Shown here piece by piece: positions 1 through 64,000 of a stretch of DNA of 64,000 bases (within the stretch, counting starts at the first letter, position 1; every line of letters begins with the position of its first letter). Made by a program: the position numbers and the translations under genes. The notes beneath the pieces are model-generated. The model had not been told where the DNA came from. It worked only from the letters and a program-made list of their open reading frames with translations, and made no database searches. Source of the DNA: Antedon bifida (lineage: Eukaryota; Echinodermata; Crinoidea; Comatulida; Antedonidae); assembly GCA_963402885.1 (NCBI GenBank), contig OY727096.1:27137820-27201819 (forward strand), in the 5' to 3' direction.

Positions 1-312
1 GCACACCACGGACCAATGGCAGCCATCAGTGCAGTGCCTACCAGATCCAGATACTCTATTTGTACAATTAAATTAACTAGGGGATACACCAGGAAGCGCA
101 CAATTGAAACATTTCAATTTAAAACTCTTTATTTTATCATGCATGAAACAAATATTATTATTATATATATATATTATTATATTATTATATATTACAGCAG
201 TAGGGCATTGGCTATAATGTTATCAAATCTAAGTTTCCTGGAATATTTGAAACCGCTAGAATGTTTGCACTGTGTTCCCCTATCTCAGAGCTAAGCATAA
301 TTTAAAGCCTAC

Positions 313-407
313 CTTGCAAATTTATGCTGACTGAGCACAAGAACTTTGCCTCTTAATTCAGTCACAATTTTACTTTTATCCTCAGGTCTTCCATGCTCCA
401 ACACATG
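313..407 (-). CDS. pum: pum exon 14, start of PUF repeat 7 (last exon in the window)
   Basis: Starts [13 protein letters not shown] and ends in LSQHKFA plus two bases of a split Ser codon. This is exactly where the repeat 7 S-N-E recognition helix begins in other Pumilio proteins. The donor AG|GTAGGC shows the gene continues, but positions 1-300 contain no further exon that I can place. Confidence 0.93.
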
Positions 408-3400
408 CTGTAAACAAAACAAAAATTTAAATTCAAATATGCTTAAGATAGTGATATTTTTGAATAAAACATTAAATTGTATATTTTCTATGCTTTAATA
501 AAATGATTCAATACAAATTGAATGAATGTTTAATCCGATTTTATAATTCTTTACCTGAATGACATAATTTCCATACTGGTCCTGAACCAGACGTTCAGTG
601 TTCTGATGTAGTTCCTCTAGGATGGGTAGAGTTTGATCCACGGTACAGTGTTCCAAGATGCGTTGGATGACCCGACATCCATAAGGATGAGTAGATAAGG
701 AGAACACTTGGCTACGGAACGCATCAATTATGAACTGGAGCGCAACCGGCTCAACGCACTCGATGCACTTTTGAACAACGTGATTGCCATTTTGGTCTTT
801 CACGCACTTCAGAACGTGGCCATCAAGTTCACGAACAATCTCAACCTGAAGGAAGTTAATTTTTTTTAATTAATTTCATTGTAATTACTTTTAATTAAAC
901 AAAACGAGGGTTAAATTAAAGGGGTCAGTTGTCAATACAATATTTGGGCACACACCATTTTTGTCAAACTAGTTCGATAGTGTAGACAGAGCTTCAGATA
1001 AATTACAAACGCATAAGGAATGAAACAATTTGGATTAGACATACACGACTAATGATGACTATTTAGAAAGAAAACTAAACAAAATATACTATATATTGAA
1101 TACAAGAATTATATACAGTAATTTAGACTGCTTTATTTATGAAACAAAAAGGTGACTGTACCTGTAATTCTGGCGGGATGGATTCCAGAGCTTTTTGTAT
1201 AACACGGCACCCATACATCTGCAGAGCAAGGGGAAGAACGTGACCTCTTATACGCTGTGCCAATGCCTGCTTCTGTTCTGTGCTGCCGAACTCGAAGAAC
1301 TTTTGGATAACATAATTACCGAACACATCAGTCATGAGGTTGTACGCGGCACCAAGGATCTCTCCAAACACCATCTGACGCTCCGGTATGGAAGCGCGTT
1401 CAAGCTTCTGCTGAATGAAGCGTGAACCATGCTGATCTTGCGAGAACTCGACAATGTGGCCAGTCAGATCGCGAAGTTGTAAGTTAGGAAAACGGTTGTT
1501 CCTGAAATCTTCTAGAAGTCTGCTACGACCGGGAGCACTCTTTTCCATAAAGGTGGAACTACGAAGACTGCGTGGTGGAAAGAGGGTGTTCGACCAGCCA
1601 CTGGTTGATGAAGAACTGTTTCGATGGTACTTGGCCTCAGCTCCTGGGGCTGAAAATTAATTGAATAATTAATAAATACCTGAATATAATGTAAATATAA
1701 CCCTCTAAATATTACTTTTTCTAGCAATATAGAATTGTGTAGCAATCAGAAAATGCTAAAATATATGGCATTTAATTTCTTCAATCATCATTGACTAATA
1801 TGGAACATACCTAGACTTATACCACACAGAGATGTTTGGGACGGTGGTGGTGTCAGACTACCAGTGTTCGTTGGTGAGATACCGAAAGGTCCTAATGCAG
1901 TTGGGGAGCTGCCGTAAAATCCAGAGAAACCTTGGCGTTTGTCGCTACCCAGCGAATCTCGACGATCACTCAGAGATGTTGAACCAGCAATGCCAATCGA
2001 ACCTACGGTGGAGCCTAGCGATCCAATACCTCCGTTGCTGAACATGGAGCTGTTTTGGTTGAACGATCCCACCGGATTGGTGGTCTGCGTAGGCGTACCG
2101 GCTGGCATTGGGCTATTTGTATACAGAGACATTGGTGGTTGCTGTTGCTGCTGTTGTTGTTGGGCACCAAGTAGACGAAATGGTCCATTTGCATTTGCCA
2201 TTCCATTGGCTGTTTGTACTGTGGGGAAAAAACATGTAAATAACGTAAGCCGTAAAGGATATCCATGCAAAAGACATAGGTTCAAACCTGTCTCTGCACC
2301 ATATTCAATATATCTTTAGGCAAGATATTTTTTGCTTGATACCTCGTCCTTTAGATGGGACATAATGCTATTGGCTCACTGTGCATACAATCAATATATC
2401 TGAAATTTCCCAGTGCAATAATCATGGCTGTAACATGGTTGTCTTTCCTCAGTTTTTGAGACATTTAATAACATATTTTACCTGCTTAAATTCTATGCAT
2501 TTCTTTGATTTACACAAAATGCATTATATTTTTATTGGTTTAGGTCTTATAAGAAAGTATGTCTAGTTAGAACAGGATAACAGTCACACAGTCCCTATAA
2601 TTCTTTTTAAAGCAATGACCATGAGCTGATTAGAAAATTCAAGAAACTGGTCTTTACCTGGTCGAGGGTTGCCCATGATGAGTTGTCCAGTCTGATCATA
2701 GTACACTGGTGCTATCACTTGGTAACCAGCTGAGAAATGTCAATAAAAAAACATGAACAATGAAATGCTACTATTGATTTCAATAATATCAGTAAATTAA
2801 TATCAATATAGATAAATGATTTCTGATAAATTTCAATATTTATTTGCATACTACAGACGAATGAATGAAAAATTGGAAGACTTTATAAAAGCATGGCAAA
2901 ACCATAGATGGTGCGTATAAATTTATAAAAATACAACAAATTATAAGGGGTGCTATATATTTCAGAAAAATACACAAATTGTAGAGGGTACTATTTAAGA
3001 AAATAACTATCTATTTGTAAATATTTAGCGCATACCGATATGCATTGTGTTGGTGATACATTTTTCACTTTTTGTTAACCAAAAGGGGCCTAGTAGTAGA
3101 GCCTAAATGATAAATGTATGCATTAACGTATAAAACAAACAAAAGCTTACCGGGAGTAGCTAAAGCCTGTGCTTGCAAAGCCTGGGCCTGAACGGCTTGA
3201 GCCTGAGCTTGTGCCTGCGCTTGGGCTGTACCAGGTTGAGCGTTTTGTTCTTGCTGGCCAGGCTGTTGGGGTTGTTGTCCAGGCTGCTGTTGTTGCTGTT
3301 GTCCCTGTGGTGTAAGAGGACGTCCGTTCTGTTGGTTCCTCACCATTTGCTGCTGCTGTTGCATACCTTGCTGCTGTTGCTGGGGTATGATGACGCCAGG

Positions 3401-6400
3401 ATAGACACTCCAGGGAGGCACACCATATGCATACTGAGGTTGTACCACGGTCGGTTGACCTAATCACAAAATATGATATCAAAATAATCATATCTTGTCA
3501 TTACTTGTTACACCATTATGATGTACAGGAGCAGAATAAGACTTTTGGTTGACTGATATCGTGAAATCTCTTCACTCCAAAATTAACAATTTATTGCAGA
3601 TATAATGATTTCAGTGTGTATATTTATCATTTGTCAATGAAATAATATAGATTGCATTTTTTTCAACGAAACGTTTTACACATTGTTTCTGCTATTATTG
3701 CATTGGTTATATATAAATAATGTCTCTAGTCTAAATAACTTTTTAAAGAATAGAATACTACCTGCCCATACCTAGGAATTAATATTATGTTTTTATAATT
3801 TTAAGTATTGGTAGAAAATAATTGTTTTTTCAATAAAATCTTCCTTATTGGATTACCAAAACATCATATTATGTATAAATGTGACCTACATATAAAGTGC
3901 AGAATCTGTTGTACAGTATATTTACATGAGAATGGCTTTCTAAGTGAGTATGATACCATATATGGCATGCACATGCTATATTTTAGAGACCAGAGGATAT
4001 CTTTCCAAAATATCATTCCAAAATATATCATTTTAAACATGGTAACAAAATCTAAAGAAATCATGTAAAAGTTTATGACGGGAAAATGTGAAGTGAATAT
4101 CTCAGTAAAGTTGCAAATAAAAAGTAAATTAATCAAATGTGGTGATATTGAACAAAAATTGAACATGTGAACAATTATTGTTCTTCAGAATACCAAATAC
4201 CAAATTAAAATATCCCAATTTTGTGCTACAACTCATGCATTTGCCTGTTTAAATTGTGTAATTGTTTTAATTGCAATCTTTACTGGGATAATCGAAAAAC
4301 AAAATCAAAAATTGAATCTACCTGCAATCGTTGCTGTGAGGCCTAATGCATAAGGATCTTGGGCAGTGGGTGCCGCACCGGTAATTATATACGGGTTGGT
4401 AGGAGCAAATGCAGTGGGAGCTAGGCCTATGAAAATAACAACAAGCAATAGAGATGTATTTAATAATAAAACAAGCTAAATGGCAAACAGATAAAATAAT
4501 TAAAAAAATGCTTCAAATTAAACAGCTTCTCCAGATTATATAGAATGACAACCATCTGTGAATTTAACATTCTTATACATTCAGTAAATAAATATAGCCA
4601 ATTTTCTGTACTGTATCTTTAAAAAGTACCATAGGCAACTTCTGCAATACAGCGTCACATATGCATAACATATGATGCCTGTACTATAGGCCATAAGCCT
4701 AAACGTAAACAATACATGCATCACACTGTATTACAGAATGTGCATATGATACGGAACAGTCAATGGCAAGATACAATACAGAGAATTGGATGATAAATAC
4801 ACATAAATAGCCCAGAAAAATTGTCTTGAATGCAGATCCAGTGGTAAAATGTATCAGACAAAAACCTTTTTTATTAGGAATAATGATATCCAATTTAGTG
4901 TGAACGGGTGCTTATTCATGGTTCTCCCTTTTACGTTGGCATGGTATGCCATAACATACTGACAGTACTGACACTAAATATCTTCTCTAGATATGCATTC
5001 AAGACTGTATTGACACACGTATCATAAAATATTGCATACACCGCTACGAACCCCCAGTTTTTTTATTTGCTAACAACCCAGTTTTCATTTGCGGCTTTCA
5101 CATAGAATAGAATAACTGTAGAATGTAGCATGCATGCATAACCTATGAGGTAACATCAGACCAAATCAAAATAATACATATTGTAGAAAAAGTACAGTTT
5201 GGCAATGTTATTTTAAGTCAATGATTTTGCTTAAGTAGTTTAAAAAAAAACCGTTTACGTATTTCTTTTCTTAAATCTTTTAAATTTGAAATTTATTCCA
5301 TATGATAAAAACATCTGATTAAATAAAGACTTTTTTTCAAATAAAAATGTGCACGATCTTGACTGAAGCAAAAAGATTGATAATCGGAAGATTTAAGTAC
5401 ACTCACTTTGATAATCTACATCCAGTCAAAGATAAATTTAGTCTTACCCATTTGTTGTTGCTGCTGAGCTGCGGCCAATGCATACTGTTGCTGCTGTTGG
5501 GACGTCAGTTGTTGTATAGCTATAGCTTGCGGGGTAGCTTGACGTTGCTGCATCATCTGCGGTGAACAAAATGTTTAATGCAACATACGGTAACAATTTT
5601 TGTTAAGATTCAATATAAGAAATAATAGGAGGAGATACTATTTTTTATTGATGTAATGAAGCCTCTAACTTATCTTATAATTATCATATCTTTTTAAAAA
5701 CACTGACAGTATCACAGGGTTAGAAATTAACCACTAAACCTCAGGAGCCAGCAGGGCTACCAACAAATAAATGTTGGTCACCTTTATCAAAATCTAGTGG
5801 CCCCCAATTTTTTTTTTCAATACTGTTTTTCTGCATTTGCAGCAGCAGCCGCCAATGGGACAATCTGACCAACGAACACCCACCAACCAAAATATAATGG
5901 ACAGTATAATCCTACCTAACTTCTCCAAATTGAATACCTAGGCCCTATGGGACTATATGCTGTAAAATGTAATTATAAATTCTAGAAAAAAAAACCAAAA
6001 ACCCTGCTACTGTATTCTCCAGTTATTACCTGCTGGGTGTGGTTATACTCCAAGTAGCTGGGACTGTCCATGCTGGGCACCATTTGACCGCCATAATCAA
6101 ACTGCAAGGGGTCAACAGAAACATGCTGTTGGGTATCAATCTGCAGGGGGTTTTGCTGGGCCTGTTCCATGTAGTTCTCTTGTGTGGTCTTCTGGTGTTG
6201 TAAGACATGTCGGTGAAGGTCCATCGGCTGTTGTACTTGTACCTTGCCTACCTCCTCCACTGGAACTTGATTCACGCCAGGTAGAATGGTTCTATATGGC
6301 AAACGATAAAACACGTTATTATGCAAAGCATCTTCTAAAGCTATGTCTACACTATCAAACTTGATGTGACAAAAAAATGTGATGTGCCCATATATGGACA

Positions 6401-9400
6401 TGATGACATATCACCATTAAATTTGAGCACATCACACTATTTTTTTGTCAAACTAGTTTGAAAGTGTAGACAGAGCCTAATATAATATTTTACACTAAAA
6501 ACAAATCTGGTGGCTTCCTCTTGAATTTACCTTAGGACTTCAGAACTGAGTTAATTTGTCCTGTCAACGCAACTGAACACTCCTGCCAAAACTTACATAA
6601 CCAAACCCTAGCAAATCAGAAGAGACACTCACCCCCGATACCCATTTTGCCCCTCTGTTTTACCTTCCATTTCAGTCCACCATAAACTTTCAGATCTGTG
6701 CATGATGTTTTCATTCGAAAAGACATAATTTTGAAAAAAAAGACCTTTTCAACACAGCTTGGAAGCAATAGTGGTTTAAATGGGTAGGTGTCGGCAAATT
6801 CAAGGGATCGATCTTTTTCACTCTCACTTTTCTACATACAATTTTAAAATATAACATATAACTCACTCTTGTTGCGGTTGAGTGGTCGTTTGAGGGACTT
6901 CATTCTGGTTGTCAACCTGGTTCAGTTCTTTGCTTTCATCAAAGGGAGAAGGAGTTTTACTGCCCTTTGCATTAGCTTGGTCATTGGTCTCATTTTGGGT
7001 TGGTTCCTGGGTCTGATTGGCAACTGGCTGTGTAATTAAATAAAACAACAGATTTTAGGTTAATAATGTGGTTTACAAAATATTAATTAATATTCATTTT
7101 ATTCTAAATTTATTTCTTCGGAAAAAAATATGAATTTCAGCAGACCCTCAAATGGCAATGCAAACTAAATAACAAAATAATTTTAATTTAGAAAAAAAAA
7201 TATTTTAAATTCAAACAAGGAATAAATGTATTAGTAATGAATATATAAACAAGCTATTTAAATTGTTAACATGTATGTTTCTTTTTTTTGTAAACCAAAT
7301 CGCCAACCAATTCAGGTTTTATTGTGATTTGTGGATATTTTGAATAAATAAAATATAGTTGTAGGTACCTGATGGTAGGGACATTTGATACATGTACAAG
7401 AGGCACATTTAAGAGAGCCCCTGAAATGTGAAATTTAAGAGGGCCCCTGAAGAATAACAACTATTTTGTCCAGCTGGAAGGTTTATCCTCTATGAATTAA
7501 AAAATATACCCTTTACTACCTTGACATTTTAAATTGCAAGATCAACATTTTATTAATTATACAGTACAGGTGTTCATTTATTTAATCTATTAGCACAGCC
7601 TGTATTTAGTGCAAAATATTTCTATGATTCATTACTTAATCTATTTAATTTTAAAACAAGTAGCGTAGGACTCTTTCATGGAGGCGTAGGACTCTTTCAT
7701 GGATACATAGTACCACACCTATTCCATTTTGTCTTTTAATAACATTAATTCAAGACAAAACATTTCTATAAAAAAAAAATCATTGTTGCAAGCTAGATTA
7801 AAAAAGCCAACAATAAAAACAATTGAATAGTACAATCAGAATTTACATATTCTGAACAATGGATTTCATTGGTTCTTTTGTTTGCAACAATTAATCCAAT
7901 GACATGTGAAAGATAAAGGTCAATGAATAAAACTTAAGCACCATACAACCTACAGTACAGTTATATATAGTTACTGTTATTCAAAGACATTGACTATGTA
8001 TTATTAGGTTAAAGATACAAGGTTGAAACTCTTTATGTATAATAAAGAAACAAATCACAAACAAGTGAATTAGCCTATTTTATATATACATCCACACCCA
8101 ATAAGTTTCAAGCTTTACTTTATGCAATACTTGCATATTTTTTTAATGAGGTTGAGGAACATATATGGACACATCACATTCTTTTTGTCACATAAAAATT
8201 GATAGTGTAGACAGAGCTTTACATATCAAATCAGTTATCATTATCACTTGCAATAATTTGTTAGGGTAGGTCCAATTTATAATCAACAGAATGTAATCAC
8301 CATTTACACCATTAAAAACAGTCATTCGCCTGGGAAATCAGACAGATTAGAGAGCCCAAGGAGAGTTTGGGAGAGCCTAGGACAATTTGGGAAAGCACAA
8401 GTGTACTTTGAGAGAGTTGATTTGTACTTACGAATCTCGCTCCTCCCGCCTTCATTCTGCCAAGTTTATTGGCATCCATATCCTTGCCCATGGTGGCCGG
8501 TGAACTGCCAAGTACGTACTCAGCCATGCTAACTCCGAGGCCACTCGTTTCAGATCGAGGCGACAACACAGCATTCTCTTGGCCCTGATAAGACCCTGGA
8601 GACAATCCTCTTCTTTGTACCATAATCGGTTGCGATACAGAATGATCTGAAGATTCAGAAGTAAAATATGTTAAGCTCTGTCTACACTGTGTGTGATGTG
8701 CCCATGGACAATTATTGAAACAAATGAATTTTCCTCAAAATGCATTGAGAACCAATTCTGCGCTTTGGTTCCAATTAGATTAGACAGAATATATTACTTA
8801 TTTTAATGTTTGAAGTAATTTTCAATATAACAAGAAAGTAAACAGACCCGTTGGAAGAACGAAAAAAATATGGACAAAGATGGTACAGGACGATTTGAAA
8901 ACTGTATTAAATTACACAGGCCAAGGAACGACAAGGAAGCATATTGATGTTTATCTAAAAGTATAAATCATAAACTCCATATATTTATTTATATTTACTA
9001 TACATACCAGTGCCACTTTGTTGAGGCATTGAAACACCTCCCCAACTACTAGCTGGCCACTGGTTGCCACCTAAGAACAGGCTGCCATCAGCTTTCTGCT
9101 CATCTCCTTGATCCCAGAACTTCTTTGCACCAAACTGAATGGAAAACCAAAAGAATTGTAATAATCTACAATCACAGGTATTTCAAATTCAATGTATTAA
9201 TTTGAACATGAGCTATAAACAACTAATTCACAAGTGTCTCTGAACCTCTTGCACTGACGAGAAATGGTGTTGGTAGTCCATGAGTGCGATAAACCAATTA
9301 GCCCTTTCCCCCACCAAGTGGATGACAAATACGAAAAGAAGAATGTTTAGTGAAACATCCCTAACTGCCCATGAGGCAGTCCACTACATTTACACAGAGC

Positions 9401-10538
9401 ATTCCAACGTACCACCATCATAATTTCTTTTTGTATCATTATTGTTTATGTACGAATACAACAAACTATTTGAATAATGTTAGTTTATCTATTTTTTTGT
9501 GTTCATTTTTAAACCTCTAATTTACTGATTGAAAGACCTAACCATTGACTTACAACAGTTCTTACCTCTTCATTAATTCTTAATCTCCGATCACCTTCCA
9601 AGTGCAATGCGTTGAACTGGTTTGTCATCCGAGCAATTTCAGCCGCCCTGGTCTGTAAAATATACAAGGAAAACTTGTATTAGAAATTAACCAAATTACA
9701 ATAATTGCAAAGAATAATTTTGCCACAGTGTAGCATAGCAAAAAGCTATACAAAAACTACTATCATATATTTACAAAATGGTATGCAAAACATTCAATAC
9801 AAAACTGTTTAGACTCAAAGTTCAATTTGATTTCCCTGTATTGAAAGTTTTGAATTACATAGAAAACATATTAAAACAAATAGCTGTGAAACACTGTATG
9901 TGTGTAATTTTTGACTGGCTGTACCTTTTTTTTTAAATTATTCCAAGTACATGTCAATCATTTTAGTAATTAAATATAGTAGGCCATAAAATATAATTTC
10001 ATAATACTGAATAATGATTGTTATTAGCCTTATTGGTTGTACTAGGCCTAAATACAGTATACTGCTGTTCAAAATTCGGATTAGGCCATTTGGCCCAACA
10101 TATTATTCAATTCCTTTTAATGTTTGAATTATGATCCAAAAACAGGCACTTTTGAAACAAGAGTTAAATACCAAAATCTAAAATAAAACCTACTGTAGGC
10201 CTACCTTCTTTATAATATTAATAATTAAGGCAACGCAATACCCCAGCTACTGAGTGAGCTAGTAATAAGTAGAGAGGCTAGGTAGGCCTACACATAAATT
10301 AAACTGTACTTGCCTGTTCAATGATGCTATCATCTCTATCTGCATTAGCCCATCGTTGTTTTTCATACTGTCCAGGGTCAACTGCTTCACCAGGCTGGCG
10401 TTGATGAAAGTAAGCGATAGTGGCATCGTCTCTAGACCCCTGTTGGAGGGCTGGATGCTGTGATCGGGGGCCTTTCTGTACACCACCAGGGCCTCCTTGC
10501 TGTCCAATACGAGAATCGTCCCAAGCTACCTCAGTCAT
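313..10538 (-). CDS. pum: Pumilio-family RNA-binding translational repressor, 3' end beyond the window
   Basis: Sequence-specific cytoplasmic mRNA repressor that binds UGUANAUA-type sites in 3' UTRs and recruits deadenylation factors (family knowledge). Exons joined by hand, 5' to 3': 10538-10314, 9652-9566, 9134-9008, 8646-8432, 7027-6867, 6291-6030, 5556-5448, 4426-4322, 3459-3151, 2729-2658, 2218-1811, 1649-1162, 845-555, 407-313. These total 2,954 nt, or 984 codons plus 2 nt, and every junction keeps frame. The N-terminal half holds conserved Pumilio blocks ([35 protein letters not shown]) and Gln-rich tracts. The PUF domain starts near residue 734. PUF repeats 1-6 are complete and repeat 7 starts at the last visible exon. 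About 95-100 residues (rest of repeat 7, repeat 8 and tail) are expected left of position 1. The domain reads closer to vertebrate PUM2 than PUM1 ([14 protein letters not shown]). The ATG at 10538 opens the first coding exon. Confidence 0.96.
555..845 (-). CDS. pum: pum exon 13, PUF repeats 4-6
   Basis: Ninety-seven codons in phase 0. The recognition residues are N-H-Q (NGNHVVQ), C-R-Q (YGCRVIQ) and N-Y-Q (YGNYVIQ), the classic codes of repeats 4, 5 and 6. The acceptor CTTCAG and the donor CAG|GTAAAG are both clear. Confidence 0.95.
943..995. mobile_element. Fragment of the CTCTGTCTACACT MITE family in pum intron 12
   Basis: Right-hand end only: GTCAAACTAGTT, then GATAGTGTAGACAGAGCTT. It matches the ends of the fuller copies at 6336, 32714 and 48152. 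Confidence 0.75.
1162..1649 (-). CDS. pum: pum exon 12, PUF repeats 1-3
   Basis: Begins with PGAEAKY, which precedes the PUF domain in vertebrate Pumilio proteins, then a Ser-rich linker, then [12 protein letters not shown] and repeats 1-3. The base-contacting positions read S-R-Q (HGSRFIQ), N-Y-Q (FGNYVIQ) and C-R-Q (YGCRVIQ). These are the standard codes for A, U and A at the 3' end of the target, so specificity looks unchanged. It ends in phase 0 at a CAG|GTACAG donor. Confidence 0.95.
3151..3459 (-). CDS. pum: pum exon 9, Gln/Ala-rich low-complexity segment
   Basis: Residues about 431-533. It opens with a tyrosine/proline-rich stretch ([13 protein letters not shown]) that aligns with YYGVTPWGVYP of vertebrate Pumilio. 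It then runs into glutamine blocks and an alternating Gln-Ala tract near the 3' end of the exon. Such tracts in Pumilio proteins contribute to repression and assembly in other animals (family knowledge). The minus-strand CAG/CAA mix suggests slippage-prone growth held in frame. Confidence 0.9.
4630..4755. repeat. Dispersed palindromic repeat (GATACAGTGTCACAT family)
   Basis: Contains CAATACAGCGTCACATATG, ATATGATGCCTGTACTATAG and inverted partners. Related stretches occur near 52,040-52,200 and 59,325-59,430. The family is unnamed and its ends are not defined. Confidence 0.4.
6336..6480. mobile_element. Full-length CTCTGTCTACACT-family MITE, 145 bp
   Basis: Both inverted ends are present (AAGCTATGTCTACACTATC on the left, GTGTAGACAGAGCC on the right). 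Between them are the inner inverted pieces ATGTGATGTGCCCATATATG and GAGCACATCACA. It sits about 45 bp upstream of the acceptor of pum exon 6, inside the stretch where the branch point and polypyrimidine tract are expected. Confidence 0.85.
8161..8222. mobile_element. Right-end fragment of the CTCTGTCTACACT MITE family
   Basis: ATATATGGACACATCACATT, then TTTTTGTCAC and GATAGTGTAGACAGAGCTTT. Lies in pum intron 4. Confidence 0.75.
8671..8710. mobile_element. Left-end fragment of the CTCTGTCTACACT MITE family
   Basis: TTAAGCTCTGTCTACACTGT followed by GTGATGTGCCCATGGACA. It begins about 25 bp from the acceptor of pum exon 4. Confidence 0.65.
10314..10538 (-). CDS. pum: pum coding exon 1, followed by a GC-AG intron
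   Basis: Seventy-five codons from the first ATG, containing the conserved RDDA..YFHQRQ.GE block seen near the N terminus of vertebrate PUM1. The exon must end at CAG (10316-10314), because the next exon (9652) starts in phase 0 with TRAAEIARM. The donor is therefore GCAAGT rather than GT, the usual form of a GC-AG intron. A GT four bases further on would shift the frame. Confidence 0.88.
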
Positions 10539-10554
10539 GATTTTTTTACAAACT

Positions 10555-11012
10555 AACTTTACAACTATTTACAAATATCATTCCACGATCTAAAAACAAA
10601 TTAAATATATATTTAAAACAATATTTACTGGTTACATAACATGGAATTATATTGCATTCTGACTACCTTATATTTTACTGAACTGAGCACAAATAATACT
10701 ACGAATACTACTGTGTGGCGAGTGGGTAAACAATGAAAATCACGGAGTGTGATCTATCGTTCCACCAAATTAGTCATTAAAAACACACCTATCAAAAATT
10801 AAATTTCATGTAAATTTACTTCATAAATCGCATAAAACTATTATTCACTTTAATTTGTTACAATAATTCAAAAAACATTTTAACTTACGGGGATGAAACT
10901 GGATTATTTACAACAGTTTATCTTCCTTCTAACTCAAACATCCCGACATTTTGAAAATGATGGATTCTGGGATATATAGCATGCATGTGCGTTTATAAAG
11001 GATGACGTCATT
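10555..11012 (-). promoter_or_regulatory. pum: Proposed pum 5' UTR, UTR intron and core promoter
   Basis: On the minus strand a palindromic CRE (TGACGTCA, 11003-11010) lies directly upstream of a TATA-like TTTATAAA (10992-10999), so transcription would start near 10,965. A strong donor, CC|GTAAGTT, has its GT at 10888-10887. A matching acceptor TTTGTTTTTAG ends at 10590, which implies a UTR intron of about 300 bp (10590-10888). Exon 2 of the transcript (from 10589) then runs into the ATG at 10538. The motifs are seen; their use is inference. Confidence 0.45.
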
Positions 11013-11556
11013 TCTAACCATGAGCTGAGCTGAGTCAGAAAGTTCTTTTGTTCTCACACAGAGAGCTACTTATCATTGTTAGCAATCGCTTTCATAGAAT
11101 TATTTAGATAATGAACTGAAATGAGTTATTGTTTTTAAATTAAAGACTTCGCTGGTTCATTTTTGCCTATACTACTAGCTAGCTACGCCCTTTGCAGACG
11201 CGTCTACCATGCACGCCTCTATACTATAGGCCTACTCAGGGGGTAAAAAAAGACTTAAAAATCATGGAAAATCTTTGCATGTCATCCACCCGTATCTCTA
11301 TCGCATATTTTTTTTACTACATTGCAAAAAAGTGTACTGTATTCTCCTTGTATAAGTTCTATTGTAGGACTATTTCACAAACCACCATCTAATAAAACTA
11401 AAGCCATAATTCCAGTGGTAATGGCCAGATCAATACAGGATCCAAGATCTTTTGTATTAAATACAGAATACTTTTAGCAATTGCTGGATGCCGGGATCAC
11501 CCTCATTAAATATGGTTCAAATAAAAATAAATAAAGATATCGCCGTTGCTAAAGCC
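11013..11556. other. Intergenic space between the divergent pum and SWIM genes
   Basis: No exon is recognised. It holds a TAGGCCTA octamer (11227) and the SINE tail listed separately. The two gene starts are about 1 kb apart and head to head, so shared regulatory sequence is possible. Confidence 0.5.
11476..11512 (+). mobile_element. 3' end of a SINE
   Basis: AGCAATTGCTGGATGCCGGG, then ATCACCCTCATTAAA. This matches the tail of the more complete SINE at 49,759-49,925. Confidence 0.6.
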
Positions 11557-11834
11557 GTTTAGATATATTGTCCCCTACATTTTTTTTTAATGTCACGTAA
11601 TAGTAATTAGTTATTCAGTTTTACCGAAAACTGATTCGAAAAAAAATGATTTATCTGAAAAAAATGTAATTTAAAGCAAAACAATATTTTAAATTGTCTG
11701 TCTAAAATTAACCGTTTAGTTTGTCTTTTTTTTTACAGAAGTGAATAACTTTATTTAAACTGCAAAATGACCCATTTAAAGTCCGATTTTATTAATCTTC
11801 ATTTTCATGTTTTTGGGGGACACTACGTCTTTAA
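11557..11834. mobile_element. TTAA-flanked MITE, degenerate copy upstream of the SWIM gene
   Basis: Left end AGATATATTGTCCCC and right end GGGGGACACTACGTCT, the latter followed by TTAA. It shares the internal segment ATGTCACGTAATAGT with the copy at 17,933. Lies about 145 bp upstream of the proposed first coding exon of the SWIM gene. Confidence 0.75.
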
Positions 11835-11977
11835 TTCGGGCCACAAACGGGTGAACTGCCGCTGACGGCGGGGACATCATCAGTAAAGTAGTGTTACATC
11901 AATTATAGAGGGCGCTAAATCTTTTCATCCGCGGCGGGCGCTTGAAGTGTTGTTGCGTATACAGACTTATTGCAAAA

Positions 11978-14900
11978 ATGATAGAGATTTGTCAATTTCA
12001 TAACCCAAATAGTGATATTCAGCTACTTCAGGTAAACAATTAACTATTATTATAGCGTCATATTCATTTGGAGTGACGGTAGACGTTGTTTATCGTCTTC
12101 CTGCAAAGAACAACCTAAACGAAGGACTGCCTAAAAATAGGCAGGCTGCATCAATATTTTTCTTTTCCGACGTGTTAGGACAGAACTACAGAGGGCGCTA
12201 AATTGTTTCTTTTCTCAAAAAAGGCCTCCAAAAGTTTTCACTTTAAACTGTAAACTAAATGGTTAAATTCAATCAAACCAAAATTGTCTGTCAGATGGGT
12301 CAATTTTACTATTTTTTTGCTTTAAATTACAATGTTTTCTGGTAAATAATATATTTTTTTGATCCAATTATTATGTGACATTAAAATTGCATTCAACTTG
12401 AAAAAAAATTTCATTTTTTTTTTCAGGGAGACAGTTAGATATTAATATTCTTATATAATTGAATCCATGTACCTGTTTAATTTTACAGAACATTCTTCCA
12501 TCGGAATACTCGCATACCATTTGTGAATTTGAAGAGGTGCCGGAGCTAAATGGAAAGTTCAAATCTGTTTTAAGATTGAATTTAACAACGGAAGTAGAAG
12601 CAAACATGTGGTTGCAAGCATTTCAAGATACTTCTAAAGATACATATAGAATATCCCGTAAACGTATACCAAAGAAAAGTACAAAGGTTGTTTACACATT
12701 GGACCTAAGATGTCAACATAATACCTTACCAAGGACATCCACTGCTGACCAGAGAGCTGGATCAAAAAACACCAAATGTCCAGCAACTGTGGCCATAACA
12801 GTTAAGAAAATTATATCAAATAGGAAAAGCAGGTACAGTAATAAAAGAAAGATAATTTTTCATACAGAGAGCAAATATATGGTTGTAAAGTATCTTTTTT
12901 TATCTCTGACTTATGATGAACTCTGTTGTTGTCTTGTCTTTCTATGTTGTTTTATTTTATTTCTAAACTAGGCCTACACATTAAATGTATTACATTATTC
13001 ACTACACTTTTAAATAATCACACAATATAGGTGCAGTGAAGAATGATATAAAATTAAATTTAAGAGTATTATCAATTTTACCAACAATTTCAATTTGCTA
13101 TTAATTCAAAATCATCATCTGTTCCTATTATTGCTATATATACATAATTTTATTCCAATTCAATTTCAAATAATAGAAAAAACAATATTGTCTTAATTAA
13201 AACATGTTTTTTTTAAAGGTCGAGTGACATTCATTCAAACAGCATGCCAATGATTGTGCGACTAAATTATACACATAACCATCTTGTAAACTGTGCTGAT
13301 GTTTTAAAGCACAGAGATGTTTCGCCATTTGTTATTGAGAAATTTAAAGTTTTGTACGAATCAGGACATTCACCTTCGACGGCAATGATAGCTCATAAGT
13401 TTGACATGCAAGAAGAGCATGGTGATGACTATGTGCTTGTTTCTGGTGACCGATCTCAATCTCCAGACACTCAGTGGTGCTATAGGTAAGTCATTTAGGC
13501 CCTGCTTTTGCTGAGGTGCAAAAACCTGAAACATTGTATTGTCCCCCAAATAAAAACATGAAAAATGAAGATTAATCAAATCAGACTTTGAATAGGTTAT
13601 TTTGTAGTTTTAATATTTTAACAACTTCCATAGAAATAAAACGACAAAAAAAGTATTGTTTTCACTTATAAAATCACCAAATAAATGGTTAAATTCAACC
13701 AAAAACTCATTGGCTGGCAGCCAATTTGACTATTTTTTGCTTTAAATTACTGTTTTTTCAGGTAGATAGCATTTTTTTAAATCAAATTTTTGGTCAAAGT
13801 GGATACCTATTATGTGACATTAAAATGGCATATTAAATAAAAAATAAATAGATTATTTTTTCAGGAGGACAATGCCTCTTTAATGTATGAACAAATGCCA
13901 TTTTCTTGCCAGCAAAAATAACTTAAAAATTCAAATAATTGTTTCATCCTAGAGAAAATAACATTTGCTTGCACTGTAGACAGAAGTAACCATAATATTG
14001 TAATGCATAGTATTAGCCCAAAATTGTTATGTTACTCAAGCACACAATCAATTGGAAAACTAGGTCGGTCAGTCAGATTTTTTTTTTATTTTAGGATTAA
14101 AATGAATGATTTTTTGCTTTGATCGTAGGATTAATTAATATATGATGTTGATGAAAGACATGGAGTTTTTAACTGTTATATTTTTTATAGGTTTTACAAC
14201 AAAACATTCCAACATCATTATGTAAAGCCAAACCGTGAATCAATGTTGGTTGATTTGAAGAGGAATATAAACGTTTACAATGCAGAGGAGGTTATTTGTA
14301 CAATGGAGGAAGAACTGAGCGGAGGAAATATATGTGTAGCATTGTGCACCCCTTTAATGAAACGAGTACATCGCTGTTATCAACCAAGTGGTGAATTGGT
14401 TTTTCTTGATTCTTTAGGAGGTTTGAATCACTATGGGTGTCGAGTGTATGTGATGTTAGCGCATAGTAGCGCAGGTGGTGTACCTCTTGGAGTTCTTGTG
14501 ACAACATCTGAAGCTGAAGATGTATTAACTGCCGGCTTGCAGCTACTGACGTCTGTATTTCCACAAGATGCTTTTTTTGGAAAAAGTGAAAATGGACCAG
14601 ACGTATTTATGAGTGATGATTCGGAAGCCGAAAAAAATGCATTGCAAAATGTTTTTCCTGATTCTCACCAGTTACTTTCCGTCTTCCACATTTTGCAAGA
14701 AATGTGGAGATCTCTTTTGGATGAAAAGCATAAAATATCCAAAGAGGATCGTCCACACCTTCAGAAATTACTGAAGGATATGCTGTATGCTAAATCATAT
14801 GAAGAACTCGAACAAAACTACAGCAATATTTTAACTGATATAATTGCTTGTAAGTATCCTTGCTATGGGTTGCATATCAAACATATTTTTTTGCGCAAAC

Positions 14901-15940
14901 ATCTGTGGGCTGTTTTCATACGAGATGAACTGCCAATAGGAGAACATGAAACCAGTTACCACGAGTTAACCACGAGAATGCAGAAAGATGATGTGTACTT
15001 GCGAACAAAGTCTTTCAATATTGTGCAACTTGTTGATTTTTTATGTACACGGCTGCAGGCATACTATGAACAGAGACTTCTGGAAGTAGCATACAATAAA
15101 TGCACATCAATTTCTAACAGATATCAACTTATACAACAGTGGCATCTGGAGAAAGAAGATATCGTGCAGTTGAGCCAATACCACTTCCAGATTCCTTCAG
15201 AGAAGACAGCTAGCACGTTTTACGAAATCGATATGTTCGCAGGAGTATGTTCATGTTTCTTTGGTATGAATGGAGCTCTTTGCAAGCATCAGCACATGGT
15301 TTCCAAACACTTTCCAGAATGCATCATCTGCCCTAAGTGCAGCCCAAGCCTTAGGGAAGTTTTTTTCAAAATAGCTAAAGGAATAGAAATAGATGAAAAT
15401 CGTTTTACTGTTCACATTGATAATATGTTTGGAGAGCGGGAAGGTATTGAGATAACAGAAGAGCACACAGAACCTACTACCAACACAGACTTTGTTCAGG
15501 TGATAGAGTATAGTGATATGGAAGATAGCAATGATTCAATGGAGGATAGTGGAGATGAAGAAGAGATACAGGGGAATATTGATGACATAGACCACTTCGT
15601 CGCTGTCCTAAAGAATAAATACAAAGAAAATCCACAGGTCTTCCATAAGCCAATACATTCTTTTATTACCAATTTCCACAAACTCAAAACCGATTCAGAA
15701 ATGATATCTGCTTTATCATCATTTGGTAAACATTCTAGTGTTCATAGTAGCCGCAACCGGTTTGGAAATAAAATTGGAGTCCAACCAACAGCCATTGCTC
15801 GACGGAAGGAAGGGCACAGATTCTTTAGGCAGGGTAGGCCTATATATGAGAACATTGGTAAGCTGATTACAACAAATACAACAGATGAAGCACTGTATAA
15901 CATTCCTGTACAAATAGTTCACGACAAAAATACAACATAA
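11978..15940 (+). CDS. SWIM zinc-finger protein derived from a Mutator-like (MULE) transposase
   Basis: Four exons joined in frame: 11978-12031, 12489-12832, 13219-13485, 14191-15940, giving 804 residues. Residues about 70-155 form a FAR1/FLYWCH-like zinc region (C93, C114, HNH at 152-154). A MULE transposase core follows. Candidate acidic residues are D295 (VFLDSLGG), D364 (FMSDDSEAE) and E480 (SYHELTTR), with the family landmark NVFPDSHQLLSVFH. A SWIM finger CxCx8CxH lies at residues 575-588 (CSC...CKH). An acidic Asp/Glu-Ser stretch and a basic C-terminal tail follow. Such proteins bind DNA; in vertebrates ZSWIM1/ZSWIM3 are domesticated relatives (family knowledge). There are three introns, and no MULE-type long terminal repeats abut the gene, which favours a host gene. 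An active transposase cannot be excluded. The ATG at 11978 is the first in frame after a stop at 11906. A polyadenylation signal AATAAA lies at 16059. Confidence 0.88.
12236..12446. mobile_element. Partial TTAA-type MITE in intron 1 of the SWIM gene, reverse orientation
   Basis: The segments AATTGTCTGTCAGATGGGTC, TTATGTGACATTAAAATTGC and GGGAGACAGTTAGATATTAA are reverse-strand counterparts of the copy at 17,933-18,271. The left end is missing. It ends about 40 bp before the exon 2 acceptor. Confidence 0.65.
13533..13883. mobile_element. TTAA-type MITE in intron 3 of the SWIM gene, reverse orientation
   Basis: Left end TTGTATTGTCCCCCAAAT. Right end GGAGGACAATGCCTCT followed by TTAA. The interior matches the other copies in reverse. 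About 351 bp, starting 48 bp after the exon 3 donor. Confidence 0.8.
14191..15940 (+). CDS. SWIM gene exon 4: transposase core, SWIM finger and acidic tail
   Basis: Enters in phase 2, completing an Arg codon (AG|G), after the acceptor TTTTTTATAG. It carries the whole DDE-like core and the SWIM finger in one 1,750-bp exon with no stop or frameshift. That implies selection on the protein or very recent arrival. Confidence 0.9.
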
Positions 15941-16058
15941 AACATATAATTTTCTCTTCATTAAGGCCCGTTTGTACTATGGGCGATAAAGAATAACAAT
16001 ATAAAATACTGTAAATACATTTTTCTTCTTTTTTGATGACGTCATGATCAATAAGGAC

Positions 16059-16064
16059 AATAAA
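16059..16064 (+). terminator. Likely polyadenylation signal of the SWIM gene
   Basis: Canonical AATAAA 119 bp after the stop codon. Confidence 0.5.
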
Positions 16065-16631
16065 ATCGTTATATCATCATGGTATTATTGCTCTTAATAT
16101 AAATCATGACATCGTCTGATTGGGCTTGTGAAAATATTATTTTCATCAAAGACAGCATTAAAGTAGTTATAGGAAGATGAACACTTTTCTGTGGGAAAAA
16201 TGCATATTAGGCCTACTTATCGTCGATCGTTATCGTTCTAGTAGGTCCTATAAATGGGGTTTTACTATAGTATTTTTTATTTGCTTCACATTCACAGTAG
16301 CCTAATTAATACACTATCCAGCTCTTTTGTCAGCTTTGGTTGTTGCTTACTTTAGACATCTTGAATGAATAAAAATGTTAGGTCACAACAACTTTACCAA
16401 ATCGTTATTTTGCCAAGCACAGCATCAGTTGGAAACGGTAAATCGGTTTTTTTTTTAAAGATTTTAGTTGAAGATGTGATATGAATGACCATGCAGTCTT
16501 GCCAAAATATTAGTTATTACAACTACTGTACTGGGCCAAAATCTTAAAATAAAAAATTAGAAGGCACTATATAAAAAAAATCATCTAATGAATGAAATTA
16601 ATGATTCTACGCTGACATTTTGTATTTACTA
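16065..16631. other. Intergenic, no gene seen
   Basis: AT-rich. It contains one TAGGCCTA (16208) and no open frame of note. Confidence 0.5.
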
Positions 16632-17011
16632 TTAAAGATGTATTGTCTCCCTGAAAAAAATTGTAAAATTTTTTTTTGTTGAATATGCCATTTTAATGTC
16701 ACCTAATAGTTATTCACTTTGACCAAAAATTGGACGGGAAAAAAAATAATTTACCTGAAAAAACTGTAATTTAAAGATGTATTGTCACTTGAAACACAAA
16801 AAAATGAAGGTCAAAATATTCTAGATTTAAATTGGCCATATCAAAGTAATATTAAAGTTATTCAATGGGTTTTTGGTTGAGTTCAACCGTTTATTTTGTC
16901 ATACTATAAGTGAAAACATTATTTTTTCGGGGTTAAAACTACAAAATGGCATATTCAAAGTCTGATTTTATTAATCTTCATTTTTCTAAGGGACAATTAA
17001 TACATCTTTAA
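16632..17011. mobile_element. TTAA-flanked MITE with an internal end-like duplication, 380 bp
   Basis: TTAA then AGATGTATTGTCTCC on the left; GGGACAATTAATACATCT then TTAA on the right. In the middle a further TTTAAAGATGTATTGTCAC start is seen near 16,770. The copy may therefore be two elements, one inside the other. Confidence 0.8.
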
Positions 17012-17932
17012 ATCTGCATGTATTTAGCAAGCTTGTTTGTGATAACCATGACACACTTGTCGTATTCGATTTAGACTTTCACCGTTGAGTACAGTTTTTC
17101 CGTTGAGTACTTCTTTAACGGAGTATTTTGAGCGTTGAGATTGTTCTAACGAAAAAGCTTTCGTTTTCAACGTTTTCTATTCGAATGACTTTCTGTTCGA
17201 ATACAAAAAGTACTCAACGAATCTTTACGTTGACAACGAAAGTTCCCAATCGAATACGACAACTGTGTATTGCAGTGTGCGGCCTCATAATCTTCTACAA
17301 GGTCCATGATCAAACAAACTAAAATGCATACGTTATTTCAGTAAGAAAATGTAGTAAATGTAGTAGAATAATTTTGAAATGATCTCTAATGCTCATGCAA
17401 ACAATAAATACAGTAGGCATAATACCGTACTGCAGACATGGAGATTGCCCTGTTATATAATACAGTAGTATATCTCCCAACTGTATCGTAATAATAAAAA
17501 TGTAACATCTGACATATAATCCGCATTGTTGATGGTTTTAAATGGAGTTGTTATAGTTTGATGATGGTTGCATTTTTTTCTTATCACACATCTGAAACAA
17601 CATTAGGAGACTACATAAAACTGTGTTCCCACTAGGACGTAATCTGTCACAAGCGAGGTCATTCGAAATATACTGCTTGCCATTTGTTAAATAGTTGCGT
17701 TTCGCGTATTTCCTTGTGAACCATACGTTTATGGTATTAGGGCTTTTTATGGCTTTCCAAAGTCGGCTTATGACATTTTTAGTCAGCATTTGAAGTCGAA
17801 AATCGTAAACTTTGCAACCAAGCATTATTATGATAGCGGCAAACCACCACTACAATATCTTTTCATTTTTCATTCCCATTATGATATACTTGGGTAACAT
17901 TATTAGGCTACATGCTTTATAATATGTAAATT
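17012..17932. other. Intergenic, with a decayed Harbinger-like fragment
   Basis: No gene is seen. GTGTTCCCACTAGGACGTAA, then TCACAAGCGAGGTCATTCG near 17,622-17,665, resembles the GGTTCCCACTAG family of the 57-62 kb cluster, but too weakly for a firm call. Around 17,060-17,260 GTTGAGTA and ACGTTGA-like words recur in both orientations. Confidence 0.35.
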
Positions 17933-18271
17933 TTAAAGATATATTGTCCCCCTAAAAAAATATTTTTTTAAATTTTTTTGTTGAATATGTTATTTTAATG
18001 TCACATAATAGTTATTCACTCTCACAAAAAATTGGGTCTGAAAAAAAAATTTTTATCTGAGAAAAATGTAATTTAAAGCAAAAAATGGTCAAATTGTCTG
18101 GAAGACAATGAGTTTTTGGGTAATTTAACTGTTTATTTTGTCTTTTTATAGGTGAAATTATTTTTTTCTTATGGAAGTGAACAACTTCATTAAAACTGCA
18201 AAATGGCCTATTCAAAGTTCGATTTTAAAAATCTTTATTTTTCATGATTTTGGGGGACAATACATCTTTAA
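17933..18271. mobile_element. TTAA-flanked MITE, best-preserved copy, 339 bp
   Basis: The inverted ends are AGATATATTGTCCCCC and GGGGGACAATACATCT, each bordered by TTAA. No coding capacity. A TTAA target and short inverted ends suggest piggyBac-type mobilisation; this is inference, because TA-type insertion inside a longer terminal motif is also possible. Confidence 0.85.
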
Positions 18272-18925
18272 GTGCATATGTCTATTATATTTCAGAAAAA
18301 TCAATATATTAACCTATTTAATACTAATAGTAAGTCTAGTAGTACTATTAACCGGTGAATATATCGATTTTACAGTATTACTAAACTGTATAATCTCTAA
18401 ATAATAAATGGAATTATATGTCCAGTAGTCCATCATATACAATTCTGTAAGTGTAATTCTGTAAGTGTATTTCTGTTAGTCAGAAGTGTAATGACATTCT
18501 GACATCTGATGTGTCAGTTATGGATATTCAAATTACCCCTGGAGTGAATAGTGTGTGTGTGGATGTGTGTTGTACCGTGTGTGAGGCCTACAGAAAGTAA
18601 AAAGCACATACCTAAATCGAAACTCAACAAAAAGGTAGATTAGGATTGCCTACAAAACATCCTATGCGCTACAGTGAGTCTTTCGTGAGAACAGAATGAT
18701 CGTTAAATAAATAAAACATAAATAATGGCATAAAACTCTTTTATCTGTTTCATACAACACATAATTGACAATTTAGTATTTGGGATCGCATTCAAAAATG
18801 TTTATGGCGAATTAGTTTGTGCAATTATAGCCTACGTTACTTTTGAATATTATGGTAAATCGATCGAATTTTATGCGAGATGCAATGAGTTGGAGAAATT
18901 AAGTTGTAATTGAAATAGTGGTATA

Positions 18926-18959
18926 ACCATGGATTAATAAATATTCATTAATCCATGGT
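18926..18959. repeat. Perfect 13-bp-arm hairpin palindrome
   Basis: ACCATGGATTAAT, an 8-base spacer, then ATTAATCCATGGT. Function unknown; possibly the core of a foldback element. Confidence 0.7.
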
Positions 18960-19088
18960 ATACGTACTGTATTAGAAACGTTTGAAAATTCCGCGGGGTG
19001 TTCTGCCAGTGATACGCTCCAGTTGTTAACATTGACGTCGTAGCTCTGGGTGACGTAAAGACAAGAATACAGAGACTTGTGACGCCAC

Positions 19089-20483
19089 AACCATATCTTA
19101 ACAACGTATAGTATGATTGCGAGATTTACGATATCGCCACACGCACTTAAATTGCTGTGACGTCACAAGTGCATGGCAAAATCTACCTCATGAGTTTTCA
19201 CTGTTGTTCAATTGCTAATTTGACCTGTATATGCTTACATTTCCCAAAATGTTTAATCTGGTATTTAGAAGAAACACTTCATTATCCAGATAGGGAAAAG
19301 AAAGAATTAAAAATTTCAACATTTATATTTTTTACGATTTATTTAAAAAGTGTGTTTACTAGAAACATGACGTAAAGTGATGCTCTGGAATCATTCAACC
19401 ATATCGAACTAAAAACCTTTTTAATAACAATCACGGTGATTTTTGCCAAAGAACTTATAACACAAGAATCTCCTGTTCTTTAATTTGCATTCAAAACACA
19501 GTATCGGAAGTACAGGGTTAAAAGGTCAAACTGGGCGACGCCATTTCACAGCATGGAGCAGCGCCCCCTCCAAACTAGGAAGTGAATTACTCTATCCCCT
19601 AGAGTATTAGCAGATCCCCTCTATGATTTTGACTTTCTAATTTGATGCGGGCGCCCTACTCCATGGCTCACAATGGCGCCACCCATTAGTTTTATTCTAT
19701 CCCACAATGCCTTTCGAAATTGTTACGCGCTTCGGACGAACAGGAGATTCTTGTGTTATAAGTTCTTTGTTTTTGGTAAATAAAGACGATGATGTTTATA
19801 GTAATCCACCGCCCTAACCCTTGTACTCAAAGACGATGGTAAGTAAATTATAAAAGTTCATGAATTTAGGCGTTCATAAACGGCGGCCAAAATAATCAGA
19901 CCGACTGGATACCTAGCTAGTAGTGTAGCTACTAGACTAGCTATGCCTATGAGGCTAGGCATAGGCGCCCTAGAGAGTAGGCATATCAATAGGCTGCAGA
20001 ATCACGACCACACACACCGACCGTCGAGTGTGTCACGTCAAAGAGGAACGTTTTGAGTGTGACATGTAATGGTTGAGTGATTCCATTGCGTCATCACATA
20101 CGTGATATTTCTAGCTACCTCCTCGTCTCTGGCGAAGCGCGAACATTTCTAGTAAACACTCTTTTTAAATAAATCGTAAAAAATATAAATGTTGAATTTT
20201 GTTATTGTTTCTTTTGCCTAAATGGATATTTAAGTTTTTCTTCAAAATACCAGACTAAACATTTTGGCAAATTTAATATAAGTCAAATTAGCAATTGAAG
20301 TGACGGTATATCTCTTGCATGTTAACAACAGTGAAAACTCATAAAGTAGATTTTACCATGCACTTGTAACGTCACAGCAATTTACGGCAACGGCTGACGG
20401 CGAGCGCGTGCGGCGATATCCTAAATTTCGCGATTGTTCTTAAATCATTATGTACATCCCTAATACGTTGTTAAAATATGGTT
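19089..20483. mobile_element. 1.4-kb element with long (about 300-bp) terminal inverted repeats
   Basis: The left arm (19089-19365) and the right arm (20144-20483) are inverted copies. Both begin with AACCATATYTTAACAACGTA. They share GATATCGCC, AAATTGCTGTGACGT, CAAGTGCATGG, GAGTTTTCACTGTTGTT, CAATTGCTAATTTGAC and ACGATTTATTTAAAAAG in the same order. The left arm lacks about 25 bp present in the right. No transposase is encoded between them. A clear target duplication was not found. Long inverted arms are typical of MULE or foldback elements (knowledge); the class here is not proven. Confidence 0.8.
19447..19769. mobile_element. 323-bp element with perfect 32-bp inverted ends, nested in the long-TIR element
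   Basis: The 32-bp arms at 19447-19478 and 19738-19769 are exact inverted copies (starting CAAAGAACTTATAACACAAG). A possible 6-bp target duplication, TTTTTG, lies at 19440-19445 and 19770-19775. The middle is GC-richer (GCGCCCCCTCC) and non-coding. Perfect arms suggest a recent insertion. Confidence 0.85.
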
Positions 20484-21645
20484 CTCGGTAAAGTTTGTCC
20501 TTTAATTATTATATCAGGTTATCTGAGCGCTTTATTTAAATTATCTAAATTAGTGTAGGCCTATGAATTATGTACTATCTATCTATCTACTTAATTATCT
20601 ACATCGGCCAGCATCTTCTACATGCATCCAATCCCTCCAGCTGCTTTCAAATCCTTTTGCATAACGAGTGGGTTATAGGCCTACGCTTTGAAAAAATATA
20701 AGATTGTATAGATTTGCATTAATTGTTTGGAATATCAATAAAGAATGTTTTCTTAGTTTAAAAATGAAGACGATTAATATTCCTGTATTTGTTTTACATC
20801 GAAAAAACAAAATGATGAATGGACACAGCTTTGACTATTTCTGTGAATGATATTTCTAAAGCATCGTGAATAAAAACAGTGCGCGCCGCCAACATAATGC
20901 AATTATTATTACACGGTTTGAAATATTAAAGGCACATTGTCCAAGAACCATTATAGTATGATTGCTCTCCAACATTTTTAAAAAGTAATCACTTTTAGTA
21001 ATCTAAAAACTGAGTCTTGGTAGGGAGCATGCGATTTGCGACCCCCAGAATGGGAAATAAGTATGCCCTGTGCGCATTCGCGCGTGACATTGATGTATTT
21101 CTCAGTCCCAGTTTTGGCGGATTCTAATCACACAACATATTACATGCGATGTCGTAGGTTTTATGTCGTCGCATTTGTATAGCAGTGATCGGGAAAATGA
21201 AAATAATGCATTTCTATCTACTGCATAGGCCTACAGACAATTTGAATTTCATAAGTTACAATATAATAATCTAAAATAACTAACATAAAAAAAGAAAACT
21301 AAAGTTAATGTCTACATTATACGAATAATTTGGGGAAAACATTTTGTAGACGTATTTTTGCATTAGACAATTCTATCTTTTTACTGTATTGATCAGAAAG
21401 ACTACAGTTTAAAATAATTGTATGTCTGTGGCATATTGCTTTGACATATCGCAAATGTGTCGTTTTCCCTATTTCCTCTCTTTGCAATAATAATCCCTAC
21501 GATACATTATTAACCTTTGACGCTAAAATATATAGATGAAAAATATGTCATAGACATTCAGTTGTTGTCCCCGAAGAACAGTTAAATGTGTTTAAAAGCA
21601 TTGCACTTAAATATTTCGACTGTATGTGTGATTATGACGAATACA
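20484..21645. other. Intergenic, no gene seen
   Basis: AT-rich, with several TAGGCCTA octamers. A TTAAAGGCACATTGTCC word at 20,928 looks like one end of another small transposon, but no partner end was found. Confidence 0.4.
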
Positions 21646-21892
21646 TCAAACCCATGGGTTTGTCGTAATAATTAAAGTGAATATTGTGAATAAAAAAATG
21701 GGTAAATTCAAAGAAAAATATGGATAGAAAATAAACCCTTTTAAAACAACATACAGAGTAGGTATTTCTAATGGCCGCCTGTAGTACCACAAGTAAAATC
21801 TACACGTCTCTGATTTTTTTCCAGAGTATACACCGTTCCCATTCATGATCAGGAATAGCTGTTGGTTGATAGTCTGACATAATAAAACTCTG

Positions 21893-21960
21893 TCTACACC
21901 ATCAAACAAAAATATGTGATGTGACCAAATATGGTAGTGATATGACGTCATCGTTTCCAT
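21893..21960. mobile_element. Partial CTCTGTCTACACT-family MITE
   Basis: CTCTGTCTACACCATCAAAC, then ATGTGATGTGACC and ATGGTAGTGATATGACGTCA. It lies just downstream of the mosaic gene stop codon, probably in its 3' UTR. Confidence 0.7.
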
Positions 21961-22020
21961 TTCTAGATGTGGCAAAGTAAAGGAAATGTTCCACATTAAA
22001 AAAACAAATCAGTAGCCTTC

Positions 22021-22277
22021 TCACAGTTGTGAGTATTGATCAACTGTAAACATAACATCAACCTTCTGGTAGTGAATGATATTACTTGTAAGCGTATTTG
22101 ATGATACGTCACGAAGGCAGGTGAAAAGAACACATCTGGTGTAGGATTCAAATCTAAACCCTTCGCAGAAATTCTTGTTCAGACACATTTGTGAGCATTC
22201 TATCAACGACCTGCAGTTTTGTTCTGATATTTGGTGACCTCCAAGTCCTTCCCTTCGTACAAAAATAAGTTGTCTGT
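22021..22277 (-). CDS. PAN/apple terminal exon of the mosaic gene
   Basis: Eighty-five codons plus TGA. The cysteine pattern NCRS...ECSQMCLNKNFCEGFRF...CVLF fits a PAN/apple domain. The acceptor TTTTGCAG gives phase 1, completing an Asp codon. Confidence 0.82.
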
Positions 22278-25200
22278 CTGCAAAAGCTACAAAAAATAAA
22301 AAGACCGTATTATTTCTGGACGCTTTGGCAATGCGACGAACTTTCGATTAGTAGCAGAACGTCCAGCACACTGCGCCACACGCCCTACATGCCATAACCC
22401 ATAAAGGATTCTAAAGCTAAAATAGTGCAAGATATTCATACCGTTAAATGTCATATCTCTTGCTGCTTTCATCTGAACTTCGTTCAGCACGTGATCATAT
22501 ATTTGTACCATAGCTATCGCAGAGTTAAGATCATCTCCAGTATCAACAAAAAGGTCTATTATATCATATTCAAATTCAAGATGTGTAAACGTTGTATATC
22601 CGATACTTGCAATCTCTCCATCTCGCCAGAGCTTCACATTTTTGTTCTTTCCGTTGAAGGTAAGGGCAATAAATGTCCAGACGTCTGGCTGTAAGACGTA
22701 AGCTCTTGTAAGTACATCTCCATCATCGTAAGATACAGTCACTTCACTCTCATACAACCAGTCAACTTGCGACCAAGTTTGCTTAAGAACTAGGTACTTG
22801 CCAGCATTACCGAACTCTAAAATGGATCCCAAGGAATCAACGCCAGGTAGTATGTAAAATGCTAGAGTGAGTGAAGATAAGTCAAATAATTTCTTTTCGA
22901 ATGACATCGTCGCATCTTCATTTAAGTTACACGTCGGTAGCTCATATACATTAAATGTAAATAAAATGTTGTTGGCTTGTCGTGACAGCAACTTTGCCAA
23001 ATCCATGTCAACTAGTCCAATGGGATTTAAAATGCTTACAGCATCTGAAAAGATTAAACAGGGTAAAACATTGTTGTCAATTTCGAAAGTTCGCCTTCAC
23101 ACATACTCGTTTGTCGTGTTTATTTCCTATGCAAATAATAAATTTGATTTGATTTATTACATTCCGAGCTCAAGAAAAAGTACTTAAAAATCATTTAAAA
23201 CATGATTTTGAAATATTAAAAAATAACGATTTAGATAGAAATCTAAAATAAAAATTAAACTAAATTTCAAATAAAAATTGAATAAAAAAGATGTAAGAGA
23301 AGCATAATTTAGATATGAAAATAAAGAGAATAACCTATGAATATTCAATATATCAATTATAGCCAAAATGATACTATAAATAACATGGTCTCTTCACTTT
23401 TGTTCATGGGCTACAATAATAGTTGCATAATAAACGTATTGGTCGTGAGATTTATTTTAAATAGTTTTAAGAAGACTTGGTCGCAAATTCTCGAAACTTG
23501 CCAAGAAGAGCGAAATCTTTTAAATTTGAAGGAAGATCACTCCAAAGTTTATAGAATCTAGGGAAGGAAGAGTGGATTGAAACAGTCCAAGCAAAGGGTG
23601 GTCTGAAACGAAGATCACATTTGTGACGGGATATTGGCGAAAAGAAAGAAGAAACGTCAAAATCAAAAATACTGTGGAAATCTGAGAAGTCAAAGATTAA
23701 AGTAGGAAACCAAAATGTTGAAACCACACTGATCACTATCCATAACCTGTGAGAAGAAGAGTGAACAGCTCAAATAGCCATGAACGAATATTAAGAGTAA
23801 TGTGGTAATAATGTATTTGTTTGAGATAAAGGGATATCATGATTTATAGTATGCCTGTGATTAAAATACACATACCCAATGAACAGTACTCCTCAACTTC
23901 ACCAACGTCACAGTATTCCCATTCGGTATCTACATCGTTGGTATAACACCACGGTCCTCCTGCTTTGCCATCCGGGTTCCTGCACAGATTATGATCACCG
24001 ATTCCTTTGTCTGGATCTTGTACAACAGAATGATTGTGTGGAGTATTTGACGACCATTCTTGACAAACTCGACCGTTCTTAGTGATGGCCACAATGCCTC
24101 GATAGTCTTCACCAGATTCAGTGACTCTGCATTCACATGAAAGAGCGTGTAAGCCGCTCTTAAGTAAGCTACGTCTAATGTATTTGATGGGCTATCAGCT
24201 TTTTCTATCGGTGCAACGTAACATTTGGCCTACGAGAAAATATATCAATTATAAACACTTACTTATTTCGGGTGAATCTTCACTGTATACACGGATTTCA
24301 CAAAAGTTCATATAATTGATTGCATTCATCCCGAGAACCACATATCTTCCTCTAATTCCTTCCAAGCAGGTAAAATCAATAATAGGACTGGTTTCAGTTT
24401 GCGTTTGAGTAACACGGTTGCCGCACACTTGACCACTTCCTATTTCAGTTTCAAAACTAATTCGGATGTCAGTATGAACAAGCCTATGTGTCGCTGGTTC
24501 TATCGTACAATAAAAATGTATTGTTGTAATGTCAGTATATTATTTTGAAAAGGCTCAATTCTTCGGCGAAAAAAATATTTCAAAAGGTTAGAGATGTATT
24601 AAAACTTCCTCATTGTTTTCCTAAAATGTACGAGCATAATTATGTTATATTAGGCTATATGTTATAGCATTTCAAGAGAGCCGACCTATTTCCTAACTGA
24701 TATTTTCTAACCTATAGAATCGATGGGTTTCGAACACGGATCTTCAGATTTAAGGCAACAAATCGTTAAAATAACCTACAGTATTTGATTTATGTCCATG
24801 CATAGATTTCAATTACCGAGGTAATAATATATTGGAAAGGCGGAATTCCGAGTTAATGATCTCGGAAAGGAAGAATTACGAAGATAACCACTTTGTAAAG
24901 ATAGACTAACGAGATGGTTTATTATAAGAAAGAAGGATTTCCGAGAAGAATTATCTTGTAAATCTGTCGTTCTAAAATAATAATTTTGTTTTCGTTTTCT
25001 TCTTTTCAAAATACGATAAGTCAGAAGTCCGTCAATTATATCCGAGAAAAGTTATCCGTTTCTGTCTATCTGCGATGCGATATCTTAACTAGATAAATAT
25101 GCATAAAAAACACAAGAAATTAGAATTCCATTTTACTTACTGTAGGTGCTGGCTCGATTTATTACTGTTACACTTGTAACGTTATATTCCTTTTGCAGAT

Positions 25201-27977
25201 CAACTCTTACCCATTCATTAGAACTTATCCCATCTTAAGAACAAATAAATTGATAAAATGCATTTATAAATACAACCTAAAACTTTGCTAGAAATTATCA
25301 ACGCGACTGGACGTTGCGAGTGTATTCAATCATCAGAAGAAACAGTTATTTCCATTTATATTTATAATAATTTGCATTTATTATAATACATAGAAATTAG
25401 AATTTTGTGAGACAAATACATAAATAAATTAAATATCGTAAAAGAAGCGTTCTTTGGTAATCTCGAAAGGAAGCCCCACGATAGTCTTCCTTTTGAGATA
25501 GATAACACATGGTTAAGAGTATATCGTGATTTAATACCGGATATGTGTAATGCAGAGTATAGAAATGAGGTATGATCGTGTTTATATACATTTATTTTTA
25601 CAGTTTTCAAATGGTGCTTTAATTGCAGCAAGAAAAGAAGAAGCTCATCTATAAAAAAAAAAGCCCATCCAAGAGTCATAAAAAAGTAGTCCATGAGCTT
25701 CTTTTTTTATGGAAATCGAAAGTCACACCGTATTACATAGTGAACTAAAGCAGCTGGGTGGAAGCTGTTGAGGAACTCTTTGTACACGAAAGGATGGAGG
25801 ATGACGACGGCTGTCTTATTCGACAGATAAGTTGGGCTTTTCATTCTAGTTAGAGGGATCTTTTTTTTTTTTTTTTTATTTATTTTCAATCTTTCTTTAG
25901 TACATTAGGGAGCTTTTGATTTTCGACGAATGACGACCAAACTATACGTCATGTTGATTCATTGTGCGCATGCGGGAATATTGGGAAATGTGTCGTCGCT
26001 TTCCACATCGACACAGGTTTGATGGTTTCTAGGTCCAGACGACGACCGACGACACATCGATTAACCTGATCTATAGTTAGGTCGCTAACCGAAAGCTATA
26101 GGGAAGTTTGGCGTGGGGCTTAAACCTCCGTGGTTTATTTGACAAAAACTAGCAAATACACAGTGAACGTTTCAGGGTTGATGTGATAATATTCGCTGCA
26201 GCTTTGCTGCTTCAGGGCATTTTGTTACTAATCAAGAAGCCTACCTGAGTGGTAACACCATTCTCCAGTTAATGCATAATCATTACTATCAGTAACACCT
26301 GTGGTACCAAAGCCGTTTGCGGAATACGCATCAGCAGGCTTTTTGTACGACAAATATGCTTCAAAAAGAAATCATAAATAAGTATTTTTTATTGATGCAT
26401 TCAAGACATTTGTGACTGGCAAGAATTTCTAAAATTGACAGATTTCACTCACAACCTTGATAAAAAAAATGTGATGAATATCTTTGAAAACCGATTCGGT
26501 TAAGTTTTTCCAATTGAAATAATCCGTCACCCGATTTAGTTAAATTAACACTGTAATCAGATACAGGCCACGTGTCCTACCATTTGTATCTCAATTACAA
26601 AAAAATCAACTGAAACACTCAGAGTAATAATTAAAACGTCAGACCCTCTCCTCAAACTATTTGAAATTAACAGATATTCATAATATTCATGTCATAAAAT
26701 TTATGTTCAAATAATTTTAAAAACCAATTTTCCTTCCTTATTAAGTATTATTATTATTCTTATACAACTGGGGATAACAGTGTCCAACATGGCACACAAA
26801 TTTGTAGGCGATACAAGCATGAAAATAGCAATAACAAACTTTGACAGTAATAAAGGTTCAATATAAATACACAAGGCTATGGCAATGTATATTACAAGTT
26901 TGGCGTATGTGTGCAGTAAATGGGCATTCACATAATGCGTGAAGCTCGGTCTGCACTTTGCCGCATTTACAAAGACGTCCATCGGGTGGCGTGCGAGACC
27001 ACCGCCCAGTTTCTATTCTAATGTTATAACGATACAAGTCGTAAACGTGAGAAAGCTAACCTTTCATGCTCAGGTACATTATGATCAAAACACATTGGAT
27101 GAATATCGAGAGAAGGATTTAAAGTGTGACAATATGTACTAAGTTAAGTACGCGTGGAGACTAACACACGGTTACGAATTCTAGCTATATTATATTATTA
27201 CAATGATCAGGAATCTCTAAAATACTACAAACATAACGATAAAATGGAGTTTGAGCTAGACGACATATTGATCATCCCAACATGGTCATTCATATTCTCC
27301 CTTTCAGTTAATATTTTATTTTTAAAAAAGTACATACTAGTTATGCAATCATAATTTAAATTATAATTTTGGAATTCCAATCTTCATTCCTTACTACAAT
27401 ATTGTTAGTTATGCTATAAAAAACAGTCGGGAGTATTTTGGTACTGATGTTACCATATCCGATGGCTTCACAGAAAATGAAAGTGCAAAGAAAAGGGACT
27501 TTATTTGTGTAATTGAACTATTCCCTAATTAAATTCTACCATTTTACTAAAATAGCACTTTAGAAAACTCACTCTAACCCAGACAAATGTTTTAACAAAG
27601 TTACGGTACATACTGTTACATATAAAATATAAATACAAATATATTACACCCCTGGTATGTTATTTGATGAAGCAATAACTGTTAAGGCCAATTTAGACAG
27701 ACGAGCGGTAATAGTAATATACAAATATAGAATCTATATGTTATTCCCTATGACCATTTTCACAACGCTCGGTATAAAAAAAAAGATTCTACGTCCCGTG
27801 GGACAAGCTACGCGGATTTCCGCTTACCGTTACCACTCGTCTGTGTAAAATTGCCTTTACGGTACAATCAAATTCATACAGTACCGTATATTTAAACTTA
27901 CATGTTTGTCCAACTTGAATTTGACAAACAAAACAAGCAGTCAACATTACTAGTTCTAGTGTCATCTTGGCCATCAT
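22021..27977 (-). CDS. Secreted mosaic protein: signal peptide, F5/8C, kringle, LamG, PAN/apple
   Basis: Seven exons join in frame: 27977-27902, 26358-26245, 25233-25141, 24499-24263, 24124-23876, 23044-22442, 22277-22021, giving 542 residues and a stop at 22021. Every intron is phase 1, the signature of exon-shuffled extracellular domains. Residues 1-25 form a hydrophobic signal peptide. About 26-173 is an F5/8 type C (F-type lectin-like) fold (SYKKPADAYS, EWVRVDLQKEYNVTSV, GRYVVL). About 174-256 is a kringle, about 257-457 a LamG/pentraxin-like domain and about 458-542 a PAN/apple domain. These are adhesion or ligand-binding modules of the cell surface or body fluid; no protease domain is visible. 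The usual fucose-binding RxDCC motif of F-type lectins is not seen. The domain order is my reading and I know no named orthologue. An AT-rich TATA-like word lies at 28011 but is too close to the ATG to trust. Confidence 0.85.
22442..23044 (-). CDS. LamG/pentraxin-like exon of the mosaic gene
   Basis: Exactly 201 codons, phase 1 at both ends. The beta-sandwich pattern includes LTLAFYILPG, the central WTFIALTFNGK with LWRDGE, and a closing IAMVQIYDHVLNEVQM, as in concanavalin/LamG folds. One exon encodes the whole domain. Confidence 0.85.
23130..23165. repeat. LINE-like 3' tail motif
   Basis: AATAATAAATTTGATTTGAT followed by TTATTACATT, of the kind found at LINE 3' ends. It lies on the opposite strand to the gene and upstream of the LamG exon. 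Confidence 0.3.
23467..23736 (-). pseudogene. Possible LINE reverse-transcriptase C-terminal fragment inside the mosaic gene intron
   Basis: An 89-codon open stretch in the intron between the kringle and LamG exons. Its end reads FPRFYKLWSDLPSNLKDF, resembling the LWN-LP-LK motif that closes many non-LTR retrotransposon polymerases. No catalytic motif is present. Same strand as the gene. Confidence 0.35.
23876..24124 (-). CDS. Kringle exon of the mosaic gene
   Basis: Eighty-three codons, phase 1 at both ends. Hallmarks are DYRG, CQEWSSNTPHNH, NLCRNPDG, PWCYT and EYCDV. The phase forces the second AG of a GCAGAG acceptor. That drops the in-frame TGC (24131-24129), which would supply the first kringle cysteine, so five of six canonical cysteines remain in this model. 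Either the first disulfide is lost, or the true upstream boundary differs from mine. Confidence 0.85.
27682..27859. mobile_element. MITE with TTAAGGCCAATTTACACAGA-type inverted ends, 178 bp
   Basis: Left TTAAGGCCAATTTAGACAGA then CGAGCGGTAA; right CCGTTACCACTCGTCTGTGT then AAAATTGCCTTTA. A fuller copy lies at 54,954. It sits in intron 1 of the mosaic gene, about 40 bp from the signal-peptide exon donor. Confidence 0.8.
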
Positions 27978-28429
27978 GACATTTGATGACAAAAATGACT
28001 ATTTTATTGTATTTATAATGATAAAATAATCAATTTTTTCAGTAAAATTGTTATTTATATTGCCATAGTATCGTATCATTTAAAAGTGTCTAATGAATAA
28101 ATTACCTTTTTTCATTTTCTTCGTTCAGCCAATCCACTTCCTTTATGGGGTTCGATTCTCATCATTAGTCTCATTATTGGCGTGAATTACGTGTCGAATG
28201 TTCCTTTTGTATTTTTATTATCATGAAACGCGTCATTGTTCCTTTTCTGTATTTGTTATTTATTTATTTTTATTATAGCATATAAAACAATATAAAAAAG
28301 CAGCAAATGTTAAAAGAATTGTATTTACATGATATAAAAATATATAAAAGGCAGCACAAAAAAACACAATACAATATTATAGCAATAAAAAAACAAATAA
28401 AAATGCCATTAAAAAATGTCGTCGTCGTC

Positions 28430-28520
28430 GGTGTTTTCGTCCTTTTTCTTTTTCTTCTTTTTCTTTTTCTTCTTTTTTTCTTCTTTTTTTTCTTCTGTTT
28501 TTTCTTTTTCTTTTCTTCTT
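28430..28520 (+). repeat. Polypyrimidine tract
   Basis: About 90 bp of TTTTC/TTC runs on the plus strand. It encodes only Phe/Leu in the plus strand and is not a gene. Confidence 0.8.
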
Positions 28521-28873
28521 ATCTTGGTCTTCTCCTTCTTATATTGGTATTGGTTTCCATAGGATAATTATAATACTAACTCAATTTTATCAACAACAAC
28601 AATAAGGGTACGAAGTTTGAAAAGATCGCCGACATGTAGTGTCTTTTTTACCCTTAATTACGCGAAACTCATTACACATAAATATATTGCGGACTCTTTT
28701 ACTTACAACAGGATTATAAATAGACCTATATACAACATACTTATTAATATTGTTATCATCTAAACTCACTAAATTATGTCTGGTAAACACACTTTCAATA
28801 AATAAATGAGTTTTAAGCAGATATTCCATACATATTGTCTTATTTTTAACGATGTGACAAAGTGCCCCACGGC

Positions 28874-28913
28874 ATGTGACAACTTGCCCCATGTACGGGG
28901 CAAATTGTCACAT
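28874..28913. repeat. 17-bp-arm hairpin in a GTGACAA/GGGGCA-rich patch
   Basis: ATGTGACAACTTGCCCC and GGGGCAAATTGTCACAT flank a 6-base loop with one mismatch. Similar words (GTGACAAAGTGCCCC, GGGAGAAAGTGCTCCC) surround it at 28,853-28,945. Confidence 0.7.
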
Positions 28914-30110
28914 CTGACACATTGGGGAGAAAGTGCTCCCCTGGGTCACGGTCAAGAGTATTTTCACAATCAATGGTCCCCTTATATAGACCATACCCTA
29001 GGCTATGTTGGGAGGTATAAACTAAGTTAATTTAGCTTTAAAACCTAATATCCAGAGGGGATTATAATGAATTTGTGACTTTTAGCCCCTATCTCCCCTA
29101 CTGTTAAAATGGGCTTATCAACTAAGTTTCATTTTAAACGCTTTCTATCTTCTACAAACCATTAGAAAAGTGTTTATATTTCGATTAACTTGCTACTTAC
29201 ACGTTTATATTATAACAATTGCATCTGAATGGCGAATTTGCTCTATCTGTAAAACCCACGACAATCATTAGTCTAAAATAGGTGTTGTAGGTATATCTGT
29301 TCTCATTTCATTATAGTTTAGTCGATATAATGAGCAGTCAATGTTGCAAAAAATGCATGGTTGTTGGGGGTGATGCTAACATTAAATGTAATAATGAGAA
29401 AACATAAGTATCTGTAGTGACAATAAATCATTGTGTCCAGTATCATGAAAAAGTATCGCATGTGGCGTCTGTATTATTATACGATTAAGATTAACCTATG
29501 ACCGGCCTATCATCCCCACAGTGAATAAATATGACGTAGGCCTAACGTTTTTCGTCGGTCGTGTCGCAAATCGAAAACTCCATATACTCCTATACTGTAT
29601 TTTAATTTTACTACGTAAACAAGTTTGACACTTTAATATTGTTTAGGCTAGAAGTATGCGTGCGCCCTCTCTTAATAATGAATGACGATGATAAAGTGAA
29701 AAGTACACAAACACACATTCAAAATAATATATTGCCTAATATACTTTACTTTTCGTGTAATTACAATCTAGTAAGTATTTTCCATTTGTTGTATTACCAA
29801 TTTTCGGTATACATTTTGTTCAATATGAATGTGTAATGTAATACATTATTGTAAAAATTACGTGGAATCCCTTATTTTATTTAGTTAATTATCATGATTG
29901 ATATCTAGTGCAAAGAATATTCAAAGTTTTCCACTTAATTTTATAATTGCTAAAAGCACGGTTTGTTTCAAAGCGTAATACCACCGGAACATAAGCCCAA
30001 GACGCTTCTATAATACAGTATACTTCTATTCATTCACTTAAAAAATACAAGATTTCGAGTTTTTAGGTTGATTATAAATTATACAATATGCTGTATTATT
30101 ATGTATAAGA

Positions 30111-30240
30111 CAGTGGCGTAACGGCTATGAGCGCTCACTAGCTAAACCTAGGGGCCTTGGAGCTTATGAGCCCCTGAGCAGTGCCAGAGTAAAAAAGACA
30201 TTAAAATATCGAAAAGGGCTAAACACGCCCGAAGGCTTCC
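30111..30240. mobile_element. Diverged hAT-like repeat, left end present
   Basis: CAGTGGCGTAACGGCTATGA, then GCGCTCACTAGCTAAACC, GAGCTTATGAGCCCCTGAGC and GGCTAAACACGCCCG. It parallels the intact 172-bp copy at 44,341. No right end was found. Confidence 0.7.
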
Positions 30241-31727
30241 AGCGTTGGAAGGGCATTAAGTTGTGCATGTTTTTAAAGGTAACAATTATAGTCAATCCGT
30301 CGTAATATGGACCTCGGACCCCGAATGAGAATCTGGTTTCATTCATTGCTTTGTTCCCGTTTTCCGTGGAAAAATAATATCGTTGTATGTATAATAATGA
30401 ATTAGAGAAACTGTAATGTTCCGTATGGTAGAGGCCGGTTGGCTAGGTGGCGCTGAATGTGTGCCGACTAGCATGCTCATGGGATTATTCTCGTGGCGCG
30501 TTATGATACCAATTGGCTAAAACCCCGAACTCTCCCCAGGGATGTGGTTATAATTTCAATAATCATGCCGGTGAAAACAATGCCAGTAAAATATATAATT
30601 CAAAAGACAATTCTGAAACGAAAAGACCTATATCGCGACAAGATTATATTACGCTGTAACACATTTGTGTCTTGTGTTCTTGGCATTCAATAACATGAAT
30701 ACGATCATCTTGCTATGTTGTATTAAGAATTAATGGTATTACTCTAGATGCAAGCATGGCAAAAATAATAACTATCTATTTAAACAGCATGTAACTTGAT
30801 TATTATCAATAAGACATATTGCGCTAAATCTAGAGAATAAAAGCCAATTGGGATTACACAAGAGATCGGCGTAATGCTTTTGTTTATAATTATGTTTTAA
30901 ATGCATGTTATTCAATGCAGTGAAAAAAACACTTGAAATCTCTATACAGGCGAATACGCGAGGACTCGTTCCATTTAGATAATAGAAAGCTAAAATCAAA
31001 GAAGATTAATAAGATAAGAATAAGTGATGATACGATACTTTAACACTTAGCATCACGGTCATCATACTCTAATGCATGATTCTTAAAAAATTGCGCCCAA
31101 ATGTGTTATTTTTTAAGCCAAGTTGACTAGATATCAAAGATTAATCAAATAACTATAATGGTATGGCCTTTATACTATAATGCACAGTTATCAAAGTAGG
31201 CCTATGTGCCCAAAATGATGATGAATAGGCCTAAATCAAAGAAGAGCAAATGTATTATAGCTTCCTGATTATCATACTCTAATGTGCGGTTCTCAAAATG
31301 TTTGTGGCCAAAAGCTGTTTTAAAAAATAAATGACAGTTTATACGGTTTAGATCTATATATTGAGTCGATTTTTTCCAGTTTTGTGTAGATTTTCTAATT
31401 CGGCTTCCAATATAAATTACACTCTTTTTCTGATAATTTCCTTACTAAGAAACAATTACAATTCTATAAGAATAATTCATTGGTAAAACATCAGAATAGC
31501 CTTATCATCATCAACGGAGACATCACTTTACTCGTCTTAAGATGAACACCTCGTTGTAGTTGACTTTGGACGCCATATTAAAGGGACACGTACCTCGGGA
31601 CACAAGTATCTTTTAATAATTGAGAAGAAGAGAAATCTTGTGAGGTGTATTTCCAAGGCATCCCAGGCGGAAAAGTACATGGACCTCTCGGCGACGAGGT
31701 TGTAAAGTAATTAAATTAATATTTATA
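30241..31727. other. No gene seen
   Basis: AT-rich, with two TAGGCCTA octamers near 31,200. The words CATACTCTAATG and TCAAAG recur at 31,060, 31,165 and 31,270 (roughly 100-bp spacing), suggesting an old tandem array. Confidence 0.35.
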
Positions 31728-32170
31728 CACTGTGAAAATAGTGTTTGATCTTAAACATGTATTTTGTAACCACTTTTTCCACACATTTAGCTTTTAAAAA
31801 CATAGTTACATGTTGTACGTGTTTAAAGCCTAAACGTGTTTATAGCTACATGTTGTTTTCCTCCACTCGTTTAGCAGTCAACATGCCACTATTATGTTCA
31901 GTCAACATGTTTAGTTACGTGTTTGCGTGCATACGATTTTTCTGTGGCGGAAAAAGGCTCCACACATGGCAAATTAAACACGTGTCTTTATATTGCTCCG
32001 CATGTTTAACATTCAACACGTCACTGATGTGTTGAGTTGGATACAGACTACATGTTTAGAATGCGTTTAGAACCTAAACATGTTTCATATCTTAAAATGT
32101 TTAAGGCTAAATATGTGGAAAAAGTGGGTACAAAGTACATGTTTAAGATCTAAACACTATTTTTACAGTG
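31728..32170. mobile_element. 443-bp element with CACTGT ends built from AAACATGT/ACATGTTT words
   Basis: Left CACTGTGAAAATAGTGTTTG then ATCTTAAACATGTA; right TACATGTTTAAGATC then TAAACACTATTTTTACAGTG. Inside, ACATGTTTA and TAAACRYGT recur in both orientations. It is flanked by TTATA on the left. A reversed partial copy lies at 50,116-50,463. Superfamily not certain. Confidence 0.8.
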
Positions 32171-32713
32171 GATCTATTCACATTTTTGGATGGCAGGGAA
32201 GTTAATGACAATACACCTTATTAAAATCTAAGTTGTAAACTTGAGCTGGTGAATTGTTATATCGAATGAGAATAACAAAAATGTTGGAATGGTTTTTTTT
32301 TCTGGTTATTTGCTGTTTGTGAAAAATAACAGTTTTATGTGTATTCATTTTGTATGTTAAGTGAATAGCTTGAATTATTAATAATAACAAAAATAGGGGT
32401 GTCTGGACCGAATAGACGTAACATGAGTGGTTCTACTGTGGATTGCATGATCTATACTGCATTATTATACAGAATTTATGTTGTTATTTAATAATTCGAT
32501 ATGTCATTATATTAATTTGATATGTCATTATCTCTAAATATGATATGATGCTAGATACATTTGATATGTTATTGAATTTTATTGGAAGTTTGATATATGG
32601 AAATATCATAATTTACTGTTATTAAGATTCATATATTCATTCACTATTTTTTTAAATCCATTCTTAAATCATACATTTTTCGAGTGAAATTAAAGTCAGA
32701 TGGATATGTTTGT

Positions 32714-32833
32714 TTAAAGCTCTGTCCACACTATCAAATTAAAAGTTTGATATGGCCAAATGTGGTAGTGATATGCCCAAATATGGTAGTGATATGACAT
32801 CAGCATGTCCATATATGGCCACATCACATTTTT
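32714..32833. mobile_element. CTCTGTCTACACT-family MITE truncated by or abutting another element
   Basis: AAAGCTCTGTCCACACTATC, then a duplicated ATGGTAGTGATATG, then CCATATATGGCCACATCACA. Its right end is replaced by the AGTCGCGTG element, which starts at 32,834. Confidence 0.8.
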
Positions 32834-32958
32834 AGTCGCGTGGACGCGACTCTATAGTTCACTATGTCGGTCGGTTGGTCGGTCTGTCTGTCTGTCGGTC
32901 TGTCTGTCGGTCTGTCTGTCTGTCGGTCCGGTATCACTATGCATTGTAGCACGCGACT
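32834..32958. mobile_element. AGTCGCGTG-ended element with an internal TCGG/TCTG microsatellite
   Basis: Starts AGTCGCGTGGACGCGACTC and ends GCACGCGACT. TCACTATGTCGGTCGGT leads into about 70 bp of GGTCTGTC repeats. A second copy lies at 50,641-50,737. Confidence 0.8.
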
Positions 32959-35900
32959 TAATGGCTGTTGGCCTTGTTTTTGCTTAATATAGGAATGTTT
33001 CATTTGTACCTTTTTGTTGAAATGACAATAAATAATATCGTATCGTATAAAAAACGCTTGTCACACGCTAGTTTCATATTAAACCATAGCTCTATTATAT
33101 ACCAGGGAAGAGTGTTCCCTGATTATACAAATAGATGTTCATTTCAAACGTAACCCCATTGAGGTATTATTATATTGGCTAGAGGACGAACTCCCAATGT
33201 TGTCGCGCAGTTCAAGCGATTCATCATGGCAGGTTCCAACAATAATGGCTGCAGCAGAAATTGGCCAATCAGATACGCTATAGCTAGTTGTTACTACTAG
33301 TAATAATAAAATAATAACTAATAATAATAATAATAAATGAAAACTTGTATAGCGCCGGTGTCCCCCACCCATGTGAAGTTCATGGCGCTTTGTGCATTAG
33401 CAACGTGCGAGTACATCAGCGAATAGCGACGTTCAGGTTGGTCTTGAAACTGTTCAGACTAGTAGAGCATTTAACTGTTGCTGGTAAACTAGTATGTCAC
33501 GTACTATACTACGCCTGCGAAAACATTTCCAAACGATCCTTGTATTATATGCAAAAATGTAAGAAATTATTCATTTCCATTGTCATTAAGTAATGATTAC
33601 ATTTATAAAATTATGTTGCGATTTATGTATTCTTTTTTTAGATTGTTGTTTTCATTATACTATAATATTTGAACTTTGAATTTTTTTGTTTACCTTTTAT
33701 GGGTCTCTCCCATCTTTATTCATTCATTAATGTATGCATATTTTGATATACAAAAGTTCATTATTATATAATATAATAAAATAGTATTATAGAACAAGTT
33801 GTTAATATAAGACAGCACACAAACAATCTTTTTATAGTGCTGTATACACATATTGCACATACATTAAAAATGTATAATATTACACCTTATGGATAGTGTT
33901 TAAAAAAAATCATATACATTTTTTTTATTTATACAGTTTTTCATGTAAGTAATACGTTTCATTTTTTTTCTTTTTTCTTCCCTTCCTTGTCTTTTTAACA
34001 AGCCCAAAAAAAATCAAAAAATCAAAAAACTAAAACTAAACTTTAGCATCACTTTGTTTCTGTTTGGTTCCCACTTGGACCAATCATAAGCGACGATACG
34101 GAGGATCCATCGCGTCGTGATTGGTCAAATTATTGCGATGTACTTACGCGTCAAATATAATTGTCAACTATAGTTATATAATATATCAACGGCTAAACAG
34201 TATAATAAATATTTTGAAAATCTATTATGAGATAATTGATAAGGCCGCAGAAAACAAAATCAATTTAAAGCCGTCAAGCGCGTCCACGAAGCAGACATAT
34301 TGTTGGTAGTTTTATCATCATATAATATTTATTTTCGAATCGTTAAAATGGAAAGGAAATAATTAAAACAATGTAAAAGGTAAACTAAATCGATTTGGAC
34401 GACGTGTCTCGAATACTTAACCAAAAATCTACAATAATGTGACTATGAACGGCTACGTATGACAGTTCTGTTATTCATAAAGGTACAGCTGAATAAACGT
34501 TATAGTATTATTATCAAACGAGCAATCAAATAACCACCTGTTGCACAGTTTGTCCGTCTACAGTTTATCCTTTTACTTTTCTCAGACTTATATAGCGTGC
34601 GTATTATCACACTGGTGGCGCATGCGCTTGATGGAAAATATAGCATGTTTTTCAATGGATGGGCGAATTTGGTCGCGCGTATCGAAAGCGTCAGCCTATA
34701 CGCATGCGTATTTATGTTTCCATCTCACACATCCCTGTCTGTGACGAATTCTACTTGAGTTTTTCGCTTCAGCTAAATTAGTAGGCCTACGTGGATAGTT
34801 AATTAGTACGAATTGTGTCTACTTTTTGTGACGCGGAATATTGTGTAACCAATCACAGATCAGAATGGGTTATGACGCGAAATGAAAATGAAAATCGCGG
34901 GGTAGCGCGAAAACATGGAAAACAGTTTTAAGAGTACCATATGATAGATTTAAATAGAGACATACACATACTGTATTGTCGTTAGCCTGTTTTTGTATTA
35001 TTGCATTACATTATCATATTACATTATGTATGTTATGTATATATGTATCTAAACCTCCATAACCTATATCCACACGACACGAAACGTCCAACTGAGCCCA
35101 GAAGACTATAATTATTACGCGATGCACTATCCAAGAAAAATCGACAACTTAAAGGGTAGCTCCGGGCATCAAGTTTACATTGTTCATTATAAGATATAAA
35201 CCTTGGCACCCAGTCACTGATAATAACCCCACTTTTTTGTGCAGTGGTAAAACAGAACGAGCCGCGCGTCGTGAAACAGCGGTGCTTCAGGACTTTTTCA
35301 TAATGTTATACACATTATGCATGGCACATTATTTTTTTTTCTTTAAACCGCGTGCGTTATAAAAAAGCTTGAGATCATGAATAACGTGAACAGGTAAGTC
35401 AACTAACAATAACATTATACACTAATTGACCATTTTACATGCAATTAGCAATGTGCAAATGCATTCTAGTTTATAGATTGTTTTAATGGACATTATGTTA
35501 TGCTTTATCGTTTCCACAGACTATTCGTGCTGTAACGTTCTTTAATATACAATTACAGTTTTGATTATCGATTAAAGGCCATCGCACTTGGTATGCATTA
35601 GTTTGTTCGTTTATCGCTCCAAATGTTTTAGCTGGTCACGTTGGTGCCATTTCATTCAGAAAATGTTCTTTGAAAATGACCAAATAGATGAAAACAATAT
35701 GAGAATGATGTGTTTTATCTTAAAGTAACGACGTGTCTTAGTCCCTATTTAAAATTAAGTTATTTTAGTTTGTTGAGGGGGTAAATTGGGTCGACGTGTC
35801 TGTCTAACTACTTTTGGGAATTCGGCAAACATACCTTATATATACTTAATTCTGAAATAGGTGGACAAAATGCAAAGTTTTTTATCCGTTTCGGATACTA

Positions 35901-36000
35901 CCCAGCTCTCCCTGATATTAAAGGTGATAAATTAGATTATTATTTCAATATTATATTATTATTATAATATAATATACAATTATATATAAGACACATTAAT
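32959..36000. other. No gene supported
   Basis: Contains a LINE-like tail (GAAATGACAATAAATAATAT near 33,020), an (AAT)n tract near 33,300 and a patch (34,060-34,150) with GGTTCCCACTTGGACCAATC that weakly resembles the Harbinger-like family. A few GC-richer stretches near 34,600-34,900 show no exon. Confidence 0.4.
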
Positions 36001-39000
36001 TATCTAACATTAAAGTTAGGCATTTGGATTTGTTGGTATTTAAGAAATACTATATAGGTGTAAACGTAAATACTATGTCTCAAATTGTAATAAATCGTAG
36101 ATAAATGGTCAGCACTATAAGCAAAATCAGAAGGTGTTAGTTTTGACTTACTTCAAAGATTCGAGCGTAGTTATGACGAAAGCTGAAGATATGTATCAAA
36201 ATTAACTATTATTATATGGAGACAAGGACGTGATACGCAAGGCTAATAAACTCAATATATATATACCCTAAAACGCCAGAAATTGATTTGTTTATTTTAC
36301 AAGAAAACATTTGAATAAGCGTTCAGAAAGTGAGAACAATATCTGGAAATGCAGAGCAACAGAGGGCGTGCTATTCAATATTTCGATCACATTAACTCGA
36401 GATTTTTAAATCTCAAGTTCAAAAAAGCTTGTTAAAACAAGATTTTGTGAAAACAACTTGTCCATTCTAATCTTATATAGCTATAATGTAAACTAATTTC
36501 TGCCATGAATTATTTCATTCTAGAAAATAAATTCGCGTCCAGCCCAAATCGTAAATGTAAATGGGGTAGGCCTACAATACGTACTAGCACACTGCTAAAA
36601 CTAAGAAGGAGGTGCTAGGCCTACAGTGTTGATGAATGCAGGGAAGAGTAAACAAAGGTAGTGAGTAACTCCAAGGGCATAACGCTTTAATTGCCTGTCA
36701 TACCTTGCTGAAGAATATAGACCGTATGTGACGAAAATTCGAAATGTTAAACAAAAAACCAGCTTATTAACCAACTAACAACAATATCTTATTTAATGAA
36801 GCATCATGTTGACGGTTAGACGAGGTGAAGGGCTGAAGAAGATATGAATTGATTAATTAAACATATATGTCGTGAGCCACCTGTTTGAATCACATATTTC
36901 AATAGAAACACCGTTTTAAAAGGCACGATAAAAGAACGCTGTCAAGACGTGTCAGTTTCCCAGGTTGACGTATTAATTTAGTTAAGTGTTGGCGATGGAG
37001 ACGCAGTCGTAAGAGTCAGGATAATGAGAGCGTGTCTTCATTGGCGAGATGTACGCGATTTCATTGGGCAGTGTTGACGCTATTGATTCAATCAGCGTAA
37101 TTGACATTCGCAGGTGGATACCTGATATTGTTGCGTTGTAAATTATATATCACAGGTTTGTTTTCTGTTCATATCAGATTTACACATATCAAGTAAATGC
37201 TTGTCTTCTTTCATGTCATTTACCGACGTTACTTGTTTCTAAGCCGGCGGTAAACAGAATGGTTGACTCGGATAAAAACCGCTAATAAACGGTTGACGAT
37301 GAATTCTGTAATTATTATTACATGTTGTCTAGTCTAATGTAAACGTGACCAATAAGCGTCGCACTTTCATTTTCAATAACCGACGCGTACAGTAGTATGC
37401 CTAATTGTTGTATATTATCTTATTATTGATGATAAAATCTGTCATGCTATATTTTAAAGTTTATGAAGTTCTTGACCATTTATGGCGCATCTAATCGCAC
37501 TCGAGGCCTACTAGAGATACCTACACCAGATTGGAAAAGGCAGATTATTATATACCTCATTTAAAATCCATTGTGTGGTGGCACAAACTGCTTTGACATG
37601 AGCTTTATAGTATAGGCATGCTTTTTGTATCAATCAATTTAATGCTAGTTAGTCATATTCTGTTTACAAAATTAAGTCGATGGGTTTCGAACCAAGTACT
37701 GCATTTCACGAGCTAAACTCTACCAATCAGTCACAAAACACGTTTGATCTATAAATAATAATAATCTTGTGATCCTAAAATGAGGCGCCCTCTCTTGGAT
37801 ATTTAGAGAATTTTGAGGGAAAAACTCTATCCTCTGTAGAATTTGTTTAGCCTACCCTATCAAATGTCATGTTTGTATACCTTCTCTCCCCATCCTCACC
37901 ACCTCCTTTGCCTAATTGCTAGATCGTCACTGTGACGTCATCTAAACTGTTAAGCGCCACCGTTTTATGTATACAAAATTGAATTAATGTCTGTACAATT
38001 ACTGTTGTCAATTTTGCAATGATCACATTTCATTCTATGCATGATCTCATTATATTAGAGTCCGATTATTATTATAGAATGATCGCGAATTAACGACGCG
38101 CGAAAATAAAGTTATTAACAATGAATAGGTAATCAATTCATTTTATCACCAAAATTAACGGATTTAATTTGAATTTTTTATGAACGCGAAAATAAATGGT
38201 TTACATCGTAACTTATGTTGTTATTGGTGATCCGTCGATTAAGTGAAAAATTTCGACCAATCAGACTTCGTTATTGTCAATGCATCGAATAGAGACTGTG
38301 GATTGGTGAAGTTATAGAGCTGAGTAGTATTGTGTTCATATTAGCCAAGAAGATTGAAACGAAACGGACGGATTGCATTCTACGCTCACGACAAGCAATG
38401 AAACAACCGCTACCTAATTGAATAACTTGTAAGTATACGATCTTCTTCTTTGAAACATAGTTAATATCACAGTGTTGCTAGTACAGATTGCCTGATCCTG
38501 TTAAACCTAGGATGTAAGTAAATTTCTATTAAATTAACAACGGTACCTAAATGAAATAGAAGGAGACTACTACCAACCAGTATGTTGCATTGAATTAATA
38601 TATAACTTAATTATACTGTACAGTCTCCATGTATTTGCTTTTATTTTAATGCTGTATTATAATTTATTTTAAACGTAAGATAGAAACTATAAACACTGAT
38701 GCTGACAATATTTACGGTAAAAAATAGGGGTCGTCATCATTCAGATTGGGCATGTAAAACAGTTTTGTTACTGGCCCGAATAAAACATTATCAATAGTTA
38801 AAACATACGAAATTTCTGTGAAAATTTATCGGCCAAAAATCGGGCTAGTTAATGTCAGGAATCAAATCCTTCCATGGGTTTTATTGACCAGCGGACCTGT
38901 ACTATATCACACATTTGGAGAAAATATGCGATTTTATAATTGCAGACTCAACTCAAATTTTCTGAAAATATTAAAACGTAAAATGAATGAAAACATTATT

Positions 39001-39235
39001 TATAATTTTGAGCACTCTTCCATTATTATATTAGTCATCATCAATTATTAAGCAATTGACAATATTGAAGTCCTACGGCTCCACGTAATTCTGAAAAACG
39101 GAATAGTTGAAGCCGACCGTGTTAGCCTACAGGTGTTTGTTGATTGTTCTAATTTCTTGACCATTTGTAGCACATGGCGTAGTTTTAATTATTGAATGCC
39201 AACATCTATGATGGAATACAGTTTACTACGTCGGT
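36001..39235. other. No gene supported
   Basis: AT-rich. A minus-strand tRNA/SINE-like stretch lies at 37,677-37,760. Near 38,300-38,440 a GC-richer patch ends in a strong donor-like TTGTAAGTAT, which could be a non-coding first exon of a gene beyond the window; this is speculative. Confidence 0.3.
37677..37760 (-). repeat. tRNA-like (SINE head or tRNA pseudogene) sequence
   Basis: On the minus strand GATTGGTAGAGTTTAGCTCG followed by a B-box-like GGTTCGAAACC. The same CGATGGGTTTCGAA core appears at 24,720 and, inverted, at 46,600. Confidence 0.4.
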
Positions 39236-39257
39236 CGGTGTTCAAATTAGTACTGTT

Positions 39258-39463
39258 TTGTACGCGCGCGTTTAAACAAGGATGATAAAGTACGATTGTG
39301 TACGCGCGCGCTTAAACAATGATAAGATTTTGTACGCGCGCGTTTAAAATACGATGAAAATGTTTGATTCTGTACGCGCGCGTTTAGATGATGATTACAA
39401 AGTACATTTTTGTACGCGCGCGTTTAGACAATATTGACAAAGTACGATTTTGTACGCGCGCGT
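39258..39463. repeat. Minisatellite: six GTACGCGCGCGTTTA cores about 40 bp apart
   Basis: Cores near 39,258, 39,300, 39,334, 39,373, 39,411 and 39,452, separated by AT-rich spacers that share ACAAAGTACGATTTT. The alternating CG cores are Z-DNA-prone and CpG-dense in an AT-rich setting. Confidence 0.85.
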
Positions 39464-40184
39464 CATCTTAGCCGTCAATCAGGCCTTACAAAATATTTGG
39501 AAAGTTTCATTCTACTGTAAAATAACTTTTTAACTCAAAACAAACGATCAGTTTGGTTTTCGTGGTTTTTTTTCTGCCATTTAAAAAGTCATTTTTGATG
39601 TATCGTAATATTTGCTAGTAAGCGTGTCGTTTATTTTTATGTCATTGCGTTTGCGGCGTATCTTTAAAAATTACCTTCTTAAAATTGTTTTTAGGAAATG
39701 TTTCTCATTCTTTTTGACATTAGTGAATGTTCATGATTTCCAATATTTCAACATGAGGTAATTTAGTCTCATCATGTGACCCGTGTTTAAAATGTTTAAG
39801 GTCGTATGTATTTTCAGTAATAGTTTAAAACGTCATGTCGTAAATTTTCAAGAAATAATTTCATTTTTGGAATTCCGGTTTTGTGTAAGGATACAGATGC
39901 AGCCTTTTGGCAACATAATGTTTATTAATGTTATTCATAATTGCATAGATTGAATTATATATTATTCACGTTTTTGATAATATGACCGGAACAAAATGAG
40001 ATTGCTGGAATCAATGAAACAATAACGAACCATAAAGAAAAGAAACAATTTCAATATTTCGACATCACCACGGATAGCTTTTAAAGTGTAGCTCCACTCA
40101 TACTTTCTCAGCTTATATTATGTGTAAGCATGCTTAATTAACAGTGAATAAATAACAAAAACAGAGACGCCTGCAATATGCTAG

Positions 40185-40520
40185 GGTGTGGTTTATGGCC
40201 TACGATACAGCCGTCACATCTCGGTTGCGTTGCGCTTACGTCCCTGCGTTGCCTCCAATTTAGAACTAAGCTTAGGCCTACACAGTTTATGCCTATTCCT
40301 CAAAATGTTGGGGTTAGAATAATGGCCGATGATGCTTGTCATTGGTCAACTCGGTTGCGTTGTGCTTACGTCCCTGCGTTGCCTCCAATTTAGAACTAAG
40401 CTTAGGTAGGCCTAGACAGTTTACTCCTCAGAATGTTGGGGTTAGCTTAATGACCTGATGCTTGTCATTGGTCAACTCGGTTTCGTTGAGCTTACACCCT
40501 TTCGGTGCGTCCAAGTGGGA
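40185..40520. repeat. Tandem repeat of about 135 bp, roughly 2.5 copies
   Basis: Each unit holds CTCGGTTGCGTTG, CTTACGTCCCTGCGTTGCC, TAGAACTAAGCTTAGG, CAGTTTA, CCTCAAAATGTTGGGGTTAG and GATGCTTGTCATTGGTCAAC. The words resemble one arm of the Harbinger-like GGTTCCCACTAG family, which may have seeded the array. Confidence 0.8.
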
Positions 40521-40603
40521 AGTCGTTTGTTTCTACTCACGTTTGAAATGACTGAACTATTAGGCCTATTGTACCCAATCATGATCACTTTAAGACAAAC
40601 ATG

Positions 40604-40625
40604 GCCCCCCCCCCCCCCCCCCCCC
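40604..40625 (+). repeat. Poly-C tract
   Basis: About 20 consecutive C bases. The length may be unreliable in assembly. Confidence 0.8.
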
Positions 40626-41045
40626 GGTCATTTCAGTCTGCAATGAGTGTTAATAATTTCACGGGGACTTTCCCCCAGGCAAGCCTCACTACTCTAAAAT
40701 CCATTTGCTCTTGACTTGAAATGTGACCAACACAATTAGCGGCAGTTTCTTGATGTGTTCAGGCTATCTGGGTCTTAATTAAGGCCTACAAATAGCGACA
40801 CGAATCGAAAAAAATGAGCCTTGTATCAAACCAAAAAAGAAGAAGAATAGAACAAATTAATATCAATAATAATAATAATTTCTATAAAAACATTTTTTAT
40901 AACATTCAGAATATATTGTGTGTAAAGTTGATTTTGGGAGCCACTGGATCACAATGCTTTTATGTGGTGAGCCACTTGACAGTGATTTTTTTTTCTTTTT
41001 GTGGAAAAACCGTTGCATGTGGATTGTAAACTAATCGCGTTGTTC

Positions 41046-41092
41046 CAGGGAAGATCGAGTTAATTACTTACGTAATTTAACTCTTCCCTGGT
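41046..41092. repeat. Inverted repeat ending in CCAGGGAAGA/TCTTCCCTGG
   Basis: CCAGGGAAGATCGAGTTAA and TTAACTCTTCCCTGG flank TTACTTACGTAA, giving a long near-perfect hairpin. A LINE-like tail (ATAAATGAAATGAAATAAAA) follows at about 41,143. Confidence 0.7.
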
Positions 41093-41159
41093 TGTTCTTT
41101 TTGTATGTTATGTTATTATTAATTTTGTTCTTATCTGACAAAATAAATGAAATGAAATA

Positions 41160-44100
41160 AAAATGGTTATAATTATGGCATGAGGAAAGTGTAGCATGTG
41201 TGAACGATGCTGTACTTCGGAAAAAAAACCGCATGAAATAAAATAAATTTAAAATATATAATTATTACCTATAGGAGGCCTACTATCAGTGATGCAATCT
41301 CAAATTATAACCAATAACACAAACACGTGATTATTACGTAATTGTTAATGCACACGTGCGTACAATGTCTGTTCGTGGTACCACTGGCGAATTATGAAAT
41401 TGGTTTGTCAATTAATTTGGAAGCAGTAGGCCTAAATACCATAAACAAGAAAACCAAATAAAAAACACGAGAGCCAGCGAACATTGACACGATAATGGAA
41501 TAATTTGATTGCGAAAATTAGAGGTTACATACGTGAAAATAGAAGGATGACCGTGAAAATTATGGCATTTTATTGCCTTCAATTATAATGTTAGTAGTAC
41601 TGTAGCATCTAACAGGGATGTATTCATATCCTAATGTAAGTGCATGTTGTCTATACATTATGCCGACTCAATCTTAATTGAGAACATTACGATTTGATTG
41701 TGATGGCCATTTGAGATTTCATCAGGAACACTAAAGTGGTATTATCCTTGAAGAAAATGATAGTGAATGTAATTAACAGAGCGTTAAACCTATTACTGGT
41801 GTCACAATATTAATAATGTAATTTCTTTATTGTTTTGGACGAAAAATACATTTTTTTGGTCTGTTAACCGAGGCCTAGGGTGATCATAAATCGAGGCGGG
41901 CCTCATTCATTGGCGTCTGAAATAACCATCATAGGTGAGCTGAGTGTTCACGGTGTATTTATTATTATTTTTTAACAAGAAAAAAAAGACCTTATACAAT
42001 GTATACGGTTTATATTTTTTCTCTTAAAGTCTGCTCAAATGTAATACTAAATTACGTAAGAGAGAGAGAGAGAAGGGACCGCATCAATTTTAACAACCGG
42101 CCATGACCATTAAAAAGGATAAATTATTTTTTTCGCAAGTATTGGAAGGTGTTTATATTTTAAAATTGTGTCGAAACAAGACGAAAACCGCTTTCAACCA
42201 GTTTTTTTCAGGTTCTTGCCGTCAAAACTCGATATAAACAAGTTACAATAATAAAAATAGAAATATTATTAAATTAAACGACATGAATGTGCATGCCAAA
42301 CATTGCTTAAAACGGTCCTTAATGAATAAGGATTATGTCGTCTGTGTATCGCGGAAGCCACAAAACGATTTTATATGAGAATAATTTGTAATATGGTATT
42401 AAATTTTGTTTTTGTAGACTTGAAGATGAAAAGCATAATTTTTATCCTCTTACTTTTCCTATTTTTATTAGCCTAATAAGTAAACCAGGAAGCCTTTGAT
42501 AAACATGTAAAGTTGTATATCGTAACAGTCATTTGATCTTATGTCTGGCTGCGACAAATACCAACAGTACTGTACTATGTAGGCCTACATATTCTCCGCG
42601 GCGCGTGGTGTAAAAGGCGCGCGCGCGTGGAACTGATCGTGTCGCAGCTACATATAAACCCTTTGATATCCGGAGCACTGTTGTAAGATTACCTTGATAG
42701 GCCTATAGATATGGCAAATTTCACAATGGAGGAGGTACATTCCTAAATGCAAATTGTTTTAACCATAACCTATAATGCAATATTTAATTTTATCAATAGT
42801 ATACCGAATCTCAATTCGTAATACTGAATGTAAATCTGTATACCGTTTAAGGTTCTGTAACATACATTTTCTCTGTATACTTAATTGTTTTATCATATTT
42901 ATCACAATACCAACATGTTTTCTATAATCTATTACCTATTGACCTCAGGCTGTGTAATATCATTTAAATATCCAGTGTTCATCATTATGTGCAAATAAAC
43001 TGTAACACGTGACGAATGTGGGACGATGTATCATAAAATGTTCCTAAATATTGAACAAATTAAGATAATGGGATGGGCGTAGTCCCGTCACGCTTCATTT
43101 AGTACCTTATGAATATTCAAAGAATTTTTTTTTTGGCCTTCAGTTCAAAACCGATCGGCTTTATTGGATGCTTTTTGATAGTTGAGGAAGATTATTTAGA
43201 GGGGTTATGGGATATCCACCCGATTATGCAGCCGTCACTAAATAGAGTCTAACTGACTATCGCAAGTCATCTAGATACAAGTCTGGCTGTATTAAATACC
43301 TTTAACACACGATATCTCTGTCATAGTTTCACAGACAATGTATAATATGATTTGTGTATTCAGGATACCCAATATTCACCGGGAACCAGACATTTTGATA
43401 GCCTACTAGTGACAGCTGGATGGGATATCAGCTATCCTGCAATCTTTATGATTTCCAGAGGATTTTACGCGCTACAGCCGACATTAGTGTGTTCATAAAT
43501 ATAGTTTATTCATTCATTCATCTTTTATTTCGGAAAAAAACATTCTCCATAGCTCAATAACAAATTAGCGTACATTATTTAACAGCCTATAGCAAATTCC
43601 CACAGGTTCTTTCGACTGATCGGGCACCGCATAGAGTAATGAATGATCGGAGGAGGATTGTTAGTTCAAGTCACTTTTTTTTGTTACGTGGAAATAGTGA
43701 GAGAGTTTGCCTGACATTTGTGGAAACACGAAATTGTATAAGGTTTGGAAATTCTCTCTGTTTTTAAGTATCATACCGTCATGAGCTTTTAATGGCCATT
43801 TAAATGCCCGGATGTAGAAAGAGCGGACGCAGATTATTAGACTTATGAATGTTATGATGACCTAGATATTAACTCTAATTAAACAATTAGAAGAACAATA
43901 TTTTAAACTTTGCCCCGTCAAAAGGCAGTAACACCATATGCGTGGTAAATATTGAATCATCTCCTTATACGAAATTTACAATATTGTAGTGAATTATCGG
44001 ATTCTGTAAAAACATGAACTCGAGTTATATAATTACGTATTGTTTTGCTATTACCTGCATGACGTAAAACAGACCATTTATTATATGATTAATCGGTATC

Positions 44101-44332
44101 TCCCACACAATAAAAACCCTTATTAGCAGACGGCACTGCTATGTAGACATAATTTAAAAAGGATTAATATGATAATCAGTATGAATTTATTACATTTTTA
44201 ATAAACCAAATTGAATGTCTTCAAATCTTGTTTGTAAGCCAAGTCAGCATTCACTTTAAAAAAAAAATATTACTTTGTTTTCCTTTAACATTGCCGCGCG
44301 TGTAATAGGCCTATGCGAGGACCGTCTGTTAT
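41160..44332. other. No gene firmly supported
   Basis: At 42,650 a CATATAAAC TATA-like word is followed 60 bp later by ATGGCAAATTTCACAATGGA and a donor-like GAG|GTACAT (42,734). That would fit a tiny first coding exon, but nothing downstream confirms it. A (GA)n run lies at 42,060 and a GC-alternating run at 42,615. Confidence 0.3.
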
Positions 44333-44340
44333 AGTCTACT

Positions 44341-44512
44341 CAGTGGCATAACGGCTATGATCGCTCACTGGCTAAACCCAGGGAGCCCCGGAGCTTATGT
44401 GCCCCTGAGCAGTGACCAGAGGTAAAACGGGCATTAAAATATGTCGAAAAAGGCTAAAAACTCCCGAGCCCTCCAGTAAACCAGGGGCCCAGGCCTCTGC
44501 GTTACGTCACTG
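44341..44512. mobile_element. 172-bp non-autonomous hAT-type element with 8-bp target duplication
   Basis: Left end CAGTGGCATAACGG and right end GCGTTACGTCACTG are imperfect inverted copies. The exact 8-bp direct repeat AGTCTACT flanks it (44333-44340 and 44513-44520). The end type and 8-bp duplication are characteristic of the hAT superfamily. Confidence 0.88.
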
Positions 44513-44520
44513 AGTCTACT

Positions 44521-47500
44521 ACCAATACATGTTGTGTGTACAGTAGAATCTCTCCTTTGGGACACTCCTACGTTAAGGGGGAATGTGTTTAAAGATTATT
44601 TGAACTATTATATTTAATTTCTAAACACAGAAAGAATAAGTAAATGTAACCACCCGATTCCCAGTGCTGTATATCCAGTTATTATTTAAATATTTTTATA
44701 ATTCGCATTTTCGATTATTCAGTCCGTCGGTTTGTTGGTCCTTCGGTCAGTCACTACCATATAGTTATCAATAGGATTGTTTTTCGATTTTTACGAGTTT
44801 CATTGTTGTATGAAAAATTCACGTTCTTCCTATTAACATTTGCCTTTAACGTGCATGGCGACACGTTTAAACGTGCCGTACACAAATTACGGAGTGTTGA
44901 ACACTATCGAATAATGTCACTAACGTGTGCTCGCTTAGCACAAATGAAACAATTATTATTATTCTTCCCAGATAATATAATTTTAATTAAAACCTAATTG
45001 ACTTTTCAACCTTTGTGTTTACATTTTAATCTTTTTATAGCCTGGAATATTTACTGAATACACGCATGTTTACAATTAAGACCTGCACATAAAAATGTCT
45101 TACTACAGGTCCCATACTTGTGGCAGACCAACGCGTTTAAGTCCAAATCCTTTATAACTCCATTGCTCATTACTCGCGGAAATGTCCTCAAGTGCACTTT
45201 TCCTGCATAAATGTTTCATAATATTTTAGTATATAACGTTCTCACACGTCGTGCCACTACGCACAGGAATTAACTATGGTTCGACCTAGACAAAATTAGA
45301 ACAGAATTTATTTTTGTTGTAGGCACTTCCTAAGACCCAGCTGGACAACATAGCAAAAATTTGAAACAAAAAGGAAGATGAAGAAAAATAATTTGCATAT
45401 AATAAAATTGCCGTTTTCTCTCAATTTGGAAAATATTGTGTTCAACCAGTCATTAAAATACATAACTAGAGATGTTTAAAAAATAAAGTTTTAAAAATTC
45501 AAGATGGTAAACATACTTCAAAATGGCTGCCATTTTTCTCAAATGAATTAAAAGTTTGGAAAAGATGTACATTTCTTAAACCTTTATTAGAATAAAACAA
45601 AACTTATACGAACTATTTAGGCATACCAAAAGATTATGACTCGACATAACATCAGTTTTGCAGTCACATTGCATAACCTTTATATTAGAAGAGAATGTTT
45701 TCTTAGTACTATTATTATTCTAGACCTATACTTTATTTCCTTATATATGCATAAAAATACACTCATCCGAGCTTGTTTCATTTTTCTTTTAAAAGAACCA
45801 ATTAAGCCGCGCATATTTTTTTCTGCAAATTATTTATAACAAAAATAAATACAATTTAAAACTTCCTTATATAAAGCTGTAAAAACAAATATTATTTGGA
45901 GCATAATTTTGTTTGATTTATTTCATCTAACATTACCACACTTCCGCCTTGTTTGTACAAAAAAAACAACCTTATTGTACTTTTTAGAACTTCTTTTATG
46001 TTATGAATATTGTTACCAGAAAACAATGTGTTTTGTATAATTTAAGATAAAATAAAAACCAGCACCACAAGTTGTTTGTTTTATAATTATGTGCAGCTGT
46101 ATTGCAAGAATCACTCACAACTAGATACCAGTAATTATACAAGATGAACTTATTTTAAAAAACAACTGTCGCGACACATTTCATTTTTTTCATTTTACGC
46201 TAATAGACATTCATTATTCCCAGCGTTTTAATGTAGCACTAAAGAGCAGAATTATTTTTATTCATAAATTACAAGATTATATAGGCCACTCCTTGGTAAA
46301 TTCTAGGAGGGGATTTGACCCTTCGGCCAACAACAAGCAGAGTCTGTAGGCCTAATCACTGCCCGGTCCATTGGTCAGTTAAAAAATCGTGTATATAGTG
46401 TTTAAGAATGAACTGTTCAAACTGAAGCTTGGTTCACCCTCCTTGTACACAACGCACGGACGTAAGAATTTGACCAATCACTACGAGATGGATCGTCCGA
46501 ACTGTCGCTTGTGATTGGTTAACTTGGTTACGTAGCAATAAGTAGATATCAAACTTAATTCCTTTCTTCAGATTGGCTGAACGAATAGAGCCCTCGCTTC
46601 GAAACCCATCGACTTTGGCGTGTTTAGAGCGATTATTTAGATAAGAGGGTTTGGTTCAATCATAATAATATACTTAATCTTGCTGCAATCTCTCTAATTT
46701 TCAGAGCAGTTGTTAGATCGCATTGGTCCTTGTAGTTTAACCCTCGAAGAGGTGACAATGTTTGCATTCCAGTTTACCACCAGTTGACACAATCAATACA
46801 TCAACAGAAAAACGGAAATTGATTGCAAAATAAACGGTTCTCTGCATGCCTTTTCAAGCATGGTTTACTGTAATGTTTGCAAATTAACTAATATATTTCA
46901 CACATCTGTAAAAATTGTATTTCCTTTGACCCAATTCAATATTGTTCTAAACTTATTGTAGTAGTAGCCTACATCAACTGCAGGTGACTGTGTATAAAGT
47001 GGTTAGGGTGATGAATAGAGGGCGGACACGTCACTTAATGAAACCGGACTTATGCCTGTAAGACGTTTAACATGTATTAACTGCTACCGGGCTCGAACGC
47101 TGCGCTTCTGAAAGCTGGGAAACAAACAAAAAAGTGAATTAATAAAGAATGTTGTTCGTTTTCCCAAGAGAAGAACCTCTATTTGCGACCCAGCGTATTA
47201 CTTGGCAAAATGTATACACTTAAAGCAAGCGTTTGTTAGTATGTTACTTATTGTAACTGCTTTCACGATAACGTTCTGATTTTTCTGAAATTAAATAGCT
47301 ATATACCTATAGACCATGTCTATGGATTTTTAAGAAAATCGATACATTGATGACGTCACAAAAGCTTATTAAAATCTCGAGTTATGTGTATCTTCAATGG
47401 AGATCGCAAGAAAAAGCACGCCCTCTGTCGGGCTCAGGCATTTCGCTCAGTTTCTGAGCGCTTTTAATAATGTTTCAACGAAACTTAAAGTTGTGATTGC

Positions 47501-48151
47501 GCCATCTGATCGACGAATCATGGCAACCACAGTCAACTTCAACATAGTAACAACGTGAAATACTCCCCTGTATTGAATCTCTTTAAGCGTTTATGTTCAC
47601 TGAACGAGATCAAGCTAAATGACTCCTCGTTCTCCATTTTGTTAAAATGACTGTGAATTACTCGGTTAATGCTTGAAATCGAATAGATGTATGTTTTATC
47701 GGCTAAACATTAAATCAGTTGTTCTGCTATAGAATCGTTAACGGTACGATTACTCTTTGATGTCATTCATTAGTATTTTTGTAACGATCGTAGTTAGGTC
47801 CGATATCATTTTACCGTCGTAGCTGGGGGTACGATAATGTGTTTCTGTAGGCCTAATTGTGTGCTACTACAATACACAGTTACCCGAGCCTCTGAAACCA
47901 CTATGATAGATGAAAGTGATACTTTCTATATTTACACAGATTCTTTCATTTCAGAAGGAGTTTAAACACTTCCTCCTGTGTCAGCTAGTCATTAACCAAC
48001 CACAACCAGCCTTGCCACTTTTACACTTCAAATTGTAAATCATCCTCACTATATACATTGGTTAATAGTAATTAATTTAATTAACATAATGCGTTTCACA
48101 ATGCTAAGAGTTTCATTGTTTCTTGACATTTCTTGACATCTTAACTTAAAA
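44521..48151. other. No gene seen
   Basis: Mostly AT-rich unique-looking sequence. A GTCGGT-rich scrap lies at 44,722-44,752. A decayed Harbinger-like patch lies at 46,427-46,535 (GCTTGGTTCACCC, GACCAATCACTACG, CGCTTGTGATTGGTTAACTTG). Confidence 0.4.
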
Positions 48152-48305
48152 TAAGGCTCTGTCTGCACTATCAATCTAGTTTGACAAAAAATGTGCCCAA
48201 ATATGGTTGTGATATGCTCAAATATGGTAGTGATATGACATCATCATGTTCATATACGAGCACATCACATTTTGTTGCCATACAACGTTTGATGGACAGG
48301 GCATA
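48152..48305. mobile_element. CTCTGTCTACACT-family MITE, about 154 bp
   Basis: GGCTCTGTCTGCACTATCAA, AATGTGCCCAAATATGGT, ATGGTAGTGATATGACATCA and CATATACGAGCACATCACAT. The degenerate right end is CGTTTGATGGACAGGGC. Confidence 0.8.
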
Positions 48306-49179
48306 ACATATAGGCATATCTCATTAAAGCCCACCCGTAAACGTCATGTTTCTTGCAGCGTCAATTAAAGACACGCATTATTGATTGGACATTATTATCT
48401 TTGTGTAGTTTTTTTGGTTCGACTTCAATCTAGATTTGAAAGAATTCGGTAGAAGTTTACGATTCACAGTCCAAGAAATTGAATATGTTACTACAGTAAT
48501 AATCAAGCTCCAACGATAAATCTTATTGGACGTAACAACTGGGCATAAACGTCTAAATAACAACCTTTAGTCACGTTGCGCCACTAGACAATAGCTGTCG
48601 AGTCGAAAAGTCATTCTGCATACGTTTGGAAAACGTATAGACATTCATAGAATGACTTTTAAACTCAAAAGCTGCGCATTCGTTCACTGAACACACACGG
48701 CGACGGAGACGACAAAGTCAAGTAAAAGTAAGTAAATACTAAGCAATGAGAAACGTAAAGCAAGATATAAGACATATCATTCGAATAGCATCACTTAATT
48801 CAAGATGATAAACGGAAGATAGATAATACTGTTCGCTGAGCCTACACGACGCAGGCCTACACAGCAGACGACATAAGTCGACGCTCTGAATTGAATCAAG
48901 TAAAAAAGTAAATATTTTGCGATGAGAAACATCATCGAGCAAGATATAAGGACGATCACCGTTCACATAGCAGCACTTAATCCAAGTGCCTATCTATTAA
49001 TAGATGAAAGATCGTGTTTCCGTTTTAGCTGGGTCTATTTCAGCTTTACTAATGGTTACTACGATTTTCTCATTTACAACCAAAGAGGAAACATAATGGA
49101 TGATGTGTATTATTACGAACTCAATCTTGTACTTGCATTAACCTTTGTACTTGTATGATAGTTCTCAGTGTTCTCGATT

Positions 49180-49757
49180 CCTAAGTGATGTATGTTATTG
49201 GTTAGATAGACAGCCTATTATCCACCAATGTATCTCGGCAAATGACGTAATTCGAACAGTCACCAGGAAAATTCCTAAATACAGCGTTAAATATAACATT
49301 GTGACGTGTCTTATTGGTTAGTATAAGATAGACAGCCTAGTATCCAATGTATCGCGGCAAATGACGTAATTCGAACAGTCATTAGGCAAATTCCTAAATA
49401 CAGCGTTAAATATAACATTGTGACGTGTCTTATTGGTTAGTATAAGATAGACAGCCTATTATCCACCAATGTATCGCAGCAAATGACGTAATTCGAACAG
49501 TCATCAGGCAAATTCTTAAATACAGCGTCAAATATAACATTGTGATTGGTTAGTATAAGATAGACAGCCTAGTATATCCAATGTATCTCGGCAAAATGAA
49601 GTAATTTGAACAGTAAACAAGGAAAATCCCTAAATACAGCGTCACATATAATATATGATGTGTGTTATGGTTAGTATAAGACAGACAGCCTAGTATCCAA
49701 TGTATCTCGACAAATGACGTAATTTGAACAGTAGACCAGGAAAATTCCTAAATACAG
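49180..49757. repeat. Satellite-like tandem array, five units of 113-122 bp
   Basis: GACAGCCTA anchors fall at 49209, 49331, 49450, 49563 and 49684. Each unit has ATTGGTTAG, CCAATGTATCTCGGCAAATG, ACGTAATTCGAACAGT and CCTAAATACAGCG. A sixth, separated unit is at 50,785-50,885. Confidence 0.88.
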
Positions 49758-49758
49758 G

Positions 49759-49925
49759 AATGGAGTGAGTTGTGGCTTGGTGGTCATGATGCTTGGCTAC
49801 CACTCCTAGGGTCCTGGGTTCAAGCCCCGTCACATGTCAGGACTTTTTCTAAGGACAAAATTACAAACCCACTCCCAAAGATGATGATGATCAGCAATTG
49901 CTGAATGGATCACCCTCATTAAAAA
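49759..49925 (+). mobile_element. tRNA-derived SINE interrupting the satellite array
   Basis: Pol III boxes are visible: an A-box-like TGTGGCTTGGTGGTC and a B box GGTTCAAGCCC (49817-49827). The body ends TCAGCAATTGCTGAATGGAT followed by CACCCTCATT and A's. The 3' end recurs at 11,476. Confidence 0.78.
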
Positions 49926-50115
49926 GCACAACGCCACGTGTAACATCGCTTTTACATTGAGCAGTATTTGCAAAAAAAAATCCGAACTTTGATTTAAAAG
50001 TTGTAAACGTTATCGTGCGAAAAAAACAACTTGTAAACAACAAGACATAGGCCTACCTGCAGCATTATTTGCAAGTAAAAATAATAATCAGATTAAATAC
50101 ATACGAAATTATTAG

Positions 50116-50463
50116 AAACATGTTTAGATATGAAACATGTTTAGGTTCTAAACACATTCTCAACAATGTAGTCTGTATCCAACTCAACACAGCAGTGACG
50201 TGTTGATTGTTAAACATGTGGAGCAATATAAAGACACGTTTAGGTTTTTAACGTGTTTAATTTGCCATGTGTGGAGCAACGCAACGCCAAACACGTACCT
50301 AAACATGTTGACTGCTAAAAATGTGTAGAAATTGAACATAATAGTGGCATGTTGACTGCTAAACGAGTGGAGGAAAGCAACATGTAGCTATAAACACGTT
50401 TAGGTTTTAAACACGCTAAACATTTAACTACGTGTTTAAAAGCTCCACCCTGTCTTTACAGTG
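50116..50463. mobile_element. Reversed, partly truncated copy of the CACTGT element
   Basis: Shares ACATGTTTAGGTTCTAAACA, TCTGTATCCAACTCAACACA, TTTGCCATGTGTGGAGC and GCATGTTGACTGCTAAACGA with the copy at 31,728 in reverse. It ends CTTTACAGTG. Confidence 0.8.
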
Positions 50464-50640
50464 TATTTATACCATTAGCGTGATATGTACCGCACAGTGA
50501 ACCATTAATATGTAAATGAAACAAGTTCGTTAATGAGAATCAGAAAAAAAAATCCTATATTATCGATGTTTAGTATTAAAATATTTTATTTCAATATAAC
50601 TCATGTGTTACCTTACGATACCTTTGCAACTTATGTTTTT

Positions 50641-50737
50641 AGTCGCGTGCAACGTGACTCTACAGCTCACTATGTCGGTCGGATAGTTGGTCGGTCGGTC
50701 GGTCGGTAAACACTAACTCAAATTTGAGCACGCGACT
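50641..50737. mobile_element. AGTCGCGTG-ended element, 97 bp
   Basis: Starts AGTCGCGTGCAACGTGACTC and ends GAGCACGCGACT, with five GGTC/GGTCG units in the middle and the same TCACTATGTCGGTCGG lead as the copy at 32,834. Confidence 0.8.
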
Positions 50738-50784
50738 GCAGCCATGTATATGGCCTTGTTTAATAGTATACCAGGCACATTCCA

Positions 50785-50885
50785 AAATACAGCGGGACAT
50801 AATGACGTGCGTTATTGGTTAGTAGATAGACAGCCTATTATCCAATGTATCTCGGAAAATTCGTAAATACAGCGTCACATGTAGG
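50785..50885. repeat. Stranded unit of the 49.2-kb satellite array
   Basis: ATACAGCG, GTTATTGGTTAG, GACAGCCTATTATCC, AATGTATCTCGG and AAATACAGCGTCACAT match the array units. About 1 kb of inserted elements separates it from them. Confidence 0.8.
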
Positions 50886-50977
50886 CCTAACATAATTAGT
50901 GTAGCCTATTCGTGTAGACAGCATGCCTTATTGGACAATAAACACATTTATATAATGATGTGATTATTATGATGGTT

Positions 50978-51104
50978 TTTTTTCACAATATGTGCCCATA
51001 TGGAAACCATGATGTCATATCACTACCATATTTTGGCATATATCACTACCATATTTGGGCACATTTTTTCAAACTTTGAAGAACTTTGTAGAAAGAGCTT
51101 TAAA
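50978..51104. mobile_element. CTCTGTCTACACT-family MITE, reversed and decayed
   Basis: ATGTGCCCATATGGAAACC, ATGATGTCATATCACTACCA (with a second CACTACCATATTTGGGCACA), then GTAGAAAGAGCTTTAAA at the degenerate right end. Confidence 0.7.
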
Positions 51105-51451
51105 TAACAACATCAGTTGAAAAGGTACGTGTGTAAATGAATTGAGAAGTGTGTAAATGAGATTGACTGTTGTGTCACCATGACTTTCCTTCCTAAATAA
51201 TGAGCTTATGAAATGACGATTAGATGTGCCAAATGGCACACATCAACATCATAATAGTTAGAGAGAAACTGTTAACAAGTACTTGACGACTTAATTATCA
51301 TCCCATCCATTCGAATATAAAAATAACACTTTTTAAATTCATGCAAAATGAATATTATTAGCTAAACTTTGTGTTATAGTGAACTATTGATAGCTGAAGT
51401 GCGTATAGTAGATTTTACTAAAACAAATTAACGGTTTATCGCAAATTGCAT

Positions 51452-51556
51452 GCGCGACGCATGATGGGAGGGTTTGGGAGCAAACGTCACGACGCGCACG
51501 TACGTGATTTGTTGTTTGTACGTACGCGTGGTTTTCCTCCCATCATGCATTGTGCA
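51452..51556. repeat. Inverted repeat around a CpG- and ACGT-rich core
   Basis: GACGCATGATGGGAGG and CCTCCCATCATGCATTG lie about 80 bp apart in inverse orientation. The core between them holds GACGCGCACGTACGTG and TACGTACGCGTGG. Confidence 0.6.
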
Positions 51557-52441
51557 ATGACGTTCCTCGCGAAATCAATTATTTGATCTTATGGGTCAGA
51601 AAATGTATTTGAAAAAAATTTTACATAACATTAATATTATTTGGACAATAGACATAAACAGGTTAACATTTCTAATCTGTAAATTCAAAATACTGATAAC
51701 TTAAGCAGGTAATATTACACTCATTTAGCATTTCAATGTTTGTTCATGTCCTCTCCGCCGTCGTGTTGCGTTTGCCTCTAGGCCCAGGTTGGTTGAATAT
51801 GTCACGTAATAGCATATGTTTTGATTTATCATGATCTAGCTTTGTAATATAACAGCTCTCTATAGATCTGGAATATTGACATTGAAACTCAATGTGCAAC
51901 AATATCTTTACTGAAACCGATGACACTATTGATTCAAACCGATCGATGATTTCCCCAGATAACAGTAAAAAACAGATATTAATTTCTTATCCTATATATG
52001 TTGAACTATATTTTCAAATTCTATAGCCGATTCTCACTCCTGTTTATATAATTTGTACAGTATCATAGACAAATTCAATGATACATTGTCACATACGTAT
52101 CACACGTCAGTATAATGACATATAGCGTATTACCTAACCCTAACCTAAACATAATACAGGCATCAAATGTTATGTGACACCGTATTTTACAGAACTTGTC
52201 TCTGGTACAGGACATAAAACGCCGGACATTGTATTCATACAACATAGAGAATCTGATGCATTTACATTGTTTTCTCATTCTCACAGATGTCCTCATCTTT
52301 ATCGTTTCTAAATTAATTAATCAATTAATATTCAGTATATCACCGGGCGTTTAATAATTTGTAGTCTGTGCTTAATAATTTATATCGTCGACGCTGAGTG
52401 TGTTCAAGAGTCGCTATCTAATCGAATTTGAACAAATAAAA

Positions 52442-52516
52442 GCTCAAGTTGTCTAATAGTTAGGACGTCTCCATACCAAGTAGAAGGTTCCAGGTTCGAA
52501 TCTTGGTTGTAACGGC
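52442..52516 (+). repeat. tRNA-like sequence (pseudogene or SINE head)
   Basis: TTGTCTAATAGTTAGGACGT followed by a T-arm CCAGG-TTCGAAT-CTTGG that pairs with one G-T pair. The acceptor stem does not pair convincingly, so it is not called as a functional tRNA. Confidence 0.4.
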
Positions 52517-53061
52517 TTTATATTATTTCTCCAATATTTCCTCATATTTATCGTTCCAAATTAATTAATTGGTGTAGGCGTATGTATTAGTCTGGGTTCC
52601 AGACGGAGTTTTGACATTAATATTAGTAAAAAGATAAATATTTTGGCACATATGACGTTTCATACGTATACTATTTGAGTTTGTATTTCAGGCCCGATTT
52701 CAGGTTCAGACAAACATCGAAAAGCTTCGAAATAACTACAGACTTGGGGCAAGTCTAGCCTATGTATTAATGAAAGGGAGTAATTTAACTAAATCATCGT
52801 TTTGGATGAAAAACCAAAAACTAGCTGACCATCTTTATCGCAAACATTCTTATTATTTTAAATACATCATACATCATTGATGGTGATTGTACGTTACGGA
52901 TACAGATACAGATTCAAAGATTGAGTAGTCTAGGTATTGTAGGCCTATCAATCAATCTATTAAATAAATGTGATCAACCCATTGTGCTATTAAATTGGTT
53001 ATACAGATGGAGATGATCTCCCTCGATAATAAGCTTCATGCTTTTTACATTATTTCATGTT

Positions 53062-53352
53062 CATTATCAAAATTATCATTACGGTATTATCAAAATTATC
53101 ATTACAGTGTTATCAAAATTATCATTACGGTATTATCAAAATTATCATTACGGTATTATCAAAATTATCATTACGGTATTATCAAAATTATCATTACGGT
53201 GTAATCAAAATTATCATTACGCTATTATCAAAATTATCATCGCGGTATTATCAAAATTATCATCGCGGTATTATCCATATTATCATTACGGTATTATCAA
53301 AATTATCATTACGGTATTATCAGAATAATCAATTACGGTTTTATCAAAATAT
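53062..53352. repeat. 23-bp minisatellite, about 12 units
   Basis: The unit ATTATCAAAATTATCATTACGGT repeats with few changes. Because 23 is not a multiple of three, all three plus frames stay open and encode related KIIITVLSKLSLRYYQNYHYG-like strings. These are artefacts, not genes. Confidence 0.92.
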
Positions 53353-54229
53353 TATCAATGTTCTTCATTTTAGAAGTTTTTTTTATCTTTTGTGGTTCAT
53401 CACATTCATTCAATGTTTTATTACATAAACATTTTCTACCTTTTTTCATTATTTTCTGTTTTTCCCTCATTGATATCATAATTTTAAGCTTTAGTTATCA
53501 TACCATTGGTAAAAATTACCATTCATTTAGTATTTTTGTTTTCTGAATTACTAAAATTTTATACAAAGTATTTATCTTAACATTCTTTTTTTTTTAAATC
53601 CTCTATTTACAATAAACAATTATATATTAATTAAAATACTTAACTTCATACATCATTTTGAAAGTTAATATTATCCGCATTGCTCTCATCAACTTTTGGC
53701 TGAGTCGCCAAAGGTTACGACCAAATACGAAAAACTCACATAAATCATCGGATGGATTTAAAAAGTAACATTAAACAACTCTTCTTGTAATAAATATTGA
53801 TACAAAATCGCCATTTCATTTTTACTGCATGGCTTCATATGTCATAGAAAGCCATTGGCGCATTGAGTCACCTTGCTCAACATGTATTTGCAGTTTTCGA
53901 AGGGCTATTAGTAACAATTACCGAATATGTTATATTTTTAGTAGAATTACCAAATCGTTATGTCGTAATACCTCATAATTACGACGTACGTAGTTCGTAA
54001 ATTTAGCATCTTAGTGGTTACTCTTAATGGTTTTACGTGTTTGATCAGTAAATACGAACGCCGCAATGATAACATAACACCAATTCAAAATCTTAAATGT
54101 TTTAAAAAAATTAAGTACTGTAGATTTTAATTAAGATGTGTCTTATTTTTGACTTATTTTCTTGTAATTACAACTTAAGCGTAATTATTAACGGTTATTA
54201 ATTGATATGACTTAACTTTCCTAATGACG

Positions 54230-54560
54230 GCATACAGAGCGTAATTACGGTAATGGCGACATGAAAAGCGGTAATTATACCTTATCTTACCGTTAATTAC
54301 GCCGCTTATCTTGTCCAAATGAAACAAAACAAACAAAGCCTAAAATTACGACTTATCTTGCCGTAACCACGACGTACAAAACGTAATTACGACTTACTTT
54401 GCCGTAATTCCGTCGGCATATAAAACTTAACTACGACTTATCTTGCCGTATTGCCTTCGACATACAACGTAATTACGACTTATTTTGTCGTAACCCCAAC
54501 TTACGAAGCGTAATTACGACGTATCTTATCGGAATGACACAGAGCCTATATACGTATATG
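54230..54560. repeat. Degenerate tandem array of CGTAATTACGACTTATCTTGC words
   Basis: CGTAATTACG, CGACTTATCTTGCCGTAA and related words recur about every 60 bp. Weaker forms extend back to about 53,960. Confidence 0.7.
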
Positions 54561-54953
54561 ATTTATCTTACCTTAACGACAACACACAATGCGGAAAATA
54601 TGATGCTTTATACCGCAATTCGTCATCACTATTACGAATGGTACAATTATCAGAGTGTGTATGCCTATCATCTGACCAATAATAGTAATTACTATTTTGT
54701 ATCATAATTATGTTGTATATTATCCTGTATATATAATCATGAAGGTCTAAATTGATTTATTTTATACCTCAAAGATATAACTGGGTTTGTGGTGACCGGA
54801 TGTTCTTATTTATTCTTTTACAATATCTTATTGATTGATTATCTCTTTCATTAATGAATCGTCTTTCGCGAATGAAGAAAAAAAAATAAGGAAAACTCAT
54901 TTTGAATGAGGCGTGACGCGTCGTGAAAGATCGCGGTATCCATTGTGGTCGCG

Positions 54954-55223
54954 TTAAGGCCAATTTACACAGACAAGCGGTAACGGTAAGCGGAAAACCG
55001 CGTAGCTTGTCCCACGTAGAATCTGTATCTACCCTGAGCGGAAACCGCCCGTCCGCTCCACGTTGTGTGTACATAGTCATAAGGAATATGGTTGTTAGTC
55101 TAGTGTGACCGTGTATTCAAATGAGGCAAAATGTGACCGAGGAAGAATAACTAACCCGAATAACATACTGTAGATTCTATATGTTTATTGCCGTTACCGC
55201 TCGTCTGTGTAAATTGGCCTTAA
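54954..55223. mobile_element. Full-length 270-bp MITE with TTAAGGCCAATTTACACAGA ends
   Basis: Left TTAAGGCCAATTTACACAGA then CAAGCGGTAACGG; right CCGTTACCGCTCGTCTGTGT then AAATTGGCCTTAA. The ends are nearly perfect inverses of about 33 bp, with terminal TTAA. A shorter copy is at 27,682. Confidence 0.88.
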
Positions 55224-55949
55224 GTCACTGACAAGAATGATAAAACTCAGTTTATACAAATTGTTGCGCAGTGCATGTTTTGAATTATTTGTATTTATAC
55301 ATGATTTGATTTAAATTGCTGACCAAATGACCACATTCAGAACGGCGTTAATTTCAAGAGACTATAGGGAGCATTTATCCAGTATCGGCTCATCTGATCT
55401 ACCATTAGGTCATTCGTCCAATACATCAATAGTTATGGATTATTATTGATAGATATTCAAATCCGTTATAAAACGTAGTACAAGTGTTACGTTTACGCCT
55501 CAAGGCACCTCAACTATTATACAGATATTGCCTGCTTAGACGTAAGAGAATAATATTTTTCTCAAGCGACAAACACAGAAAAAATGTACGTGGAGGTCTA
55601 TCAGCCGTTATAATATAATACCTAATCGGTTTACGAACCATTACTGTTTTAGTATACTGCCGACAAGTAAATACAATAAAGGCCACAATTCAGTTAATTA
55701 ATTACTGATTCGCCGAAAAGCAACAATACATATTTTAATATGATACGCATAATACTACTTACTAATTCAGTTTTGCAAATTGTATATACAAGGGCAGGAA
55801 TAATAATAGATTAAGATTTGTACTTTTATTATCATTGATGATGAGATTGTAAAGCAATCAATGTTCATGATTATATTAAATTAATGTTGGTTTGATTAGT
55901 GTCCAGAAGTGAATAAGCACATATTACAAAATTAATTATTGCCTCGCGT
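55224..55949. other. No gene seen
   Basis: AT-rich, with no open frame of note. Confidence 0.4.
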
Positions 55950-56405
55950 GTAGACAGTAAAATTGCATTCAGGCTTATGTTTATCATTTTAAAGTAGGCC
56001 TATAGAGACTGTATTTTGAAATGGTATGGTACGCCGGCATGCTATGCCGAGTAGGTTTTCTTGTCACTCAACAGCATAGAAAAAAAGGACATTATTTAGA
56101 CAGTAAAATTGCATTCAAGCTTATGTTTATCATTTTAAAGTATAGAGACTGTATATTGGAATGGTATGGTACGCCGGCATGCTATGGTACGCCGGCATGC
56201 TATGCCGAGTAGGTTTTCTTGTCACTCAACAGTATAGAAAAAAAGTACATTATTTAGACAGTAAAATTGCATTCAGGCTTATTTTTATCATTTAAAAGTA
56301 TAGAGACTGTATATTGAAATGGTATGGTACGCCGGCATGCTATGGTACGCCGGCATGCTATGCCGAGTAGGTTTTCATGTCACTCAACAGTATAGAAAAA
56401 AAGGA
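55950..56405. repeat. Three-unit tandem repeat of about 147-159 bp
   Basis: Each unit runs TAGACAGTAAAATTGCATTC, AGAGACTGTAT, GGTATGGTACGCCGGCATGC, GCCGAGTAGGTTTTC and GTCACTCAACAG. Units 2 and 3 carry an extra internal duplication of the palindromic TACGCCGGCATGCTATGG segment. Confidence 0.88.
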
Positions 56406-56976
56406 CATTGCTTACGTTAATAAAAGTAAATTATATTCATAGTGTATTCTTTATATGCACACAATACAAATAAAGTAATACGGTATATTGGAATTTAAAT
56501 TAGATATAAAAATTACTGTGCCAGAATAATACAAATAAGCCTCTTATGGGCATTAGTCTTGATACCAGAATTGAAAAAAAAAACACAATAGCTTTTGCAT
56601 CATAAAACAGAGTGGTAAACATGGATGAAACACGACGAAACAAAGACTAGAATGAGGACAAGGACAACGGCAATGTAATAAAGTACAGATCGTATCAAGA
56701 TAGAATAATAATAATATTATTATTATAGATGACAAATTTCGTTTTTGTAAAAGCTACCAATTAACGGAGTATTTACTCGGACGTTTCGATCTCTACAGGG
56801 ATCATTCTCAACTGACTGCGGAGTGTTAACGAAATTTGTCATCTATACAAAATCGAAGCTAAATGAAATTTTTCCAATATTATTATTACTACCACATATA
56901 AATATAGCACACTTTTCATGAATATGTTCAAATGCGCTTTACATAGTTCCGCTGTATTCTCGTCCATTCGCTATTA

Positions 56977-57304
56977 AGCGCGGTTCCCACTAGAACGCAA
57001 CACAACGTAACGCAGCGACGTATCGACGCAAAGTGCTGTAAAGCTTGGTTCCCACTAGAACATAACGCAAAGACGTAAACGTAACGCAAGCGTTTTAACC
57101 AATGACAAGCGAAGTTATAGACAGTTAGCAATCACAAGCGAATAAGCCATCGCTTGTGATTGGTCAATTCACTTGCGTTGCGTTACGTCCTTGTGTTGCG
57201 TCGCTAGTGGGAACCACGCTAAAATATCGCAGGTTTGATTTCATTCAGGCGGGGGCAAACACAATTATTGGAAGGGCATTTTCTTCGCTAGTGGGAACCA
57301 AGCT
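56977..57304. mobile_element. Harbinger-like GGTTCCCACTAG MITE, long form, with a short form nested in it
   Basis: The outer element AGCGCGGTTCCCACTAG...GTGGGAACCAAGCT is flanked by TTA on both sides (56974-56976 and 57305-57307). An inner 179-bp palindromic form (57042-57220) interrupts it. Outside the insert the outer sequence follows the long form at 61,060. Confidence 0.82.
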
Positions 57305-58427
57305 TTAGTTGTGATAGCCCTGAATTTCAGAGTAGTGTATAGGTATATAGGTTGCTTTCACAACGCCCTAAATTTGGTTAACTGCTCTAAACCATTGAAG
57401 AAATTATGGTTGATCTGCATGCATGCATGTATGTCTGTAATGTTATTTTTTTATTGATGTTTTATGGATGTACACGTACTACGCGTGCCTGCCATCGGGA
57501 CACCTGCTGTAGACCTATTACAGCAATAGCCCAGAACTTCCAAAAACTAACTACACTTATAGATAAGCCTAAGGTACACATACGGATTTCTATCAAGACT
57601 TGAAATACAATGAAAAACACAAGTTGTTCTTGATGAAGCTGATTCTCGGTGCTGTCATCATAATATGCAAATGATGTACAGGGTAACATGTAGGCACATC
57701 ACATGCGACGACGATTCAATTCAATTTATTCCGGATTTTACATGAACAATACTAACAACAAAACACACATACAATACACATGCTAGACCCGGGGGACTCC
57801 AACAGCGAACTGGACTGATATCTATGTGGAGAATCGAGTAGCCTACTTGATCGTCTGCGTCAAAAGGGTTCGAGTTGTCATGATCACTATTTACCGTGTT
57901 GGCGCACCATACACGTTTAATATATAATACTAGTTTATCTCCTCTCCATTAAATTATCATATTTGTAATTATGTTTCGTAAAAAGCAATATCATCACAAA
58001 GCTTTAAAAATATATTATTATCATATTCTTTAACATTGAATGTCATAGAAGCTACCTCAAGGTGAAGAATCTATTCAAAATGGGGAAAATATATAATATG
58101 TCAAACGCATCAGTGTTATAATGAAAAAGGATGACGCGACAGTCGGACCATTGGTTTCCGGGGCTAACGGCATTCAGATGCAGAATCATGCTACACTTTT
58201 GTCTCCCTTTCTCCCTTAAGTTTCGCCTTGTCACATCTCAATCTATTATTACCCGTATGATTGCCAACAAGAAAATAGTTCATGACTAAGTTCATGACTG
58301 AAGTAGTGAACACGTGACTGAATTCATAGCATGCTCTGGGCAAATGGCGATTGCTGATGGGATATTATTAGTTTAGGATACATGAACAAGCACTAACTAA
58401 CTGTGTATTCTATCTTGTCTCATGTAA

Positions 58428-58632
58428 TGCGCTAACCAAATACGTATTTCTTTTCACAAAACTATTTCTGTTGAACATAGTATTATGCTCACTGATCCAA
58501 AACTCTGGAATAACGTACCAGTTCCCATCAAAAGTGCCTTATCAAAGAAGGGTTTTTCTTTTAAATTGAAACGACACCTCTTTGATGGTTTATGTCCGTC
58601 GTTGCCTTTTGTGTTACGTACTGTATTATGAA
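58428..58632 (+). pseudogene. LINE reverse-transcriptase C-terminal remnant
   Basis: An open stretch ending in a stop at 58,630 reads DPKLWNNVPVPIKSAL then FSFKLKRHLFDGL. This is the LWN-P-IK-FK-LKRHL pattern that ends many non-LTR retrotransposon polymerases. No catalytic domain is present, so it is a 5'-truncated dead copy. Confidence 0.6.
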
Positions 58633-58699
58633 AGTTATTAATAGCAACATTTTAAAAAAGTTATGTGTAATCATCCTTCATATTCAGAGATATCAATTT

Positions 58700-58806
58700 A
58701 TGCACGCGCGCCGTTTTATCATCATTTGAATGGCGCGCGCGTCGTTTTATCATCATTTGAATGGCGCGCGCGTCGTTTTATCATCATTTGAATGGCGCGC
58801 GCGTAA
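58700..58806. repeat. 31-bp minisatellite with GCGCGCGCG cores, about 3.5 units
   Basis: Units of TTTTATCATCATTTGAATGG followed by CGCGCGCGTCG. This is the second array in the window that pairs a GC-alternating core with an AT-rich spacer. Confidence 0.88.
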
Positions 58807-59324
58807 GTTGACGAGGTATGACTACAGTACGATATGCGAGTTGTATGCTATGATACAACGAAGATGTTCATTCGTACATTTTATTTAGTGGGTAATCTGG
58901 ATGCCTCGCATTGTTGAAATTTTAAATCAACGTCTTCAACCTAATTATGTTCCTCAAATTAATTAAACGTTCATCATTTGTGATGTATGCCCTGATCATT
59001 AAAATGACATTAACAATCTTTCAAAAATAAATTGATGTCAACCAACTTAAATTCTTCCATTTACGAATTTGATTGATATTTTATTATCGCTGTACCTTCT
59101 TCAAATGATATTCTGTTCCTTTGACTCTGTGGCGTCACATGTTGATGCGACTTTACGAATACTTCAATACGATATCTCATCACATTCGCCAAAGTTGGAT
59201 TTGCGAAGACTAAATACTATACATTTGTACGTTGTGTACTCTAATAGAAAAGGGCAATATGTGTGTGATATGTTATATAAACATCGTATTAAGACGAAAG
59301 TGTATAAATTTGCTCATCATAGCC

Positions 59325-59430
59325 GATTGTCAGTACTGTTCTATAATTTGCACAGTAACATTGTCAAATGCTGTGATACAGTGTCACATTTGTATTACAT
59401 ATGACGCCTGTATCATGCCATAAGCAGGAT
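59325..59430. repeat. GATACAGTGTCACAT-family dispersed repeat
   Basis: ATAGCCGATTGTCAGTACTG, TGCTGTGATACAGTGTCACA and ATATGACGCCTGTATCATG align with 52,025-52,170 and, less well, 4,640-4,700. Confidence 0.5.
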
Positions 59431-59739
59431 AAGTGACCTGACCTTAATCTTAAATTCAGTATGTTCTGATTTATTAAAGAAGAGAGTTTAGGCCTACATG
59501 TGATGCATACGTGATGTTACAAAATATGTCTATCTGGATATATATACAGTAGGCCTTTATCGTGAGATACACTATAAGAAAATATATTATTTACACTGTT
59601 TAACCTATAGTTAGGTCAATTGACAGTATAGCAGACAGAGAATCGCAGGCGTTGTTTAAATATTAATAAAATGCTTGAAACACTGGCAAGGTGATTAATT
59701 TTAATAATTCAATTCAGTTGCGGTATATAGGTATATAAA

Positions 59740-60065
59740 AACATACGAGTGTACTTTAAAAAAAAACTAATATTGTAGAGTACACCCGCTTCATGCTTCA
59801 TTGTACAGACAAAGTATCTCACGAATATAAGCTTTTTATTTATTCATTTTTTTTTTATCAAAAAAAGATTTCCAAAGACAAACAAACAAGCATCACAAGA
59901 CATTATTAATAATAGGTACATCAAAACATACGAGTGTACTTTAAAAAAAAAAATTTTTTTTAAATAATATTTCACCCGCTTAATAAATGATTCATTGTAC
60001 AGACGTGTCTCACGAATATAAGCTTTTTATTTATTCTTTCTCCAACAAACAAGCATCACAAGACA
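59740..60065. repeat. Direct duplication of about 180 bp
   Basis: ACATACGAGTGTACTTTAAA, then CACCCGCTT, TTCATTGTACAGAC, CTCACGAATATAAGCTTTTT and ACAAACAAGCATCACAAGAC occur at 59,742-59,901 and again at 59,928-60,065. Confidence 0.75.
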
Positions 60066-60130
60066 CTTTAGGCCTACTCTAATAATAAATGTTTCATAGT
60101 CACAATTTAAATTTTTTTTCCCGAATATTA

Positions 60131-60254
60131 AGCTTGGTTCCCACTAGGACACAGCTTCGACGTGATGAATTATTCGAATTGTCACCTGTGATTGGTCAAC
60201 TCGCTTGCGTTGCGTCTACCGTCCTTACGTAGCGTCTCTAGTGGGAACGATGCT
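60131..60254. mobile_element. Harbinger-like GGTTCCCACTAG MITE, 124 bp
   Basis: AGCTTGGTTCCCACTAGG...TAGTGGGAACGATGCT, flanked by TTA (60128-60130 and 60255-60257). Confidence 0.82.
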
Positions 60255-60799
60255 TTACACGCGTGGCATACGCGTGGCAAGCTTAATTCACGATAACGCA
60301 TTCTATTACACTTTCCTTTGCAATGTGTTAAACAAATTAAACGGTGCTCGCATATTGCACGAATTAACTCGTGCTCCATGCAAGGATTGATGACGTTGAT
60401 TGGATATATTTTCACACAATGCATTCTGGGATTAAGTAAGCATGGAACTTACAATTATAATTATACAGAGAAATGAACTACTTTATTTTTTCTTTTACAC
60501 AAGGATAATTGTTGTTATAGAAAAATTATCCCTTGATCTCGATTTGATAAGTTTCATTTAAAACTACAAATCAGGCGCCTACAGCAAAATATTATGGCAT
60601 AATGGTAACATGTCATTTAACAGTCAGACATTACTTACAATAATGAAAATCAAAAGGTTAACAATTTTCAAAAGCCAACTATTTTTTTTCTCTTGACATA
60701 TAGATTTTGTAATAATTGACATGATGTCCATTGCTAATCACGTCGATTCTAATGGCTCGTTCAGGTTTATCTATTTAACCGGGTAAGTTGGTTCCATTA

Positions 60800-61022
60800 A
60801 GCCTGGTTCCCACTTGCGACGCAAAGTAACGCAACCTACGCAACGTAAGAAAATGCCCTTCCAATAATTGTGTTTGCCTCCGTCTGCGTGAAATCAAACC
60901 TGCGATGTTTGCAGCACAGTTGCGTCGTCGGTTCCCACTTGATTACTTGATTACGCAATACAGAACTTTACGTCAATACGTCGTAGCGTTGCGTTACGTT
61001 GCGTTCTAGTGGGAAGCACGCT
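60800..61022. mobile_element. Harbinger-like MITE, long form, reverse orientation
   Basis: AGCCTGGTTCCCACTTGCG...CTAGTGGGAAGCACGCT with TTA on both sides. The inner CCAATAATTGTGTTTGCCTC segment is the reverse of the copy at 61,060. Confidence 0.85.
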
Positions 61023-61059
61023 TTAGTTTAATATTTATTTGGTGGGATGAATAAACTTA

Positions 61060-61262
61060 AGCGTGGTTCCCACTAGCGACGCAACGCAGTGACGTATTGA
61101 CGCAAAGTGCTGTATTGCGTAATCACAAGTGGGAACCCGCGACGCAACAGTGCTGCAAACATCGCAGGTTTGATTTCACGCAGGCGGGGGCAAACACAAT
61201 TATTGGAAGGGCATTTTCTTACGTTGCGTAGGTTATGTTACGTCGCTAGTGAGAACCAAGCT
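61060..61262. mobile_element. Harbinger-like MITE, long form, 203 bp
   Basis: AGCGTGGTTCCCACTAGCG...TAGTGAGAACCAAGCT, flanked by TTA on both sides (61057-61059 and 61263-61265). A 3-bp TTA/TAA target is typical of the PIF/Harbinger superfamily. Confidence 0.85.
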
Positions 61263-61461
61263 TTACCCGGATAATAACTAAACCTGAACGAGCCCTAAAA
61301 CCATTACCATCTGGACATCTTCCCTGTGGACAATTATCCCCCGAAAAAACTCCATGAGGACATAGTAGCACTCGACAAATAATTGTCTGTAGTAATAGCT
61401 ATAATAAAGAATATGAATACAGCATTATAGGTACGTATCACCATAATCACATCCTTAGTAA

Positions 61462-61640
61462 AGCTTGGTTCCCACTAGAACGTAACGCAAGGACGTAAAC
61501 GCAACGCAAGCGTTTTAACCAATGACAAGCGAAGTTATAGACAGTTAGCAATCACAAGCGAATAAGCCATCGCTTGTGATTGGTCAATTCACTTGCGTTG
61601 CGTTACGTCCTTGCGTTGCGTCGCTAGTGGGAACCACGCT
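61462..61640. mobile_element. Harbinger-like MITE, short palindromic form, 179 bp
   Basis: AGCTTGGTTCCCACTAGAAC...CGCTAGTGGGAACCACGCT. It can fold almost end to end. Nearly the same sequence is nested at 57,042-57,220. The right flank is TTA and the left flank TAA. Confidence 0.85.
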
Positions 61641-61643
61641 TTA

Positions 61644-61850
61644 AGCGTGGTTCCCACTAGCAACGTAACGTAACGCAAACGACGCAACGTAAGAAAATCC
61701 CTTCCAATAATTGTGTTTGCCCCCGCCGCCTGCGTGAAATCAAATCTGTGATGTTTGCAGCACTATTGCGTCGTCGGTTCCCACTTGTGATTACGCTATA
61801 CAACACGTTGCGTCAATACGTTGTTGCGTTGCGTCCTAGTGGGAACATTA
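61644..61850. mobile_element. Harbinger-like MITE abutting its neighbour across a shared TTA
   Basis: AGCGTGGTTCCCACTAGCAA...CTAGTGGGAACA. Only TTA (61641-61643) separates it from the element ending at 61,640. Its right end is slightly eroded. Confidence 0.8.
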
Positions 61851-62511
61851 TTATAATTAGGATCAAAATTTAATATGTTATAGACAAAATTATAATACTG
61901 AATTTTATAGTAAATACCAACTCATGCTTACTTAATCCCAACTATCTAAACTGAACAGACAGTTGTTATAGTGTCAACAATAAATAATATGAGTACATTA
62001 TTATCATAATGAAAGTATCCTTATTATCTCATATAATCTAAAATAAAAAAATCAATATTGATATGTTATATAATGAAAATAATTTGTAATACTGAAATTA
62101 ACCACAGGTGGTTTGCAGAAAAACGTTAACACTAACGTATTTTTTTGTAAAAGAGGCGATATTAGAAGAAATAAACATTAACCCATGTGTGACTAAGGTT
62201 GTAGTCAGCAGACGGGAAACTACATCTCCTGTTTGTTGCATCTAGGCATAATACCGTGCCGTACAAAAATCTGGTTAACTTTTATATTAAAACGTTTGCT
62301 AACAAATTCTTGTTTTCTCTTTTGACTCACAGAACATGATGATCACCATGATTTATTAATCAAATGTCAAATCTAGTTTTTATGGTTTTTATTCATTTTT
62401 CGAGACATCTTTAAATTGTCAGATTAAATCTGCCATCCTTGTATTCAAATCCGTATATTTTCATGTGAACAAGACGAAGGCATTATTCTGTCAAAATAGT
62501 TATTATTTTAT
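61851..62511. other. No gene seen
   Basis: AT-rich, without recognisable repeats or open frames. Confidence 0.4.
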
Positions 62512-62797
62512 GATTACACTAGGCAGCATCATAGATTACACTACGCGGCATCATAGATTACACTACGCGGCATCATAGATTACACTACGCGGCATCATAG
62601 ATAACACTACACGGCATCATAGATAACACTACGCGGCATATATAGATAACACTACGCGGCATATATAGATAACACTACGCGGCATCATAGATTGCACTAC
62701 ACGGCATCATAGATTATACTACGCGGCATCGTAGATTACACTACACGGCATCATATATTATACTACGCGGCATCGTAGATTACACTACACGGCATAG
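62512..62797. repeat. 22-bp minisatellite, about 13 units
   Basis: The unit GATTACACTACGCGGCATCATA varies at few sites (CACGG/CGCGG, ATCGTAG, GGCATATATAG). Variants are interspersed, suggesting higher-order duplication of two- and three-unit blocks. Confidence 0.9.
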
Positions 62798-64000
62798 ATT
62801 ACATAATGAAGCGCGCGAAAATACAATGCGAATGTTCACATATTATTTACCGTACGTGTGTTTGGTTCAATCTCTGTATTTGATCCCAATTCTAATTGTT
62901 ACATTTTCATATACCATTCATAAGCAATTTATATTCTTGGGTTCTTTTTTATTTTGATTCATTTTATTAGATTTTGTTTCTTTTTCTTTTTATTTTATTC
63001 CACTCAGTATATTGTACAACATAGGTGTATCCCGTCCTTGTCATGAGGTAATTTCCCGAATGATCGTGATCAAAAAACGATACTGGGTTTGGTCTACTAG
63101 CGCTCCTGCTTCTTAGAAGCACTGATGAAGAAAGCCTACCCGGTACTGACTACTATAGAATGGTCCCGAGAGACAATGACTTTTTATTTCCAAAACGCAA
63201 GAAACGTACGCGCGCCGCAAATAATTTGACCAATCACGACACAATGGATAATCTTGTCACGTTAGTAAATCTTCTGAATATTTGTTATATTATTGTTTTT
63301 AGACATTAAGTTTGATTTACAATATTTTTACGAAGTAGGTGAAAGTTTTATTTCTGTTTGCATTGTGTCTAATGATTTGCAATTATACAAACAACTATAA
63401 TTATTTAGTTTCAGTATCGTGTATTTAAACTTTAATAAATGTAGGACATGTTATCATAGCGCGGTCAATTAACTTTAAAGAAAACAAACCATTGTGCAGC
63501 GCGGATGAATATAATTCGAATCAATTATGGTGCTTAGTATTTTTTTTTAAATATGTAAATATAATCATTGATTTATTGCTATTTAAGACGTGATATGACT
63601 TGTAGTTGTATCATTCCAATTTCACTATTGAAATCAACATGAATATTTTCATTAATATTTAATCTGCCTTCGTAACAACTATGCTGATTTGTCCCAATAC
63701 GTAATTTTAAATATATTTTGATATAAAAATCAATTTTAGAAAATTACCGAACGTTTTAAAATATCATGAATGAGATGTAAAGTTTCGTTTTAATATATTT
63801 TTTTTTCGAGATTCAATTTAACTTCAACAGAAACTTTAAATTAAACATTTAATTGTTGACACATATGAGAATTCAAATCTTCAATTTTAGTTGGATATTG
63901 TCTCCGCCGAGTTCACCTTCTCTTATTGTATGCCTTACACGCTCTTTTCTCTGTTGGATTTAGTCGGGTTAACTTGTCGTATTGGTCGAATAACGTGCGT
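62798..64000. other. No gene seen at the right edge
   Basis: AT-rich. A GC-richer patch near 63,180-63,240 (ACGTACGCGCGCCGC) has no exon signal. Confidence 0.4.

Follow-up and report, generated by a model that had tools for sequence, protein, structure and literature searches.

A dispersed palindromic octamer in the genome of Antedon bifida is probably the excision footprint of a TA-inserting DNA transposon

What places one palindromic octamer, TAGGCCTA, again and again in the 64,000 nucleotides of DNA from the crinoid Antedon bifida analysed here (the window)? The gene content of the window is of animal type, with PUF, kringle and laminin-G domains. The original prediction, made by inspection, had described the word as highly over-represented and dispersed, and this is borne out by 32 exact copies against 0.40 expected (100 dinucleotide shuffles; largest shuffle 2). 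Its figure of about 34 copies captured the excess, the exact count being 32; the nine coordinates it gave are all correct, and the last copy, announced near 60,070, was found at 60069. The extension to GTAGGCCTAC that it ascribed to many copies does exist, but in 5/32 copies of the window (11,313/109,821 genome-wide), so that "many" was rather strong. The reading that we favour, with a probability of roughly 0.8, is that TAGGCCTA is the excision footprint, or scar, of a TA-inserting cut-and-paste DNA transposon with ends starting GGC (or GGCC). The copies and related sites are:

4422..4429, strand., candidate TAGGCCTA scar
10043..10050, strand., candidate TAGGCCTA scar, 2 bases ahead of TACAGTA (10053)
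10196..10203, strand., candidate GTAGGCCTAC-type scar, first TA common to TACTGTA (10191-10197), apparently two scars back to back
10283..10290, strand., candidate GTAGGCCTAC-type scar
11227..11234, strand., candidate TAGGCCTA scar
12969..12976, strand., candidate TAGGCCTA scar
15835..15842, strand., TAGGCCTA within a MULE-type transposase open frame (14135-15940 +), translated there as G-R-P-I; could be original coding sequence instead of a scar
16208..16215, strand., candidate TAGGCCTA scar
20556..20563, strand., candidate TAGGCCTA scar
20676..20683, strand., candidate TAGGCCTA scar
21226..21233, strand., candidate TAGGCCTA scar
29537..29544, strand., candidate TAGGCCTA scar
31197..31204, strand., candidate TAGGCCTA scar
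31226..31233, strand., candidate TAGGCCTA scar
34782..34789, strand., candidate GTAGGCCTAC-type scar
36567..36574, strand., candidate GTAGGCCTAC-type scar
36616..36623, strand., candidate TAGGCCTA scar
40273..40280, strand., TAGGCCTA in unit 1 of a 130-bp tandem repeat
40407..40414, strand., TAGGCCTA in unit 2 of the 130-bp tandem repeat of 40273, extra TAGG just before
40561..40568, strand., candidate TAGGCCTA scar
41427..41434, strand., candidate TAGGCCTA scar
42580..42587, strand., candidate GTAGGCCTAC-type scar, L015 paralog alignment ambiguous
42698..42705, strand., candidate TAGGCCTA scar
44306..44313, strand., candidate TAGGCCTA scar
46347..46354, strand., candidate TAGGCCTA scar
47848..47855, strand., candidate TAGGCCTA scar
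50048..50055, strand., candidate TAGGCCTA scar
50882..50889, strand., candidate TAGGCCTA scar
52940..52947, strand., candidate TAGGCCTA scar
54955-55222, MITE, begins TAAGGCC
55995..56002, strand., candidate TAGGCCTA scar in unit 1 of a tandem repeat; units 2 and 3 have TA only (exact +6 bp)
56141..56142, strand., unoccupied TA in repeat unit 2, the state of 55995 before insertion
56299..56300, strand., unoccupied TA in repeat unit 3, the state of 55995 before insertion
59489..59496, strand., candidate TAGGCCTA scar
60069..60076, strand., candidate TAGGCCTA scar
1114..59551, strand., dispersed TAC[A/T]GTA words, n=37 (11.5 expected), putative second footprint class; some copies not scars
8071..57845, strand., dispersed TAG[G/C]CTA words, n=15 (5.0 expected; 1/100 shuffles reached 15), candidate 5-bp GGC scar

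In the 315.6-Mb genome TAGGCCTA occurs 109,821 times against 1,444 for its reversed-word control (76-fold; this control, like that for GGC, contains CpG and may read low), far from expectation in the genome-wide count that had been proposed as a check. The comparison of 8-mers with a Markov model, likewise proposed, was run on samples: TAGGCCTA ranked top for over-representation among the palindromic 8-mers of a 182-kb sample (99 vs 1.3, order-1 model), and under a stricter order-3 model 139 copies were observed in 243 kb against 14.2, an expectation itself inflated by the presence of the word. L002, which overlaps L001, was left out of the sample pools after the 182-kb count; the satellite L016 was left out of the 219-kb element search, the flank and decay count, the spacer spectrum and the ranking of TA-N3-TA and TA-N4-TA classes; L029 and L030 were left out of the 253-kb pool, and clusters were masked solely in the flank-preference and decay count. 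Among the literature matches listed, none described TAGGCCTA as a genome-wide scar, and the double unit matched no paper. HIP1 of cyanobacteria is also a dispersed, strongly over-represented palindromic octamer, but it is a different word, and the one described here originates by insertion at TA.

A single transposon or repeat family carrying TAGGCCTA is ruled out, as the original prediction had held, since flanks vary between the window sites and are shared only by 40273 and 40407 in one tandem repeat (2/32). A (TAGGCC)n microsatellite is ruled out as well: 66/133 copies lie outside clusters under our mask, the remaining 67 inside, and head-to-tail doubles are few, with just 8 double units of the motif in 243 kb. 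At isolated sites of the cluster-masked sample the outer base is G in 43%, A in 28%, T in 20% and C in 9%, the preference for G being 43% against 18%. One-mismatch neighbours number 90 against 50 expected, where the masked sample has 66 exact copies, and neutral decay of some 7% per base would look like this.

Two further words are also in excess. Genome-wide, TAC[A/T]GTA was counted 276,231 times against 112,495 for its control, and TAGGCTA with its complement 80,055 times against 21,364; the excess over reversed-word controls, of which those for GGCC and GGC may read low, comes to about 108,000 for GGCC, 164,000 for CAG/CTG and 59,000 for GGC/GCC. In order-3 simulations of 243 kb, CAG came first and GCC second among 32 TA-N3-TA classes, and GGCC came first among 134 TA-N4-TA classes (139 vs 14.2). 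The spectrum of spacers between TAs in the same 243 kb is sharp, with GGCC at 139 vs 3.4, GG at 53 vs 62, CC at 52 vs 58 and GGG at 7 vs 12, while GC (80 vs 52) and GGGCC (5 vs 0.8) also occur. These counts are best read as two TA-target footprint classes, one with CAG ends and one with GGC(C) ends, and TAG[G/C]CTA (~80,000) can be placed with the latter as a minor product, although the tested MITE TA had none (0).

Could a host DNA-binding protein, an insulator or other architectural factor, instead bind TAGGCCTA, with selection maintaining its sites, as the original prediction also considered? Palindromy, dispersal, the 76-fold excess over the reversed word and the G...C flank preference would suit such a site. 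The point-mutated excess, however, looks like neutral decay, the CAG class TAC[A/T]GTA follows the identical TA rule, and the exact +6-bp gains at TA, including those within MITE repeats described below, would go unexplained, which makes a protein site very improbable. Similarly little credence can be given to the filling of TA breaks by untemplated or polymerase-theta-type nucleotides (a G per 3' end yielding GG/CC). The GC and GGGCC spacers are compatible with it, but it predicts a broad spread where the spectrum is sharp and GG, CC and GGG are unenriched, and the CAG class is separate.

An excision footprint should be gained by insertion, and comparison of paralogous loci demonstrates that TAGGCCTA is gained as an exact insertion at TA, with the TA duplicated (TA -> TA-GGCC-TA). 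Five non-cluster paralogous loci were informative: three carry insertions at TA (+6, or +12 double), one a point difference, and one is ambiguous. An exact +6 bp at TA separates L010:8970 from 834, and window position 55995 from the tandem units at 56141 and 56299; L019:1467-1480 has a +12-bp double insertion relative to one of two paralogs, the gap being longer relative to the other; and the alignment of window position 42580 with its L015 paralog is ambiguous. The units of L006, where four have the word and one lacks it, are of the same length and differ by a single base (TAGGCCAA), which we read as probable decay. At L019:5133 the +6 bp lies within a pre-existing scar, and 5-bp GGC/GCC insertions at TA distinguish paralogs at L018:6504, L018:6896 and in the L016 satellite. 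Scars are common to tandem copies in L006 and L016. In the 253-kb pool, 15 indels of 6 bp between paralogs survived filtering; the AGGCCT class accounts for 2 of them and shares first place.

Insertion is also evident inside an abundant MITE. All seven TAGGCCTA matches in its terminal repeat sit at a TA; five are exact +6 insertions (27 bases vs 21), though being identical they may partly be copies of a single event, and the other two have an extra A (28) or an altered left flank (29). In a second MITE segment 2/3 matches are exact +6 at TA, and the third is explicable by two substitutions. The minimum of the search pattern exceeds the empty length (24 vs 23 letters in the second segment, 22 vs 21 in the terminal repeat), and such patterns are unable to match a same-length substitution; they therefore show insertion, and a share of substitutions may exist besides. 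A scan blind to the insert letters at one TA of the terminal repeat returned 90 TA-x-TA insertions and 12,771 exact empty copies. The remnant between the TAs, which in excision footprints of IS630-Tc1-mariner/pogo transposons measures 2-4 nt, peaked at 3 nt (38/90), where 27 are CAG/CTG, i.e. TAC[A/T]GTA (+5 bp), and the other 11 comprise 3 CAC, 1 TAG, 1 CGG and 6 unread; at 4 nt there are 9/90, five of them GGCC (TAGGCCTA). TAG[G/C]CTA was found 0 times at this TA, where the genome ratio would predict ~2-3.

A context-dependent substitution or gene-conversion bias that converts near-matches into TAGGCCTA could account for the one MITE copy off consensus by two substitutions only and for the L006 units one base apart. 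It is contradicted by the length changes at 3/5 informative non-cluster loci and by the exact +6 copies in two MITE segments, though those patterns are blind to same-length changes, and we judge it highly unlikely. The mutational or methylation footprint that the original prediction had offered likewise fails on the +6-bp TA insertions in paralogs and MITE repeats, on the TAC[A/T]GTA class and on the mutated versions.

As an excision footprint, TAGGCCTA could arise as follows. The donor element would insert on TA, with GTAC preferred, and duplicate the TA. At excision the transposase would cut the non-transferred strand ~3 nt into the element; each side would keep a 3' overhang reading GGC, and the host would join both ends. 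Overhangs pairing one out of register (GC with GC, no mismatch) would give TAGGCCTA, and in register (G-C, G.G mismatch, C-G) they would give TAGGCTA or TAGCCTA; the main product could just as well come from an overhang of 4 nt, GGCC. CAG ends pair in register only, and TACAGTA/TACTGTA would thus be their sole products. Each scar carries two TAs and so would be open to further hits, and repeat hits may account for the clouds, in which TAs alternate with short G/C words. The number of scars would then reflect long-running jumping rather than resident copy number. PIF/Harbinger elements and Tourist MITEs have GGCC-like ends and a 3-bp TWA target; the end letters are alike, but the scars here duplicate TA alone, and PIF/Harbinger footprints were rejected on the missing 3-bp TWA duplication, the outer base being preferably G (43%).

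PMC7827188 describes 3-nt 3' overhangs at excision and footprints identical to the overhangs, and PMC4378557 gives TACAGTA/TACTGTA as the consensus footprints of Sleeping Beauty. Sleeping Beauty/Tc1-mariner likewise has a TA target and a 3-nt remnant between two TAs (PMC4378557, PMC7827188), and its footprint TAC(A/T)GTA is enriched in this genome and occurs as +5 bp at a MITE TA. Unlike the CAG of Sleeping Beauty, the class in question here is GGCC/GGC, with ~110,000 candidate GGCC scars alone. For the fish elements Passer (pogo) and ZB (Tc1/mariner), PMC9976928 and PMC7913693 report footprints of 0-4 bp and 0-3 bp, respectively, with TA duplications for Passer, as here; both are assayed active elements, whereas the GGC element is known from candidate scars alone.

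The donor was sought in a 219-kb sample by TIR pairs and word clustering, and none of the matches listed was an element bounded by TAGGC...GCCTA. TIR pairs and the clustering of TAGG, TAGC and TACAG returned, among the matches listed, scar words, tandem arrays, the L016 satellite and other repeats; TAGG words with common extensions were, in the best 14 of 35 groups, of the same kinds except the satellite. The sole perfect 20-base TAGGC pair, L018:3853-6319, was rejected as an element: it lies inside a longer inverted repeat extending outwards and so marks no element end. Many scars and no larger GGC-ended element in 219 kb is what one would expect if the inserted 6 bp were a micro-element complete in itself, which a TA-specific transposase moves in trans, nothing larger ever having been present. 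We hold this to be most improbable, since a 4-bp insert would seem too small for a transposase site and the CAG class agrees with excision footprints already described. Of the ideas in the original prediction, the remnants of a tiny mobile palindrome came closest: exact insertion at TA stands, although what moved was most likely something else, whose departure left the palindrome as a repair scar. Least credible of all is programmed DNA elimination, with TA/GGC-bounded germline elements excised in the soma every generation and the assembly recording somatic scars: the sampled assembly has scars without resident elements, but point-mutated scars are in excess and tandem copies (L006, L016) share scars, so that scars seem inherited as such.

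Excision footprints have so far been known from single loci and assays. Those proposed here seem to rank among the most over-represented words of an entire genome, and would form a fossil record of transposon traffic independent of surviving copies. If this is true, an assembly would suffice to count all departures of a transposon, to date them and to chart their target preference, vanished elements could be inferred via their scars, and scars would supply 5- and 6-bp indels and simple-sequence DNA. One may speculate, with considerable doubt, that ~300,000 scars (~1/kb, against 64 TA-target transposase matches) are present, that the GGC-ended family is nearly scars only, and that scars, with two fresh TAs each, breed scars and build up palindromic TAGGCC clouds, so that simple-sequence DNA would be born by a new route.

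TA-target DDE/D transposases are encoded, and they may be linked to the scars. DDE_3, a TA-target transposase, gave 15 matches, 14 of them above cut-off, and DDE_1/pogo gave 49, with 20 in open frames of at least 400 aa. Seven DDE_3/DDE_1 loci of 3.3-3.5 kb each, possibly too short, had no matching ends; the searches of samples and loci delimited no element that ends in GGC or CAG, and the CAG remnant matches the published footprint. The pogo-type element copies C12 and C23 show no difference in either of the two pieces compared, of 883 and 717 bases, and the element ends therefore lie farther out.

The octamer TAGGCCTA occurs 32 times in the window, where 100 shuffles preserving dinucleotides yielded a mean of 0.40 and a maximum of 2, and an exact word count bears out every position named in the original prediction. 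Five of the 32 copies have the extended form GTAGGCCTAC. Genome-wide (315.6 Mb, 27 contigs) TAGGCCTA is present 109,821 times, about 1 per 2.9 kb, versus 1,444 copies of the control word with its letters in reverse order, and the over-representation is therefore genomic. The corresponding genome-wide counts for GTAGGCCTAC and its reversed control are 11,313 and 64. Among palindromic 8-mers, TAGGCCTA was the most over-represented in a 182-kb sample consisting of the window and stretches from other places in the genome.

The most plausible explanation, to which we assign a probability of about 0.8, is that TAGGCCTA is an excision footprint. Such footprints are already known as a class of thing. 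The consensus footprint of Sleeping Beauty is given as TAC[A/T]GTA in PMC4378557, and Sleeping Beauty and mariner transposases are described, in PMC7827188, as nicking 3 nt inside the element to leave 3-nt 3′ overhangs, with footprints identical to these overhangs. Reported footprint sizes are 2-4 bp for Tc1/mariner and 0-4 bp for Passer, an element of the pogo group (PMC7913693 and PMC9976928). By the same logic as for the Sleeping Beauty/mariner overhangs, we infer a pairing step in which GGC overhangs paired in register with a G.G mismatch would give TAGGCTA or TAGCCTA, and overhangs shifted by one base, pairing GC with GC without mismatch, would give TAGGCCTA. The greater abundance of the shifted product, TAGGCCTA, over TAGGCTA/TAGCCTA is as expected from this pairing. 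The main product could equally well derive from a 4-nt GGCC overhang. The scale of the footprint, its GGCC form and self-feeding clouds of scars were not found reported in the open-access literature searched.

The spectrum of words between two TAs was obtained from a 243-kb pool without the satellite stretch L016, with strands merged and expectations from order-3 Markov simulations. GGCC ranked first of 134 classes of TA-N4-TA (139 versus 14.2 simulated), and CAG and GCC ranked first and second of 32 classes of TA-N3-TA (218 versus 72 and 88 versus 35, respectively). Genome-wide, TAC[A/T]GTA numbers 276,231 versus 112,495 for its control, and the count for TAGGCTA, both strands combined, is 80,055 versus 21,364. 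The base outside the TA at isolated scars is G in 43% of cases versus 18% at random TAs, i.e. GTAC.

Origin by insertion was addressed in an abundant MITE with the terminal word GCTCTGTC-TA-CACTA-TCAAAC, represented in the window as follows.

Window 32714-32833, 48151-48293, 6334-6482 and others: MITE with termini AAGCTCTGTCTACACTATCAAAC

The bare 21-base terminal word has 12,771 exact copies genome-wide. When the motif was allowed anywhere between the two ends of the word, it was found in seven copies genome-wide, in all seven at a TA; five are exact additions of six bases, one has an extra A and one an altered left flank. A second MITE segment gave three motif copies, two of them exact six-base additions at a TA and one also explicable by two substitutions. 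Both search patterns exceed the length at which a substitution without change of length could have matched, and thus demonstrate that insertion is a route to the motif, though not necessarily the sole one. A scan blind to the inserted letters (TA-N{1,20}-TA at the first TA of the terminal repeat) returned 90 matches versus the 12,771 bare copies, with insert lengths peaking at 3 nt (38), followed by 4 nt (9), 2 nt (8), 1 nt (7) and 5 nt (6). By direct count CAG/CTG make up 27 of the 38 3-nt inserts, and GGCC five of the nine 4-nt inserts; the 12 3-nt inserts among the 22 of 90 matches listed are five CAG, two CTG, three CAC, one TAG and one CGG. TAG[G/C]CTA had no match at this TA genome-wide, which speaks mildly against that class of scar at this site.

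Each TAGGCCTA in a 229-kb pool was also set against paralogs within the pool, in which L-numbers denote stretches sampled elsewhere in the genome. An alignment spanned the motif at 36 of 133 sites, most of them within clusters or in tandem copies all having TAGGCCTA. A word-less paralog was found at five loci outside clusters, and three of these are length differences: L010:8970 reads GTGTG-TAGGCCTA-AAG versus GTGTG-TA-AAG at L010:834, window 55995 holds TAGGCCTA and the tandem units at 56141 and 56299 hold a bare TA, and L019:1467 is a 12-bp double insertion versus one of two paralogs, with a longer gap versus the other. The single-base difference (TAGGCCAA) in one of five tandem units of L006 is most simply explained by decay, and the alignment of window 42580 with L015 is ambiguous. 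At L019:5133, in a cluster, a 6-bp insertion lies within an existing scar. Among paralog indels of 4-14 bp, tallied irrespective of sequence in a 253-kb pool, the AGGCCT rotation class was joint first of the 6-bp indels (2 of 15). Insertions of 5 bp with GGC/GCC at a TA separate paralogs at L018:6504, L018:6896 and in L016, where, of the units aligned with one bearing TAGCCTA, seven have the word and four lack it, with a 5-bp difference. L016 (C10:15000001-15010000) is a satellite of ~890-bp units.

By our mask, 66 of the 133 TAGGCCTA copies lie outside clusters and the other 67 within them. Beside the 66 copies of this masked sample, 90 one-mismatch words were counted versus 50 expected, an excess of 40, which gives a mean divergence of ~7% per base if decay is wholly by point mutation. 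At this divergence the scars would be neither brand-new nor conserved. Some of the clustered copies form dense clouds, for example:

L003:310-361: dense cloud, eleven TAs split solely by ten G/C words, in the order GGCC, GG, GCC, GGCC, GGC, G, GGCC, GCCC, GCC, GG

Chains of at least three TA-G/C-word steps numbered 41 versus ~2 per simulation, although a few are simple repeats of TAG or TAC. Clouds would arise from repeated hits at the TAs of scars, and slippage may add to them. At L004:1497-1514 (TACAGTAGGCCTACTGTA) the central TA of a CAG/CTG double scar itself contains a GGCC scar.

Among the matches listed from 219 kb, no family was bounded by TAGGC...GCCTA. A single perfect TAGGC...GCCTA pair was rejected as an element, as it sits within a longer inverted repeat. 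L018:2479-7692 contains several nested inverted repeats of 179, 133 and 65 bases, 99-100% identical, with TAGGCTA in two arms. Transposases that target TA are encoded in the genome, with 15 matches to DDE_3 and 49 to DDE_1 (pogo), 20 of the latter in open frames of at least 400 aa. One pogo-type frame has an identical score at four places in the genome, including:

L028 (C12:2561001-2564500) and contig C23: 653-aa pogo-type transposase frame

A comparison of two of the four places, the C12 and C23 copies, showed no difference in stretches of 883 and 717 bases; C23, of 14,113 bases only, may be a stray duplicate. The last residues of the frame have, by eye, the look of a PHD-type zinc finger. 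Each departure of an element leaves one scar, and on established population-genetic reasoning scars under drift would accumulate at the rate of excision; a low copy number is therefore compatible with many scars.

Other features of the window are:

14135-15940, + strand: MULE transposase-domain match in a 601-codon open frame, within which TAGGCCTA is read as G-R-P-I
54955-55222: element of Harbinger/Tourist-like appearance (by eye), 268 bp long, with inverted ends TAAGGCCAATTTACACAGAC that match perfectly over 20 bp
1123-1656, − strand: match to the PUF repeats of Pumilio (E 4e-35), which agrees with the gene call pum of the original prediction
62512-62795: 22-bp tandem array GATTACACTACGCGGCATCATA, 12.8 copies
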